Below are positions 1 through 64,000 of a stretch of DNA of 64,000 nt, one piece after another. The translations under genes were made by a program, and so were the position numbers. Under the pieces are notes generated by a model. The model saw only the letters and a list, made by a program, of their open reading frames with translations. It made no database searches and had not been told where the DNA came from. The stretch comes from Deuterostichococcus epilithicus (Eukaryota > Chlorophyta > Trebouxiophyceae > Prasiolales > Stichococcaceae): NCBI GenBank assembly GCA_033439295.1, contig JAVTLE010000007.1, forward strand, positions 248,001 to 312,000, written 5' to 3'. Positions within the stretch are counted from its first letter, which is position 1. Every line of letters starts with the position of its first letter.

Positions 1-3000
1 TGCCTGATAAATCCAGGAATGGATGGCAGCCGAGCAAAAGAGGCAACGAAAGTGGGCTGGGTGGCTTCAACTCTTGACGTGCAAGGTCCAGTGTGCCATG
101 GTGCTACACCCAGTTAACTCTTGTGCGCGGCGTATGTGCACGAGAGCGCAAGTAAGTGCAGTTACTGCAAGGGAGCTTTGTCAGACCTCTAAGCTATGCT
201 ATACGCGCCATCGATGGGCTGCAGCGGGGGAACGCAGCGGTATTTTTGAACCGAAGCACTCGCTGCCGCTTTGCGAACGGCATGCTTGCCGTCGCGACTG
301 TTTCGCCATCCACAGAGAGCCATCAATCAAATTCTACAAAACAATGGCAGTTCAACAAGTCTTGAAGAAAACATAGGCACCTCGATCCAGCCGAGAATTG
401 TCATCACGTGACTAATCACGAATGCTGTGTGTACGAGGCACAATGCTTCGTTGCGGTTGGTCGAGCGTCTCCACACATGAGGCAGCGAGGCACGCAGCGA
501 CTCTCGTCTGTCGGAATCAATGGCGGTTGGGAATAGGTACACAGCGCAGCAGCGGGGCGCTGTAGCAGCCTGCTGAGTACCGCCAGCGTCGAAACCTTCA
601 CAGTAGTCCTGGTGCTGGTGGGGCTTATCGCGAGGAAGGCAAGGAAACTGAGAGTTTCGCAGTACGTACCAGGATGGCCCCCATCGGACCAAGAAACGAG
701 ACCCGCCGCCGCCGCCAGAGGCGGACGCCGCAGCGAGCTGGGCTGACGACATGCAATGAAACGTCAGACTCGGAGGAGCGTGGAAGGGTGCTATCGGGCA
801 TTCCAAGAAGTTGCTCAGCGGCGTGGTGAGCACTGTGAACCTTGCGCCAAGTCTGCTTGCGCCAACCACACACGTTTCTGGCTGTTGCAAGTTATTGCCT
901 CGCGCCCCGCCGCCATGCGCACAGCAACATGTGTATGCATCGCAGCGAGCACACTCAGCTGCAACCCATATACCCCGACTGTCGCCCTCACCGCAATGAC
1001 TGTTATGATAAGTGCTGCTGTCGCAGGCTGTCAAGGTCGGTGTCGGTCGGTGGCGGGGGGGACGATGCCGGTCTGCTGTGAGAGTGGTCACCACTCGCAC
1101 ACGGTGTGCGTTATACCAGTACACGCACGTCTACGTCCTGCCTGCTGCAATCTGGATGCCTGATCTGTGCTGTAATTGCATGCGCTGCACAAGTGGTGGT
1201 GCAGGGCGCCCTGAAGACTGTATCGAATCGCATCAGACTTCACGTTGGTTCGAACTGTCTGTGATTCAGAACAACACAATGCAATGCACCTCCACCCGAC
1301 TTTCATGCGAGAGCTGTCTTGATCTCTATTCAGCCACTTTTTAGCACTATAATGCTCCTCTCTCTGTCGTCAGTATCTCTCCTGCAAAAACTATTCGTGC
1401 TTTTCTCTGGTGACGTCGTGCGTAAGGACTGTTGGTACGCGCATATATGTGCGTCAAAGCGATCGCTGCCAACAACAGCAGCAGGGGCGCTGTCAGCGCC
1501 GCCTGGTGCTGCACGAGCAGCTAGCCAAGACAGCGCAGGCACATTGGCGAGCACAGACGCCGTGCGCCGGGCAGCTGCATGGCAGTCACCGCTGCCGGCC
1601 AGCACACCGACCGCTGGCTCTTTGCATGCGCTCGACTGTGGTGGCACTTGCGCTAGGGGTCAGGGCGCCGCCATTAGACCCATCAGGGACCTGAGTGAAA
1701 CTATTGCAGCATGAGCAGCTGCATAAGCTGAATTCGTGGCGTCTCAAGGCCGTCGGTGCAGACTACAATGTACATCATGAAGGCCTACGGGTCACACGTT
1801 TTGGCAGATGTGCTTCCCTGCATGTCGCGAGGTCATGTGCAACGTATGCCAGGCGAACACGCGGTCGGATTTCCTCGTCCATCGTATGCCCACCAGCTAA
1901 CAGCCCGCAAGCCCCTGCACTGGGGGCTGCAATCCGATGCAGTACTTTCCAGCTGCCTGTCGTCAGGGGTTCCACCCCAGGAGCACCGCTCGCGCCAGGC
2001 CATGCTGGCGGCAGGACCTTGGCGGGTCACGCCGTCTGCGGGCGGCGCCGGTGAACTTCGCTTAGCAGCAGCCGGCTCCCCTGTGACATCGCCAGTAACC
2101 ATGCAGTATGAATACCGCCTTGCCGGCGGCAACCCGCCAGTGGGCACATCGCATCCATTACACGCTGTTGGCGGCGCCGCCCAGCTTGGCACAGACAGGC
2201 TTTGCAGAGGTAGTGTCAACCAGCGCCCAAGTAACCGCCGCCGCGCCAGGCAGCCCGCCTGTAGGTCGCACCAGCTCCTTGCACGCTGTTTGTGACGCCA
2301 CCCGGCCTGGCAGCCGACTTGGCGGCGGCGGCGCCAGCCAGGTTACTAGCATCCCGCAGCCGTGCCGGGGTCAGCCCGTCAGTTGGTCACGTCAGCAGCT
2401 ACCGGCAGTGCTCAGCTTGGCAGCCGGCTCGGCGGCGGCGGCGGTAGCCAGAGTGCGCATGAGCGGCGCCGTGCCAGAGGCAGCCCATCGGCAAACCACG
2501 CCAGGCTTCCTGCGGCACCGCTTGGCCTGCAGCCGGCTCTGGGGCGGCGACGCCAGCTGGCTAGCGCACACACTGGCGCCGCCAAGCTGACGGCATACCG
2601 GCATTGGCTATATCGGCTGCGAGTGGCACCACCCAGCTTGGCCGCCAGCTGTGCGGAGGCAGCGCCAGCCAGCGCACACATAGCGCCGCCATGCCGGCGG
2701 CAGCCTGCCAACAAGTCATGCTGGCTACTTGCAGCGTCGCCCCAGCTCTGGGGTAGCCGGCTCCGCATTGGCGGCACAAGCCAGTGTGCACAAAGGTCCG
2801 CCGTGCCAGCGGCAGCCCACAAATGGGTAGTTTGGCTGCTCTCTCGCTGCTTGCATAGGTCGCACCGGCTGGATGCGGCGCTATCAGCTCAGCAGCTGGC
2901 TTCACAAAGGCGGCACTGGCCGGCCCTCGAGCGGCGCCGCCGGTCCTCGAGCCACAGGCAGGGCATGTCTTGGTGCCTTGGGGTGCATGTATCGCACGCC

Positions 3001-3814
3001 TGGACGCTCTTGCACCACCGTGCGGCCACATGCAGAGCCGCCACCTGCAATGTGGTGGGTGTAGTACCACGCTGCTCCTGCTCGCTGCAGAGTACCTTAT
3101 CCTTCCGAAAAGGGTTTGCAGCAGCCTGCAGCGTCCGGAGGCATGAGAGCCATGGCACGGTCGCAGCGCGAATGCGCACTGCATGCCCTGTGTCCCATGA
3201 CAGAGAGAAAAAGCCACACTGCAACTCCTCGAGAGCGTCAGAGTCCGGCAAGCCTGGCTGCTGTGTCGCAACCCTTCGCGGTGGTTCACAGGCCGCCGCA
3301 GGGCCGCCGCAGGGCCGCAACGACTTGAAGATGAAATTGTCCTGCTTGGCTTTGCCGCAAGCTGCCTTTCGGATTCTTCCTGAACGTCTTAGCAATGCAA
3401 TGCTGTAAGTCAAAATGCAAATTGAACAGCTAACAACCGTGCACACGGGATTGCTTGCTGCTGAGACGTTGCCCAAAAGATGTTTTGAGTCACGGTGGCA
3501 CTCCTATCGAATGCGGATGTTAGCGCATGCAGATGCTGAGCAAGATCATCTGCAAACGCGATATGGCTGGCGCATATCTTGCAGCGTGACTACGGACACT
3601 CATGTTGTGGTGTCCCAACTCCTCAGCGACCGGAGCCCGGAGGCAGTTGCGCAATTTGGCAATCTGCCAGCGAACCTTGGCAAACGCTGCTTATCATCTC
3701 ACAGTCACTCTGATGTAAATTCGTAGTACAGATAATTCCTCCTGAGTGCTGGCCGGCTGCGTGACTAGTGGAGGGCCTTGCAGAATTATGGTGCAGTGGA
3801 TGGCCACTTGCTAG
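1..3814. other. No recognised gene
   Basis: No exon chain with recognisable protein similarity was found on either strand. Two long open frames occur, 327-1124 on the minus strand and 2362-3408 on the plus strand. The first has no family motif. The second reads through a degenerate tandem repeat, so its length comes from GC-rich repetition. A gene entering from the left edge cannot be excluded. Confidence 0.5.
2050..2840. repeat. Degenerate ~110-bp tandem array
   Basis: About seven diverged units of roughly 105-115 bp follow each other. Recurring landmarks are variants of CAGCCGGCTCnGCGGCGGCG, GCCAGCCAG, GCGCACA and CGCCGTGCCAGnGGCAGCC. Unit starts are visible near 2311, 2417, 2530, 2641 and 2752, and fainter ones near 2050-2200. 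No open frame is conserved between units, so this is not a coding repeat. The period resembles that of the intronic junction arrays elsewhere in the window. Confidence 0.75.
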
Positions 3815-5669
3815 ATGGAAGGTCTGGTGCAGCAGCACCTGGAGGGGCAGCTGCTGAACGCCGCAAAACAGATCGAGGACCGGGTAGACACTCAGCTGCA
3901 CAAACTCGAGAAGCTCGACGGCGACGACTATGAGCGCCTGCGCGAGCACCGACTGCAGGGCATCAAGCGGCAGGTGCTCAATAAAACAGGCCTCGACGCC
4001 TCAAACTGCTCCTGCACGCAGAAAATGTTTCAGATGTATGACCATGACCGAACTACCTGTGCTCGCTGCTGAGAAATCCTCCTTGCACCCCGTGGCCATA
4101 GGCGATGCGGCGGCAGCAGTGGCTGGCGCGGGGCCACGGCGAGTACCGGGAGGTGCTGTCGGAGAAGGACTTCTTCGCGGAGATGAAGGGCGAGGAGCGC
4201 ATGGTGTGCCACTTCTACCGCGACAACTGGCCCTGCAAGGTGCGCACTTGCGCAAGAGCGTGCAGAGGCTGCCTGCTGGAAGTGTATCTTGGCTGCTCAG
4301 TGCGCTTCTGATCGCACGTGTCTTGCCTCTTCTTACGCATCTTCAGGGCTGGCCTCCCGCTCTGTGGCTGGCGGAGGCTTGCAGACCGCAGCGGGAGCGT
4401 GCAGCTCCAATCGAGGACGTGGCTGTGCATAACCGGTAGGGCGCGGCTGCCGCGCAGGTCATGGATAAGCACCTGGAGCAGCTGGCGGCGAGCCACGTGG
4501 AGACCAAGTTCGTTAAGGTGATCATCTCCTGCTGCTTTGCGACGAATAAGAGTCTCGAAGTTGCAGCGGTGTGGCAGGGCTGCTTACTAACTGAACTGGC
4601 GCAAAAGCCTTGGTGTGGGAAAGCGCTGCTGCTGCTGGGCCGACATGCATTGCTAACATGGCATCGAAGGTGCAGCGCCTTTCACTAAGTGGCGTGCAGG
4701 CCACCATCTCATCGTCCTGCACATGACTTATTGCTCGCACAGCTGTGGCAACTGCGGTATTATGGGATAGCAGCACGAGCCCAGCCTTGTGCAGCTCTGT
4801 CGAATTTGATAAGCTGGGTCTGGAACTCAGCGTTCGGCGCTTTTCTGCCGCAGATAAATGCCGAGAAGTCGCCCTTCCTGACGGATCGGCTGAAGATTTG
4901 GATGCTGCCAACGCTGGCGATGGTGCGCCACGAGAAGACCGTCGACTACATGGTCGGCTTCGAGGACGTGGGTGGCACCGAGGACTTTCCCACCTCCGCG
5001 CTCGCGGCGCGCCTGCAGGTGGGGTTCAGGGTTCAACTCCAGTATCTATGATCTGCCCCGTACTGCCGGTGGCACCAAACACTTCCCCCCCGCCATGCTC
5101 GCGACGCGCCTGCAGTGGAATCCTAGGCTAGGTCCAGGGTGGGACTTGGTTCAGGAGATGCCTCTTCTGCAGGCGGCACCGAGGACTAGTCGATGTCAGC
5201 ACTCGCTGCACGCCTGCAGGCGCGCAATGGGTATGCAGGGTTTAGGATGTGGCGCTAAGGAGTTCCCACCTCCGCACTTTCTGCGTTCCAGCGGGTGGAT
5301 CAAGGGTCTAGGACCCATTTCTGCTGTGCCTCTGCGCTCAGCGCGCGCCTTCGCACGGGTGCAGGGCTTTTCTTGCGGCTCAGCTGCTGGCAGTAGTCAC
5401 AAAACATTCCCACGGCGCTGAGCGGCGATCTGCCCACGCTGTTGTGCCTTTTGAGCGTCTCCCTGCCATGCGACCGCTGACATGTTTCCTGTAATGTTAT
5501 GCACGTAATGGTGATTGGATGACGAGCTTGCATCCCACGCGCGCAGGCCGCGGGGTTGCTGTTGGAGCCGGAGGCACCGCCGCCGGAGGCGCCGCGGCGG
5601 GCGGTACGGCGAGGCGGCCCTGTGCGCGCCGCGCAGTCGGACGATGAGAGCTCCGACTTTTCGGATTGA
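3815..5669 (+). CDS. TXNDC9: TXNDC9 / phosducin-like thioredoxin-fold protein
   Basis: Five exons: 3815-3973, 4102-4239 (or from 4117, same frame), 4458-4517, 4854-5018, 5547-5669; 214 residues against about 226 in human TXNDC9. The N-terminal helix (DDYERLREHRLQGIKRQ) leads into a family signature with GHGEYREV and VCHFYRDNWPCK, then the thioredoxin-like core (ETKFVKINAEKSPFL, LPTLAMVRH, YMVGFEDVGGTEDF). The family lacks the redox CxxC, and none is seen here. The C-terminus is Pro/Arg-rich and ends in an acidic Ser-Asp tail (SDDESSDFSD), a likely CK2 target. Family knowledge: a cytosolic cofactor of the CCT/TRiC chaperonin in tubulin and actin folding. Intron 4 holds degenerate copies of the end of exon 4. 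Confidence 0.93.
5068..5365 (+). repeat. Four degenerate copies of TXNDC9 exon 4 end
   Basis: After the real exon 4 end (about 4970-5018, GGTGGCACCGAGGACTTTCC to CGCGCCTGCAG then the donor), similar segments recur at 5068-5113, 5173-5220, 5246-5290 and 5326-5365. Each keeps parts of GGYGGCACCrAG, CCACCTCCGC and CGCGCCTGCAG. They carry stops and frame changes and are not needed for a full-length protein. Confidence 0.8.
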
Positions 5670-6551
5670 CGTTTTTAGCTGCGGGCTTCGGCCTCGCAGC
5701 CCCTCAGCTGCGCAGTTTTAGATTGGCAGCAGCATGTGTGCTTATGCCGTGGCGTCCACACGCCGGTGACTGTGCTACCATGCGAAGCCCACGGGAGCAC
5801 ACGATGGACTGGGTGGTGAGAGGTGGCACTGCTGAGGCCGTGCCGTGTGTCCAGTGCGGGAGCTGCAGGAGCTCTCAAGAAACAGAGGGCTTGCCTCGAG
5901 CATGCGTCTTGAGACTGAAAACGTTGGAAATACGGCAGTGAATCTGCCATTGGAATGAGGGCTTCCCCGAAGATGCGGTGAATTGTGGTGTACAACTGGG
6001 TGGCTGCTAAATGCCAAGGCAGAGATGGTCGATGAGCTGCATGGGCATTCCAAATGCCATCTAGTTCGTGCTTGAGGTAGCGACTGGTTGAAGCACACAC
6101 AGTGGGTACAACTGATTCTGGGTTTGAACGTGTGCCAGCACATCGACCTCAATGCGCAACGAATAGCAGCGCAGACACTACAGCTGCATGTAAGGTGCAG
6201 GCTTTACACTTGTCTTCTAGATATGTCTTCTAGAGTGCGGCCACCACCCAGCAAACACAGAGAATGGTTGACCTGCAGTCCTGACCTCGTCAAAGCAATT
6301 TTCTGTCCCCAGACCATGTCAGAGATCATGTTCTGGCGGCGGCCAGACGCCCACATCATCTCCCATCGAGAACGGACTTGGTTGCCGCACACATGCATGG
6401 AGCCGCGCGCGCGCGGCTTCGTCGATATCCAATCCAATCTGCTGCCATGCATGCTGAGGCACGAGTGAGTCCTTGCTCCCGATCCAAGTTCACGGCTTGC
6501 TTTTTGTGTGCGACGCGATGCTCGCCTCATCTGCCCACCATCATTGTATCT
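5670..6551. other. Convergent spacer
   Basis: This lies between the ends of TXNDC9 (+) and the minus-strand gene at 6552-7425. No exon-like segment with family similarity was seen; it should hold both 3' UTRs. There is an alternating CG tract near 6405-6417. Confidence 0.5.
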
Positions 6552-7425
6552 TTATGTGGCAGCAGCTGGTTTGGGCTCTTTGGCGGGGATCTGGGCCTGC
6601 AGACGGGCGACGCGCGCCCGATACTGTTTGTCTTTGATTACCGCCTTGACTTCCGACTTGGCCAGCTTCAGATCCTGCAAATTCACAGCCACGAGGCAAT
6701 TTGCCACAGCCTCGATGTGGGATGTTGGAACGCGGGCAGGACGCATGCATTATTGTCGGCATGCTGACGTCATGTCTGGTCCGCCATCCTTGTGTTAGCC
6801 ATGCAGCCAATAGGGGCAAATGCGCTCATCAATGATCAGACATGCAGCTCATCATCGCGATGATATGCGTCGCACCTTCTCGGTCTTAAAGATGCGGCTG
6901 TTCCGCATGGCCAACTCGTTGATGATGACGGCCGCCAGCAGCTCCCGGGATATCTCCTCCATGCTGAGCGCGTCGGCAACGGTGTCGGGCAGGCCGCGCT
7001 TCATCCATTTCTTCTGAGCACACCGCACATGGAACTAGGCATCAATGTCGCTCTTGCAACCCTTTCCCATCTCCGGCCGTCGTAATGATGGTCGTTGTTC
7101 ATCTGGGGCGGGCATCTGATATGAAGCATTTGCCATACATTATATACTCATCAGGTGAGATGTTCTCATTTTGAGACGCCAGTAGTGTTGCTGCAGTCGG
7201 TTTTGAAATAAACCGAACAACAGTACCTTAGCGAAAAACGCCCTCGTACTCTTCCGGCTGGGCGACTGCTGGCGTCGCGGACTCTGCGACTGGAGCCGGC
7301 GCCGCGGGGGTCGCCCGCAAGACAAGGCTCCGCTGTGCTGATGATAGTGGCCAGACCAGGGTCTGCCGCCGTGCCGAGGCGGATGTAGGCTGGATGTACG
7401 TCATAGAATGTGCGAATATGGCCAT
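6552..7425 (-). CDS. Unrecognised small protein, possibly plastid-targeted
   Basis: Two downstream exons join cleanly: 6876-7013 (46 codons, starts KKWMKRGLPDT, ends RIFKTEK before GTGCGA) and 6552-6674 (DLKLAKSEVKAVIKD to the stop, after an AG acceptor). The candidate first exon starts at 7425 (MAIFAHSMTYIQPT) and reads Ser/Arg/Ala-rich, with VLRATPAAPAP resembling a plastid transit peptide and its cleavage site, then PEEYEG. Its donor is uncertain: the good site AAG|GTACTG is preceded by an in-frame stop, and the in-frame alternative GGC|GTTTTT is weak. The mature part would be about 90-110 residues, charged and helical, with the segment ELLAAVIINELAMRNSR. I do not recognise the family and assign no function. 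It is divergent with RPL10. Confidence 0.5.
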
Positions 7426-8006
7426 TTTTGCGGTCACAGTCTGCGCGACCGACGGCAGGGTGGTCAATTTGTGGTTGTTCGAACAAAACATATAAATAGT
7501 TTGATGTCGCAGTCAATCCGGCGCGCGCATCGGTGCATTGCAAACGCTTATCCAGCGAGATAACTTAGCTTTCACATGACAGAGGCGCACAGGCATGATT
7601 TTTCTGCACAGTTTTTGCGTCGCGACCATCGATGCCTTGAACCTATCGATAGTCGTGGGCAAACGAAGCGATGAGCAGACTGCTCACCTGGGTTTTTATC
7701 GTCTGGCAAGCTGCAAGTAACTTGAAATCGAACGTGCTGGGATTGGCAGCCCGGAGTGGCGAGCAGTTGGCGATGCAACTCTACGCGCGCGCCTTCTCTT
7801 GGGAACCAAGGAGCAGCTAGTCAAGGCTAATCAAGTTGAGGAAAAACCCTATTACGAGAAGGGTATGAAAGGCAGACGACGTAATGCTCGACACCTCGTC
7901 TCCCTCGAGGCAGGCGCACACAGGCGGGACTGCATTTTGCAAGCGGCCCTTTCCACGGCAGCCGGGCTGCTCGCATCAGGGAGGAAGGTCTGTGCAGCGA
8001 GCCGCC
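7426..8006. promoter_or_regulatory. Divergent spacer upstream of RPL10
   Basis: About 580 bp separate the start of the minus-strand gene from the RPL10 ATG. It should hold both 5' UTRs and a shared or back-to-back promoter. No clear TATA element or repeat was seen, and an open frame beginning near 7799 has no recognisable product. Confidence 0.35.
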
Positions 8007-10162
8007 ATGGGACGCCGTGAGTACTGCAGCTCGCCCCTTCGGTTCACTGCACAGTTGCTGTCATGGAGCCGCCTACCTCTGAGGCGCTGCGTGTGCCATG
8101 CATGCGAGGCGTGCCGCTCGGCAACCTCGAGAGTATTGCTCTGATGCTGTTGCCGATGGCATGGCGCGGCGCTGGACGCTGGAGCAGGCTCGCCACGCTT
8201 TCAAGGGATGAGCCATTCTTGGCTATTGCTTGTATGCAGCGGAGGCTGACTGCATACGCCGTCTTTGCAGGCCCGTTCAAGTGCTATCGGCAGATTAAGA
8301 ACAAGCCGTACCCCAAGTCGCGCTTCTGCCGCGGTGTGCCCGACCCGAAGATTCGCATCTTCGATGCTGGTGCAAAGCGGGCGCCTGTGGACACCTTCCC
8401 CGCCTGCGTGCACATGGTCAGGTGAAACGCGGTTATTGCTGATGCTACCAGCAGCCACTTGTATTCCGGGCTGGCTGCTGTCAGTCAAGTTGGTGATGCG
8501 CCGATCTGCCCCAGCGGAAGCAGCAAGCGGAAGCACCTGGGCCTGCCTCACGCTTACACGGGTGAAAACGGAGGAAGTTTTTGCCTCACGGGCCAGCGGC
8601 AGACGGTCTTGCGGCGCGCGCAATTGTCCGCAGGACATGCTGAGCACTGGACATCTGCCAACAATGCAATGTGTTTCGGCGGGCCTCGGTGCACCGCTAA
8701 ATGTCATCCAGTGTCTAGGCAGAGCAACTGCAATGCATGCGCGTGCACAATTTGCAGTCAAGTGCACAGTGCGACTTTGCCGAAATGTGCTGAACACCAG
8801 TGCTCAGCTTCGCCTCCCAGCAACATCGTGTGCAGCTACCTTTCAGCACCCCCGCCATCCTCCCCTGTCCCTGGCCATCGGCATGCAGACATGATCCGGA
8901 ACCCAGTGCTGCCTCCCGTGCGTGTGTGCAGTTGGGAGAAGGAGCAGGTGAGCAGCGAGGCGTTGGAGGCGGCGCGGATTGCCGCCAACAAGTACATGAC
9001 CAAGACCGCTGGAAAGGACACCTTCCACCTGCGCGTCCGGGCCCACCCCTTCCACGTGCTACGCATCAACAAGATGCTTTCCTGCGCCGGCGCGGATAGG
9101 CTGCAGACAGGCATGCGGGGCGCCTTCGGCAAGCCGCAGGGCACCGCCGCGCGCGTCAGCATCGGCCAGGTCCTGCTGTCCATCCGCTGCAAGGACAACC
9201 ATGTCGTCGCGGTGGGTGCCTTGACCTCACTTGCTCTTGCTGGGGTCCCCACTGAACGAGCATCTGCCTTGGCCAGCGCTGGTCTGGTCATTCCTCAGCT
9301 GAAGCAGGCTGGGTTCCAAGGAAGCTGAGCTACACCTGCGCACCTTCTGGCGCTTTCAAGACGCTGTAGCGGATTGCTTGCACATGCGCAGTAGGCATCT
9401 GGCGATGCGGACAACCTGGCTGAATGCGATGCAAGCGGGTCTTCTGGAAGGGAAGCTAGGCAACAGTAGAGGCTGACGCGACTGCACGCTGCTGTTCTGC
9501 AGGCACAGGAGGCCATGCGGCGCGCCAAGTTCAAGTTCCCTGGGCGCCAGAAGATCGTGGAGAGCCGCAACTGGTGCGATTTTCAGAAGGCACCCTGTAC
9601 TCTTGGCCACTTGTGCTGACAGGGATTGTCCATTTACAGTGTCCAGTTTGGCGCTGTGCTGAGCTGTCTGGCGACGCTACGATTCGCCTGTGGCCGCAAG
9701 CCTAGTCTCCCTTCACACATACGCGCAGGGGTTTCACGAAGTACTCGCGCGAGGACTACATCCAGTGGAAGCGCGAGGGCCGCCTGGCAAAGGACGGCGT
9801 GAATGCTAAGGTGCCCGCCTGCTGTTATCAATGTTGGCTGACACAAACTACTGCTGTAGGGTCGATCATGCGTGGATCACTCCTCTGCCATTCCATACCA
9901 TGCATGCCTGTGCCGCCGGCGCTCGTTCTGGTGCTGTGGGATGCCTCGAGCCTTGGCAGGTCCCCATCCTTGGCACTGGATGTCGTGCATGTTATTAGCT
10001 GATGTATTCACACACTGCCAGGCCTCAGCACATCTGGCGCTGACCTTATGTCTCGATCGCGCGCAGCTGCTGGGCAACAAGGGCCCCTTGGCTAAGCGGG
10101 AGGTTCATGAGCTGTTTTCGCACGCGGCCATGGAAGCCAATGTGCCGGTGCACGCCGACTAA
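8007..10162 (+). CDS. RPL10: 60S ribosomal protein uL16 (RPL10, QM)
   Basis: Six exons: 8007-8016, 8271-8421, 8932-9211, 9503-9573, 9729-9810, 10067-10162; 229 residues, near the 214-220 usual in animals and plants. The first exon is only 10 nt (ATGGGACGCC) and its phase joins to MGRRP. Diagnostic segments are [69 protein letters not shown] and the C-terminal [12 protein letters not shown]. Family knowledge: uL16 sits near the P site and the central protuberance, and is loaded late in cytoplasmic 60S maturation. The internal P-site loop region ([10 protein letters not shown]) is intact. DedA follows on the same strand about 545 bp downstream. Confidence 0.97.
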
Positions 10163-10707
10163 GTGGCGCCATTATGGGAGGCCGCCTGTGGGCTGTTGCT
10201 GGTGGAGTTATGCACGTCAGCGGCGGCAGCAGGCACCGTTGGGTGGCGCTCCTGGCCATGCCTGCCTGTGACGTGCTGTCGACATGCAGTCATCAGCGTC
10301 TGGTGCATACTGCTGATGCGTGCTCGGGTTTTTAGCGTGTGAAGCGGGCCGGAAATCTATCCGCAGTGTTCCTCCACACGTTTGGTTCCTCATGACATCG
10401 CCCCTCACTAACATCCTTCAACGCCGTGCCTCACTGCATTGTGGCATCTCTAATGTGCTTAGCTCTCGCATCCTAATTCCTCGAACAAATCGAAAATCCA
10501 CAACAAAGTTCAGCAGCATGCATTCCTCGTTTGCCCTTCGGCGCATCTCCCAAACAGGCTAAGAAACCCTGCGAAGCATTGGGCTTCGGGCCTCGTCGTC
10601 GTTGACCGACCACTTGTATTCGTATTCTTGCCATCTTGACGTCCAGCCAGCAAGACATCTGACCCAAACGCAAAAGCAGAGTACTTGCTGCCATCATATC
10701 GGCTTCA
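10163..10707. other. Spacer between RPL10 and DedA
   Basis: This 545-bp tandem-gene spacer should hold the RPL10 3' UTR and the DedA promoter and 5' UTR. No exon, repeat or RNA gene was recognised. Confidence 0.45.
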
Positions 10708-13080
10708 ATGGCGCACACCAGCTCAGCACAGTTTCTTCAGTCAGTGCCACTCACATGCGGAAGCGCTTTCGCCACACCGCCTGCGGCTCCGTGCAGACTT
10801 TTGATGCCGCGATTGCAGAGGTTACAGTTTGCTGTGCAAGAAGTGCCAGCAGCTAGGCTTTTGCTGCAACGGCATAGAGTCACGGCTGCTCGTGCCGCCG
10901 GCGCGGATGAAGTGGTCCCACCAGCTCCTCCAGCGCCGCAGCTGTCCCAGGCAGTGCCTGGAGATGCCCCGCGGCTGCTGAGGACGGCCACGCAGTGCCT
11001 ACTCTGCGGCGTGGTGGTAGCTGCCGCAGCGGCGCTGCTGCCCGCTGCCTCCTGGGCAGCCTCAGCATCAGCGGGGAACCCGACGAACTTTCTTGCACGT
11101 GCGTAACATGCCAGCGTGCTCAGCCTGCAGCAGACCCAGCATAAACTGTGCTGTGGCCTCGAGCTGCCGCCTTCAGCATACACAACGCTGGGTTGCGCTG
11201 GAGCAAAAGTCATTTCGCATTGCGCCAATGCGAGTTCAGCTGAGCAATGAACAACATGTTCATGGAGCATGCCCAGGCTGTATGACTTGAAGGGATGCAC
11301 GCAGGGCTGCTGGACTTCGTGCTCCACCTGGACGAGCACCTGGGCCGCATCATCGCGGAGCAGGGCACCACGCGCGCCTATGCGCTGCTGGCCGGCATCG
11401 TATTCTGTGAGACCGGCCTGGTGCGCCGGGAAGCATCTTGAAGCATGCCCCATTGGTGTGGCCAAGTCTGCTGGCCTTCCAACCTTGCAAGAATGTGGAC
11501 CAATGCTTCTGCGCCAAGCGGAGTATCAGCGGCAATTCCCTCCAGGCCTCGAGGCTGTGCCCGCATGCAGATGCAGCTCCTGCGCAGGAGGCCAGCTCCC
11601 TTCACGGCTGTTTTGAATTACAGGTGGTGACGCCCTTTCTGCCAGGCGACTCGCTGCTGTTTGCGGCTGGCACGCTGGCGGCGCTCGGCCACCTCGGTCT
11701 GGTGCCGCTGTTGGGCATCTTCATTGTCGCCGCGACGCTCGGCGACGCTGTCAACTATGCCGTTGGCCAGTTTCTCGGTGCGTGTCCACTGTGGCGGTGC
11801 CCCTCGACCCTTGAAACTCGTTTAGTGTACTAGATAGGAGTGTACTAGATAGGACAGGCGGCCGGCCCGACCGCGGTGCGTGCGCGCCGCAGTGGCCCCA
11901 CCTGTGGATGCCTTCACAAGCACTTCACTCGGATTCTCGAGCCCCTGTTCGGTTGGGCACTACCTCCGTGCGGACTGGCGACGGCAACCCTCTACCCGAT
12001 GCCCTGCGATCCTGATTGTCGTCCTGCAAGAGTCCTCGAACGTGATGTCTGCGATGACCCTGCGGCTGTCACGTCTGCAATGCGAGCAACATTGGAAGCA
12101 CCAGCTGCCTGCGATATTGTGCCCCAGATGGCATGCGTCAGGGCTTGTAGGCACGTTGCTGAAAGCAGGAAGCAGACGGAATCTCGCTGTGTCAATCCGT
12201 TCAGGGCGCTATCTCATGCTGGTGCCTCTGGGGACCTGAACCCCACATCCAAACACATGTGGCCCGCAGGCCGCAAAGCGCTGCAGTCGCGGGCGGTCAA
12301 CCCGGCCTACGTGGAGAAGACCCAGAAATTTTATGCCAAGCACGGCGGCAAGACGGTGGTGCTGGCGCGCTTCGTGCCTATAGTGCGCACCTTTGCGCCC
12401 TTCGTCGCCGGCGTTGGCAGCATGCACTACTCCACCTTCGCCATGTGCGCTTTTGCTTCTGTCCGGCGCCCCTGCCTGCCCTTGCGGCCAGTTCTGAAAC
12501 TTGCAGCATGCACTGCTCCACCTTTGCCATCTGCGTGCAATTTTCTTCTGGTGTTGTCAAGGCCCTACGTCTGGCCTGCTGGCCGGCTGCCGCTTGCTGG
12601 CTGCACATTGCGGCATCGCCGTACCGCTAATTGCCATGTGGAAGCACCCCTGCACGAGGCGCCCACGTCTCTGCTGCTAGGATTTTTGCACATCCTGGCT
12701 CCAGAGAGGCGCGGTATCTGCCTGCAGGGCGATTCAAACTGTGTATCATGCGAGTGATAGCATCAGCGAAGCTACTTCAGTACACAATCCTGCTCACATG
12801 CCTGCAAGGCACCTGCTAGAAGTCCAGCCCACTTTCCGGAAGGAGCCGTCACATTTCGCACAGGTACAACATCGGGGGCGCGGTGCTGTGGTCGGTGCTC
12901 TTTGTGGGCGGGGGGTTTTTGTTCGGCAACCTGCCCTTCGTACAGCACAACTTTACGGCAGTCGTGCTGGCGATTGTTGCGGTGTCCGTGCTGCCAGTTA
13001 TCTATGAGGTCTGGGCTGCGTGGAAGGAGGAAGCGGAGTCGCATGGTGAGCCGCCCTCCTCCAGCCCTGGAGCGGCGTGA
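10708..13080 (+). CDS. DedA / VTT-family membrane protein, probably plastid
   Basis: Five exons: 10708-11098, 11305-11420, 11624-11777, 12270-12444, 12864-13080; 350 residues. The first ~125 residues are Ala/Arg/Ser-rich with no acidic cluster near the start, consistent with a transit peptide, followed by one hydrophobic stretch ([18 protein letters not shown]). The DedA core follows: [19 protein letters not shown], the [15 protein letters not shown] motif, the conserved [16 protein letters not shown] (family F/YxRxxPxxR), and two late membrane segments ([18 protein letters not shown] and [17 protein letters not shown]). Family knowledge: DedA proteins act in membrane homeostasis and are proposed lipid scramblases or flippases. 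Plastid location is inferred from the leader. Intron 3 holds a 15-bp duplication and intron 4 a copy of the exon 4 end. Confidence 0.9.
11824..11853. repeat. 15-bp perfect tandem duplication
   Basis: AGTGTACTAGATAGG occurs twice head to tail at 11824-11838 and 11839-11853, within DedA intron 3. The exact identity suggests a recent duplication. Confidence 0.9.
12501..12544 (+). repeat. Degenerate copy of DedA exon 4 end
   Basis: The real exon end at 12417-12444 (GCAGCATGCACTACTCCACC, then TTCGCCAT and the donor GTGCGC) is echoed at 12503-12544 by GCAGCATGCACTGCTCCACC and TTTGCCATCTGCGTGCAATT. The copy lies in the intron about 86 bp downstream and retains a GCGTGC-like pseudo-donor. Confidence 0.8.
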
Positions 13081-13726
13081 GCAGGGAGCAGAGGCTGTAC
13101 TCGCGGGATCCATCACTGAAGGGTTCAGTACACCTGGCACCTCTATTGACAGCAAGCCTCAGTGGGGCGCATAATTTCAGATCGCGACCAGTTTGATACC
13201 TTCAACATGAAGGACTATTTTCGGTGCAATAATAATCGAGGGGATGCATCGTTTGCGACGCGGTCGATTGAGGAGGTGCAGAGGAGTAGATAATGTTTGG
13301 ACATGCATCGCCAGGGCAATTGCATTTTCGGTCCTGAAGGCGTCTGCTGAAGCCGGACGAACCAAGCTTCTCATCGTGAAGTGCACAGGCAGTCATCGCG
13401 ACGAATTGCGTCCACACTGCATGCATGCACCTGCACACAAACTGCATGCGAATGTTTGATGGCGGGCAACCGTCCGCGCTGGAGCGGCGCCCAATCTCCT
13501 ACTGTTTGTGCCTCTACTGATTTGACGAATTGGTGGTGGGACACCGCGCGATTGTGTTCCGCTTGATCTGATGCTCACGTTCTATCCTGCGCCGTGCCAT
13601 TCACAGCATGATGCCGCCAAGGGTCCATGCCGGCCGTGTTGGCGCGGCACTGCTGCCGCATGCTAGCCATGTCTGGGGCTCAACCGCGCTGCGGCTCGAC
13701 GAGCGTGCTGTTCCACAAAGCCTGGT
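13081..13726. other. Convergent spacer DedA / profilin
   Basis: This 646-bp region between two 3' ends has no recognisable exon, repeat or RNA gene. It presumably holds both 3' UTRs. Confidence 0.5.
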
Positions 13727-14221
13727 TCAGATGCCCTGGCCCACCAGGTAGTCACCCAGGCCCTCCACCACCGTGTTGCAGTCCGCAGGCTGCACGCCTT
13801 CGTCATAGATGCCAAACACGACGGCCGAGACGGTCTTCTTGATCGTCACGCCCTTGCTCTTGTTCTCCTTGCCGCGGCCGCGGATGACAGCGCCCGGCTC
13901 GCCGGCCAGCAGCATGAACTTCTCGCCTCCAAGCCACAAGCCATTGGCTGCAAGGTCGCTGGTGTCGTCGAAGCCGCTCACGATTTTGGCGACCTGGGCG
14001 CCAGAAGAACGCAAATTTGTAGCTTCCTTGGGCGAGATATCAAGCGCCAGGGGTTACGGATGCGCATCAACGCCGAGCACCTCTCCATCAAGTAGTTCAG
14101 GGAAGTCGTTATTTTGCGCCCACACGCCGCCGTCCTGCCCAACGATCGCTGCCGCAGTGAGCACGCCTCCGTGGGGCAGCTGGCACAGCAAGTGGTCGTC
14201 GACGTATGATTGCCAGCTCAT
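13727..14221 (-). CDS. PRF: Profilin
   Basis: Two exons: 14081-14221 (47 codons, starts [11 protein letters not shown]) and 13727-13993 (88 codons plus stop); 135 residues, typical for profilin. The N-terminal helix with the conserved WQSYVD and the start of the core ([16 protein letters not shown]) are in exon 1. Exon 2 carries [20 protein letters not shown], the basic linker [17 protein letters not shown], the [14 protein letters not shown] strand and the C-terminal helix ending GDYLVGQGI. Family knowledge: it binds G-actin, poly-proline and phosphoinositides and controls actin assembly in the cytosol. The gene is divergent with the HY5-like bZIP gene, 536 bp apart. Confidence 0.96.
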
Positions 14222-14757
14222 CGGAGTGGCTGCAAGAACTTTCGGATGGAGACTGACTCCAAGCCGCGGTGCCGTATGTGTGTTGGTGTTTCGGGACGGC
14301 GCGTTTCAAAGAGTTGGCGATGCTGTTAGACGGGCGATGGTTAGCTACAAATTTGCGGCATGCGATTAAATAATATGTAATTGCGCCGAGAGGAAGTTGT
14401 GTGGGGGATAGTAAGTCCGGTTGGAAGATTTAGCATCCTTTGACATGTCGAAGGCGATAAGCGGGCAAGGCGCGACGGTCACGTGACATTTTCAGGGTAT
14501 TCGCCGTATTCCGTAAGATATAGAATTTCAAGTGAGTTGCAAGTGTTGCAGTCCCTGCCAGCACGGCGTCGGAAGGCAGGTGCAGCGAACCACACAAAGC
14601 AACCATTTCGCACCCCAGCGTGTGGTGGCAGGGGCAGGCACAGTTGAAAAGTTGCGGAGCGGGGCTTACTACCGTTATCGGCCGGAGGGGCCGCCGCGTG
14701 GGGCGCTTCGCCTGCCGCGGGCCAGCTCAAGTGTACTTGCCAAAGCGCTGAACACCC
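14222..14757. promoter_or_regulatory. Divergent spacer profilin / HY5-like bZIP
   Basis: 536 bp between two start codons, probably a bidirectional promoter. An AT-richer patch (ATTAAATAATATGTAATTGC, about 14365-14384) lies closer to profilin. A CACGTG-core G-box half (GTCACGTGAC, 14479-14488) is present; HY5-type bZIPs bind ACGT cores, so autoregulation is conceivable but is inference only. Confidence 0.4.
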
Positions 14758-16342
14758 ATGAACCAGCCAGGCCGTCCGCAACTTGCAGCGGATAGTTTCG
14801 GGGATGCGGAAGTGCCCAGGCTGGTAGCGGCGCTGCCAGGGCAGGCTGATTGGGGGGACAAGGGATTTGCGCTTTCCGGCGTCGGGCCCTGCCTGGGTCA
14901 AAGTGCGTACACCCTCCCCGCTCTAACTTGTTTTGCTTCCTTTCCTGCTGCTGTCTAACACGCGACGTATCACTCGCAGCCACGCCCTGGCGATCGTGCC
15001 CGATACCCTGCTGGGAGCCGATGCTGCACATCGCTGCACCAGCTACAGTCTGTGCTCTCCCGCGCAGGCTCGCTGCACGTGCCGGCGGTGCCCGGCCAGC
15101 TGCCGCAACACCTGGCGCACCTGGTGCCACAGATGCCGAACGGCAAGCCGGCATCGGCCGCCAACCGGCTGACTCGCGCGCAGCAGTCCGAACTGGAGAT
15201 GGCCCGCCGCCGCGCGCAGAAGGCCGCCCAGGGCAAGGCCGCCAATACGGCGTCCGCGCGGCGGGCCAAGCGCCGCGCCTCGGACAGCGACGGCGGCGGC
15301 TCTGATGAGGAGCTGCAGCACAAGCTGTCGACTGTGACAGACGAAAAGGAGGCCAAGCGCCTGAAGAGGTGGAGCGTTGAGCCTGTTTACGACAGAACGA
15401 ATCAAATTGTGCTGTTTCCTTCACTCAAAGTCTGGCGTAGCCGCCTAGGCTGGCCGGGAACAGGATGGGCTCGGGCTTGCGTCTGCCAGGGTAGTGGCGG
15501 GGGCATGCGGCACCATTAGGCGGTCGGGCTCTGCAGGACGCGCTGTACGTTTGCTGGCGCCGACGCTGCGGAAGCCTTGCTCAATGCAAATATCACTGAG
15601 TCTTGATGAGACTATCGGCAGGAACAAGTTCCACTTGTCCAGTGCCAAAGTATTTACTCGAGTGGCGCATGTGGCCTGTGCCACAGCGGCCAGTGCTCGG
15701 ATTGCAGGCTGCCAAAGCCAAGATGCCGTCCAGACCAGGGCTGTGCTGCCAACCTTGCAAATCCCAAAGCTTTTCCACTCACCATGCGACTCCTCCCTTG
15801 CGACCCCTACAGGCTGCTGCGCAATCGGGTGTCGGCGCAGCAGGCGCGTGAGCGCAAGAAGTCGTACGTCGCCACCCTGGAGGAGAAGGCACGACTGCAG
15901 GAGCAGCGGCTGGCGGAAGCAGAGCAGCGCATCAAGACTCTCGAGCGCGAGAACATCATGCTGCGCTCCGTCATGAAGAACATGCAGGCGTGCAGCGCTG
16001 CCAACTCTCAGCTCCATGCTGTGCGGGAACCTCGGGCTTACAGGGTTCGAGAGCACCTTCTGTTCGGACCCTGTGTGCAGCAACCGCAAGACCCTATTGC
16101 CTGCCAAGGGGCCGCAGCTTCATAGTCTGTGCCTTCGTCGTCTTTAGTCGCTGCTGCACATGGAAACCTGCGCGAAGTCTTCAAGTTCACTTGTTCGAGG
16201 CACTACCTAGTCTTTGATCCTTCATTTTGCAATGCTACAGGGTGACCAGACCGCTGCGGAGGAGCCTGGCACCGTGCCAATGGATCGCACTGAGGCAGCT
16301 GTACCCATCATCTCGTCCTACCCTCGTTCATCGGCGTTCTGA
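14758..16342 (+). CDS. HY5: HY5-like bZIP transcription factor
   Basis: Four exons: 14758-14896, 15068-15368, 15813-15987 (or to 16018), 16241-16342; about 238 residues. The basic region RLLRNRVSAQQARERKKSYV has the bZIP N-x7-R spacing and matches plant HY5 almost residue for residue. It is followed by a leucine zipper of about four heptads (LEEKARLQEQRLAEAEQRI, LERENIMLR). The N-terminus has DAEVPRLV, resembling the acidic/Val-Pro motif that binds COP1 WD40 domains in plants. Exon 2 is Ala/Arg-rich and ends in an acidic stretch (SDSDGGGSDEE). The exon 3 donor is either CAG|GCGTGC (GC type) or GCT|GTGCGG; both keep phase. The short C-terminus ends PRSSAF. In plants HY5 drives light-responsive transcription in the nucleus; the algal role is inferred. 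Confidence 0.9.
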
Positions 16343-17065
16343 GGGCACCCACGTTTTGCATGACGCTGCGCCGCAACGCAGCTTGCAGCAGCTCCTCCGA
16401 TGCGGCACCGCACGCCACGGCAGTCGGCCGCTGTGTAGCCCCTTCGAGCCGGCCACTCTGACACCAATTCAAGGCGGTCGCAGCAGGTGCTCCAGCTCGC
16501 AGGCGTTGCTCCTCTCGGCAGCAGATTGCTTCTGTTCAGAGGCAGTTGCCAGAGCCCAAGACCTCAGGCGCTCCAGCGCTTGGTGTACCCTAGACCCTGA
16601 TTTCGATGTTTCTGACTGCCCCACTATTCGATTGCAACACGATTTCTCGAAGGCCGCCCAGGCTCCCAACGGTGATTAATGTTTAGGTGGTGCTGGGCTT
16701 GCACGGGGCATGCATATCTTGCGCAGTCAGGCACCTCCAGTTTTGAGCAGCATCTCGTGGTTGGTGCCATGGCACATCTGTTGTAGTTAGGGTGTGTCCT
16801 TCATTGAATTTCATGCTTTGTAAATCTTTCCTGGTTCAGTTGGAACTTGGGTCTTTACTGCCCTGTGTTATAATTGTTCCATTGGGGCATTTTTTGACAA
16901 TGCATGACGCGCGGATGACGAGCAATCTGCACAAGTCCCTTATTGTTGTGCCCTATTATAATACCTATATGGCACATTGCTACACCAACACGCTTTCCAG
17001 TCAGCTTGTGCACACAACTGGTTGCACGAGCTGTCCGGTTCCAAAGTTTGTGACCCTGACCGTCT
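16343..17065. other. Convergent spacer HY5-like / ALG12
   Basis: No gene was seen. TGTAA, the usual green-algal polyadenylation motif, occurs at about 16818 on the plus strand (CTTTGTAAATC), some 475 bp after the bZIP stop, and could end that transcript. The motif assignment is from family knowledge, not tested here. Confidence 0.4.
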
Positions 17066-18771
17066 CTACAGGCGCTCATGTGTATACACAGCCGGCTGCA
17101 GGCAGAGCGCGACAGGAGACATTGGTGCCTGCAGGACCTGCCGCCAGGGCTGTCGTCGGATCACGACTCGCTGGAAGCCCATGGTCTTGGCTTTCAGCAC
17201 ATACCTGCGCAGATATACAGGGTCAGTATATAGATATAGGGTCAGTGCGCTCTGCAGTCGTCCAATTCGACGCCGTGAGGCCGACATTCGTGGCCATCTC
17301 CGCAGTTGCGTCCCTCAGCAGTGCCATGGGACCTGGGAACAAGGTGGCAATGGGGCGCCGCTTGGGCGGTACACAAAATGCAGCTGCGGCAAAGTATGCA
17401 GCGGGCGCTGGCAGAGGCCGTACAGGCGCAGGTGGACAACTGGCGGGGAGGTGCGCACCCGGGGAGGTGCCGCTCTGCGCTGAGGGCGTGGGTGGCGTTG
17501 ATGGTGGGCAGGCCGTCCAATGCCTCTGCCTGGATACGAATTGAAGACAGACAGTGAAAAGTCGATTTAAATTTCATTTGCCAGTGGCTGTACTCTGTGT
17601 CTGCAAGGCCGAATGCTGCACCAAGCGTTGCATAGCCTGCCATTCGCAGAGTGCAGCGCCAGGTCGGATGCCGTTTACCTTGTCAACCACCCAGCCCTGG
17701 TCTGCTTCCAGGAAGCGGCTGACGCCCGACATTGCTGGCAGCACGCCGATGTGGAGAGTGCACGGCCCACCCTGCGCGGCGCATAATGTCAGCCGCAGTC
17801 AGGCACTAAGCTGATTTGGCAGCAGCAGCAGCGAGACGGGCCGCTGACCGCCTGGGCAGCATGTCTGCTGCTGCAAGTTTGCGCCATCGAAGCTCCAACA
17901 CATCCACCTTTGCCATGTGGCACACCTCTGGTGAGCCGGGCTGAGCTGCATACATCTGCTGCATGGCAGCGCCGCCTGGGTAGTTGTAATGCGACGCCTT
18001 GGTCGCAAGCAGCACGACACCCAGGCAGCCAATTGCCGCAGCACCGAGGGCCGCATTCCACAGGGCTGCAGTAAGCCATTGCCGGCGGGCCATCTTCCAG
18101 ATGCGAGCCAGGGCTGCGGCGGCCGCAACGTTGAACAGCGGCAGCACCGGGAACAGGAACCTGACCTGCGTGGCGGTTGGAAAGAAATTCTCGAGCCTGC
18201 TGGGCTGTAGACGCGCCGGGTTTGAGATCGCGGCCGAGCACCGGCGCACTTTATGACTATCTGGGCAGGGTTCCTAGTGCAGTTTTCGACAGCATGCTCT
18301 GCACGTGTTGTGGGGCGATGCCGGTGAGGCAGCAGCTGCCGCACCATTTGCACTGCCGTTCACCAGCATCGCCGCTCTGGCAGAAAGCGACGCACGCAAC
18401 CGGTGCAGTCACTGCGTCGCTCCTGAAAGGAATTCAGTCAACCCGCAGACTTTTTGACGTGGGAATGATTCGCTCGAACAAGGTTGGCACCTCCTTGTGC
18501 GGTAGGATCGAGTACAGCGCCACGTATATTGCCGCCACGCCCGCCGCCGGCCGCACCCGGGGATCCAGCGCAGCGCCCAGTGGCGCCAGGGGCAGCGCGA
18601 TCAGCAGCGCGCGCGGCAGCGCCGACGTCCAGTACCAGTGCCAGGGCTGCACACCCCAGGCGCCGCTCCTGCGGGTCGCAGAGGCATTCAATGCCGCGGA
18701 ATTCAAAAGACCATCAGCTCTGAACCACATCGCAGCCGCAAGCTGGAGGAGCCTCAACGAGCAAAGACTAG

Positions 18772-18839
<68 letters not shown>

Positions 18840-20640
18840 GCAGCGGCAGCGGCAGCGGCAGCAAGAACAGGGCAGCCTGAAATGGACGTCGCTCAGCAAA
18901 GTCAACTGCCCAGCGCATGCAATTTGTGGCATCGAATTGCAAGCAATGCAGAGGCGTGTTGAGGGTGGTGGATTTGTTTAGCAAAGCACTCAGCCCTGCT
19001 GACGCTATTGACACTGAGTCAACACCGCGCCATGGCTGCCTGGAGGCTCTGGGACAAGGCACCAGCCCCACTCAAACATAACCGCAATCAGCTACAGAAA
19101 CCGAGAAAAGTGTCGTATCAAGATTCGCGCACTTGTTGAGCACCACGTTGAACCAGAACACCTCGCCCTCCGGCCACAGCGGGTGCCTCCACAGCAGCGA
19201 GTCCGCTGGCGCTGTCGCTGCTATCGCCGCCGCCGCTGCCGCGAGGCCGGTAACAAGACCACTGGCGACGCCCAGGCGGCCAGAGCCCAGCAGCTGCAGG
19301 CCCACGAGTGCCAGCAGCAGTGCCACGTCGCACCGGAACACTGCCTGATGACATGGCAGCGCACACAGTAGGGAATTGTGGTTTCAAGGCATGATGCGCC
19401 AGTAGCGGCATCGCATCGCACTGGAACACCACCTGCGGACGCGCGAAGGAAATGGGGTTTGGGGCGCGGTCAGATTGGAGCCTGCCTTGGGGCGCCATGC
19501 CGCACAAGGACACTGCCTGCAGGGCAGCCCGCAGCTGATGGTTTTGGATTTTGAAGGACTTTGCTCTGCGGGCGGGGTCGGGCTGGGCGCGACCGGAGCC
19601 TCTGAGTGCTGCAGCGGCCTCGTCTGCCAGCCTGGCTGCAGCACTTGGCTGCAACGGTCATGCTGGGTGCTGCTGATCTCGAAACTGACTGCTGTCTGCC
19701 GCGCAGCTTGGCGGCGCAGCGCACCAACGCAACTACAGTAACTACAGCAGTGCAGGGGCGCTGGCCTTCTTGTCGACGGCGTTGACGAGCGCTTGGCAGA
19801 GGCATAAAGCTCACCGTCGTCAGCGTCAGCAGGGTGACCACCCAGCGCGGCCGCCGCGCACGCAACCAGTCTGCATACGCCGCGCAGCACAACGCCAGAG
19901 CAAAGGTGTTCGGCAGCGGCCGGCTCGCGTAGAAGGGAATGTGGAACTGCACGGCGATAAGCGCCGCAAAGCACCCGGCCGCCAGCGGGCCGACGGTCGC
20001 CGCCACCGCCCGCTGCAGCGATGCCATGCCGCAGGCCACCAGCAGGGCCTGCAGCAGTCAATCCGCCGGAGGCAGTCCGGAGCGAATCGGCAGCCACAGC
20101 AACATCGCATGGCACTGTCTGGGTCCGATGTCACTCCTGCTGAACATCAGGTGAGCAGCGCATATGACCCAGTTCCAGTGGTGGCCAACACAACAAGCGA
20201 ATAGATGCGGCTTGCGCACCAGCGTTGCGCGAGCGACATACAGGCCGCACAGCTTCGAGCAGCCAAGCGCCTTGGCGGCGGCCACGAGCGGCGCGGAGAT
20301 GCCCGCAAGGATCGCCGGGCCTGTCACCAGCAGTTTGCGAGGCACTTGGTATTAACGAGAGAAACCGTCGGAATGTGTGGATTTAAGCATCAGATTCTCA
20401 TTGTGCCAAGGATGGCGCTGCAGCACTGGACGGCTCACCAGCGAAGGTCCTCGGAACCACCCCAGGGAACTCGTTGTGGTCATATGCTGCCAGATTGTTG
20501 CGGTGAAAGATCAGGTCGTGCGTGGCCTGGACGTTGAAGCTCTCTTCCACTTTGGTGTATGGTGCGTTGGCAATGTGCAGCATCACCACAACGAAGAAGA
20601 CGCAGCTCCGGAACGAGGCCATCTGTCCAAAAGCAATCAA
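17066..20640 (-). CDS. ALG12: ALG12 Dol-P-Man alpha-1,6-mannosyltransferase
   Basis: Nine exons, 5' to 3': 20439-20640, 20220-20320, 19815-20048, 19133-19344, 18491-18668, 17926-18165, 17679-17771, 17459-17529, 17066-17204; 489 residues, or 483 from the second Met at 20622 (human 488). The N-terminus has the GT22 luminal motif [16 protein letters not shown] and [10 protein letters not shown]. Later signatures are [56 protein letters not shown] and SHYNYPGG. The C-terminal exons ([20 protein letters not shown]) are divergent but join in phase. Family knowledge: adds the eighth mannose to the lipid-linked N-glycan precursor in the ER lumen (EC 2.4.1.260), a multi-pass ER membrane enzyme. Intron 4 holds 21 CAG units and intron 3 a copy of the exon 4 start. 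Divergent with LeuRS. Confidence 0.93.
18775..18837. repeat. (CAG)21 microsatellite
   Basis: Twenty-one uninterrupted CAG units on the plus strand, followed by interrupted CCG CAG CGG CAG units to about 18860. It lies in ALG12 intron 4, so the transcribed strand reads CTG. Long poly-Ser, poly-Gln and poly-Ala frames here are artefacts of the repeat. Confidence 0.95.
19391..19433 (-). repeat. Degenerate copy of ALG12 exon 4 start
   Basis: On the minus strand the real exon 4 start reads GCAGTGTTCCGGTGCGACGT after its acceptor (19344 downward). About 88 bp upstream in intron 3, CAGGTGGTGTTCCAGTGCGA then TGCGATGCCGCTACTGGCGC repeats it with substitutions, including the CAG acceptor. Confidence 0.8.
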
Positions 20641-21037
20641 TCCAGATTTTCACATGTGTATAATTCACCGGTTCAGATCCACTTCTGTCCAGAGGGAACT
20701 TGCGTCGCGATCATGCCGCTGGTGCAGCGGCGCGGCGCTGTTATTTGCCAAATTCGTTGCACCATCGGCGACTTCAAGACAATTGTGCTGCGCGTGCGAC
20801 TCTGCTTTGTCACTGTGTTTGAACCATACTTGGATGTCGTAAGATAACAGTGGTCTGCTGCAGAATGGCCATGAAGTCATGAACGGTAATCTCGAGTCGT
20901 CAGGCCGCTGGCGACAGGCATCATGGTGCCAAGAAAGATGCACGGCTGCAAGTGGCCATTTGGGCAATACTGTATGTATCGCCTGGTAGAAAAGTTCATC
21001 GTGCTGCCTGCTCGTGCTTGTACAGAGCGCACCAGCC
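20641..21037. promoter_or_regulatory. Divergent spacer ALG12 / LeuRS
   Basis: Only 397 bp separate the two start codons, so the promoters are adjacent or shared. No TATA element or repeated motif was recognised. Confidence 0.4.
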
Positions 21038-22466
21038 ATGACGGACCAGACAGAGGTGGGCTGTGCTTCGCAGTGCACCACTTTGTCAGCTTCTTGCGAC
21101 TGCAGATCGTGGCTAGAACTACCAAGACGTCAGTCATGTGCATGCCTTTGAGGTTTCCGATTCGATGACAGTGCATCCTGTCTGACAGCACCTCGGCCGC
21201 CAACATAAGAGGCAGAGCTGCCATCACCCGTACTAGCCTCTGTTCGCAGGGCCAGGGCAGCCATGCGCGGCGCGATGACATGCTGCGGTGGCAGGAAGCG
21301 GCGCAGCGCAAGTGGCAGGAGGCCAAGGTGTTTGAGGAGGATGCGCCCTTGGAAGGTGTGGCAGCCTCCAGCCTGCCGGCAGCCGGCAGCCGCACCATGC
21401 TACGGAGCTCTGCCATTTCATGCGAGCGCATCGACTCGCCGATGCCTGGCTGGTTCGAACTCATGAACAGAGCCGGCTAGGGCGATCTGCAGTGCTGGGT
21501 AGTCCATGTCGGCGGCGCCCTGAGGCGATTCGAATGCTGCGCCCGCAGGCGAGGGCGGGCCAGACGAAAAGTTCTTCGGCACTTTCCCCTACCCCTACAT
21601 GAACGGACTGCTGCACCTGGGCCACGCCTTCTCGCTGTCTAAGGTGAGTGCACGCCTTGCTGGCAGTCGACCCTGAAGCCCGCCGCCGTGGCAGAGCACT
21701 TGCTGTGCCCTGCACGTGCACTCCTGCCCCTTCGTGCTTGGAGGTGCTTGTGTGCAGCAGGGAGAGGCTCAGAATGGGTTGTCACGTGCCGCGCTGGAGG
21801 AGGTTGCGCCACTGCATGCTCATCGCCCCAAAGCTGCGAGGCTGAAACCGTATGCGCTGCCCTAGCGCAGCTGGTATTTGCGGCGGCGTTCCACAAGCTG
21901 GACGGGAAGCACGTGCTGTTCCCCCAGGGCTTCCACTGCACTGGTATGCCCATCAAGGTGTGAGCCCGTGGGAGGTGTGCGATGCTACTCGTGCTGGCAA
22001 TGCTGCCTGGGACGCACGACGGCATGACTTGCTTCCCTGCCGGCTGGCTGGTATGCCGCCTGAAGATGCATGTTGTCTGTGCAACCATTCTGACATGGCA
22101 TTTGCAGTCATCTCATGCGATTTGTGTCCCTCGTCCAAATTGCAAGTCTGCATGATCATACGACCAATTTGCCATCATTTGAGCAGGCGTGCGCGGACAA
22201 GTTGGACCAGGAGATCACGCAGTACGGCAACCCGCCGGAGTTCCCGCCCGAGGAGCCAGATGCGCCCGACGTCCTCAAGGTTTCTAGTCAGCATCGAGTG
22301 TCCTTTTCGGCCTTGTTTCTTGCCCGGGGAGATGATTTGTTATGGTGATGCACTGGGGCACGCAGGGCTCTGTATGCATGGGTCTGGACAGTGCGGCGGC
22401 AGAAGCCACAGTGATGGCGGCAGTCTGACATTGGCGGCGGTGGCGGTGGCAGCGGCAGTAGGGAAT

Positions 22467-22507
<41 letters not shown>

Positions 22508-25500
22508 GACAGGATCGGTGGCGCCTGCAGCGCAGTGACGGCAGCCACGACGGCAGCGGCTGCGGCTCGAAAGGCAGCCTTAGGGAGCTTGTCCTAGTCC
22601 AAGGAAGGCAATTATTATATGTAGAACGCCAGTGTCAGCTTCCGGGTCAGCATGCCCGCAGGAGACGCCGGACTCCAAGCTGGTGGGTGCGCCCGGGAAG
22701 TTTGCCTCCAAGAAGAGCAAGGCGGCCGCCAAGAGTGGCACCGCCAAGCGCCAGTGGCAGATCATGCTAGAAAATGGCATTCCCGCCGCTGAGGTGGAGC
22801 AGTTCAGGTGTGTGCACATCGAGGTGCTCTGCTGCAGACACGCCTTTGTACCTTTGTGCCATCACTGTGCCTGTCCGTGTGTCCGAGTGTTCGGTCGCAC
22901 CTTGGCCTGTGGAGGCCTACTGCTTCGGGGGACAGCTATCATGCCCTTTACCCTGTTCCAGTGTGCCTCCAAAGCTTGCCAGCCCAAAGGCTCTGCTCGA
23001 GTACTTTTTCGCATACTGTCCCGCCATGCAATCGTGCTGTTTCGCCATACAACTGTCAAAATGAACACGCGGCCCGCTCAATCCCATCAGGCGCTCTGAG
23101 CACTGGCTGGAGCACTTCCCGCCGCTGGCGGTGCGCGACATGACGGCCATGGGCGCGGGTGTCGACTGGCGACGCTCCTTCGTCACCACGGCCCGCAATC
23201 CTTTCTACGACTCCTTCGTCGCCTGGCAGTTCGAGACGCTGCGTCGCCAGGGCCGCATCGTGAAGGACACCCGGTGCGCGTGCCATGGGACCAGCTGCGT
23301 GGGCACAACCAACTGCAGTCTCTGCTTCAGTGGCGGTCATGTTGCAGTAGCGGTCACGAACAAATCTTGAACCTGCATGTGTGAGCAGGGTGCCAGGTCA
23401 TTCAAGTTTTGCTATGTCCTTGGCGGCAGGCTCGCGGTGTACATACCGAAGCATTGTGCATGATGCAGGTGCTAACAAGTAACAGTGCTACCTGTCATCA
23501 GCACGTGAATCATCAGGAGCCACAGGCTGGCGATGTGCACGCCGGTGGACGGGCAGCCATGCAGAAACCCTACTTGCATAGCCATCACGGAGCACTGCCA
23601 AACAAGGAAACGTTTTCCCTTTTCACACCTGCAGGCTGGCGGTGCTTGCAGGTGGGCAGACGACCATGCACTGTGGTACTTGCCAATGACCAGAACGTCA
23701 CTCTCTCAAACCGCAGGCTTGCAGTGCTCGCCAAGTAATTGGCCAGCCGTGCACGACCAGGACCACACGTGCCGTGAGGGCGTCCAGACTCACACTGCAT
23801 TGACATGTCGATTTTGGACACCGTCCTCAATTCAAAAGCTGCATGCAGACTGGCGGTGTACTCGCCCGTGGATGGGCAGCCGTGTGCGGACCACGACCGC
23901 GCGAGCGGCGAGGGCGCCAAGCCGCAGGAGTACACGCTCATCAAGATGAAGGTGCTGGCGCTGCCGCCCGCGCTGGCCGCCCTGGAGGTGAGGGACCGCT
24001 CCAGAAGGAACCAAAGAACCAGACAGAATAGGCAGTCGGTGCTTAAGGGTATTGGCCGGAGGTTTTAATGCCGTGGTGGGCCTGGTGAGAGCAGGCGCTG
24101 CTCGCCGCGTCACGCATTGGCCGGCCGACCACCGGCGCTGCGTTTTCCCGCGCACAGCTGCCCGCCTACGCAGCGCAGCGCCCTCTGCAGGGGGAGGCTC
24201 TCCGCGCAACCTGGACTGCTGGCAGGGTTCCGGACGTGCGCACGACAGCACCTGAGCGCGCCCAGCGCTTTGGAGTTTCCAGGCAATCAGCCTCCTGCAC
24301 CGACGCAGCGCTGCATCGCCCATAGCCAAGTCCCCACCACCCCATCCCACCACAATTTGGCCCCCACGATGCCATGCAGGGGCAGGGCGACGTGTTCCTC
24401 ATGTGCGCCACGCTGCGCCCCGAGACCATGTACGGGCAGACTAACTGCTGGGTGCTGCCGGACGGGCAGTACGGCGCCTTCCGCGCACCGCGCGGCGCCG
24501 TCTACGTGATGGCACCGCGCTCCGCTCGCAACCTGGCCTGGCAGGAGGGCCTGCCGGTGGACGGGGCAACCAAGCCGGAACAGCTGGCCACAGTCAAGGG
24601 GTCCGACCTGCTGGGCACGCCGCTTTCAGTGAGACTCTTCACTTCCTTGCTCTGCAAGCGCTATTCTTGCGGAACCTCTCCCGCTCCCACAGCACGGTCA
24701 TTGGCGCGCTGCCCAGGCTGCTTGTGATCTGCAACAAAGCGCGAGGAAGCACTGCTCGCACGAGGTGCAGCAGGGCGACTGGTATGTTGCCATGCTACGC
24801 AGGCTCCCAACTGCCCGTACGAGCGCATCTTTGTGCTGCCACTGACGTCCATCTCCATGAACAAGGGCACCGGCGTTGTCACCAGGTGTGCCCACTGCCG
24901 CATTCTGGACGCAATCCCTCTGCAGACAGGGCATCAGCCAGACGGCGCTTGCGACGATAGCTGCTATATCCTCCCTGCTTTCCAGTTGTCCTGTCGCTGT
25001 CGCAGATCGCTGTCTGCTGAAGACAGCTCTCTGCTGAAAGCCAATGCGGTGAGCAGTCAAACGCTCACTGGTTGCTGTCTCTTATAACCATTCTTCCCTG
25101 CTGGCCACCCGCTAATGATGCTCGAATCGCCGCTTCTGGTGTGCCGCAATGCAGCATTCTGTCCGACAGAGTCTGACGGCTGGCGGGCGCTGTGTCAGCC
25201 TCCTTTCTCCTGTTGAGCTTCCTTGATGCCTGCTCGCCTCAAGACTGGCTCTGCACCTCCGGCGCAGTGTGCCGTCGGACTCGCCGGACGACTGGCGGGC
25301 GCTGGAGGACCTGCGATCCCCGCAGCTGGCCGCCAAGTACGGCCTGGACCTGGCCACCCAGATCGAGCCTTTCCAGGTCTGCCACCCACCCCTCCCTATT
25401 CCCTCTCGCCATTCATTCGCTCCGCTCCACATTGCTTCGTGCGCGCCAGGCGCACGGCAGTGATCTGCCGTGCCCTTAACGCCCTCATCGAGCAGGCTGT

Positions 25501-28500
25501 GTGCCACAGCGCCAAAATGCAGCACCATCGAAGCACGAGAGCGCTTGGCGGACCACAACAGGAACAGCAGGGGCGCATATAAGCCACTGCAAAATCTTGC
25601 CTATCACAGGTGGTGCCCATCATCGACATCCCGGGCCTAGGCGACCGTGCGGCGGAGACAGTGTGCCGCCAGCTGGGTATCAAAAACCAGCACGAGGCGA
25701 AGAAGCTGGAGGAGGCCAAAAAGGCTGTCTACCTCAAGGGCTTCACGGAGGGCGTGCTCACCGTCGGCCCGCACGCCGGCAAGAAGGCACGACGCTGCCT
25801 GCCCCTGCTGCCTCCGCTGATGATGACCCCGCATGCTGCTTGTGTCCAAACTGACGTGCTACTGGACTGCCGGCCTGCTGCGGCGTGAGCGTGCCTGCTG
25901 CTCACAGCGTGCCTCACGCCTCGCAGTTGTTCAGCCAGCTAGCTTCTTGGCAACATCACTACTGCTGCAGCGTTTGGAGTTTTCCATTCCTGAGCCTGCT
26001 GGCAGGCCGCACATCCTCTCCGCCGACCTTTTTTTTTTTTTTTGCTGACACCTGACCTGTGCAGGTGTCTGAGGTCAAGGCGGTCATTCGGCAGGAGCTC
26101 ACCGCCGCGGGGCATGCCATCCCCTACGCCGAGCCAGAGCGTCAGGTGGCGCCTGCCTCCTGTCACTACATCCCGAGCTGCCCATGCGGCTGCCCAGCGA
26201 GGACACACAGGCCGATCACCACCACTCGCCATGCCGTGTGCGTGGCATTGTGTGTTGCAATGATCTGCCTTGCTGGAGAGGAGCTGAATTGTCAACAGGT
26301 AGACGTTGAAGGAATCCCGTCAGTAGATGTGGTCGTCATGTCGAACATCAGTGCGTCTCCGGGCGCGCAGGTCATCAGCCGCAGCGGCGATGAGTGCGTG
26401 GTGGCGCTGACCGACCAGTGGTACGTCACCTATGGCGAGCCTGAGTGGCAGGCCGCCACGCAGCAGGTGCGGCATGGTAGAGTGTACTTGCTGACTTGCA
26501 CCATGGCTGCGCAGTCGGCATTCTGATGCCAGGCTGCGAACCAGGCACGTCGGCAGCGAGCATCACACCCAGCACATCGCTTGACGCTCGTCGTCCAACC
26601 TTGCTCTGAGAGGCGGAAAGAGTCAGCCAGTCGGTCGACAGCCTTCCTCGCTGCAGCCCGACACAATGTCGGCCCTCCTTGGCAACTGTCTACTCCTGAT
26701 GAAGGTATCCGAGGTACATCTCTGGAATGCAGGTGCTGCGGGCAATGAACACATATACAGCGACAAAGGACTTTGAGGCGGCCCTGGAGTGGCTCAACCA
26801 GTGGGCCTGCTCCCGCTCCTTTGGCCTCGGCACCCGGTGCGTGCCACACGTGTGGGCACTGGCTGAGACCTGTCGTCGGTTTGGCGATTCCGACAGCACG
26901 GACTGGAGTGGCAGTACAAGGCAGGGGGGGAAGGCGGCGGACTCCATCGGGTCTGCCACATGTGTCACGCCAGCAGGTTCCAGGAACGAGTGAGACTCCT
27001 GGCCTGCCGCTGGCTGCCACCAGGGTCGCAAAACGCCGAGTCTCGGCTGCAGACTGCCATCGATATATTGAATGTGGATTGTCCTGACACAGACCTTCGC
27101 TGAAGGCTGTGCTGTGGCCCTCATGGCGTCTGCAGGTTGCGGCAGGAGCAGCAGTGCCTCTTCGAGTCACTGGCTTCATTCACCATCTGAATGACCTTCC
27201 ACATGGAGGCTGCATCTCTGATCGTGCCCCGCACCCCGCAGGCTGCCGTGGGACCCGCAGTACCTCATCGAGTCGCTGTCTGACTCCACCATCTACATGG
27301 CCTTCTACACGGTGGCGCACCTGCTGCAGCGCGGTGACCTGTACGGCGACGACCGCTCGGGGCCGGTTCAGCCCGAGGACCTCACCCCAGAGGTGCGCTT
27401 TTCGCTTCAGAGCTGTGTTCTGGAGGAACGAGAGGGGTGTTTGGATAGGAGTTCAGTGTCCAGGCGTCCGGTGCGGCGAAGACCGCTCCGGCCAGATCCA
27501 GCCCGAGGACCTGGGACCTGAGCGTCGGTCGTTTGCGTGGAGGAGAGTTTGATGCTCTTGCCAGGGTAAGGGTAGCGTCTGCAGCTTGTGCAGGGTCGTC
27601 GTGCAGGGGGTGCAGCCCTCCTATCAGCAGCATCCAGACCTGCTCGGGCCAGTCTCGTCACTTAGCGCCTGCCTACGAGTGATCCTCGCAGCCTGCCTGA
27701 TCTCCGAGGTGGCATGGCCTGCAGAGATGCCGCATGTCACAGAGGAGACATGCAAGTTGCTGCAGAGCGTCTATGTGCAGCCTCCAGGATGAGGCTGTCT
27801 GGTCGGTGGCTGGGTGGGTGCAGCTCGCTGACTGGCAGCCGCTTGCGGCCTCGCAGGTGTGGGACCACATATTCATGGACGCTGCGGCGCCCGCCAACAG
27901 CCGCATCCCCGCAGACGTGCTGGCGCAGGCGCGGCGAGAGTTCGATTTCTGGTGCGTGCGCAGCGGCGCACCCTGGCATCCTTCTTCTCAGCCCTCGGGG
28001 CCATCGCCACGAGTTCCCGGTGCATCGCCGCTGATGTGCATGCGCAGCGCCTCAGCAATCGCGAAGGCGTCCTCTGCATGGCTGCCGCTGCACTCGGCAC
28101 ACACTGGCACAACACCAACCATTAGGGCAGCGCCTTCGTGCATTCAGCCATCACCCCTGTGCAGTAGCACATCAATCCGAGTACCAAACATGATATATTG
28201 TCGAACTTAAATTTTCATTTTTCTTCTTTTGTGCGTCTCCACCCGGTTCTGTACAGTGTGCCTCCGCTGTCTGCAGGTACCCTTTGGACCTGCGCGTGAG
28301 CGGCAAGGACCTCATCCAGAACCACCTGAGCTTCTGCCTGTACACGCACGCAAGCGTCTGGGCGGGGCACCCCGAGCGGCAGCCGCGTGCGATGCGCACC
28401 AATGGGCACCTGATGCTCAACTCCGAGAAGATGTCCAAGTCCACGGGTGGGCGCCTTCATCGACGCGCAGTGAACCTGATGTACATGAGTTCAGATGTAG

Positions 28501-31500
28501 GTGCACTGCTGTCCAGGGTCGCCCGAGATGCAGACGGCGCTGCGAAGGGCAGCTTATGCTGTGAGGCCCATTTGCTCTTGCCTGAAGCACCCCTTCGAGG
28601 GTCGAGTGCATGGCGTCGTTATGGCAGTAAACCCCATCGTGATGCAGGGTCAGGTGCTTCACATCTGCAGCCGCGGCCTATGTCCGGCGCAAGCCATTGT
28701 CACTGTTGTTGTGGCATAGGCGGAGGCATCCTTTGAGACCATGTCGTTTAAAACTCAGTAGCAATACTTCAGATGTACCTCCTTTGGCGTCTAGGCAAAC
28801 TGCATGAGCATTGTGGACAGGTAACCTCAGGACGCTAAGCAACGCTTGCAACGCAAGTCAGAACTTCAAATATACGAGCCACTTTCACACGTAACTGAAT
28901 TCGCCACAGCAGGTCATCCGCAACAGCTCGGGCGCAATGAAAACAGCTTTTGAATCCTGTGCATGCATCTGCGTGTGCATTGCGCGCAGGCAACTTCAAG
29001 ACGTTGGAGCAGGCCATCAGGGAATACAGCTCGGACGCCATGCGCATCGCGCTCGCTGACGCGGGAGACACCATGGATGACGCCAATTTTGACGAGAAGG
29101 TGCAGTTTTATAACGAGGCGATGCCGCTCACAGGAGGTGTGGTCGAGCTGCAAGGTTGCATGAGGGTTTCAGGTGATGCAGCAAATGTGCGAGCGTGCTT
29201 GTCTGCAATGCGCTTGGGGAATGCTCCTACCGACCACATGTGGCTCATCCGCCGGTGGATGCTCGGCAGGTGGCCAATGCGGCGGTGCTGCGGCTCACAA
29301 AGGAGGCTGCCTGGATTGCAGAGGCGCTCGCGTCGCAGGGCAGCCTGCGGGAAGGCGACGACACCTTCGTAGACAGGTGTGGGCATCTGCTTGTCCCCAC
29401 ATGTTGGGGTCGCAGATCTGCTGCTCATGCGCTGCCTCTGTGTATGTGGCTGGTGCTTCACAAGTGCGCGCTTGCAGGCCAAGCACCGGGCAGCGGGGCA
29501 GACTGCGACATTCTGATTCCTTCTCAGTCAGCCTTGGCATTGACAGAGCATTAAGGCTGCCTCGCCTGTGCCGCACTCCCTGCAGGGCGTTTGATAACGA
29601 GATCAGCGCGGCAGCGGCGGCGACGCGGTCCGCATACGAGAAGCTGGAGTTCCGGGAAGCGCTGAAGGTAGGACCATCAGCGATCCTTGGGACGCGGGCT
29701 GTGTGCAAGTGCACGTGCCCTCGGAGGCAGGGCGCATCACACGAGGATGCGATTGAAGCGCCCATGTCCTGGGAGCGGCTGCGTAAGTTGGCGGCACCTC
29801 GGCCATGGGCATCTGCACGCCCCTGTGCTGCCATTCGTGAGAGCATAAAGGATCTGGCCCTCCATGCGCAAGCCGCCTGGCTCGAGCTGGTCGTGGTTCC
29901 TGGACTTCAAGTGTCCCCCTCGCGCCTGAGACGTCCCCCTCGTGCTTGCGTGCAGGCTGGATGGTTTGAGCTGCAGAACACGCGGGACTGGTACCGGCAA
30001 GCGTGCGGGCCGGCCGGCATGAAGCGGTCGCACGTGCTGCGCTTCATCGAGGTGCATGTGTTGAGAATGACAAGTGCTGTGCATAGGGGATCGCTGCGTT
30101 TGGCGGGTGCGCTGAGGCAGCAGCGGCGCGAGGCCATAAGGGCGGCAGACGGCCGTTCAGCTTCTGCAAGTTGCAGCGAGTTTGAAGATAGAGCCTCCCA
30201 CAAAAACCGTCCCGCATCTGCCAACGGCATTGCCTCCGCGCCAAAACAATCTTCCTGTTGCCACCATGCCCTGCACGAACCTGCAGGTCCAGACGGCGGT
30301 GCTCACGCCCATAGCGCCGCACTGGGCGGAGCACGTGTGGGCAGACCTGCTGCAGCGGCCCGGCCTGGCGGTTACCGGCGGATGGCCGCGCCACTCGCAG
30401 CCGGACGCCGGCCTGCAGCGCGCCAGGTGCAATGCTCGGGCCGTTCAGGGTTTAGGGTTTGCCTGAGCTCCTCCTTGACGATGCGTGGATGCGCATCTTG
30501 TTTTGGCGCGGCCCTGCAGGTACATTGGACCTGGGTGTCCAGTTGACCGCCTCTGCTGGCACAGCCTGATGCTTCTTCTAGCCAAATGACTCGTGAGCAA
30601 ACCGGATTGAGGCACAACATCCAGGGACTGTGGTGTAAGGGCCCCGTGCTGGAATGCAGCAGCAGTGGGCATTGCGAATTAAGCGAAACTGAAATAGCAA
30701 GGCAGTGGCCGAATTGTCGCCGTGCTAGGGCTTCTTTAGGCAGCAGATTGCGGCCTTTGCAAACGGACAGCCGAGGTGCTGCACCACTTTTGTCAGCTGA
30801 CTTCCAGATGTTTCATGGAAACCACTTCTCGATGTTGCCGTCGCGCATGGGGTACCAGGAGAAGCATACATGCGGAAATTGGAGAATGGCAGAGTGACTC
30901 ATACTACCGATTGCGCAGGGGCTACCTGGAGAAGCAGATCGTGGATTTGCGCAAACGGATAGCCAAAGCAGAGACGCCGCCTAAGAGGAAGAAAGGCGCT
31001 GTCGCCGGCGCGGCGCCGCCGCCTGTCAAGGTCAGCCGCAGCCCTGCAGCCTTGCATGGTTGCTTATGATGGGTCGGATTGCAGCGGCGACAAGATGGGC
31101 ATGCGATGCCGCTAAGTAGCAAGTGGGCATTGATGCTGCGGGCCTGGTCTTCAGCCAGCGAAAGACGCCCAGGCGACAGAACCCTTGCTGGTGATGGCAC
31201 CCGTCCTGAAGCCCTGGTTGCCGACCGCTGCAGATCACGGCGGTGGCGTTTGGCGTCGCGCCCGAGTTCGTGGGGTGGCACGCAGCCGTGCTGGGCGCGC
31301 TGCGGGAGCGTTACGACCGCCTCGTGGGCGTGGATGGCGACGCCGCGCTGAAGGAAGTCCCGGTGAGACCTTGGCACAGATGCAATGTTGCAATTCTCAG
31401 TGGGTCGCCTGTGGGCGGTCACGACTGTGACGATACCCAATCCAGCTGCTCATTTTGGGTCAGTGGCCAATGTTGTGGCAACAACAGGGACTTTTTGTGG

Positions 31501-32286
31501 GTCTCCGAGCTGTTGAATTGGTGTCTGATCTCGTGAAGCAGGGCTCGGGCGGCTTCCATACTGCTTGATTAAAACGGAAAGCAGCAGCGCCACTCGGTCC
31601 GAACATGTGGGCTCTCATGGCTACTGGAGGTCAGCACTGCATGTCTGGAGATTCTTCCGAGGTGCAGGCCGCGATGGCATGGTACAAGGTGTGTGCGGGG
31701 CGGCCAGAGGGTGACGCTGTACAACCTAAAACCTGAAGACACCTTTCCTCACCTACAGGCGGCGGTGGCGGGACACGAGGCGTTTGTGGGGCTGCCGGAG
31801 GCCAAGCTGCGGGCGCAGGTCATGCCGTTCGCCAAGTACAAGCGGGAGGAGGCGGCCGATATCGGCAGCCCGCAGGTGTGGCTCCCTGCCCTGTGTGCCG
31901 CCGTTCGCAGACAACACATCATGTCGACATCATGTTGCGCTCGACAACCGCTAGTCCCCAGGTGCTGCGGAGGCATTCTGCCTGATTGCGAGAGAAGGAA
32001 GGCAGCAACCTTGAAACTCTCGCGTCTTGGGCGGTTTCTGCAGAGCGGCGCCTGCGGCGCGCACCAGCTTCAACACACTGGCACCGCGCGACAGCGTGGA
32101 CGTGACAAGATACCTCTGCTGTTGCTGCAGATGCTTGACGTGCGGCTGCCGTTCGACGAAGCGGCGCTGCTGGAGGAGAACCGGGAGTATCTGCTGCGGT
32201 CGCTGGGGCTGCAGACGCTGTCAGTCACGGCCGCGCACACGGACAGCGGTGCCCTGCCTGGCGATCCCTGCGTGCAGCTGTCGTGA
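21038..32286 (+). CDS. LARS: Cytosolic leucyl-tRNA synthetase
   Basis: Twenty-eight exons: 21038-21055, 21250-21355, 21549-21643, 21871-21957, 22187-22279, 22662-22807, 23091-23273, 23849-23987, 24380-24628, 24803-24885, 25268-25376, 25610-25786, 26065-26145, 26371-26466, 26733-26836, 27242-27392, 27857-27951, 28277-28446, 28990-29099, 29270-29376, 29586-29667, 29956-30051, 30287-30426, 30919-31030, 31234-31362, 31668-31688, 31759-31875, 32131-32286. All phases close, giving 1083 residues (Arabidopsis about 1091). Class I HIGH motif is HLGH ([13 protein letters not shown]); KMSKS is in [10 protein letters not shown]. The CP1 editing domain has [13 protein letters not shown] and the Asp-bearing [19 protein letters not shown]. 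Also present: [26 protein letters not shown], and a eukaryote-type C-terminal extension. It charges tRNA-Leu in the cytosol (EC 6.1.1.4). Exon 12 ends in a GC donor; exon 26 is a 21-nt microexon. Introns 7, 10, 16 and 23 hold junction copies. Confidence 0.96.
22471..22503. repeat. (CAG)11 microsatellite
   Basis: Eleven CAG units inside LeuRS intron 5, the second intronic CAG tract in this window. Confidence 0.95.
23424..23769 (+). repeat. Four degenerate copies of LeuRS exon 8 start
   Basis: The real exon 8 starts at 23849 with CAG|ACTGGCGGTGTACTCGCC and GTGGATGGGCAGCCGTG. Upstream copies in intron 7 begin with a CAG and a related sequence at 23424 (CAGGCTCGCGGTGTACAT), 23521 (CAGGCTGGCGATGTGCACGC, then GTGGACGGGCAGCC), 23631 (CAGGCTGGCGGTGCTTGC) and 23711 (CAGGCTTGCAGTGCTCGCC, then GGCCAGCCGTGCACGACC). 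Spacing is 80-135 bp. Confidence 0.85.
25151..25200 (+). repeat. Degenerate copy of LeuRS exon 11 start
   Basis: CAGCATTCTGTCCGACAGAG followed by TCTGACGGCTGGCGGGCGCTG mirrors the real exon 11 start at 25268 (TGTGCCGTCGGACTCGCC, then GACGACTGGCGGGCGCTGG). It lies about 115 bp upstream in intron 10. Confidence 0.8.
27466..27526 (+). repeat. Degenerate copy of LeuRS exon 16 end
   Basis: The exon 16 end (27343-27392) contains GACGACCGCTCGGGGCCGG and CAGCCCGAGGACCTCACC. The copy about 130 bp downstream has GAAGACCGCTCCGGCCAGA and CAGCCCGAGGACCTGGGACC. Where the real donor has GAG|GTGCGC, the copy has GAGCGTCGG, so the donor is lost. Confidence 0.85.
30742..30880 (+). repeat. Two degenerate copies of LeuRS exon 24 start
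   Basis: The real junction at 30913-30965 reads TTGCGCAG|GGGCTACCTGGAG, then AAGCAGATCGTGGATTTGCG and CAAACGGATAGCC. Copies: 30742-30776 (AGCAGATTGCGGCCTTTGCA then AACGGACAGCC) and 30841-30880 (TCGCATGGGGTACCAGGAGA then AGCATACATGCGG). Confidence 0.7.
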
Positions 32287-34360
32287 ATGGTAGACGTCAC
32301 AAGTTTGCCCAGCCGGCGTCTGGGCACTTTTGGCGCGTCTCGTTCTGGCTGGAGTGGCATCAGGGGCTTGCGACCTCCATAATGCTGGGACTGTGAATGC
32401 GCATCTGAGCTGGCTGCGCATCATCGAGGAGGACGAGGAGGACGGTGCTATGCTTGTGTGTCAGGACGCAAGCTCACATCAGCACTGCAATCAATTTGGT
32501 GCATGTGTATTGAAGGCCCAGTGTGCGGGCCTGTGCCGCATTCATTGCACATGGCTGTTCCACCGCTGCATATTAGATGCATCACTAAGCACCGATGCAG
32601 AGCCCTTTGCCCCTGCGAGTGGACCTCTGGTGCATCCATCTATATCACCCTGCTGGAGCTGTAGCCGCATTGGCCTTGAATTTTGTTCTAATCCTATCTT
32701 TGCCCCCATACTCGCCACGCACAGGCAGCTCACATGACGGGTCAAAATGCCTGCGCTTCGGCTACATCGTCGCTAGGACCTGCTGACGATGCATGAAACC
32801 TGAATGAGCTCGACCAGCCCTGAGGTGATATCTCCCTCGCGGCCTGCTCGAGGCCCTCGAGGCCTCCAAGAGGGGGAACCCGTCGTGCCTCGAAGCGACC
32901 GCCGTGAGGGAGCCTGAACGCATTCGCTTGCAATTGAATGACTGCAGCACCTGATTCTTTCTCTCAACGCATCAGGTCAGTCGTCAATTTGAGTGCGTAA
33001 AGTAGCTTGCTCCTTGTGGTGGCGATCGAACTCATTTGCTGGAGCACTTGTGGGCAATAAAGCACTCCAACAAGGCGACAGGGCCTGTGCGGTGAGTTTC
33101 TATAGCTTCACCCCAGTTCTTACGTTGAATGCCCTGGACCGAGTGGCCTGCCAACTGACGGAGTGCTGTGCAGCACCACATGTCTCACCTGCACACTCTG
33201 TGAATGGGCATCAGGTTGACCAGATGCAACGTCGGCAGCACTCTTTCTTAGGATGCCCTTTTGTATCTGCCGCAGGCAATATGTCAATGATGGGCCCTCA
33301 GGTGTACTCGGCACCCATTCTGAGGCTGGGGGTGCAGCAGAGGCCCCGGCTGCGGACCGCTGCCGGAGAACCCGACCCTCCGCCATCAGACGGCGGCAGT
33401 ACCACTATCACGGCAGACTGGCAATCAGGCAGCCTTTCAGGCAATTCGCCTGACAGTCCTCCACGGAAGTCTTCGAATGATGACGACGATATGCCACCGT
33501 CGGACGACCCACCGACTTGGTGGCTGTTGTCCGTCCTGTCCATTGGGATGCACTGCTGCATGTGGCGGAAACCCATTCATGGGCTGCGGCATAGCCACCA
33601 CTGCTCTAGGGGTAGGTAGCATTCAGATATTTCGATGCTCGCGTACTGAAGCCTAGTACCCGCCGCCATAAGTCAGCTGGCTGTTTGTTGTTGGTTGTAG
33701 TAGGTAGATTAATACATGTCGTGCATGGTGGCCTGGACGAGGCAGCGCACGGCGCTAACTTGCACATTTCACCTCGTCGCAGTGGCTGGCACGCCGGCAC
33801 AGGCCGCCGCCGCAGCAGCTGCAGGCGGCTCGGACGGCACCTCTGCACGCGTGATGACACTACCGCAGTCAAGATGACGGACTCCACAGCGGCGAGGGGG
33901 GAAGATGAAGAATGATGTGCTACTGCTGAGCCCCTCTACAATCACCTCGGCCTGCGGCAGCTGAATGATGACTGTTGCTGTGCTGTATGAGGATGAGACG
34001 AGCGAGGTCCAATTGCATTATATATATTATATATTATATATTTGTCTGTATGTGGCAAAGTACGTATGCCCAATTTCACCACTGGCAGTTCGGTCGAACG
34101 AGGAAGATCCTCCGTCGTCGCTGCCGAGGCATTGCCGCCTTCAAGGAGATCCTCGTCGCTGCCGAGGCATTGCCTCCTTCGAGGCGTTCCCAGAACACCA
34201 TTAGCCTTCTCAGAAGAATAGAATCAACGTGGCAGTAGTGCTCTCTCACGTTAGTTCTACTGTGGTCCTTGACATGACATGAAGTTCGGGGCGCATCAGT
34301 AGCGCCCCTTGTGCCAACGCCAAACGTCCCGTGATGGCAAACGAGGAACCCTGAGGGCGC
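32287..34360. other. Spacer LeuRS / UTP17 with weak hypothetical frame
   Basis: A plus-strand frame from ATG 33281 (MSMMGPQVYSAPILRLGV) to a stop at 33619 is Pro/Ser/Asp-rich with an acidic NDDDDMPPSDDPP patch and then a hydrophobic WWLLSVLSIG. It follows an AG acceptor-like site and could be an exon of a small plastid or membrane protein. A further Ala-rich frame near 33777-33870 might belong to it. No family is recognised and no full model closes. The rest holds an AT-rich microsatellite (about 34017-34042) and a 42/38-bp duplication. Confidence 0.3.
34105..34184. repeat. ~40-bp tandem duplication
   Basis: AGATCCTCCGTCGTCGCTGC and GAGGCATTGCCGCCTTCAAGG at 34105-34146 recur as AGATCCTCGTCGCTGCC and GAGGCATTGCCTCCTTCGAGG at 34147-34184, with a 4-bp length difference and few substitutions. 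Confidence 0.85.
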
Positions 34361-37300
34361 TCAGCAGCCGGCAGCCGCTGCAGGTCGCGACAGACCCACC
34401 AGGAACTCCCGCGCCAGGTCCGGCGCCGGCCGCAGCAGGTGCGAAGGCCGGTCGAACAGCCGCGCCGTGATATCGGCCGGCCTCACGGGCATCAAGGCGA
34501 CGGGCTGTGAACCGAGGGGGCTGCCCGCCGAGGTGCCCCGCGGCAGCGGCGCCGCGGCACCAAATGCCTCCTCCAAGGGGTTGCTCCGCGGCGCTGCGGC
34601 GGCTGTTGCACCAGATAGCAGGGCAACTGCAGCGGTATCGGGCTCGGCGGACGACGGCAGCGCGCCGTGCGCACGGTCTGCAGTGACCACCAGCAGCGCC
34701 GCGGGAGCCTGCGGCATCTCCCACAGCGTGGCATCAGTGTTGGACAAGGAGCCCACGGCGGAGCAATGTAGGCATGTGTCAGGTGCTGCAGGAAAACACG
34801 GGAGCCGAGGTAGGACAGCTGAGTCGAAGCACCTGCTGCTGCCCTTCCGTGGTGGCGACGGCATTGCAGATGACGAGGTGGGCCGCTGGCGGCGCCGCGT
34901 GCCAGGCCGCCACCGCGGCTCCGGTGCGCATGTCCAGTCCCAGCACTGCATCGTGCCACTGCTTGCCAGGCCTGCACAGAAGACTAGCACAGTTGAGACC
35001 TTTGGCCAGATCTTATAGGGCCTCACAACCCAACGCCTACTTGAAGCACCAAGCTGGAGGTTTGCATGAGGCCACTGCAACGAGAACTAACCTGGGCTGC
35101 TCTCTTCTCTTCTCCGAGATTGGTGAGCGAGGCACCATCCTAACAAGGAAGCAGCCCGAGCTTCCAGCCTCCGTACCAGTCAGCTGAGGATGAAGTCATA
35201 GAAGTCATAGAAAGCGATGCAAAGTACCAGCGGTTCTGTGTTCGCCAGAAACAATATCAGAGCCATACCTGCCGGAGAGCGCCGCGGCCAGGCCGGCGCC
35301 GCCATCCAGGGGCGCCGCCGCGAGCGCTGACAGCGGCAGCGGAGCGCTCCAGGCCGTCGCCAGCGTCAGCAGGTGCCATGCCGTTAATAGGCCCGAGCCG
35401 CCGCCCTCTGGCACCGCTGCCACCTGTGTGGCGCGCATAGATGCGCTGATGGGCTTGCCGACACAAGCTCTGGAGGCAGCACAACGCCCTCACGACATGA
35501 AAAATCAGGGGCACGAACTTCTTTCAAGGCGGCTTGGCAGCCGATCTGCACCAGGGGCAGGGGGATGGCAGCTGCAATCGCATGGCACAGACTAAAGGAC
35601 CAGGTCGTTGCAAGAAGAGCCAGCCCCCGAGTCTCACCAGGTACGGCCCGGTCGCGGCAAAAGTGAGGTGGGTCGCCACCGCCGATGTTGGCACGTGTGG
35701 CAGCACCGCCAGCAGCGCCCCCGCGGCCACATCCCACAGCGCCACAGCGCCGAGCGTTGCCGCTGCTAGCAGTGAGCCGTCGGGGCTGAACGCCAGCCGT
35801 CCCGCCGAAAGGCCTGTGTCTCACAGACATTTCGGCAGGGTTGTGGACGACAGAATGCCAGCTCTTTGGCAGCGTGTGTTCAGGGTCAGGTTGGAATCAC
35901 GCAACAATGTTATATTCGAGCATTTCGGACAGGACCGCTGCCTCTTCGCTTCAGCTGCCCACCCAGGCCACCAGGGCCAGACGAGCACACCACCAGGGGG
36001 AAAGGGGCGGAGAGCTCTGTGTCAGGGACCTCACCGCGGTGGGACCAGCAGGCTTTGCAGTGCCAGGCGCCGCCAGCGCGTGCGCCGCCCACAGGTGCCC
36101 ACAGCCGCACCGCCCCATCGCCGCCGGCGGTCGCCGCCAGACGGGCGCTCGGGTGGTGCGCCAGCCCCGTGATGGGCGAGGCGCCGTGGGGGGCCTCCAC
36201 GGCCGCCTGCAGCGCAAAGACGGGCCGCGCCGCGGAGGCGCCGCCCTCGGACCGCCAGAAGCGCAGGAAGCTGGCAGCGTCGGACGAGCCTGCGGCGCGC
36301 CAAAACTGTGAAGCACCACTGCTTGGTTGGCGCACATGCAAGGTGACTTTTTGACCTCCGTTTCAAGCGCGATGTCGCAACAATCTGACGGACTTGTCTC
36401 GAAGAGGATGAGATCCAATGTAACCCAAATTGAAGCTGATGCCAGCCGACATTACACTTCCAAGCCACACACGCAACCAAGTCCCCAAAAGAGCAAAGTG
36501 CAGACAGTGAAAACCAATGCCTGCGGTTGTGCAGGCAATCACTAGGCGTCAGAGTCGGCGCACCCGCATCCTGCCGAGCATCGACGGTGATGAGGGTGGC
36601 GCCGTCCCCAGAGAAGGACAGGTGCTGCAGCGCCGCGCCGGGCGAGTTCTGGCCCCCGACGACTGCCGGCGCCTGCTGGCCCACCTGAAGAGCAGCAAAC
36701 TGTGTTGCCCGATCCAAGCTGGCTGCATGTGACAGTTGCGCGCTTTGTCATTGGCAAACGTGAAGAANCCCCCCTGCCCTTGGGTGCGGGACTTTTGTGG
36801 ACACCAGCCAAACCGCAAAAGCAGGTGCGGCCTGCAGGTTTGTTGCTGTGTTCCCCTGCACGCACTGCTGCGTGGCCTCCACTGTGTCGCATGGCCAGGG
36901 CGTGGCAGAAGCAGCAGTGCTGCCCAGAGCCGGTTGGGACAAATGCTGACAATAGTGGCTTAAGCTTCCTCGTGAACTAGTATTTGTCTGAGAACAAAGA
37001 GCTGAAAAGTACCTGCAGCCGGGCCAGGGAGCGGCCCGCAGAGGCGTCATACAGCTGCAGCACCGCGCCGGCGCCCGCCAGAGCCAGCACCGCGCTGCGG
37101 CTGCCGGGATGCGCCAGCGGGGNCGGCGGCTGCGCGCCGCCCGGGCCAGGAGCCGGCAGCGGCAGCGCGCCTGCCGCGACATCCACCGCCGTCCCCGTCG
37201 CCGTGCTAACCTGCACACAGGATATTACAGCGATGGTCTCGTCTCCCCTCGACTTTCTGGGCGTGGTGTACCAACTGTGCAGCCAGCGCTGCGGCGCCAA

Positions 37301-39388
37301 GGCCGCTTAGATGCAATTCCAAAGTGCACCGCCACTAGGCAATGTGCCATATCAAGCCAGACAGCTGCATGAGTCATGGTGAGGTTTGCATAAACCACCG
37401 GCCGCGCCAGCCTGCTTACCCGGCAGAGGCTGTTGTCGGCGCGGGCGACAATGTAGGCGGCGTCATCCACATCGGCCGGCAGCACCGCCGTCAGCGGCGC
37501 GCCTAGGTGCGTTAGGAAGCTGCGCGCGTTATTTGCTAGCCGCCACGTCACCTGCACGCGCCAAGTCATAGCCTGTCAGAGCACGCTTCACGCCTCCGCC
37601 ACCAAGCTCACTTAACAAGCCTCAACCAAGGTTGGAACGGTGGGACAGAGCGGCACCGGGATGGCCTCGTCGCCAATGTACAGCGACTCTCAGCAAACAT
37701 TATTCAATCAAAGCATGGAGGACTCAAGAGGGCCATCCAAGGTTGAGCGCACCAGCACGGCCTCATCGCCGCCGGATAGCAGGCGCAGCGAGTCGCGGCT
37801 GAACGCCAGTGCCCGCACAGCATGCGCGTGCCAGTGCACCGTCGTCGCCACTGGCAGCGTCTGCTGCTGCTTCTGCGGCTGGCCGTCGGTGTTCGCCGCG
37901 GCGGCAGCAGCCACGGCCGTCGCAAGGTCATGCCAGATCAGGATGCGGCCGGTCGCGTCGCCGGCAGCAAGGCGGTCGTCGTCTGGCGAAATGGCGACGC
38001 ACTGCGCGGCGGAGGCATGAGCTTCGCATTGAGTTTACATGGTCGAGGGAAGGGGTGCATATCAGCTTCCGCGAGCACGTCATCACTGAGGTGAACGTTG
38101 CCCACGTGTGTCACGCAAGGAACTGCTCGAGTCTGACACCCTTGTGTGCATGACAACCGTCTCCCGAGGTTCGATGTTCCAACATGTCGGCCACCTGGAT
38201 CGACTTCGTGTGCTGGAGCACCAGCGGCGCGGCGCCAGGTTCGGTAGCCGGCCACACCAGCACCTTGCGATTGTCGTACGTCGCTACAAAATTCCGGCTC
38301 GCCTGCAGGACGTGGCAGTACTACATGTTCACGCCACCAGCACTGGTTTGCCGCAGACAAGATGCCAATGAGAGACAGAGGTCGACATGCTGACAGTGAA
38401 GTGCTTGTGCATGACATATTTGTTTTAGCACGCTGTGTGCGTGTTCAGTCAGAGCGCAAAAGAGAGTTGCAGGCCAGGTAACAACAGCTGCTGGCGAAGT
38501 GCACACCGCCAGGGGAGTCGGCGCCGCCAGCTTGATGCTGGCCTGCAGCAGCTCGCTGTTTTCCAGGTTGCAGAAGCGGACCTGCAGCCACAGCAGCGGA
38601 CCTTGCGACAGCCCGAGGCGGGTCTTGCGGAGCTGAAGCGCACCGCAGCCGGTTTCCCTTGAAGGCTGAGCCCGCTGGCTGCGCCTCGCCAAGGCATGCA
38701 TGCGCAGAACCCCTCGTAATATGCATGCAGCTGCAGAGTGGGTCCTAATGTAGCAAACGCGATCGTAACAGCGTGCTCGTGGATGTCGTTTTACTAATAT
38801 AAAAATGGTGTGGCAGTATGACATGTACCCGGCCTGTGCCGCCATCTTTCCAAGCAAGCGACAGGTGCGCCAGCGCGCTGCCGGGCGGCACCGCCAGGCC
38901 CATGACCGGCTGGCCGATGGCGATGGTGCGCGTCTGCCGCCCCGAATCCACGTCCCAGACGCCCAGCGTGCCGTCAGCAGAGGCGGTGCACAGCTGCGGG
39001 TCGACGGGGCACACCAGCGTGAACGGCGAGATACATGAGTGTCTCAAGGTGAGAGGACTTGAGCAGGAGTGTATGCAGCGCATATTGAAAGGAAAGAGGA
39101 ACATGCAAGGTTGCAGTCTGATCAAATCAAATGTGAGTCGCGTGGCATGGCAGGCAGGGACGCCATCCGGCCACCATTGCCGGCGGTCCACACCTGGGCA
39201 TCGCCATTGCCAAAGAAGCGCACGGCGGAGACCGTCTGCTGGTGTCCCTGCAGCACCGTCGCCAGCGTGCATGTCGCCAGGCTGTACAGGTGCACGGCAT
39301 TGCCCACCGGCACCGCCAGCAGGCGGCGGTGCAGCGCCACATCTGCGCCTGGGCCGTTAAACAGGCCGCCGGCGCCAGCGAGGCGCAT
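34361..39388 (-). CDS. UTP17: UTP17 / WDR75, WD40 protein of the small-subunit processome
   Basis: Thirteen exons, 5' to 3': 39194-39388, 38829-38993, 38486-38581, 38195-38302, 37753-38001, 37420-37551, 37013-37210, 36564-36684, 36035-36289, 35638-35813, 35269-35423, 34817-34971, 34361-34785; all phases close, 809 residues against 830 in human WDR75. Two tandem WD40 propellers are visible: the first with QGHQQTVSAVRFFG, ASADGTLGVWDVDSG, AISPDDDRLAAGDATG and HAHAVRALAFSRDSLRLLSG; the second with TAGGDGAVRLWAPV and LAFSPDGSLLA. The C-terminal helix LFDRPSHLLRPAPDLAREFL matches the conserved WDR75/Nan1 tail. Family knowledge: a t-UTP/UTP-A subunit acting in nucleolar pre-18S processing. The exon 3 donor (GCT|GTTGTT) and exon 12 donor (AGCT|GTCCTA) are weak and were set by phase. 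Two ambiguous bases lie in the gene, at 36768 (intron) and 37123 (exon 7). Confidence 0.88.
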
Positions 39389-39826
39389 GTTGCCTGGATG
39401 GGATAAAAGCTCTGCTTCGATCTATTCACAGCTTCTGGCGCACATGCTTAGTGGACCCAGACGCCAGGCACACGTGACGGCAAATTCCTGGTATCGCCTT
39501 GCGCAAACTGCTGGTTTACCCAACGAACGCAGCACTTAAGTCTTAGAATTCAATGTGTAAACTGACAAAACGCACCGATAGCGGCGCTGCCCAGCTCCAA
39601 TACGCTCGATTGAGTGCACGATTAGATGCCAACTGCGACTACTCAAGGCAGGGGCGTACAATTGGACCCCCGTGTCTGCAACGGACATGCCAGCACCTTG
39701 CACATTCAGATCGCACTTCAGTCAGCGGGTCAGACCATCAGCAGGCAAGATCAGTCTCGGGCAGAGCTGCTGCTGCGTTACGCAGCATCTGAGACCGATG
39801 GCATGACAATTTGCTGCAGGCACAGC
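39389..39826. promoter_or_regulatory. Divergent spacer UTP17 / CYP23-type
   Basis: 438 bp between two start codons, probably a bidirectional promoter. No strong element was identified. Confidence 0.35.
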
Positions 39827-41018
39827 ATGTTGCCTGGGAGTCTTGGAGTGTCCTGCAGCAACGCTTCTGTATTGATCTTCGGACTGCTGATATTTCATGC
39901 TGTCTCGGCGCACGAGCTCTCGCCCGAGCGCATTGTGTTTCAGACAAAGCTCGGCGATTTGGAGTTTGCGTTGTACCCAAAGGTGCGTGCGTGGCGGTGA
40001 TGGTGCTTGCTGGACGTTGCTTTTGCGGAGGATGACTGGCTCGACGCCGCGTCGCAGGTTGCACCCGTGACAACTGCGCATATCCTGAAGTCTGCTCAGG
40101 TATGGCGCCACAAAGTCATACCGCGCAGCAACATGATGCGTACGCACAGGCATATGCCGGCAGATGCTGCAAAAGGATGTATGACCTGACTGACAGGCCT
40201 GGTAGCGCTCTGACTTGGCTTGCATTCGTGACGCAGCTGGGAGCGTACAACACCGTCAACTTCTTCAGGGTAGATAAGGGATTTGTGCTGCAGTGCACGG
40301 ACATCATCGGCAACCGGCTGCTGCCGCTCGACGGGCGACAAGAGGTGACCTCAACACTGCCCGTTGGCTGCACAATTGCCGCAATCTGTTTCGGGAGCGC
40401 AACCAGGTGCTGAGGCCATTCCTCCAACGCCTGCCGACATGGTCTCTTGCAAGCAATGGATTGCAGGCTGAGGCGGCAAAGAAGGTGCCGCTGGAGGTTA
40501 GCAAGGGCGCTAAGCACGACCGGCGGGGCATATTGTCCATGGCGCGCTGGGACGACCCCAACAGCGGCGGCGCCTCCTTCTCCATCACGCTGGGCCCCAC
40601 GCCCCACCTGGACATGCACTATGCAGTCTTTGGGTGAGCGACGTACATTGCTACTGCCCGAGGACCAAGCGGTCATGTTGGCAGCACACTTGTGTTTCAA
40701 CTCGTGTTTTGCCTCTGTCGCTTCTGAGCAATGCGGAGGAGTAACCCGGCATGAAAGCGTACCCATGCAAAATGTGTCTATCTGTGCAGGGAGCTGACGG
40801 TTGGCTGGGAAACACTTGATAAGTTCGAGGCGCTGGAGACAAAACAGGAGGGCATCTTCGTGCTGCCCAAGGACGGCCCCGTGATCATCGAGAGCACTTA
40901 TGTCTACACGCCTGGAGACGACGACGGGTCATGCGACAGGCACCTGGCGGCGTTGCAGGAACGGTTTGATGCGCTGGAGAAGGAGCTCCACGACCTGCGC
41001 GTGTCGCAGCTGCCTTGA
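39827..41018 (+). CDS. CYP23: CYP23-type cyclophilin with C-terminal coiled coil
   Basis: Five exons: 39827-39982, 40058-40099, 40237-40344, 40467-40633, 40790-41018; 233 residues. A short hydrophobic N-terminus (ASVLIFGLLIFHAVSAHE) looks like a cleavable signal peptide, so secretory-pathway entry is likely. The cyclophilin fold has VFQTKLGDLEFALYP, VAPVTTAHI, NFFRVDKGFVLQ with the catalytic Arg and the Phe and Gln neighbours, and RGILSMARWDDPNSGGASF. The loop PHLDMHYAVFG has His where CypA has the cyclosporin-contact Trp, so weak cyclosporin binding is expected. After the fold come FVLPKDGPVIIESTYVY and a C-terminal helix (LAALQERFDALEKELHDL), the layout of plant CYP23. Family role: peptidyl-prolyl isomerase; substrates unknown. 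Confidence 0.92.
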
Positions 41019-41466
41019 AGACACTGTATGACACTTGTGTCAGGATTTGATCATGGTTTCTGTGTATGGGTTCCTATGCATATATAGTGCACGATTTGAG
41101 CGCCAGTACGACGTTTTCAGCGCAGCATTGAATGGACACGCAATTGTGGCTAAGACCCGGACTGCTTGCGCGGCGTCCAAGATTAGTCGTGGTGGACATG
41201 ACCGTGTAGACGCCGCTCGGAAACCTATGCAAGATCGGATTTGGGTCTGATATTACAAGCACATCGTGAAATGGTACTTTCCCTGCCACCTGATGGCGCA
41301 ACCGCGAACCTCCACCATTTAGATGATCGATATGCACAGCCCAGGGTAGCAGCCATGGAGAGTGCACAAGCGGCAGCCACCCGCTGGGCGTATGAGGCAT
41401 GTCGCTGCCTCAGGCATCTCTTGAACACGCCAGTCGCATCCTGATTGAACGATCGTCTAGGTCATT
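41019..41466. other. Convergent spacer CYP23-type / UBA1
   Basis: 448 bp between two 3' ends. No gene or repeat is recognised; expected to hold 3' UTRs only. Confidence 0.5.
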
Positions 41467-44400
41467 CTACTTAAACTTGATGGAGACGAGGGGCACGTCG
41501 ATGTCCTCGCCCGCCTCGTCCTCGCAGGCGACGACGACGTCAAAGTGGGCCCGCGGCCCCGACAGGTCCGCCTTGCCGACTGACTGCACCAGGTCGGACA
41601 GCTTCTTGCCGAGGCGCTCCCGGTGCTTGGGGAAGATGTTGTTGTACAGCAGGCTCTGGCCGTAGGAGAAGGAGTAGGCCTCCAGCTTGCGCTCCTGCGC
41701 GGTTTGTGCAGGGGCCAGGTTTGTGCAGGGGCCAGAGTTAGCAGGGGCAAAGAGTAGCAGGGACAAACGTCACATCTGCTGCACCAATAAGCATCTGCAT
41801 TGGGTGGCAGCTCCGTGCACCATGCCATGCTGACCTCTGTCAGGACTGAAAATATGCAACCTGCATCTGCACCGTCCCGGCATGGGCCGCTGCATTGGCA
41901 GAATAGCAGCAGCACAACCTGCAAGCAGGCCCGTGACTGGCACCTGTCAAGAGCTGCGGTGAGGAACACACTGCATGTCACACAGCGCTCAAGATACTTC
42001 CCAGGGCCGCATGGATGTGGAAGTGCAGTCGGTGAGGCGGGGCCAATTTTGAGAGCGCACTGCAAACCAGTCGAGCACGTCCTGCACCGTCATGTCGCCC
42101 TCCAGGATCCAGCGGTCCCAGAGCGTCCACTGCATGCCATCGTACTCCGCGCCCTGCGGCATTTCAAATCACTGCCTCGGGGATGGCATCTTCGGTCATC
42201 TTCACCGTGGTACAGATTCCTGCGGCCCTCAAGCCGGACTGCAGACCAGCTAGGCCAGCAAGCACGTGCACGTGTGAAAGGCACACAGCCTGACAGCCAC
42301 GCCCGCTTCCATCAAGCTTGCACAAGGCAGGGCCTGTCCAGCGCTTCTCATACAATGCCACAAACGCGTGAGCTGGTGTCACCACAATCCCCTGCGTCGT
42401 TGCCGCAGAGCCATGACAGGCGACCAATGCCCGGCAAAACAAGCCATCTCCAGCACAGCAGCACCTTGGGCGGGATGGGCTCCGCCATGGAGAACAGCGG
42501 CAGCGCCAGGTTGGCAAAGGTGTTGCGGTATGCCTCGATGGGCTTTCCCTGGATCACCTTGTACAGCTCCAGGCACACCAGCCCTGCGGCACACGTGTGC
42601 ACCATGTCGGATGTGCATCATATGACAGAGTGGGTTCGGCCTACCGGTGCCGAAGCGAATGAACAATGGAACGCGGGTGAAGGTGACGATAGCCAGTAGC
42701 AGGGGCACGGGTGTTTCATGGGCCACCTGACGAGCAGAGTGCCAAATTGTTGCGCAGGCAGGGGAGACGACACCAGGCAGTCGTGGTCGTTCGGTTTGCC
42801 GTCACAGCAGGACGTGCGCGCACCGGTGGCGAGCGATGTGGCGGTGGCGATGGCCGGGATGATCTTGCCGGCGATGAGCTTCGCCTTCAGCTTGTCCACC
42901 TCCTGTGTTCGGAGAGAGAGAAAGCCAGTCGTGCTGCTGTGGCCGCCGTCTCATGCGGCATGCCGCCCCGAGAACTGCAAAACAAGCACGAAGCAGCGGC
43001 AGGCTAGCACACCTTGTGAAACCCGCATGTGCGAATGCCCCCGCGTGTACGAACGATCGGTTCTCCAGCAAATCTCGTCTTGAAAGGCAAGCTGCTTGAG
43101 CACTGCAGTCTGAATCACGCGCCTGCAGCGTGTAGTTGCGTGCACGCATGTTGGCCAGCCCCAGGATGAAGTCCATGTGGTAATTTGTATCGTCGTCCTT
43201 CTCAAACTGGATGGCCTCCAGCTTGTAGCCCGGCTCCAGCTTGGCCTGCGCCTCCTGCGGGAGTGTTGGAGATCAGGTGTTGAGGGTTTGAGAATAGGTG
43301 TGTGCGCAAAACTGGATGGCCTGCAGCTTGTAGCCCGGCGCTTGGCCTGCGCCTCCTGCGGTGACAGAATGTCGTCCAGGGTTCAGCAGGATGTTGCAAG
43401 TGGGCGAGTGGTCACTGGATGGCCTCCAGCTTATAGCCAAACTCAGCTGCGCCACTTTGGGAACGTGGGGGTTTCCCTCCATTCACATATGCCTGGTGGT
43501 GCAGATGTGAGACGCTGGCACACCATTGTCACGGCCTGAAAGAACACAATGTGAGTGCACAAGAACAAGAAGGTTTCTGCTGCTGGGGTGGGCGTACACG
43601 CACCCGCAGCTGCTGCGCAAGGGAGGTGATAGTGGACTCGTCATCGCCGGCGGCGGGGCCTGGCGCCGCCGATGCCGCTTTTGGGTCCGTCTCGATGCGC
43701 ACGCCTTGCTGAGGCTGGAAGGGCGGGATGTCCACCTCTGCCGCCTTCTGCCCCACCTGTCATGCACGTGAGTATGGGAGTTTTACATGGTATGGCGCAG
43801 GAAGGTGTGCACGGCTTCAACGAGTTTGCAGGCACGGTTACCTGTTTAATGTTGGTACACTCAGAAATGAATCGCAGACAAGACAATAGCCTGAGCATGC
43901 AGCTGCACATGTCTAATTTCCTTTCATCAGAGAGCCGGCCTGTAGGAAAGGGAAAACAGGCTGAAGGGGGCTCAACGCACCTGTCCGGGGTCGAAGGCCC
44001 ACTGCGGCGGCTGTATGCAGTAGGTGCGTGCCTTCAGGATGGACGCTGCCTGGATGAATGCGGCCTGCGACATGACCCAGGACCATTTCAGATGCGCTTA
44101 TTTGCACCTCAGAAAAACACTTCCTCAGGTAATGTGGCCAGTCTGCACAATCAGGCTGTTCCACAACCGGGTTGCTCATCAAGGGTGCCACCGGCGCACA
44201 AAGGCCTCGCCCCGGCTAGCAATTTTACGTCCGGTCTCCGCTACGACGGGACAGGTCCTGGTGCATGCAACTCGCCTGCGAGGGGTCGGCGGCATCGAAG
44301 GTGAGAGCGCGCGGGAAGCGCTTGGGTGCGGACCAGAAGGGCGCGCCGGTGGAGGTCACCGCATCCTCTGGGAAGGTGTACACCAGCTGCGCGATGCGGT

Positions 44401-47400
44401 CGTGGAACTGCGTCTGCGACACAGGGAATGCGAGACGTGTGTGTATCCACAATGCTGCGGCTGTAGCAGTGGAAGTCAAAGGTCGCAGAACTGGATTCTT
44501 CTAGAGAATCTTGATGCGAACGGCGACTGCAAGGACCGCAGACAAGAAAAGAGAGTCTCCAACGACTGTTCAGAACCTGGGCGAGAAACGGAGCCTGAAT
44601 GCCCACTGTGCTGCAATGATGGCAGAGTCTGCAGCTTGTGAGAGACGGTCGTTTCGGATCTGAGAAGCATCATGCAGCACAATCACTGCAACCTGGTGGC
44701 TTCACTCGGTCCAATTACAAACCCTCTCACAGCTGAGCGACCAATTACAAACAAGGCCAGGCGGCGACGCCAGGGCCTGTGCCCGCATGTGGCAGCAGCG
44801 GTACGGATGCGAACCACAGACCACAGACACGGGCACGGGGCGCGAGAACACGAGGGAAGGCAGGGGGACACAAGAGGCGAGGGGAACAGGCACCTCGAAC
44901 AGGCGGCGTGCCCAGGCAATGCACTCCTCAAACGAGTGGCAGCGGTCAGAGACCAGCACCTCCGCAACCCGCTCCAGCCGTTCCCGCGCGGCGCTGTCGC
45001 CCGCCGACGCTGCCTCCTCCAGGTATCTGCCGCGCATCAATCAGGCATGTGTTCGTGTGACAAAATCCCAACGATACACTCCGTTAATTAGAGACAAGGC
45101 CCAGCTCGACGCGTGTGAGTGTGTTGACAATGTTGATCATGCCTTGCATTGTCCTAAGCTTGCACAGATGAGCAAGGCGAAGCTGTGCAACATGGAGAGA
45201 GCCACTGTCATATTAATGAGTGGAGCCTGGAGGAATGCAACAAGATTGGAAGCGCGCACTTGGAGGGGTCCCGCAGGAAGGCGTTGGCCTCTGCGGGCGA
45301 TTTCTCGAGCAGCCCCTCAAACTCGGAGCGGGCGAACGTCAGGCAGTGATCGATGTTGTGCGGGAAGCTGTGCAGCGTGCACATTGGCGCCTGCTTCTCC
45401 GGCGGGTCGCGCGACGCCCCTGCAAGTGGCACGGCAGCGTCTAACAGTTGATCGCGCATGCGGGCAGGTCACTCACATGGCGAGGGTCCGGTGATGGGTG
45501 CACAAGCTGCCTAGCAGGAATGTTGTTACGGCGCTTGGTGGCTTCGTGTCTGTGTGCCAGGATGCTGCATTTGCAGAGGTCGTATGCTAGCTGGGAAAAG
45601 CCTGCAACTGCTGCCAATCCCGCAGTCCCCACAGGTGTGACTGCCCTTCATGTCTGCAGGCACTGCCTGCCTCCGTCATAGTTAGTTGTGCGTCCTAGGC
45701 GCCCAGTGATACCGCGTGCAGCTTGAGAGCAGTCACTTGCCAAACCACACCGTGCATGCTAGCACACAAGACCATGCATGTCGGCTGAATGACATCACCT
45801 ACCATAGTTTTCTGTGATGTTGGGCACCACGACCTGCGTGTTGGCCTTGGCGCCCAGGGTGCCACTCTCCAGCAGCGGCCGCCCAAAGTACACGCAGCGG
45901 CTGTCCACATACAACCGCGCATTCACGTTGTCCAGCGCGTTCACAACAACGTCCAGGCCTCCCCAGAAGGCGTCGTCAAACACCATCTGCGCACGCGTGC
46001 ATACAAAGCGGGTGAGCAGGTGTGCCCCTGGGGCTTGTTAACTGTATGCCATTTACAGGCACACGATGGACATGATACAGGCCTGCTGCTGTACCCTGCG
46101 CAGATCGACTCTGCCGTGTCCCTTGCGCACCCCGGCAGGCAATTATTGACAAAGCGCATGATGCACAAGGCGGCCAGCTGACATACTGCAGCTCACTCAC
46201 ATGTGGCAGCAGTGGCAGCAGCCCGCAGCAGTTGGGACTGTGGCTCCGGCTCTTTCCACTGTAGGATGCTCTGGCTCTCTCCACTACGGTGCCGCACCTC
46301 AGAGTCGGGGGACACGCGATTTTGCAACGCACAAACCCGCAGCGCCGGATTGATGGCCTCCGCCGCCTTTGCCGCCGCTGAGGACTTGGCACTGCATGGG
46401 GCAGGGAGTGACGACATCAGACATGAAAGTTCGTAGGCTTTGTGGCAGATGAAGGAGTTGTGTTTGGCGAGACCCAGTGTGCGCCGACAACAGGAATTTC
46501 TGCTGGGCCATGCGGCTGGCAGGAGGAACTCGTCGCCAGTGCATTTCATTAGTGGGTGCTGTTTGAGGTGCGTTTCATTCCGTGAGTCCGCGCCCACCCC
46601 GGCCCACGTTCAATAGGATATTTTCTGCATGGCAAAAGTGCAGACGCACGACCAGCCACTCACTTGCCGATGTCCCAGTCGCGGAACAGGAACTGGCGGC
46701 TGAGGTTGCTCTTCTCGATGACATCGTCATCGGTCAGCGTCACGCGGCCGTTGCCGCCGCTAGCGACGCCCATGCATGCGAAGTTTTTGACGAATTCGCA
46801 GCCTAGGGCGCCGGCGCCCACCAGGAACAGGTTGAGCGCCTCAAGCTTGGCCTGCAGCGCCGAGCCAAAGACGCCCACCTGACCATCGTACCGCGTGCCC
46901 TGCGGGGCACCGTGAAGTCGCACTCTGATGACGCGGCCCATTCTGTGCTCGGCCCAGAGGTCCAGGGTGCAGCATCACCAGCTGCATATTCGGTAGCGGG
47001 AAGAGGGGGTCTCTGATTGGGGGAGACACCCAGATGACAGTTTCAGCGCAGGGTCGACTGTTCCATATATCGGCTAACATGCCACAAGTCACCAACTCAA
47101 AGCGGACCACGCTGATTGGACTCAAACTGAACGCGCAGCACTGTATGCTTCTGCAGAGGCATGCTTCACAGTGATGTGGAACATCATCACGGAAAATTGT
47201 AGAGAAAGCGGCCTGCCTTGGGCGCGCAGGCCTCTGGCGTGAGGGACTCCACCGGCGGCAGCGACTCCACGCTGTCAAAGTAGAACCATTGGAACAGCGG
47301 GTGGAACTTGCCGCTCACTGCCTTCATCACCTGTGTGTTTGAACCGGATTGGGGGATCAGCAACGGTTCACGCACGCGACGCCTTGCGTTGCGCACCAAG

Positions 47401-50103
47401 TTTCAGCAGGAGAGCCTGCGCACTTCACCCCGCCCAAAAACATCCGTGTAAAGCCTAAGCATGGAGTCGCCAGACAGACAGACTGCTCAGACGAAATCTT
47501 CACCACCACAATTCACGCCGCCGCACTCACCTCCTGCCCGATGATGCCGCCGAACATGGCCGCCATGGGATTCAGCTCGCCGGCAGCGCCGAACGCCAGC
47601 AGCTTGAGCACCTCCTCGTCAAGGTCAGCCTTGTTACCCGAGGAAGCCCCCGCCAGGCGGCGGGCCTCAGACACGACGGCGGCGGCATCGTCGGCAGACG
47701 CCGGCGCCGGCAACCGGCCGTTGGACGCCCGGAAGGCGTCCAGCGCCTGGAAGCCAACGTGCAGCTGCGCCGAGCGGTCCAGCTTGGCGAAGTCCGACAG
47801 CAGAAACTCGCCCGGCTCCGCCAACGCCTGTTCGTGCAGCAAGAGAGGAACCTCGGCCACAGCTCACTTGCGGCGCTCAGCAGGGTTTCTGGAACAAAGG
47901 CCGGGATGCCAAGCCTCCGGCAGTTATCTAAGACCAACGCCTGGTTGCATGCAGAAGTGGCAGGCATTCGTGAGCAGACAGCTTAGCTCAGTCGAGAGCC
48001 AGTCTGCAGGACAGCGGCGGGCAGCAAGAGGCGGCCCGGGAGGCGCACATCTGCAAGCGGTCGGAAGGACAGTTGCTTGGGTTCCTTGACCTGCACCACC
48101 AGGCCGCCCCGCGTGTACGCCACATCCCCCTTGATGGGCTCCTCCAGCTCAAAGGAGTGCGCCTGCGGGGCCAGCAGCGTTTGTCATGGGCAAGCATTTT
48201 GCATGAGATGCTGAGGTGCGCCTTGGCAGGGTCACACTGTTGACATGTGGCAACGGCAGCGGTTCTTCGCGCGATCCTGCTTCCAGCCACAAGTGAAGCC
48301 TGCTACAGGCTGCAAGACGATGCTGCCAGGGGGGGGAAAGGGGGGTGGCGGGAGGCTGTGTTGCACAGAACTGGCACGGCGGAGCCACAAGCGCATGCAT
48401 GCCAGACGAACTTTGCAGCACCGCACCTTGACGTTCTTGACGCGCCGCGGCTTGCCGTCGTTCAACTGAGGGATGCCCTCCACCTCCGTGAACGTCACCA
48501 GCTGGCCGTCCTGTACAGAACAGGGTTTTGTGCGCGAGAGAATTAAGGAACTCCAGCTGTTGCCCAAATGGTTCCATTTTCAACACCCCCGCCAAATTTA
48601 GCAGGTGGCCATGTAGTGAAAAAAGCACGCCCAATTTGGACAATGGGTAGCCCAGCTGAGCTGCGCCTTTCAACAGACATCCGGGCACAGTGAAACGCCC
48701 GCTGTGCCTTCTGGCAGTACAGCAGCGGCTGATACCTGGAACTCCAGGCGCTCATCCTCAACGCACGAAATGATGGTGGTGGACTCGCTCTGCGTGACGC
48801 CCGCCAAGATGCCCGTGACCGGCTCCTCGCCTGCACGATTCTTGGAGATGCAATGATCGAGGAGCAGGTGCGCATCTGAAATGAGCCCGACCCAGGAAGT
48901 GCTTGCAGATGTCCGTCAGCGAGTCACAAGCATCAGCTCCGCCCTGCCGTTTGTGCTGCATGCAGTGGGCAGCGACCACGCTGAGCAGTCATGTAGTGGA
49001 TCAGCATGGTGTGGCTTAGGCGGACAAGTCGTGCATGTCTGATTGCGGCAGCAGGGCGCTGTGCCGCACCATCCGTGTCCAGCACGGCGAACGAGTTGCC
49101 AAAGTCACAGAACACGCTGCCAAAGACGCCGCAGATCTCTGCGCGGATGAAGGCGACACCATGCTCCCGGCATGTCTCGTCGAGCTTCACCGACTCTGCC
49201 AGGCCCAGGCCGGTCGCCACCACCACCTGCATGCGGACGGTGCTGTCAAAACCAGCATTGTTGTTTAATGGTGGACATTGATACGTCCGAGATGTTCTTG
49301 TTTGCCGGGCCCGCAAGTGCTGATTCGCAGCTGCAGAGAAGCGAGCCATGGGATGTTTGGTCCAGGACGTTCTTGTGGGGCATGTGCCGCAGCTTCACGT
49401 GCACAGACTGGCTGATGTTGTGCTCGGAAAAGTGGCAACGTGATGGGCAAGGAGCATCGCATGTGGGAAAGCCCGCACGTCGAAGGTGCGCAAGAAGGCA
49501 TCCGACAGCTCCTCGGCGCTGGCGGTGACCGCGACGGCAGTGTTCAGCTCCTGCAGCTTGGCCTGGCAGGCCGTCGCGCGGTTGGCGCCGACGTCGGCCT
49601 CCGTCAGGTAAAATTGTGCGCCCAGGTCAGCCAGCTTGACCGCCTCGGTGTCGTGCAGTGTGACTGCCTTGACCCCTGCCAGGATGACGTTTTTGGCTGC
49701 GCGCACGGTGTGCAGCAGCCGTCACTCGCTGGTCAAGTGTGGAGCAAGCTTTGCTGTTCAGGGTTGGAGCGTGTTGTTGAGCGGAGCGCAGGCATCGCCA
49801 CAGCCGTCGGATGATCGTGCTGAGTGCCTGTGACGTATCGAAGGCGGCAGAGCACGCTGTGCAGAGGAAGCTGCCCAGGGACTCACCGACTTCAGCACCC
49901 AGGCCCTTCAGGCCTAGCACCAGCACCTGCGCAGCCGCCATGCGGCGCATGGACTCGCGACCATACACCGCCAGTTGCCTGGAGTGCAAGTCCTCATCCA
50001 GTTCGCCGTCCATGAATTTCGGGCCATTCTCAAGCTTCATCTTCTTGGCAGGGGGCTGAGGCGAGGCTGAGGCTGGTCTGCCGGCCGTTTTGCTGCCCGA
50101 CAT
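41467..50103 (-). CDS. UBA1: Ubiquitin-activating enzyme E1
   Basis: Twenty-one exons, 5' to 3': 49887-50103, 49479-49696, 49070-49226, 48736-48830, 48427-48510, 48049-48162, 47531-47827, 47217-47330, 46664-46899, 46298-46391, 45803-45986, 45260-45419, 44894-45026, 44276-44413, 43981-44064, 43604-43756, 43123-43254, 42824-42902, 42465-42583, 42061-42153, 41467-41694; 1042 residues (human 1058). The inactive adenylation half begins [15 protein letters not shown] and [20 protein letters not shown]. The active half has [11 protein letters not shown]-type [36 protein letters not shown] and [13 protein letters not shown]. The catalytic cysteine is in [17 protein letters not shown]. The C-terminal ubiquitin-fold domain ends [10 protein letters not shown]. 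Exons 8, 14 and 17 end in GC donors (AAG|GCAGGC, CAG|GCGAGT, CAG|GCGCGT). It activates ubiquitin with ATP and loads E2s, in cytosol and nucleus (EC 6.2.1.45). Divergent with mitoferrin. Confidence 0.97.
43308..43453 (-). repeat. Two copies of UBA1 exon 17 start
   Basis: The plus-strand text of the real exon edge, 43204-43260 (AAACTGGATGGCCTCCAGC, then TTGTAGCCCGG and GCCTGCGCCTCCTGCGG), is repeated at 43308-43360 with one substitution and a 6-bp deletion, and more weakly at 43413-43453. Both starts are about 105 bp apart. On the gene strand they lie upstream of exon 17, in intron 16. The first copy still carries the CAG acceptor. Confidence 0.92.
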
Positions 50104-50794
50104 CAACTGTCAGCTGTCTTGCTGTGGCTGTGGTCCACTGCCAGCGCAGTTTACATCGAGCGTTTGTCGAAGCTTTGTGGTCTGACTGGCAATTCAAGAC
50201 AAACTCCCGCACTTGGCCTCGCACGAAGCAGTGATGCTGCTTGAATACGCTCAAGTTCTCAGAATGCTCAGTCGGCAAATCGCAACCTGCGCACTACGAA
50301 GCTTCGAGCTACCAAAAGCGTTCTGCTGAGTTTGTAAGAATCACGTCATCCCGGCAGAATGTTGCAGCCGAAGTTGCCCGCGATCGTCATTGCTGGACTG
50401 CGAAGCTTCTTATGTTAAGCAACGCTTGTGCATTCACCAATCGGGCTCTGCCGCTGGCTCCGCAACCAGATTTCGTCGAGGGGTTTCAGGTCCTTGTCGA
50501 GCCTTCAGGCACTCTGCGGAAAGCTCGCTGCGCTAACGCCTTGAAAGTTCAGCTTTGAGAGTGAAGGTACTTGAAACGGGCGCCGTTGGCATTGCAGGCG
50601 CCGCCATTTCATCCTCGCTGCACACTGCCTCACTGCCCTGCCGCTCGTGCCGACCGTGGCTGCCGCGGTAAGAAAGCCTCTGCACGTCCAGCAGTCCGGG
50701 CCGGCGGCTGCTGGCCAGGCGGGCACCTGTCTATAGGCACGGCCGCAGGGCGGCGTGACGCCGCTGCAGCAGCTGCCACCGCTGGGCCCGTCTC
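50104..50794. promoter_or_regulatory. Divergent spacer UBA1 / mitoferrin
   Basis: 691 bp between start codons; expected to contain both 5' UTRs and promoters. No distinct element was identified. Confidence 0.35.
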
Positions 50795-53700
50795 ATGCAT
50801 GGAGCGCCGGCCCCGCCGCCGCCTGCCGAACACATTGAGCTGCCGCCGGCGGAAGATGTCGAGCCCTTCGAGCTCAGGAGCGCGGCCTTCTTCAAGGTCA
50901 CTTTTGGCACCGATGTCTGTGCCGGCTGAGCCGCAGACTCGCCTGGCGCAGTGCTGCAAGCCGCCATGATGCTCAACCTTGCTCACGCTGCGACTGCGCA
51001 GCCAGCACCAGGCATCGCATGCGCTTTTCGGCTCCAGCCTTTACCACAGTCCTGCCTCTCGGTCGTCTGACGTCCTCAAAGGCGACCCTGTTTTGGTGCG
51101 GCCGCGCAGCACATGCTGGCGGGCGCGACGGCCGGCATGGCGGAGCACACGGCAATGTACCCGGTTGACACCATCAAGACGCGGATGCAGGCACTGGCGC
51201 ACCCGGGGCAGCAGGCGCGTGCAAATGCCTTGAATCAACCGTGCAGCAGTAGGCATCGCACCGGCGGACGCCTGTATCCTGGCGGCCTCCATGATCATGT
51301 TTAAAATGTGTGTAACGTGCGAACTTCACACGTATGGGGTATGAGCCCAAAGGGCAATGTGAATCGGCAAGCATCTCGTGCACGCAGCTGCGCGGCAAGT
51401 CCATCAGCCGGGCGGTGTCGGCGGTGCTTCGGCGAGAGGGCTGGCGTGGTCTCTACTCCGGTGTGCGTGCCCAGCTGCTTGGCACCGGGTGCGCCTGTTT
51501 CTTATGAGTCTGTGCCAACAGGAGTTTCGGCAAGGCAGGCTGCTCAGCCATTCAGCAGGCGCGCCTGCATGCATGATCGCACGGATGGCGCTGGGCCAGC
51601 CGCCCGATGTGAGCTGCATGTGGAACGTTCTCCAGCGAAGCAAAGGCCATGGTGGTGACTGGAGCGGCGTGCTTGAGCGCACATGCGTCTCATTCGCTGC
51701 ATCATCAAACGGTCACTGCGACTGCTGCAAGCCAGCGCACGCACATTACCTTGCGACATACCAGGAGCCAAGGGCAGATGGCAAGCCCGGCTGCATCAGT
51801 CGACCTGTTCCCACAGCAGATGATCTTCTGTTTTGTCAACACCCAGACCGGCGCACGATATGCTTTGCGGCCTACGAGGAGGCCAACTGGATGGCTGGTG
51901 GACCTGTCGGACCTCAGTTCCTGCATCCGACCAGCCGCAGCAACTCGTCTCTGTGCAGTCTCGCAGGCCGGCGCACGCGATCTGCTCTGCGACCTAAGAG
52001 GAGGGCGAGCGGCGGCTGGTGGGCCCCTGAGCACATGCGCCTCGGTCGCTTGAGCACTCGACGAACCTTCAAAATGGCCGAAGCCCTTGACCGCCTCAAC
52101 CGCAGGCCGGCGCACGCCATCTACTTTGCCACGTATGAGGAGGCCAAGCGGCGTCTGGTGGATCCCGCGGATCTTGGGCAGGCGCACGTTGCCACCGCGG
52201 CCGCTGGGGTGCTGGCCACCATTGCCAGCGACGCCTTCAATGTGCCTTTCGACACCGTCAAGCAGCGCCTGCAGGTGGGATTGTAAGTCTGTTTGCCTGG
52301 CTCGGCAAACAATTGACGAAGAAGCACCGCTGCGCCGCCCCGCAGCAGTGTAGGGTCAGATGCGGCCTCTGCACTTGGCGTATCAGCATGGGCGCTGCAG
52401 CAACGGCTCCTGATGAACCTCTGTACAGCAGTGTGAGACCTGGCCGATATGTTCACACGTGTGCGGCTAAGGCGCAGCTGGGGCACCGCATGATCATGAG
52501 CATCGTGCGCATGCAAGCGCCACTACGTTTTCAATGCCGCACGACCAGCCAAATGGCGCCAATTTGTGTGGCTGCTCTGCAGGTTGCGCACAGCCCCTAT
52601 GCCGGCGTGGCAGACTGCATCAGGGTCATGCTGCGGGAGGAGGGTCCGCGGTCCTTTTTTAAGTCGCTGCGCACAACGGTGGGGGCCTTTAGGGCCCCAG
52701 ATAGATGCTTTGACGCTGGGGGGCCGCAGCTGCCGAGTCCATGCATGGGTGCACACAGCTCCGCAGTCAGGGCTGCCGGGTGGCTGAGGGAGCTCGCTGG
52801 GGCTTTTCACGTCCCAACCATCCTGGTCCGCTGCATGTGCACTGTGCTGTATAGGCCGTACTGTCGAGAATGCCTCGTCTGCCTGTCCCTGCGCTGCTGG
52901 CTGCACATGCGCCCTCCTGTGCATGGTTCGCAGAAGCAACGAGCACCGCTCCCACCACTGGCCTGGCGGCATTCACGAAATAGTGTTGCCCCGCAGATCC
53001 TCATGAACGTGCCGTTCACCGCGATCCACTTCACCGCGTACGAGGCAGGCAAGCGCGCGCTGGGGGAGGCGGGCCAGGCGGAGGGCCTGCGCTCGGAACT
53101 GCTCGCCGGCGGCGTAGCCGGTGCGCAGCTCCAGACAATTTTCATTCACCCTGTTGACAGGGTTCTCAAGGAGACAACTGTCATTCAAGCAGCTGTTCGG
53201 CGGCTACGCTGGTGCGCAAATTTTGTAATGAAAGAATGACAAACCCTAAATTAGCAGCTGCTGCACGGCTGCTCGCCAACGTCGGATGGCGGCTTCACCT
53301 GTGCACCATGTCTTGACACATGTCTCACAAGGCTTTGCCAAGGTATAGGATCACGAGAGCTGGCGCTCCACGCTGCTTGCTGGCAACATAGATCGTTTTC
53401 TACTCATCGCTGATAAGGGTGCGACTGAAGGACTGGGCATCGGCATAGCCGATGCGCCATCGTTGATCAAGTCGTTGCCAAATTCGAAGCAGCGAAAGGC
53501 TCCGCAGCTTCTGGGAGGATGCAGTGGCAAAGATTCCCGGTTTGGCAGACCAGATTCTGCTATCTGACTGCTGCACTAACGATGCTTCGACAGGGCACCT
53601 CCTGCAGACGCCCTTCTGTATGAAGCCTGACCTGTCCATTCGCGCCGAGCGCCGATAGTGACTCCCTGCAGGCGGCCTGGCGGCGGCGGCGACGACGCCC

Positions 53701-54217
53701 ATGGACGTGGTGAAGACGCGGCTGCAGCTAGCGGGGGTGCATGCGCGCTCGCGGTCACACGTCACCGCGGTGGTGCGCCCTCACTTCCATGAGATCGCAC
53801 TAGACCATCGAGCTGGCCACACATGCGGCGGGCGTCAGCTCTGGCATGCAAGATGTCAGCTGGACGGCACCACAGCTGCCTGTTGAGGGGCTTGTCACGC
53901 AGCGTCTGAGGTTCGCTGGGCGCTGGTGCTGCACGTGCAAAGCAACTGGTTCAAAGGAGGGCTGAAGGCTGGCCCCGTGATCCTCTCCCATGCACGATTG
54001 CTGCACGGCGTTGGCCCACACCTGTCCTCACCTGGGATTGACAGCGCAGCGCACATGCGCGCAGATGCCGGCGCTGCGGCAGCTGGTGGCGGAGGAGGGC
54101 TGGGGCAGTCTGTGGCGCGGTCTGCAGCCGCGGGTGCTGTTTCACGTCCCCGCTGCTGCCGTGTGCTGGGGCACCTACGAAACCATCAAGCGGCTGCTGG
54201 GCGCTGAGGCATCATGA
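50795..54217 (+). CDS. MRS3/4: Mitoferrin-type mitochondrial carrier (SLC25, MRS3/4)
   Basis: Eight exons: 50795-50896, 51110-51214, 51388-51488, 52106-52274, 52583-52678, 52997-53120, 53672-53772, 54065-54217; 316 residues. Three carrier repeats each show the PxD/ExxK/R signature: YPVDTIKTRMQ, VPFDTVKQRLQ and TPMDVVKTRLQ. First-repeat context HMLAGATAGMAEHTAMYP and later LYSGVRAQLLGTGPAHAIYFATYE, NVPFTAIHFTAYE and FHVPAAAVCWGTYE fit the mitoferrin/MRS3-4 subfamily. Family knowledge: imports Fe(II) across the mitochondrial inner membrane for Fe-S cluster and haem synthesis. Subfamily assignment rests on overall similarity; another SLC25 iron or SAM-like carrier is a less likely alternative. 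Exon 2 ends in a GC donor (CAG|GCGCGT). Intron 3 is expanded by copies of the exon 4 start. Confidence 0.88.
51728..52026 (+). repeat. Three degenerate copies of mitoferrin exon 4 start
   Basis: Real exon 4 begins at 52106 (GCCGGCGCACGCCATCTAC, TTTGCCACGTATGAGGAGG, CGTCTGGTGG). Copies: 51728-51773 (GCCAGCGCACGCACATTACC, TTGCGACATACCAGGAGCC), 51842-51903 (ACCGGCGCACGATATGC, CCTACGAGGAGGCCAAC, GGCTGGTGG) and 51962-52026 (GCCGGCGCACGCGATCTGC, GACCTAAGAGGAGGGCGAG, GGCTGGTGG). Spacing is 114, 120 and about 139 bp. The AG acceptor survives in the last two. Confidence 0.92.
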
Positions 54218-54915
54218 CAATGCGGCGGTGGCGGCGGCCAACATGGCAGCGGCTGCAGCTGACCTTCAGTGCCGGGCTCGAGAGCCGAACTTCACAGCTT
54301 CGCGCTTGGAGGGGCAGGTCGCAGGGGCAAAGTGCTGTTTTGTTCTGTGGCGTGCGCTGTAAGTTTGGAGACTTGGCGCATTCGCCACAGAATGGGGAAA
54401 GGGGTAGCAGCGGGCAACGAGTCGGAGAGCTGAATGCTCTAATGAAGTAGTCACAGGATGTGAGCACTCGCAGTGTGGCCAGGTTTGGCAAGCGTAATTC
54501 CTATGAGATAGGAGAGCTGCGTGGCCGAGTCTTTGTGGCAGATTCCGTCCACCGTGATGCGAGCCATTCCCTCCGACTACCCAGTATCTCGAAAGAGTGA
54601 TCATACAGCACTGCGGTGGCGGGCCTAAAGATGCTGCTTAGAAGCGGTATCCACAATTGACAGCAGCACCACCCATGTGCGAATGACCTACAGGTGTTGC
54701 AGGCTTAGATAGAGTTGCAGCGTCACAGCGACGTGACAGTCCACAGTCAGGATAGTGCACAGCACTCTCTTGTCAAGTTCAGACGCCAAACCCATTTGCC
54801 CTGTGGCGCCGGCAGCACATGCACAGAAGGCGGGGCAATCTTTGGCAGAGTCCTGGATGAAGAGCCAGGGTCCGCTGTGAACACAGCCCAGGACCCCTCT
54901 AGCGCAGACTTCTGC
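54218..54915. other. Convergent spacer mitoferrin / XCT
   Basis: 698 bp between two 3' ends. No exon, repeat or RNA gene was recognised. Confidence 0.5.
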
Positions 54916-57900
54916 CTAGTCGCCATGTATGGTGTAGGTGCTGTACACTTGTGCGGCATCAAACTGCTCCCATCGCGACGCTGGGAAGATATGCTTGTTC
55001 CTGCGCCCAGCACAAGACGAACCAACTCAGAGCCACCGTTTGGTGGCTGTGGGTTTACACGCTGACCGAAACTCGTGTCAACTGTTGACGTGATTGTGAT
55101 GCCTCCCGTCATATTCGAGGCCATCCCTGCTCACCAAAGCGCACAGTTGACTGCCTGCAATACTCTTGCCCATGAACCCTCAGCACGCCTTTCATGGCAG
55201 ACCGACACCTCTCCACGATCTTGCCGGCGCGCCGCCGCCTACCCAGTGTCCCAGGAGTCGAGATTCCCCTCGCAGCTGCAGTCTTTTTCCAGGATGGAGC
55301 TTCACCCACCCGTTGTCCCAACACCGTTCCACCTTGCCGGCGTGCCGCCTCGCCCCGTCCACAAAGACATGCTCAGACGGAACAAGACCCCGCAGGGGCA
55401 GCATCTTGAAGGTGCTCGTCTATTGCACTGGTGCCGATTCACCACCTTGGCGTACCTCTCGTCTCTTTTCTCAAGTTACTACAGACGAGATGCTGCTTCC
55501 AGTACACGGTTATCCCAGGACAGCATCCTTCCCACACCCACCTGTTGTACCAGTGCCGCTCCACCACCTTGCCGGCGTGGGATTCGTCCTTCTCCACACT
55601 GGCATCATTCACCAGCCGCACGTCCTCGTGCACATCGAAGTGGAACAGTGGGCCGCTCTTGCCGCGCGCCTGCGGTCAGGATCGAGTTGCGCTCGCATTT
55701 GATGTTCCCATAGTTGCTGCCTGAGCTAGCAGATGCACCGGGTGCCCCCGGCGAGCCATTCACGAGTGCTGCTGCAGGCACGGGGCCGCTGGTGGCCCGC
55801 ACATCAAACAATCTGCGTTTTTGGGGAGTTTCAGGCGGAGTGCTGGGGGTGGCGCATAGTACTTCACCACGCGGCGCGGCGGTTGACAGCAGCTGAGCAG
55901 CAGCCAAATTGCTCCCGACAGGTAAGCAAGGGCAGACGAAAAGCAACCGGAGGCCTAGAGTCACCTTGTGGACGATGGGATCACGCACGGGGTTGGAGGA
56001 CAAGGTACAATGGTTGCGCAGGACAAGAGACAAGGGACTGAGAACCCCAGAGTCATTCTGATGTTGCGGAAGTGTGCAACGCTGAAGCACCCGAACAGAT
56101 GGGATTACACAAGGCGAGCGGCTGGGAAACCATCAAAGTTACCTTATTGACAATCAGGTCGTAGAAGGTGTGGGAGTGCGGCAGGATGATGTCCTCCTTC
56201 ACGTACAGCAGGTCCGAGGCGCCCACGCCACGCAGTTCCCGGAAATCCGGCGACAGCTGCGGGGCAGCATCACCAAATGCTTTGGCGTCCAAACCATGAT
56301 TGCAACCAGCCCGTCGCCTTTCGTCAAATCCGAGGCGCCCGCGCCACGCGGCTCCCATAAGTCCGGCGAAGGCTGCGGACGCATGATTGATTTTCCTCTG
56401 GCTCCTCCCAATTCGATGTACAAGGCCGAGCCCACACCGCGCAGCTCCCGGCAAGTCCAGCAACAGTTGCAGGTGCCACAATAAAGCAACTGTTGTGACG
56501 ACTCGTCCTCGTTGGAGCTGACCTCGATGGTGTTCAGGCCTAGGCTGTGCAGCTCTCGAAGGCCTGCGACAGCTGGGGGCGCACAGCAGAGGTAAAAGAG
56601 TGTCCTTCCATAATCCGACATCGGGCATCATGCACGAAAGCGCTGCTACGCAGCTCCCGGATGTCCAGCGACAGCCATGGGCGCCAGCGCGGCTCTTTCT
56701 GTTGTCCGGCCCTGGCACAGCAGCCATGCCGCAGAGGTGTTCCCATCGGCAAGTAAAAGGCTCCTGGAGCAGCCTCTGCAACCACAAGCGTTCCAAGGCA
56801 GCATGACCCCTGGCACAAGTGCCGGCACTTGACGGGTCTCGAAAACTGGTCATGGCTGTAGGCTCTCAGAGCGAGGGCTACTCTAGCGACAGCAATTCAT
56901 CCGACTGTAGGCCCACGCTGAGTTGCGCACGGTAAGCAGAAAATTCGAGACGGAGTCTCCCTTGCGCAAATGTCACAAAACTTCAGACATCGGGCCGAAG
57001 GCGCTCCAACAAGCAGGCTTTGCCTGTAAGGATATTTCACAAACCAGGAGGGTCCGCACCTGGTCGCGCACTGCGCGCAGAAAGTCTGCAATGGAGTCAC
57101 CCTTGCGCACGGCGACCTTCCGCCGATGCCCGGTGCCGTCCCAGTAGGAGTAGGTGATCTCCAGCGGCTCATTCTTAATGATCTGCAGCGCACCATCAAC
57201 ATACAGCTTCATGATCTGTGTCGCAACGACAGTCCCGAGCCTTGTAATATCAGAGCTCTGTTACATCAACAGATGAATTTGGAGAAAAAGCACAGGAAAA
57301 AGCATCAACACATGCAGTTTCGCGCAGGGGGCTCTCTCAGTTGCATGGGATCAACACCCCTTGACAAGTTGCCAGAGTGGAGGAAGGAGGCAGGGCAGCA
57401 CAGGGGCCCCGCGGCTCCAGCACCGCCGCCGCCCGCTGCTGCGAGCCATGTTAGCTCGCTGGCAGGCCGGGCCTCGTGCCCACGCCTCGCAAACAGCCTC
57501 TAGACTCCAAAAGTTCGAGGAAATACCTGCCAGCACAGGCGCAGGGGGACGTTTGCGACCCTCACGGTCTTGTAAACCAAATCCTGAAGAAAATCTTTGG
57601 AAAGCGTGCCTGCTGCCGCAGGGTGTACTCCTTTTTCAGTTGGACTCGCATCTCCTCCTCCGCCGCGACGCGCTCCCGATCCGGCAGGAAGTCCGTCTTC
57701 ACGCCAGGGTCCTTGCCTGAGCTGCCACGAAATGCTGTTGGCCTGTATTGCCAGAGAACTGCTGCGCTGGTCCTCAGATGATCGGCCAGCTTTGTCGGGC
57801 GTTCTGTTGGACCATAATGCGTACTCGCTGCCAGGCGCTGTGGGTATGTGGGTTCTGAAAAGTGCACAGATCGTCACACACTGTGCATGCTTGAAACACT

Positions 57901-59239
57901 CTTTCGACAGAGTCGCAGGCCAGCCGCCTGTCCAGCAGCACACAGATAACGGCAAGAGCAGCGCACCCAGCTTGAGCGGCGGCCGCGGTGCTGCCGCTGT
58001 GGTGTCGCGGTCCAAGCCGCCGCCCGAGAGTGCGGCCGCCGGCACCGCCGCTGCAGAGTCCGCCTCCGCTTCGTCCTCCTCCTCATCCCCCATGAATGAC
58101 AGCTTGGACTTTGCAGACAGCTTGGCCTTCTGTGCGGCGCGGTGCTCCTTCTCCTGCCATTGGAGAAGCGAGGACTGTCAGGCGGACGGGTGCGAGTCCC
58201 CGTCGGGTGGCGCCGCCGGGCCGCGCTGCGCAGCAGTGCAGGCCTCGTACTACAGACACTGGAGCCCAAAACACATACGCTGAGCGCCTCTGGGCATGTT
58301 CCCACAGAAGCCGGCGTGAGCGCTGGCTGCAGTGCCGAAGCACAAGCGGCAGCGAAGGCCAGAGACCTGTGCGAGCCATGCAGGCGCTGCAGATCTGCCG
58401 CCTCAATATCACGCAATGCGGTGGCTTCGTGAGCTGTCCCAAGCCAGGCGCCAGATGTGAGCAGTCTCCCGCGGCGTTCTATGGCAACTCTGCTGCAGGC
58501 CGGCGATGTGCAACAGCGCGCGGCAGCCCCAACTCTGGCGGAATCCTTGGGAACTTGGAATTCGGGACCCACCAGGGCGGCGGCGTCCTCAGCGGCACGC
58601 TTTGATTGGCGGGCGTCCTCCTGGAACCGCTCCGCCAGCGTCGAACGCTTGGACAGAAACTCCGCCTTGGTCACCAGGCCCACCGTTTCGTTCTTAAAGG
58701 CGTTCTCCAGCGCCTCTGCCTGGCCGGTGCCAAACTGGCGCAGTGCGGCGGAGGTGGCGGCCTCATCCAGCTTCGCGCGCTCCTCCTCGAGCTGCTTCTT
58801 CTGCGCCTCCCGCTTCTCCTGCTGCCGCCTACGGGCGAGGGCGTGTGGTTCAGCGCTTCATATGGGTGCGTGCAGCAGCTCCACATGGAGACGTGTTGTA
58901 ACGGGCGCCTGAGCCACGCTGACCCGGCGGCGCATGCACAGCTGCGCAGCCAAGGCGCTGAAGAGCGAGGCTTACCACGGGCGATGGGGGGTGCACAAAA
59001 TGAGTCCCTTGCGCAGGGCCAGTAGGTTGCAGTTGTGCAGTTGACTTGCAAAGCGGTGCAATCAACTGATTGCACCGCTTTGCAAGTCGACGCCGTGCAG
59101 TTCAGCCGCAGGTGCAGTGCCCGCTTGCAGCGATAACCCTGAGGGCGTACTGCGCGTGACGATTATGAAACATGCAGCACCTGATGCGGCGGGCATCTTC
59201 CCCGCTGCCCACATAGCCGCCCATGCCGTAGCCGCTCAT
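54916..59239 (-). CDS. XCT: XCT / XAP5 (FAM50) family nuclear protein
   Basis: Eight exons, 5' to 3': 59181-59239, 58534-58828, 57967-58153, 57610-57716, 57060-57182, 56143-56256, 55542-55669, 54916-55000; 365 residues. The start [20 protein letters not shown] parallels plant XCT, followed by a charged coiled coil ([20 protein letters not shown]), [15 protein letters not shown], an acidic patch after [18 protein letters not shown] and [18 protein letters not shown]. The conserved XAP5 domain has [57 protein letters not shown] and [18 protein letters not shown], then [11 protein letters not shown] and the plant-like end YTIHGD. Family knowledge: XCT affects the circadian clock, light responses, small-RNA levels and splicing in Arabidopsis; FAM50A is spliceosome-associated. 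Exon 4 ends in a GC donor (CAG|GCACGC). Three introns hold junction copies and intron 1 a perfect hairpin. Confidence 0.95.
55196..55466 (-). repeat. Three degenerate copies of XCT exon 7 end
   Basis: Plus-strand text of the real junction, about 55536-55592 (CACCTGTTGTACCAGTGCC, then TCCACCACCTTGCCGGCGTG), recurs at 55427-55466 (GGTGCCGATTCACCACCTTG), 55303-55355 (CACCCGTTGTCCCAACACCG, TTCCACCTTGCCGGCGTGCC) and 55196-55245 (CCTCTCCACGATCTTGCCGG). Spacing is about 105-120 bp. They lie downstream of exon 7 on the gene strand. Confidence 0.85.
56321..56684 (-). repeat. Four degenerate copies of XCT exon 6 start
   Basis: The real exon edge on the plus strand is 56204-56262 (GGTCCGAGGCGCCCACGCC, CGCAGTTCCCGGAAATCCGG, CGACAG|CTGCGG). 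Copies are at 56321-56383 (TCCGAGGCGCCCGCGCCACG), 56416-56472 (CGCAGCTCCCGGCAAGTCC), 56521-56582 (TGCAGCTCTCGAAGGCCTGC) and 56636-56684 (CGCAGCTCCCGGATGTCCAG). The spacing is regular, about 95-115 bp. Confidence 0.92.
56921..56970 (-). repeat. Degenerate copy of XCT exon 5 end
   Basis: Real exon 5 end on the plus strand, 57062-57110: CTGCGCGCAGAAAGTCTGC then ATGGAGTCACCCTTGCGCAC. The copy at about 56930-56968 reads GGTAAGCAGAAAATTCGAGA then CGGAGTCTCCCTTGCGCA. It lies about 140 bp downstream of exon 5 on the gene strand. Confidence 0.8.
59043..59088. repeat. Perfect 21-bp inverted repeat, 4-nt loop
   Basis: GACTTGCAAAGCGGTGCAAT plus C (59043-59063), loop AACT (59064-59067), then the exact reverse complement (59068-59088). 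It lies in XCT intron 1, 93 bp downstream of the exon 1 donor. A perfect 21-bp stem is improbable by chance and can form in DNA or RNA. Confidence 0.95.
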
Positions 59240-62172
59240 GGCGGCGGGGCGCGCAGGGCGTGATGCAGGCGCGCTCGGTACAGCCCCTCGTGCAGGTTAA
59301 GTGAGAGCGGTTGACGTTATACAGTCCTGCACAAGACCGCCTGTAATAAGAGCCCGCTCAGCACCCTCAAGCTGTGAGGTGTTGAAGTTGAGAGAGAGCA
59401 GAAACGCAATGTGACGGACTGAGAGCCCGGCAGGCTGCAGCCGCCCGAGTAAAATCGAGAGCTGGACAGCTGGAGAAAAAGGCTGCACTGGGCGCGCATC
59501 ATGGAGGAAATGCATTACTCGGTCATGGTGTATATCATACGTCCACAGCTCCATACCCGACAGGGCGGCCTTCCGGCCTGTCGCTCCCCCGTTCAAGCCA
59601 TCAGGAGCGCTGCCCAGAAATCTTCGTGCACAGCTGTTTGTTCACATGCTATGGGTACTTATCTGGCCGTCTCTCTGGTCTCATTTGACGGGTGTGCAGT
59701 CACCTCCGGGCCGACCCGAGACAGTCGTCTGATCCATCTCCCGCTGACACAACAGAGCCCGGACCGCGCTGCGGGTGGCAAACATCGATCAACGTTCTGA
59801 CCTAGTTCACTGACTGCGACATGCAGTTTGTGGTGCTTCCAAAGCATACGGTCACCAGATCCTCCAGCAGCAGCTGCTGCAAGTGCAGTGGCGTGCAGCA
59901 CTAGATGTTTACTCCTGCCTCCTGTGCTGTCCCGCGGGCTGGCTGGTGGACAGCCGTCGTGCAGCAACCCGGATCATGGTCACGGCAGGCATGCCGACAC
60001 CGTGCCGCCAACGCACACAGCGATCGGCAGCCGCGGCTTGCGTGTGCGGTTGCGCAGCGGCAGCACATGGTCTTTCCCTTGGGCCGGTGACGAGGTGAGC
60101 GAAGTATTTCACGCCGAGTGTACATGCAGTATACGGGGGTTACCCAGCGCGTGAGCGCACATGCAGTGCGCAGGGGCTTGGAGGTACATGTCGCGCTGCT
60201 GAAAGAAACCCTTTGTGCGGACCCTTGCGTTTGTACACCCAACCGCGAGCGCGACATTGCGCATCTAGGACGTGCCCAGCGGCGTGCGCCACTGCGAAGC
60301 AGAAGAAGGGAACCAAGATCCACGTTGCAGCTGCTCACAACTTCCCGCCGTCAACTTGCTACTGGACGATGCGGTTTCGGGGGCTGGTGGCAGCAGAGTT
60401 TTCATTGGCGGGTGCGGGTGTGCCCCACCCCGCCCCACCCGTGGGCCATCAGTCGAGGACGTGCCCTGGGAAAGCAGACACCCAGGCGGCCGTGCTGACC
60501 TTCTGAATGGTGGAGGGCGCGCTGCTGCTGGAGAAAGATGTACAGCCGCAGCAAGTGGTCCAGCAGTGGCGCACGCGGCAGACAAGTCTTGACTGGGCCG
60601 GCAAGCACCGCAGCGTGGTGTTCCTTGGGGACTGCATAGCTGGCATGCGGGCGGCGGTGGCCGCACTGGGCCATGGCGGCGATGCGGCTCCAGTTGGCCC
60701 TGGTCAAGGCCGAGTTCATTGTGCACAGTTTGAATGCAGCAGATGATGTATGAGCAAGAGCACTTGCCATCACAGCTGCCGTCCCTGGCAGCCATGTTGT
60801 ACAGCAGCTATCGCCAGGCGAAGCGGCTGTCCGCATTCAGCAGGCATCTGGCAACTTTATTTAGCGTCCTCTACATCTGCTGCGACTGCAAGCTCGTAGG
60901 TCAGATCAGCGCCATGCCGCAAAGCTGCGTTATGCGGCAGCGCATTGGCCGGTGTCAACATCAGTGGCGCAGGAGGCTTTGGGCAGCGCCGAGGCGTTTG
61001 GCATCCTGGCTACCCGATGATATTTGTTCTCAGGTATGCGCACAGACAGGTGGGATGGTGCGGAGAGCCCTCGACGCTTTCGCAGTCACAAACGTTGCAC
61101 CGCGCCGCTGGACTTCACACTGCATTCCATGAGACAGTTATGAGTTCCATGCCCCGCTGGCAGGCCGTGCCTCCCCCTCAACTGCTCTCTGCTCGTCAGG
61201 AATGCATGCTGTGTGCGTGCAGGATTTGCGCATATAGGCGCAGCAAGGATCGCTTGCCAAGTCAGGCGCGCACCAGTGCTGGCACTGTGCGCGCCTGCAA
61301 GCCGCAGCCCAGTTTCCGCTCCTCGGCGGCTGCTGCGCAAGTGAAGCGCGCCATCAGCAGGACAACTGCTCCAGCGCCTTCACAGCGCGGTATGGTGCCT
61401 TTGCGCATCGAATTGGCACATCTTAAGCTTGCCAATGGGTGAACCGTTAAACATACATATACCGTAATTGCGGTCTGACACGGAACTGTGTCGTGTTGAC
61501 GCTGTATAGCAGCTGCTGGCATCTCTTTGGTCAAGATTTCAGAAGTCAAGTGCGTTGCTGTGCAGGCATGGTGGTGATGATGGTTCTATATATCTCAGCG
61601 TGTCACAGCCACCGTCAGCGAGGGTCATCTTGGTGATTGTCCTAATGCAACGAAGCGGACGGGTCTGTTGGAACTGTATTCTGCAACACCTGCCGCAATT
61701 CGTCTGTTGCGCTTGCTGCGTGTGTTGGCATAATGGGGCAGCCGGCGGGCTGTCCCATGACCATTTGTGAGGGTAATAGCGGCTGTCAAGATCTTAACGC
61801 TTCAGCTATGATGCTGACCCTAACTGTCATGGAGGCGTTGTGGGAACAACAGGTTCAACACCCACTGAACTCTAAGACCAGCGCACTGTGGCAGCTTCTT
61901 CGCCGATGGCAAGTGCTGAAACGTGCATGCTTGTTTGCTTCCAGTTCGTTACCTGAACGGCTTTGTTTAGGTAGCTACCTTTACTAAAGTCGCAGATGTC
62001 AGTGGCGCCAGCAGTTCAGTGCGCATAATGAGGAGGCTTCATGTACGTCGTCTTGGGCGCCCTGCTCAGAGATCTGCGCACACATTTGACTAGTCTCCCA
62101 GGGTTGCTGCCTTGAAGTGGCTGCCCCTCAAGCGTACCCCGGAGTTCTCCTATGGCTGCCTGGCTGAGACCC
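59240..62172. other. Unassigned region between XCT and PUS1
   Basis: No complete gene could be built in 2.9 kb. It includes the 5' flank of XCT and the 3' flank of PUS1. Several GC3-rich stretches (about 60300-60400 on the plus strand, 60503-60746 on the minus strand) may be exons of an unrecognised gene. 61400-62100 is AT-richer and looks non-coding. Confidence 0.4.
60503..60746 (-). CDS. Possible exon of an unrecognised gene
   Basis: A minus-strand frame reads AAFKLCTMNSALTRANWSRI through LAGPVKTCLPRAPLLDHLLR and LYIFLQQQRALHHSE, with mostly G or C in third position and a plausible donor after GAAG (GTCAGC). The opposite strand also has an open frame (MVEGALLLEKDVQPQQVV), but its GC3 falls off in the second half, so minus is preferred. 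No family is recognised, no upstream acceptor was fixed, and boundaries are approximate. Confidence 0.25.
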
Positions 62173-63835
62173 TCAGTCGCTCCACTCGGCGTCCACCTGC
62201 GCAGAGATGGCGGCCTCCAGCCGTTGCGGCCGCGACTGGCCGCTGCCCTTGGCCAGGCCATCGCCGCCGCGCTCACCGCCAAACTTACGCTTGGCCCCCA
62301 CAGGTCTGCAGGCGGGGCACCACAGCAACGCATTGGCACTGGAAGTGGGGCTGGTACAGCAGTAAGCAAGCTGAAAGATTGACTTTGGCGAGAGCAGCAC
62401 TAGCTTTGGTTGGCGGCTCAGGTCTTGCAAGAGCAATGGGTCATGTCTTGAGGTGGAAGTTCGACCAAAATGCCGCGAGCAGCAGGCGCTGCGACGGCCT
62501 GGCCATCTGCGGCAGCAGTGGCATTACATGCAGAAGTCAGAAGCAACTCACCTGGTTTGCAGCCCATAGGTCTCGCACCCGCCAACTATAGTGGCCGACG
62601 CCTCTCCGCCTGGCTGCCGCACGTTCGGCCTGCGCATGCCGAGGACACCAGAGATTCATAACAGGCGTCAAATGCTCTGCAAGGCTGCGTGGCCTTGCAG
62701 CTGCGCTGGAAGGCAGCCCCACCATGTCGACCGTCCGGCATGCAGCCGACCGGACAGCTTTGTCAGAGCTCCGCCTGCAGCGCCGCCAGAGACACGCATG
62801 GCTGCCCCACTGAAAGATCCAGCAGCAATCCCATGCCTAGGGTCAGCCGTCCAAGACACGAAGCGGCGGCCCAGCGGCCGCCGCCTGGCGCACTTTGGGA
62901 TTGAGGCCTCGACGCATGCAGAGCACTGCCAGCGGCTGAAGTGGTAGGCGCGATCCGTGAGGCTGCGGAGCCACATGGCATTGACGTTCTCTGCCGCATC
63001 ACATGCCGATATGTGTGGGTACACCTTCTCAGCCTGCGCCACAGTAAAAAATAAAGCCCTCGTGCAAGCAGCAAGCTCTGTTGCACTGTTCAAAAGGCTG
63101 GAAGACTAGGCCTAGAGAATCCAGACCTGTCGCACTGAAGCTTCATGATGAGGCTTGCGCGTTTGAGATTGCAGCACCTACTGGGTGTGTCGGTGAGGAT
63201 GCGCAGCCATTCGAGCAGGAGGCAGCACTACCTTGAAGGCGTCAACACTGGCGCCCCAATCGGACAGCTGCAGCGGCTCACGGCCGTCGCCGCCGCCGCC
63301 GTCCGCCGCCCAGCGGTCGTTGTAGCTGGTGTAGCAGCACTCGTGCAGCAGCAGGCCCAGCGCCGGCGCCATGGGCACCTGGCGAGCCGCAGCACACAGC
63401 AAGATCTGACGTGTGCCATCGGAAGTGGAGAGGGCCGCTGCTGCCTCAGGATGCAATTGTATTCGATTCTTAGAGCCAATGCTTCGCCTCTGAGGCTGTA
63501 CCCATGTATGCCTGCACACAGTGGACAGGGCGGGCCTCCGGACAGCAAAACCAGTGCGGCCGTACTGTCTTAGACATTGCCCGTCCCAGCGGCTCTCCCC
63601 CAGCGGCTCTTCGTTGAGCCTCACGATCCTGCACCGCTGAAGGGCAGTGCAGACTGCAAGACAAGCGACTGTCAGCGATGGCCAGGCGCCTCACATCGAG
63701 GGTGCGCTTCGGGTCGAGAGCCAGCTGGAGGCAGCCGGGCGGCGCTGCTCCACGGAACTCGGCCAGCGCCATTCCCACCATGCGCCGGATCTGATGCATC
63801 ATGAAGGACTGGCCCACCACCTCCAGCCGCACCCA
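62173..63835 (-). CDS. PUS1: tRNA pseudouridine synthase, PUS1/TruA family (5' partial)
   Basis: Four 3' exons, 5' to 3': 63695-63835, 63232-63378, 62927-63033, 62173-62305, all joining in phase; the N-terminal half, including the catalytic Asp, lies beyond the window. Exon 63695-63835 has VGQSFMMHQIRRMVGMALAE and the ALDPKRTLD segment, the TruA/PUS1 core strand and helix. The next has MAPALGLLLHECCYTSYNDR, typical of the PUS1 C-terminal active-site wall, then DAFK and EKVYPHISACDAAENVNAMW. The tail VGAKRKFGGERGG is basic, a possible nuclear signal. Family knowledge: PUS1 isomerises uridines in tRNA (positions such as 27/28) and some other RNAs. 63836-64000 could not be resolved into an exon. 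Confidence 0.85.
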
Positions 63836-64000
63836 CTGCCGCCCCTACGCTGGTGGGTCGTTGCGCGTCAAGGCTTAAGGCGCGCGGACTCGGAGGGTTT
63901 GCAGCGAGCGCCCGCCACCGGCTCCGGCATTGGGCGCGGCGGTGAGCACGTAAGGCGCTTCGCTGTCTCCCTGTGTGCCGCAGAGACGCATCCACGACAG

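Follow-up and report, generated by a model that had tools for sequence, protein, structure and literature searches.

The 64-kb window, meaning the whole stretch of DNA analysed here, comes from a genome of the plant lineage, probably that of a green alga, and is predicted to hold 14 genes with 106 introns, among them a TXNDC9-like gene, a DedA/VTT gene, an ALG12-like gene, LeuRS, a WD40 gene, UBA1, a mitochondrial carrier gene, FAM50/XAP5, and a cyclophilin gene. For gene prediction an HMM was trained on the window's own sequence, and the resulting models were then curated by hand: small predicted exons were removed by eye (e.g., 19430-19432, 23635-23651, 23717-23723, 29182-29186, 43013-43062, and 46979-47012), in the carrier model 51388-51489 was put in place of exons 51388-51423 and 51559-51619, also by eye, and two exons were added to the cyclophilin model in the same way. 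The concatenated frames break in places in the LeuRS, UBA1, carrier, and cyclophilin models; single junctions are unaffected. The median intron length in the window is 239.5 bp, and the splice-site consensus is CAG/GTGCG for donors and GCAG/G for acceptors, the slash marking the junction.

Several of these introns contain decayed copies of their own exon edges. Each edge, taken as 70 nt of exon and 25 nt of intron, was compared by alignment with the intron it borders and with the 105 others, the own-intron match being corrected for length and set against a null of 11,130 edge-versus-foreign-intron comparisons per side. Ten of 212 edges, in six genes and nine introns, beat every foreign comparison of their own side (p<1e-4). 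The strong donor edges are TXNDC9 5018, DedA 12444, LeuRS 27392, FAM50 57060, and FAM50 55542, and the strong acceptor edges are LeuRS 23849, LeuRS 27242, carrier 52106, UBA1 43254, and FAM50 56256. At p<0.01 there are 15/212 edges, about two being expected (seven donor and eight acceptor edges, in seven genes), and the affected introns number 9/106 by the strict and 14/106 by the lenient count. The copies, one to four per edge, are placed on one side only of the edge from which they derive. They are listed below, the weaker cases and an intergenic array used for comparison standing last.

4971..5018, + strand: functional 3' exon edge of the TXNDC9-like gene (gene model; thioredoxin domain), donor at 5019, source of the array
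5068..5137, + strand: TXNDC9 donor copy 1, exon part 81% identical
5172..5242, + strand: TXNDC9 donor copy 2, exon part 77%
5249..5330, + strand: TXNDC9 donor copy 3, exon part 74%, flank similar too
5331..5366, + strand: TXNDC9 donor copy 4, weak, score 17
12503..12584, + strand: DedA/VTT single donor-edge copy (exon end 12444), exon part 26/28
23713..23792, + strand: LeuRS acceptor copy 1 (exon start 23849); edge test, window scan, alignment
23630..23662, + strand: LeuRS acceptor copy 2 (exon start 23849), short, score 16
23523..23561, + strand: LeuRS acceptor copy 3 (exon start 23849); window scan, alignment
27132..27210, + strand: LeuRS acceptor copy (exon start 27242); edge test, window scan, alignment
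27463..27549, + strand: LeuRS donor copy (exon end 27392); edge test, window scan, alignment
43309..43386, - strand: UBA1 acceptor copy 1 (exon 43119-43254), exon part 46/47 plus a 4-nt deletion
43414..43453, - strand: UBA1 acceptor copy 2 (exon 43119-43254), 85%
51962..52027, + strand: mitochondrial carrier acceptor copy 1 (exon start 52106), 82%
51836..51914, + strand: mitochondrial carrier acceptor copy 2 (exon start 52106), 80%
51727..51817, + strand: mitochondrial carrier acceptor copy 3 (exon start 52106), 75%
55420..55470, - strand: FAM50/XAP5 donor copy 1 (exon 55542-55669); alignment
55303..55370, - strand: FAM50/XAP5 donor copy 2 (exon 55542-55669); edge test, window scan, alignment
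56329..56378, - strand: FAM50/XAP5 acceptor copy 1 (exon 56143-56256), 82%
56403..56500, - strand: FAM50/XAP5 acceptor copy 2 (exon 56143-56256); window scan, alignment
56538..56588, - strand: FAM50/XAP5 acceptor copy 3 (exon 56143-56256); window scan, alignment
56614..56688, - strand: FAM50/XAP5 acceptor copy 4 (exon 56143-56256); window scan, alignment
56914..56968, - strand: FAM50/XAP5 donor copy (exon 57060-57215), sharing its intron with the 56256 acceptor array
30685..30866, + strand: LeuRS, weaker, two acceptor copies (exon start 30919), p 0.0017
28800..28841, + strand: LeuRS, weaker, acceptor copy (exon start 28990), p 0.005
25116..25192, + strand: LeuRS, weaker, acceptor copy (exon start 25268), p 0.007
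28022..28109, + strand: LeuRS, weaker, donor copy (exon end 27951), p 0.006
37648..37694, - strand: WD40 gene, weaker, donor copy (exon 37753-38001), p 0.009
19390..19557, - strand: ALG12-like gene, borderline, two acceptor copies (exon 19144-19344), p 0.011
31665..31710, + strand: LeuRS, possible eleventh case, outside the counts; window scan and recount
1977..2870, unstranded: intergenic decayed tandem array, period about 110 bp, at least 7 units

A self-alignment against control segments, as proposed in the initial annotation, was run on the window with 3/106 introns excluded as too short (leaving 206 edges and 103 introns, here and in the far-exon test), and it shows the excess: at p<=1/301, 13/206 exon edges match their intron, with 0.7 expected, and 0/56 mid-exon segments match introns. 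The reverse-complement control gave 2/206, both within a single LeuRS intron. Among intron-internal tiles from introns of at least 260 bp, 9/143 matched at p<=1/301, eight of them in strong-array introns and one in a GCA-rich LeuRS intron. The CDS ends gave 1/20 at p<=1/301 and 2/20 at p<=0.01, with 0.2 expected, as weak copies outside the gene with scores of 16 and 19; 8/28 CDS ends had been left out because the end of the model is uncertain. An unguided scan of the window yielded 105/4,208 tiles, against 4 in the null. None of the edge arrays was reported by an ordinary repeat finder, which at score 50 detected no tandem array with a period longer than 21 bp. Rfam gave no match in the window at gathering scores, and no relative was found when one DNA pattern and one protein were searched against viral_contigs and two proteins against genome_contigs. 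Chance or an assembly artefact can practically be dismissed as a source of the arrays, since 0/11,130 foreign comparisons per side reach the ten edges, and errors of assembly do not produce a divergence of 2-29% and numerous indels such as the aligned exon parts show. The junction copies are thus real, and the earlier tally of twelve edges in seven genes and one intron in nine comes close to the 10-15/212 edges, 6-7 genes, and 9-14/106 introns counted here.

Within the ten strong arrays the copies are spaced 60-142 bp apart (median 108, sd 20, over 22 intervals, a description with no formal test against random spacing), a tally that omits the weak outermost copies except one in TXNDC9. The exon part of a copy is typically 28 to 93 nt long, and far ends are common to copies of one array: 48, 48, and 47 nt in the first three TXNDC9 copies and 51 and 49 nt in UBA1. 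The copies are partial, not full-length exons with both splice sites, and the indels already remarked on in the initial annotation are mostly disruptive, 34/40 gap events being frameshifts; mutually exclusive or alternative exons were rejected on both grounds. Mismatches fall at 85/415, 70/418, and 111/407 of the first, second, and third codon positions, and the third-position excess (p 0.0006, for copies that are not independent) fits silent drift of the functional exon. The functional copy, described earlier as always the outer one, is indeed so at the edges that were checked, where family alignments cross the junction (UBA1, two LeuRS edges, and the carrier); selection on the protein accounts for this position. 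Introns with strong arrays have a median length of 528 bp (n=9) versus 233 bp (n=97) for the others, part of the difference being due to detection because short introns are unable to hold copies.

These arrays are probably old tandem duplications at the DNA level, in units of about 60-145 bp, that spanned an exon-intron boundary by chance. In such an event the unit would include the splice junction, some events being repeated up to four times; the outermost junction alone would preserve the reading frame, so that selection would fix that copy, and the inner copies would turn into intron and decay neutrally. Each event would add about 100 bp to the intron and leave the protein the same as before. 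The exon part would be the last to become unrecognisable, since only one of its two copies is free to change, whereas the intron part decays in both. We infer that each unit was copied in one piece, contiguous and in tandem, and that the introns grew as a result of the duplication.

The splice sites of the copies were surveyed where a copy scores at least 16 and covers the junction (26 copies at 14 edges); the p<0.01 donor edges LeuRS 27952 and WD40 37552 are absent from this survey and from the decay and flank tests. The splice dinucleotides are retained in 13/18 acceptor and 5/8 donor copies, against a proportion of 0.64 expected neutrally, and with counts so near neutral both purging and retention of splice sites were set aside. 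The score exceeds that of the weakest 5% of functional acceptors in 9/18 acceptor copies, while donor copies are mostly degraded, 2/8 passing the corresponding cut (p 0.39 versus acceptors), and decoys outscore the real acceptor at ALG12-like 19344 and at LeuRS 23849, where the copy at 23630..23662 has an acceptor signal of 8.6 versus 3.9 at the functional site. Judged by such scores, the inner copies might function as decoy or alternative splice sites whose frameshifted transcripts would tune gene output; this is very unlikely, given the near-neutral rate of dinucleotide retention, the degraded donors, the varying copy lengths, and the indels. The donor and acceptor consensus also overlap, so copies could serve as either site, a point in favour of the idea that the introns themselves arose when an AGGT-bearing exon piece was duplicated in tandem, the copies being leftovers of intron gain. 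That origin is highly improbable, since a copy of the far exon at the intron's near end was found in 0/103 and 0/103 cases at p<=0.01. Introners or transposon-made introns were likewise rejected, as matches between introns in the window reach only 16-23 nt.

The intron flanks of the copies bear on what was duplicated, and their homology is weaker than the tandem-duplication reading predicts, which counts against it. The flank test was limited to the 23 copies that reach within 8 nt of the junction, in which the anchored flank score averages 1.9; unrelated flanks average 1.05, and the divergence of the exon parts would predict 12.0. The flank score is too low at p<0.05 in 12/23 copies and exceeds that of unrelated flanks, at the same p, in only 2/23; no copy of the 23 scores above 12, where a steady process predicts about half. 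Among flank-to-flank comparisons 6/57 pairs reach p<0.05, with 2.9 expected. The similarity drops off at the splice site, and UBA1 shows this most clearly. Some alignments nevertheless reach into the intron (DedA +45, the entire flank supplied; TXNDC9 copy 3 +39; LeuRS 27242 -33; UBA1 -30), which means that unspliced DNA was the template.

Flanks barely above the unrelated level beside exon parts 71-98% identical to their source are what would be left if copying or refreshing had been confined to the exon edge with a few bases of the splice site, through templated insertion or through gene conversion with the selected exon as its source. UBA1 copy 1, with an exon part of 46/47 and a flank score of 7.5 versus 32.9 expected, fits this best, but even that flank lies above unrelated flanks (p 0.017), those of DedA and TXNDC9 copy 3 can be aligned, and the regular spacing and common far ends fit duplication of a whole unit. 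Old age and detection bias, moreover, remove much of the gap. Conditioned on detection, the flank deficit has a Z of -3.9 to -5.1 under uniform ages, values overstated because copies within an array are not independent, and of -0.9 when every copy is assumed to be old (0.25-0.4 substitutions per site). The all-old setting predicts a score of 23.8 and a divergence of 0.237, versus 27.9 and 0.200 observed, and a share of copies below 0.1 divergence of 0.011, versus 0.087. A model with flanks evolving 1.5x faster comes nearer to the observed score, divergence, and flank jointly than uniform ages do, which also suits copying of the edge alone. Under these models whole-unit homology between the copies would fit only if the copies are old or their flanks evolve faster. 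On balance, copying of the edge alone is unlikely, and it is quite unlikely that exon edges with their splice site, without the adjoining intron, have been repeatedly copied into or refreshed within the introns of this lineage as a self-renewing stock of decoys; if this were so, near-functional decoy splice sites would lengthen introns and could seed alternative splicing.

Chance duplication across junctions, the reading preferred here, is best placed in the past. No fresh duplication of array-unit size was found in the window, which was also counted against this reading; a steady ongoing process was rejected for the window on the ground that it lacks copies with matching flanks, and the process does not look active there.

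A process directed at splice junctions, e.g., through breaks or stalled forks linked to transcription, splicing, or nucleosomes at exon edges, would duplicate the edges preferentially. All ten strong arrays do lie on junctions, though the search was designed for junctions; the unguided scans add no intron-internal array other than one GCA-rich intron and intron-to-intron matches in strong-array introns, and the unit length is narrow. However, when random duplications of 82-143 bp outside exon interiors were simulated, 62-87% of the detectable arrays spanned a junction, so that geometry and decay alone give ten out of ten a probability of 0.008-0.25, and an intergenic array has a similar period. 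A directed process is thus rather unlikely, and the simulation is the reason why the arrays are not described here as exclusive to junctions. From the initial annotation we keep the lengthening of introns by duplication across junctions, as the best account and in line with the longer introns, and leave aside a process aimed at the junction. The simulation reproduces most of the junction bias. The decayed intergenic array, of about 110 bp period, and the weak copies at 2/20 CDS ends were counted as support for plain tandem duplication.

It was too strong to say, as had been done at first, that no described system matches, since exon-intron boundary repeats and internal gene duplications have been published; the comparisons that follow concern the available portions of the papers cited. 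Short duplications inside genes can include splice sites and intron sequence (as cited in PMC4974935, PMC3443670), but that work stresses new introns, whereas here none is gained and existing introns grow. Human segmental-duplication genes have internal tandem repeats at exon-intron boundaries that are spliced out or kept (PMC2812944); these are recent, variable, and often alternatively spliced, unlike the old, decayed copies of the window, which leave the protein unaltered. Intron gain by tandem duplication around splice motifs is described in potato RdRp (PMC4974935) and Drosophila (PMC2891723), and its defining geometry is absent from the window (0/103 and 0/103, as above); an intron-internal duplication of 83 bp is noted in the potato paper as well. 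New introns of Daphnia carry internal direct repeats attributed to staggered double-strand breaks (PMC4202315). Introns are lengthened through local duplication both there and in the window, but the Daphnia repeats are described as short and enriched in newly gained introns, in contrast to edge copies of about 28-93 nt at a spacing of about 108 bp. Relatives of Chlamydomonas have compact GC-rich genomes with median introns of 198-343 bp, a range that includes the window's 239.5 bp; their long introns are left unexplained and, in the portion available, no mechanism is proposed (PMC8226300), edge duplication being one candidate. A full-text literature search, in which subscription papers were largely absent, turned up no description of introns with recurrent, decayed edge arrays, which is weak evidence of novelty. 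Exon-intron boundary duplications are known; recurrent decayed arrays that lengthen the introns of a compact genome look like a novel form of them.

Should some 10% of introns carry remnants of edge duplication, a simple mutational ratchet, with the outer copy protected and the inner copies free to accumulate, could explain part of the unusual intron length of compact green algal genomes, and it would predict a supply of decoy acceptors. For detection, querying each intron with its own exon edges is a rule that finds arrays missed by an ordinary repeat finder. The possible eleventh case in LeuRS concerns a predicted 21-bp exon, 31668-31688, which with its splice sites matches the edge of the next exon (31759) in 34/46 nt, ungapped, and may therefore be an acceptor copy mistaken for an exon by the gene finder.

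Introns in the window carry more decayed copies of their own exon edges than chance would give. Every exon edge (70 nt of exon plus 25 nt of intron, at a donor or an acceptor) was compared by alignment with the intron it borders and with each of the other introns. After scores had been corrected for the query and for the length of the intron, five donor and five acceptor edges outscored every one of the 11,130 foreign comparisons on the same side, and 15 of the 212 edges reached p<0.01, where about two are expected. The arrays of junction copies described in the initial annotation are thus real features of these introns. The self-alignment with control segments that it proposed, run here within the window, places edges well above mid-exon segments, none of which (0/56) was significant against introns. 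Among the other controls, 2/206 reverse-complemented edges were significant, both in one intron; 9/143 intron-internal tiles were significant, of which eight fall within introns bearing a strong array (an edge at p<1e-4); and CDS ends gave 1/20 at p<=1/301 and 2/20 at p<=0.01. Overall, about one intron per eight to twelve in the window contains decayed edge copies. In LeuRS, both exon edges of the intron 26837-27241 have reverse-complement matches inside that intron as well.

The edges were taken from gene models produced by a small gene-finding HMM, trained on the window and then curated by hand. The window is nuclear DNA, compact and rich in introns, with a G+C content of about 60%. The curated models place 14 genes and 106 introns in it, with a median intron length of 239.5 bp prior to final corrections; the HMM gives the splice consensus CAG/GTGCG for donors and YGCAG/G for acceptors. 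Pfam names found are thioredoxin (TXNDC9-like), VTT (DedA), Alg9-like mannosyltransferase, tRNA synthetase (LeuRS), WDR75-type propeller, E1, mitochondrial carrier, XAP5 (FAM50) and pseudouridine synthase. The predicted uL16/L10 ribosomal protein aligns closely with Protein Data Bank chains, the best-matching of which we take to be from land-plant ribosomes; the DNA probably comes from a green alga. In the ALG12-like mannosyltransferase the model reads a long leucine stretch from a (GCA)30 run at 18769-18876, possibly an intron misread as exon. One UBA1 exon end, at 47186-47191 (-), seems by eye to have a GC donor (AAG/GCAGGC) instead of GT.

An unguided self-scan of the window (4,208 tiles, masked letters discounted) yielded 105 tiles at the cut-off score of >=24, as against 4 in the null. 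Intron was paired with exon or exon edge in 57 of the 105 and with intron in 4; 9 lay inside exons or joined exon to edge, and 35 fell between genes, in an intergenic array and a small repeat. At score >=21, where some chance matches are expected, all five intron-to-intron matches lie in introns with strong edge arrays, and the other intronic matches are the edge arrays, a borderline ALG12-like array, a LeuRS pair at 31.7 kb and a few long-range repetitive-coding pairs. The individual copies, and one possible copy, that require comment are the following.

19390-19557 (-), two acceptor copies of ALG12-like exon 19144-19344, the borderline array
23523-23848, decoy acceptors in LeuRS
31668-31688, predicted 21-bp LeuRS exon
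43309-43386 (-), UBA1 copy 1, an acceptor copy of exon 43119-43254

The exon edge in a copy typically measures 28 to 93 nt and is accompanied by the splice site; identity with the functional edge ranges from 71 to 98%, with a mean of 0.785 for the 26 copies scoring >=19, at 14 edges. Copies are spaced head to tail at 60-142 bp (22 spacings), and in FAM50 a donor and an acceptor array share one intron. The functional copy was said to occupy the outer edge of the intron, and this holds wherever it was checked, the E1, LeuRS and carrier alignments running across the junction. The inner copies are decayed, with a frameshift at 34 of their 40 gap events, and splice dinucleotides are retained in 13/18 acceptor and 5/8 donor copies (0.64 expected). 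Nine of the 18 acceptor copies outscore the weakest 5% of functional acceptors; in LeuRS and the ALG12-like gene, decoy acceptors beat the model acceptor in score, and the gene finder called tiny exons at both. The predicted 21-bp LeuRS exon matches the next exon's edge over 46 ungapped nt, 34 of them identical (region 31665-31758); it could itself be a worn edge copy that the model has called as an exon, and it was left out of the edge-copy counts.

One-sided placement, spacing, common far ends and alignments reaching into the intron fit tandem duplication of unspliced DNA. Unspliced DNA would have been duplicated in tandem across the exon-intron junction, after which the outer copy would be protected and the inner copies would decay; selection on the protein accounts for the one-sided placement. 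We regard old junction-spanning duplication with protection of the outer copy as the probable mechanism, if by no means a certain one. Of the process across splice junctions proposed in the initial annotation, tandem duplication stands as the best fit, but an aim at junctions is unproven. In a simulation that placed duplications at random, with unit lengths as observed, on the unaffected gene structures, a junction was spanned by 62-87% of the survivors that could be detected, depending on age; the probability of 10/10 arrays at junctions is then 0.008-0.25, so this count is not decisive. The intergenic array at 1977-2870, decayed and of at least seven units of about 110 bp (spacings 109-121 bp, units pairwise 49-71% alike), has a period near that of the intronic arrays, which argues that the duplication tendency is not restricted to junctions.

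If each copy had arisen as a complete tandem unit, similarity should extend into the intron flanks. It scarcely does: the mean anchored flank score is 1.9, where unrelated flanks give 1.05 and exon divergence predicts 12.0, and 6/57 flank-to-flank pairs reach p<0.05. Correcting for bias toward luckier copies narrows the gap, which persists under uniform ages (Z -3.9 to -5.1). Two settings close it. With every copy at an old age of 0.25-0.4 substitutions per site, Z is -0.9, but the predicted scores are then below those observed and low-divergence copies too few; with flanks evolving about 1.5-fold faster than the exon-derived parts, Z is -0.7. A second anomaly is the lack of fresh copies: none of 23 detected copies has a flank score >12, where a steady process predicts 53%, and Tandem Repeats Finder reported no array of period >21 bp at score 50 in the window. 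UBA1 copy 1, with 46/47 identity in its exon part and a flank score of 7.5 against 32.9 expected, calls for an extra process, possibly gene conversion templated by the exon. An altogether new way of copying behind the edge copies seems improbable to us.

Passages in published papers describe introns arising from tandem genomic duplication, internal gene duplication and exon-intron boundary repeats (PMC4974935, PMC3443670, PMC2891723, PMC2812944), and direct repeats in recently gained Daphnia introns (PMC4202315). The geometry of intron gain by tandem duplication is missing from the window's introns (0/103 and 0/103), and no family of introns common to different genes was found in the window. 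As far as the open-access papers searched go, what looks new is the recurrence of decayed edge copies, often several, in ordinary genes of a compact genome, and likewise their lengthening of the intron with the protein unaffected. Such arrays could bear on intron length in green algae, described as unexplained (PMC8226300).

The UBA1 introns also contain short tandem repeats at 41701-41767 and 43261-43301 (16-17 and 21 bp), unlike the old units of about 108 bp. A perfect palindrome at 59043-59088, a 36-nt piece of which had no match in viral contigs, has 22-bp arms around a 2-bp centre and probably lies inside intron 1 of FAM50.
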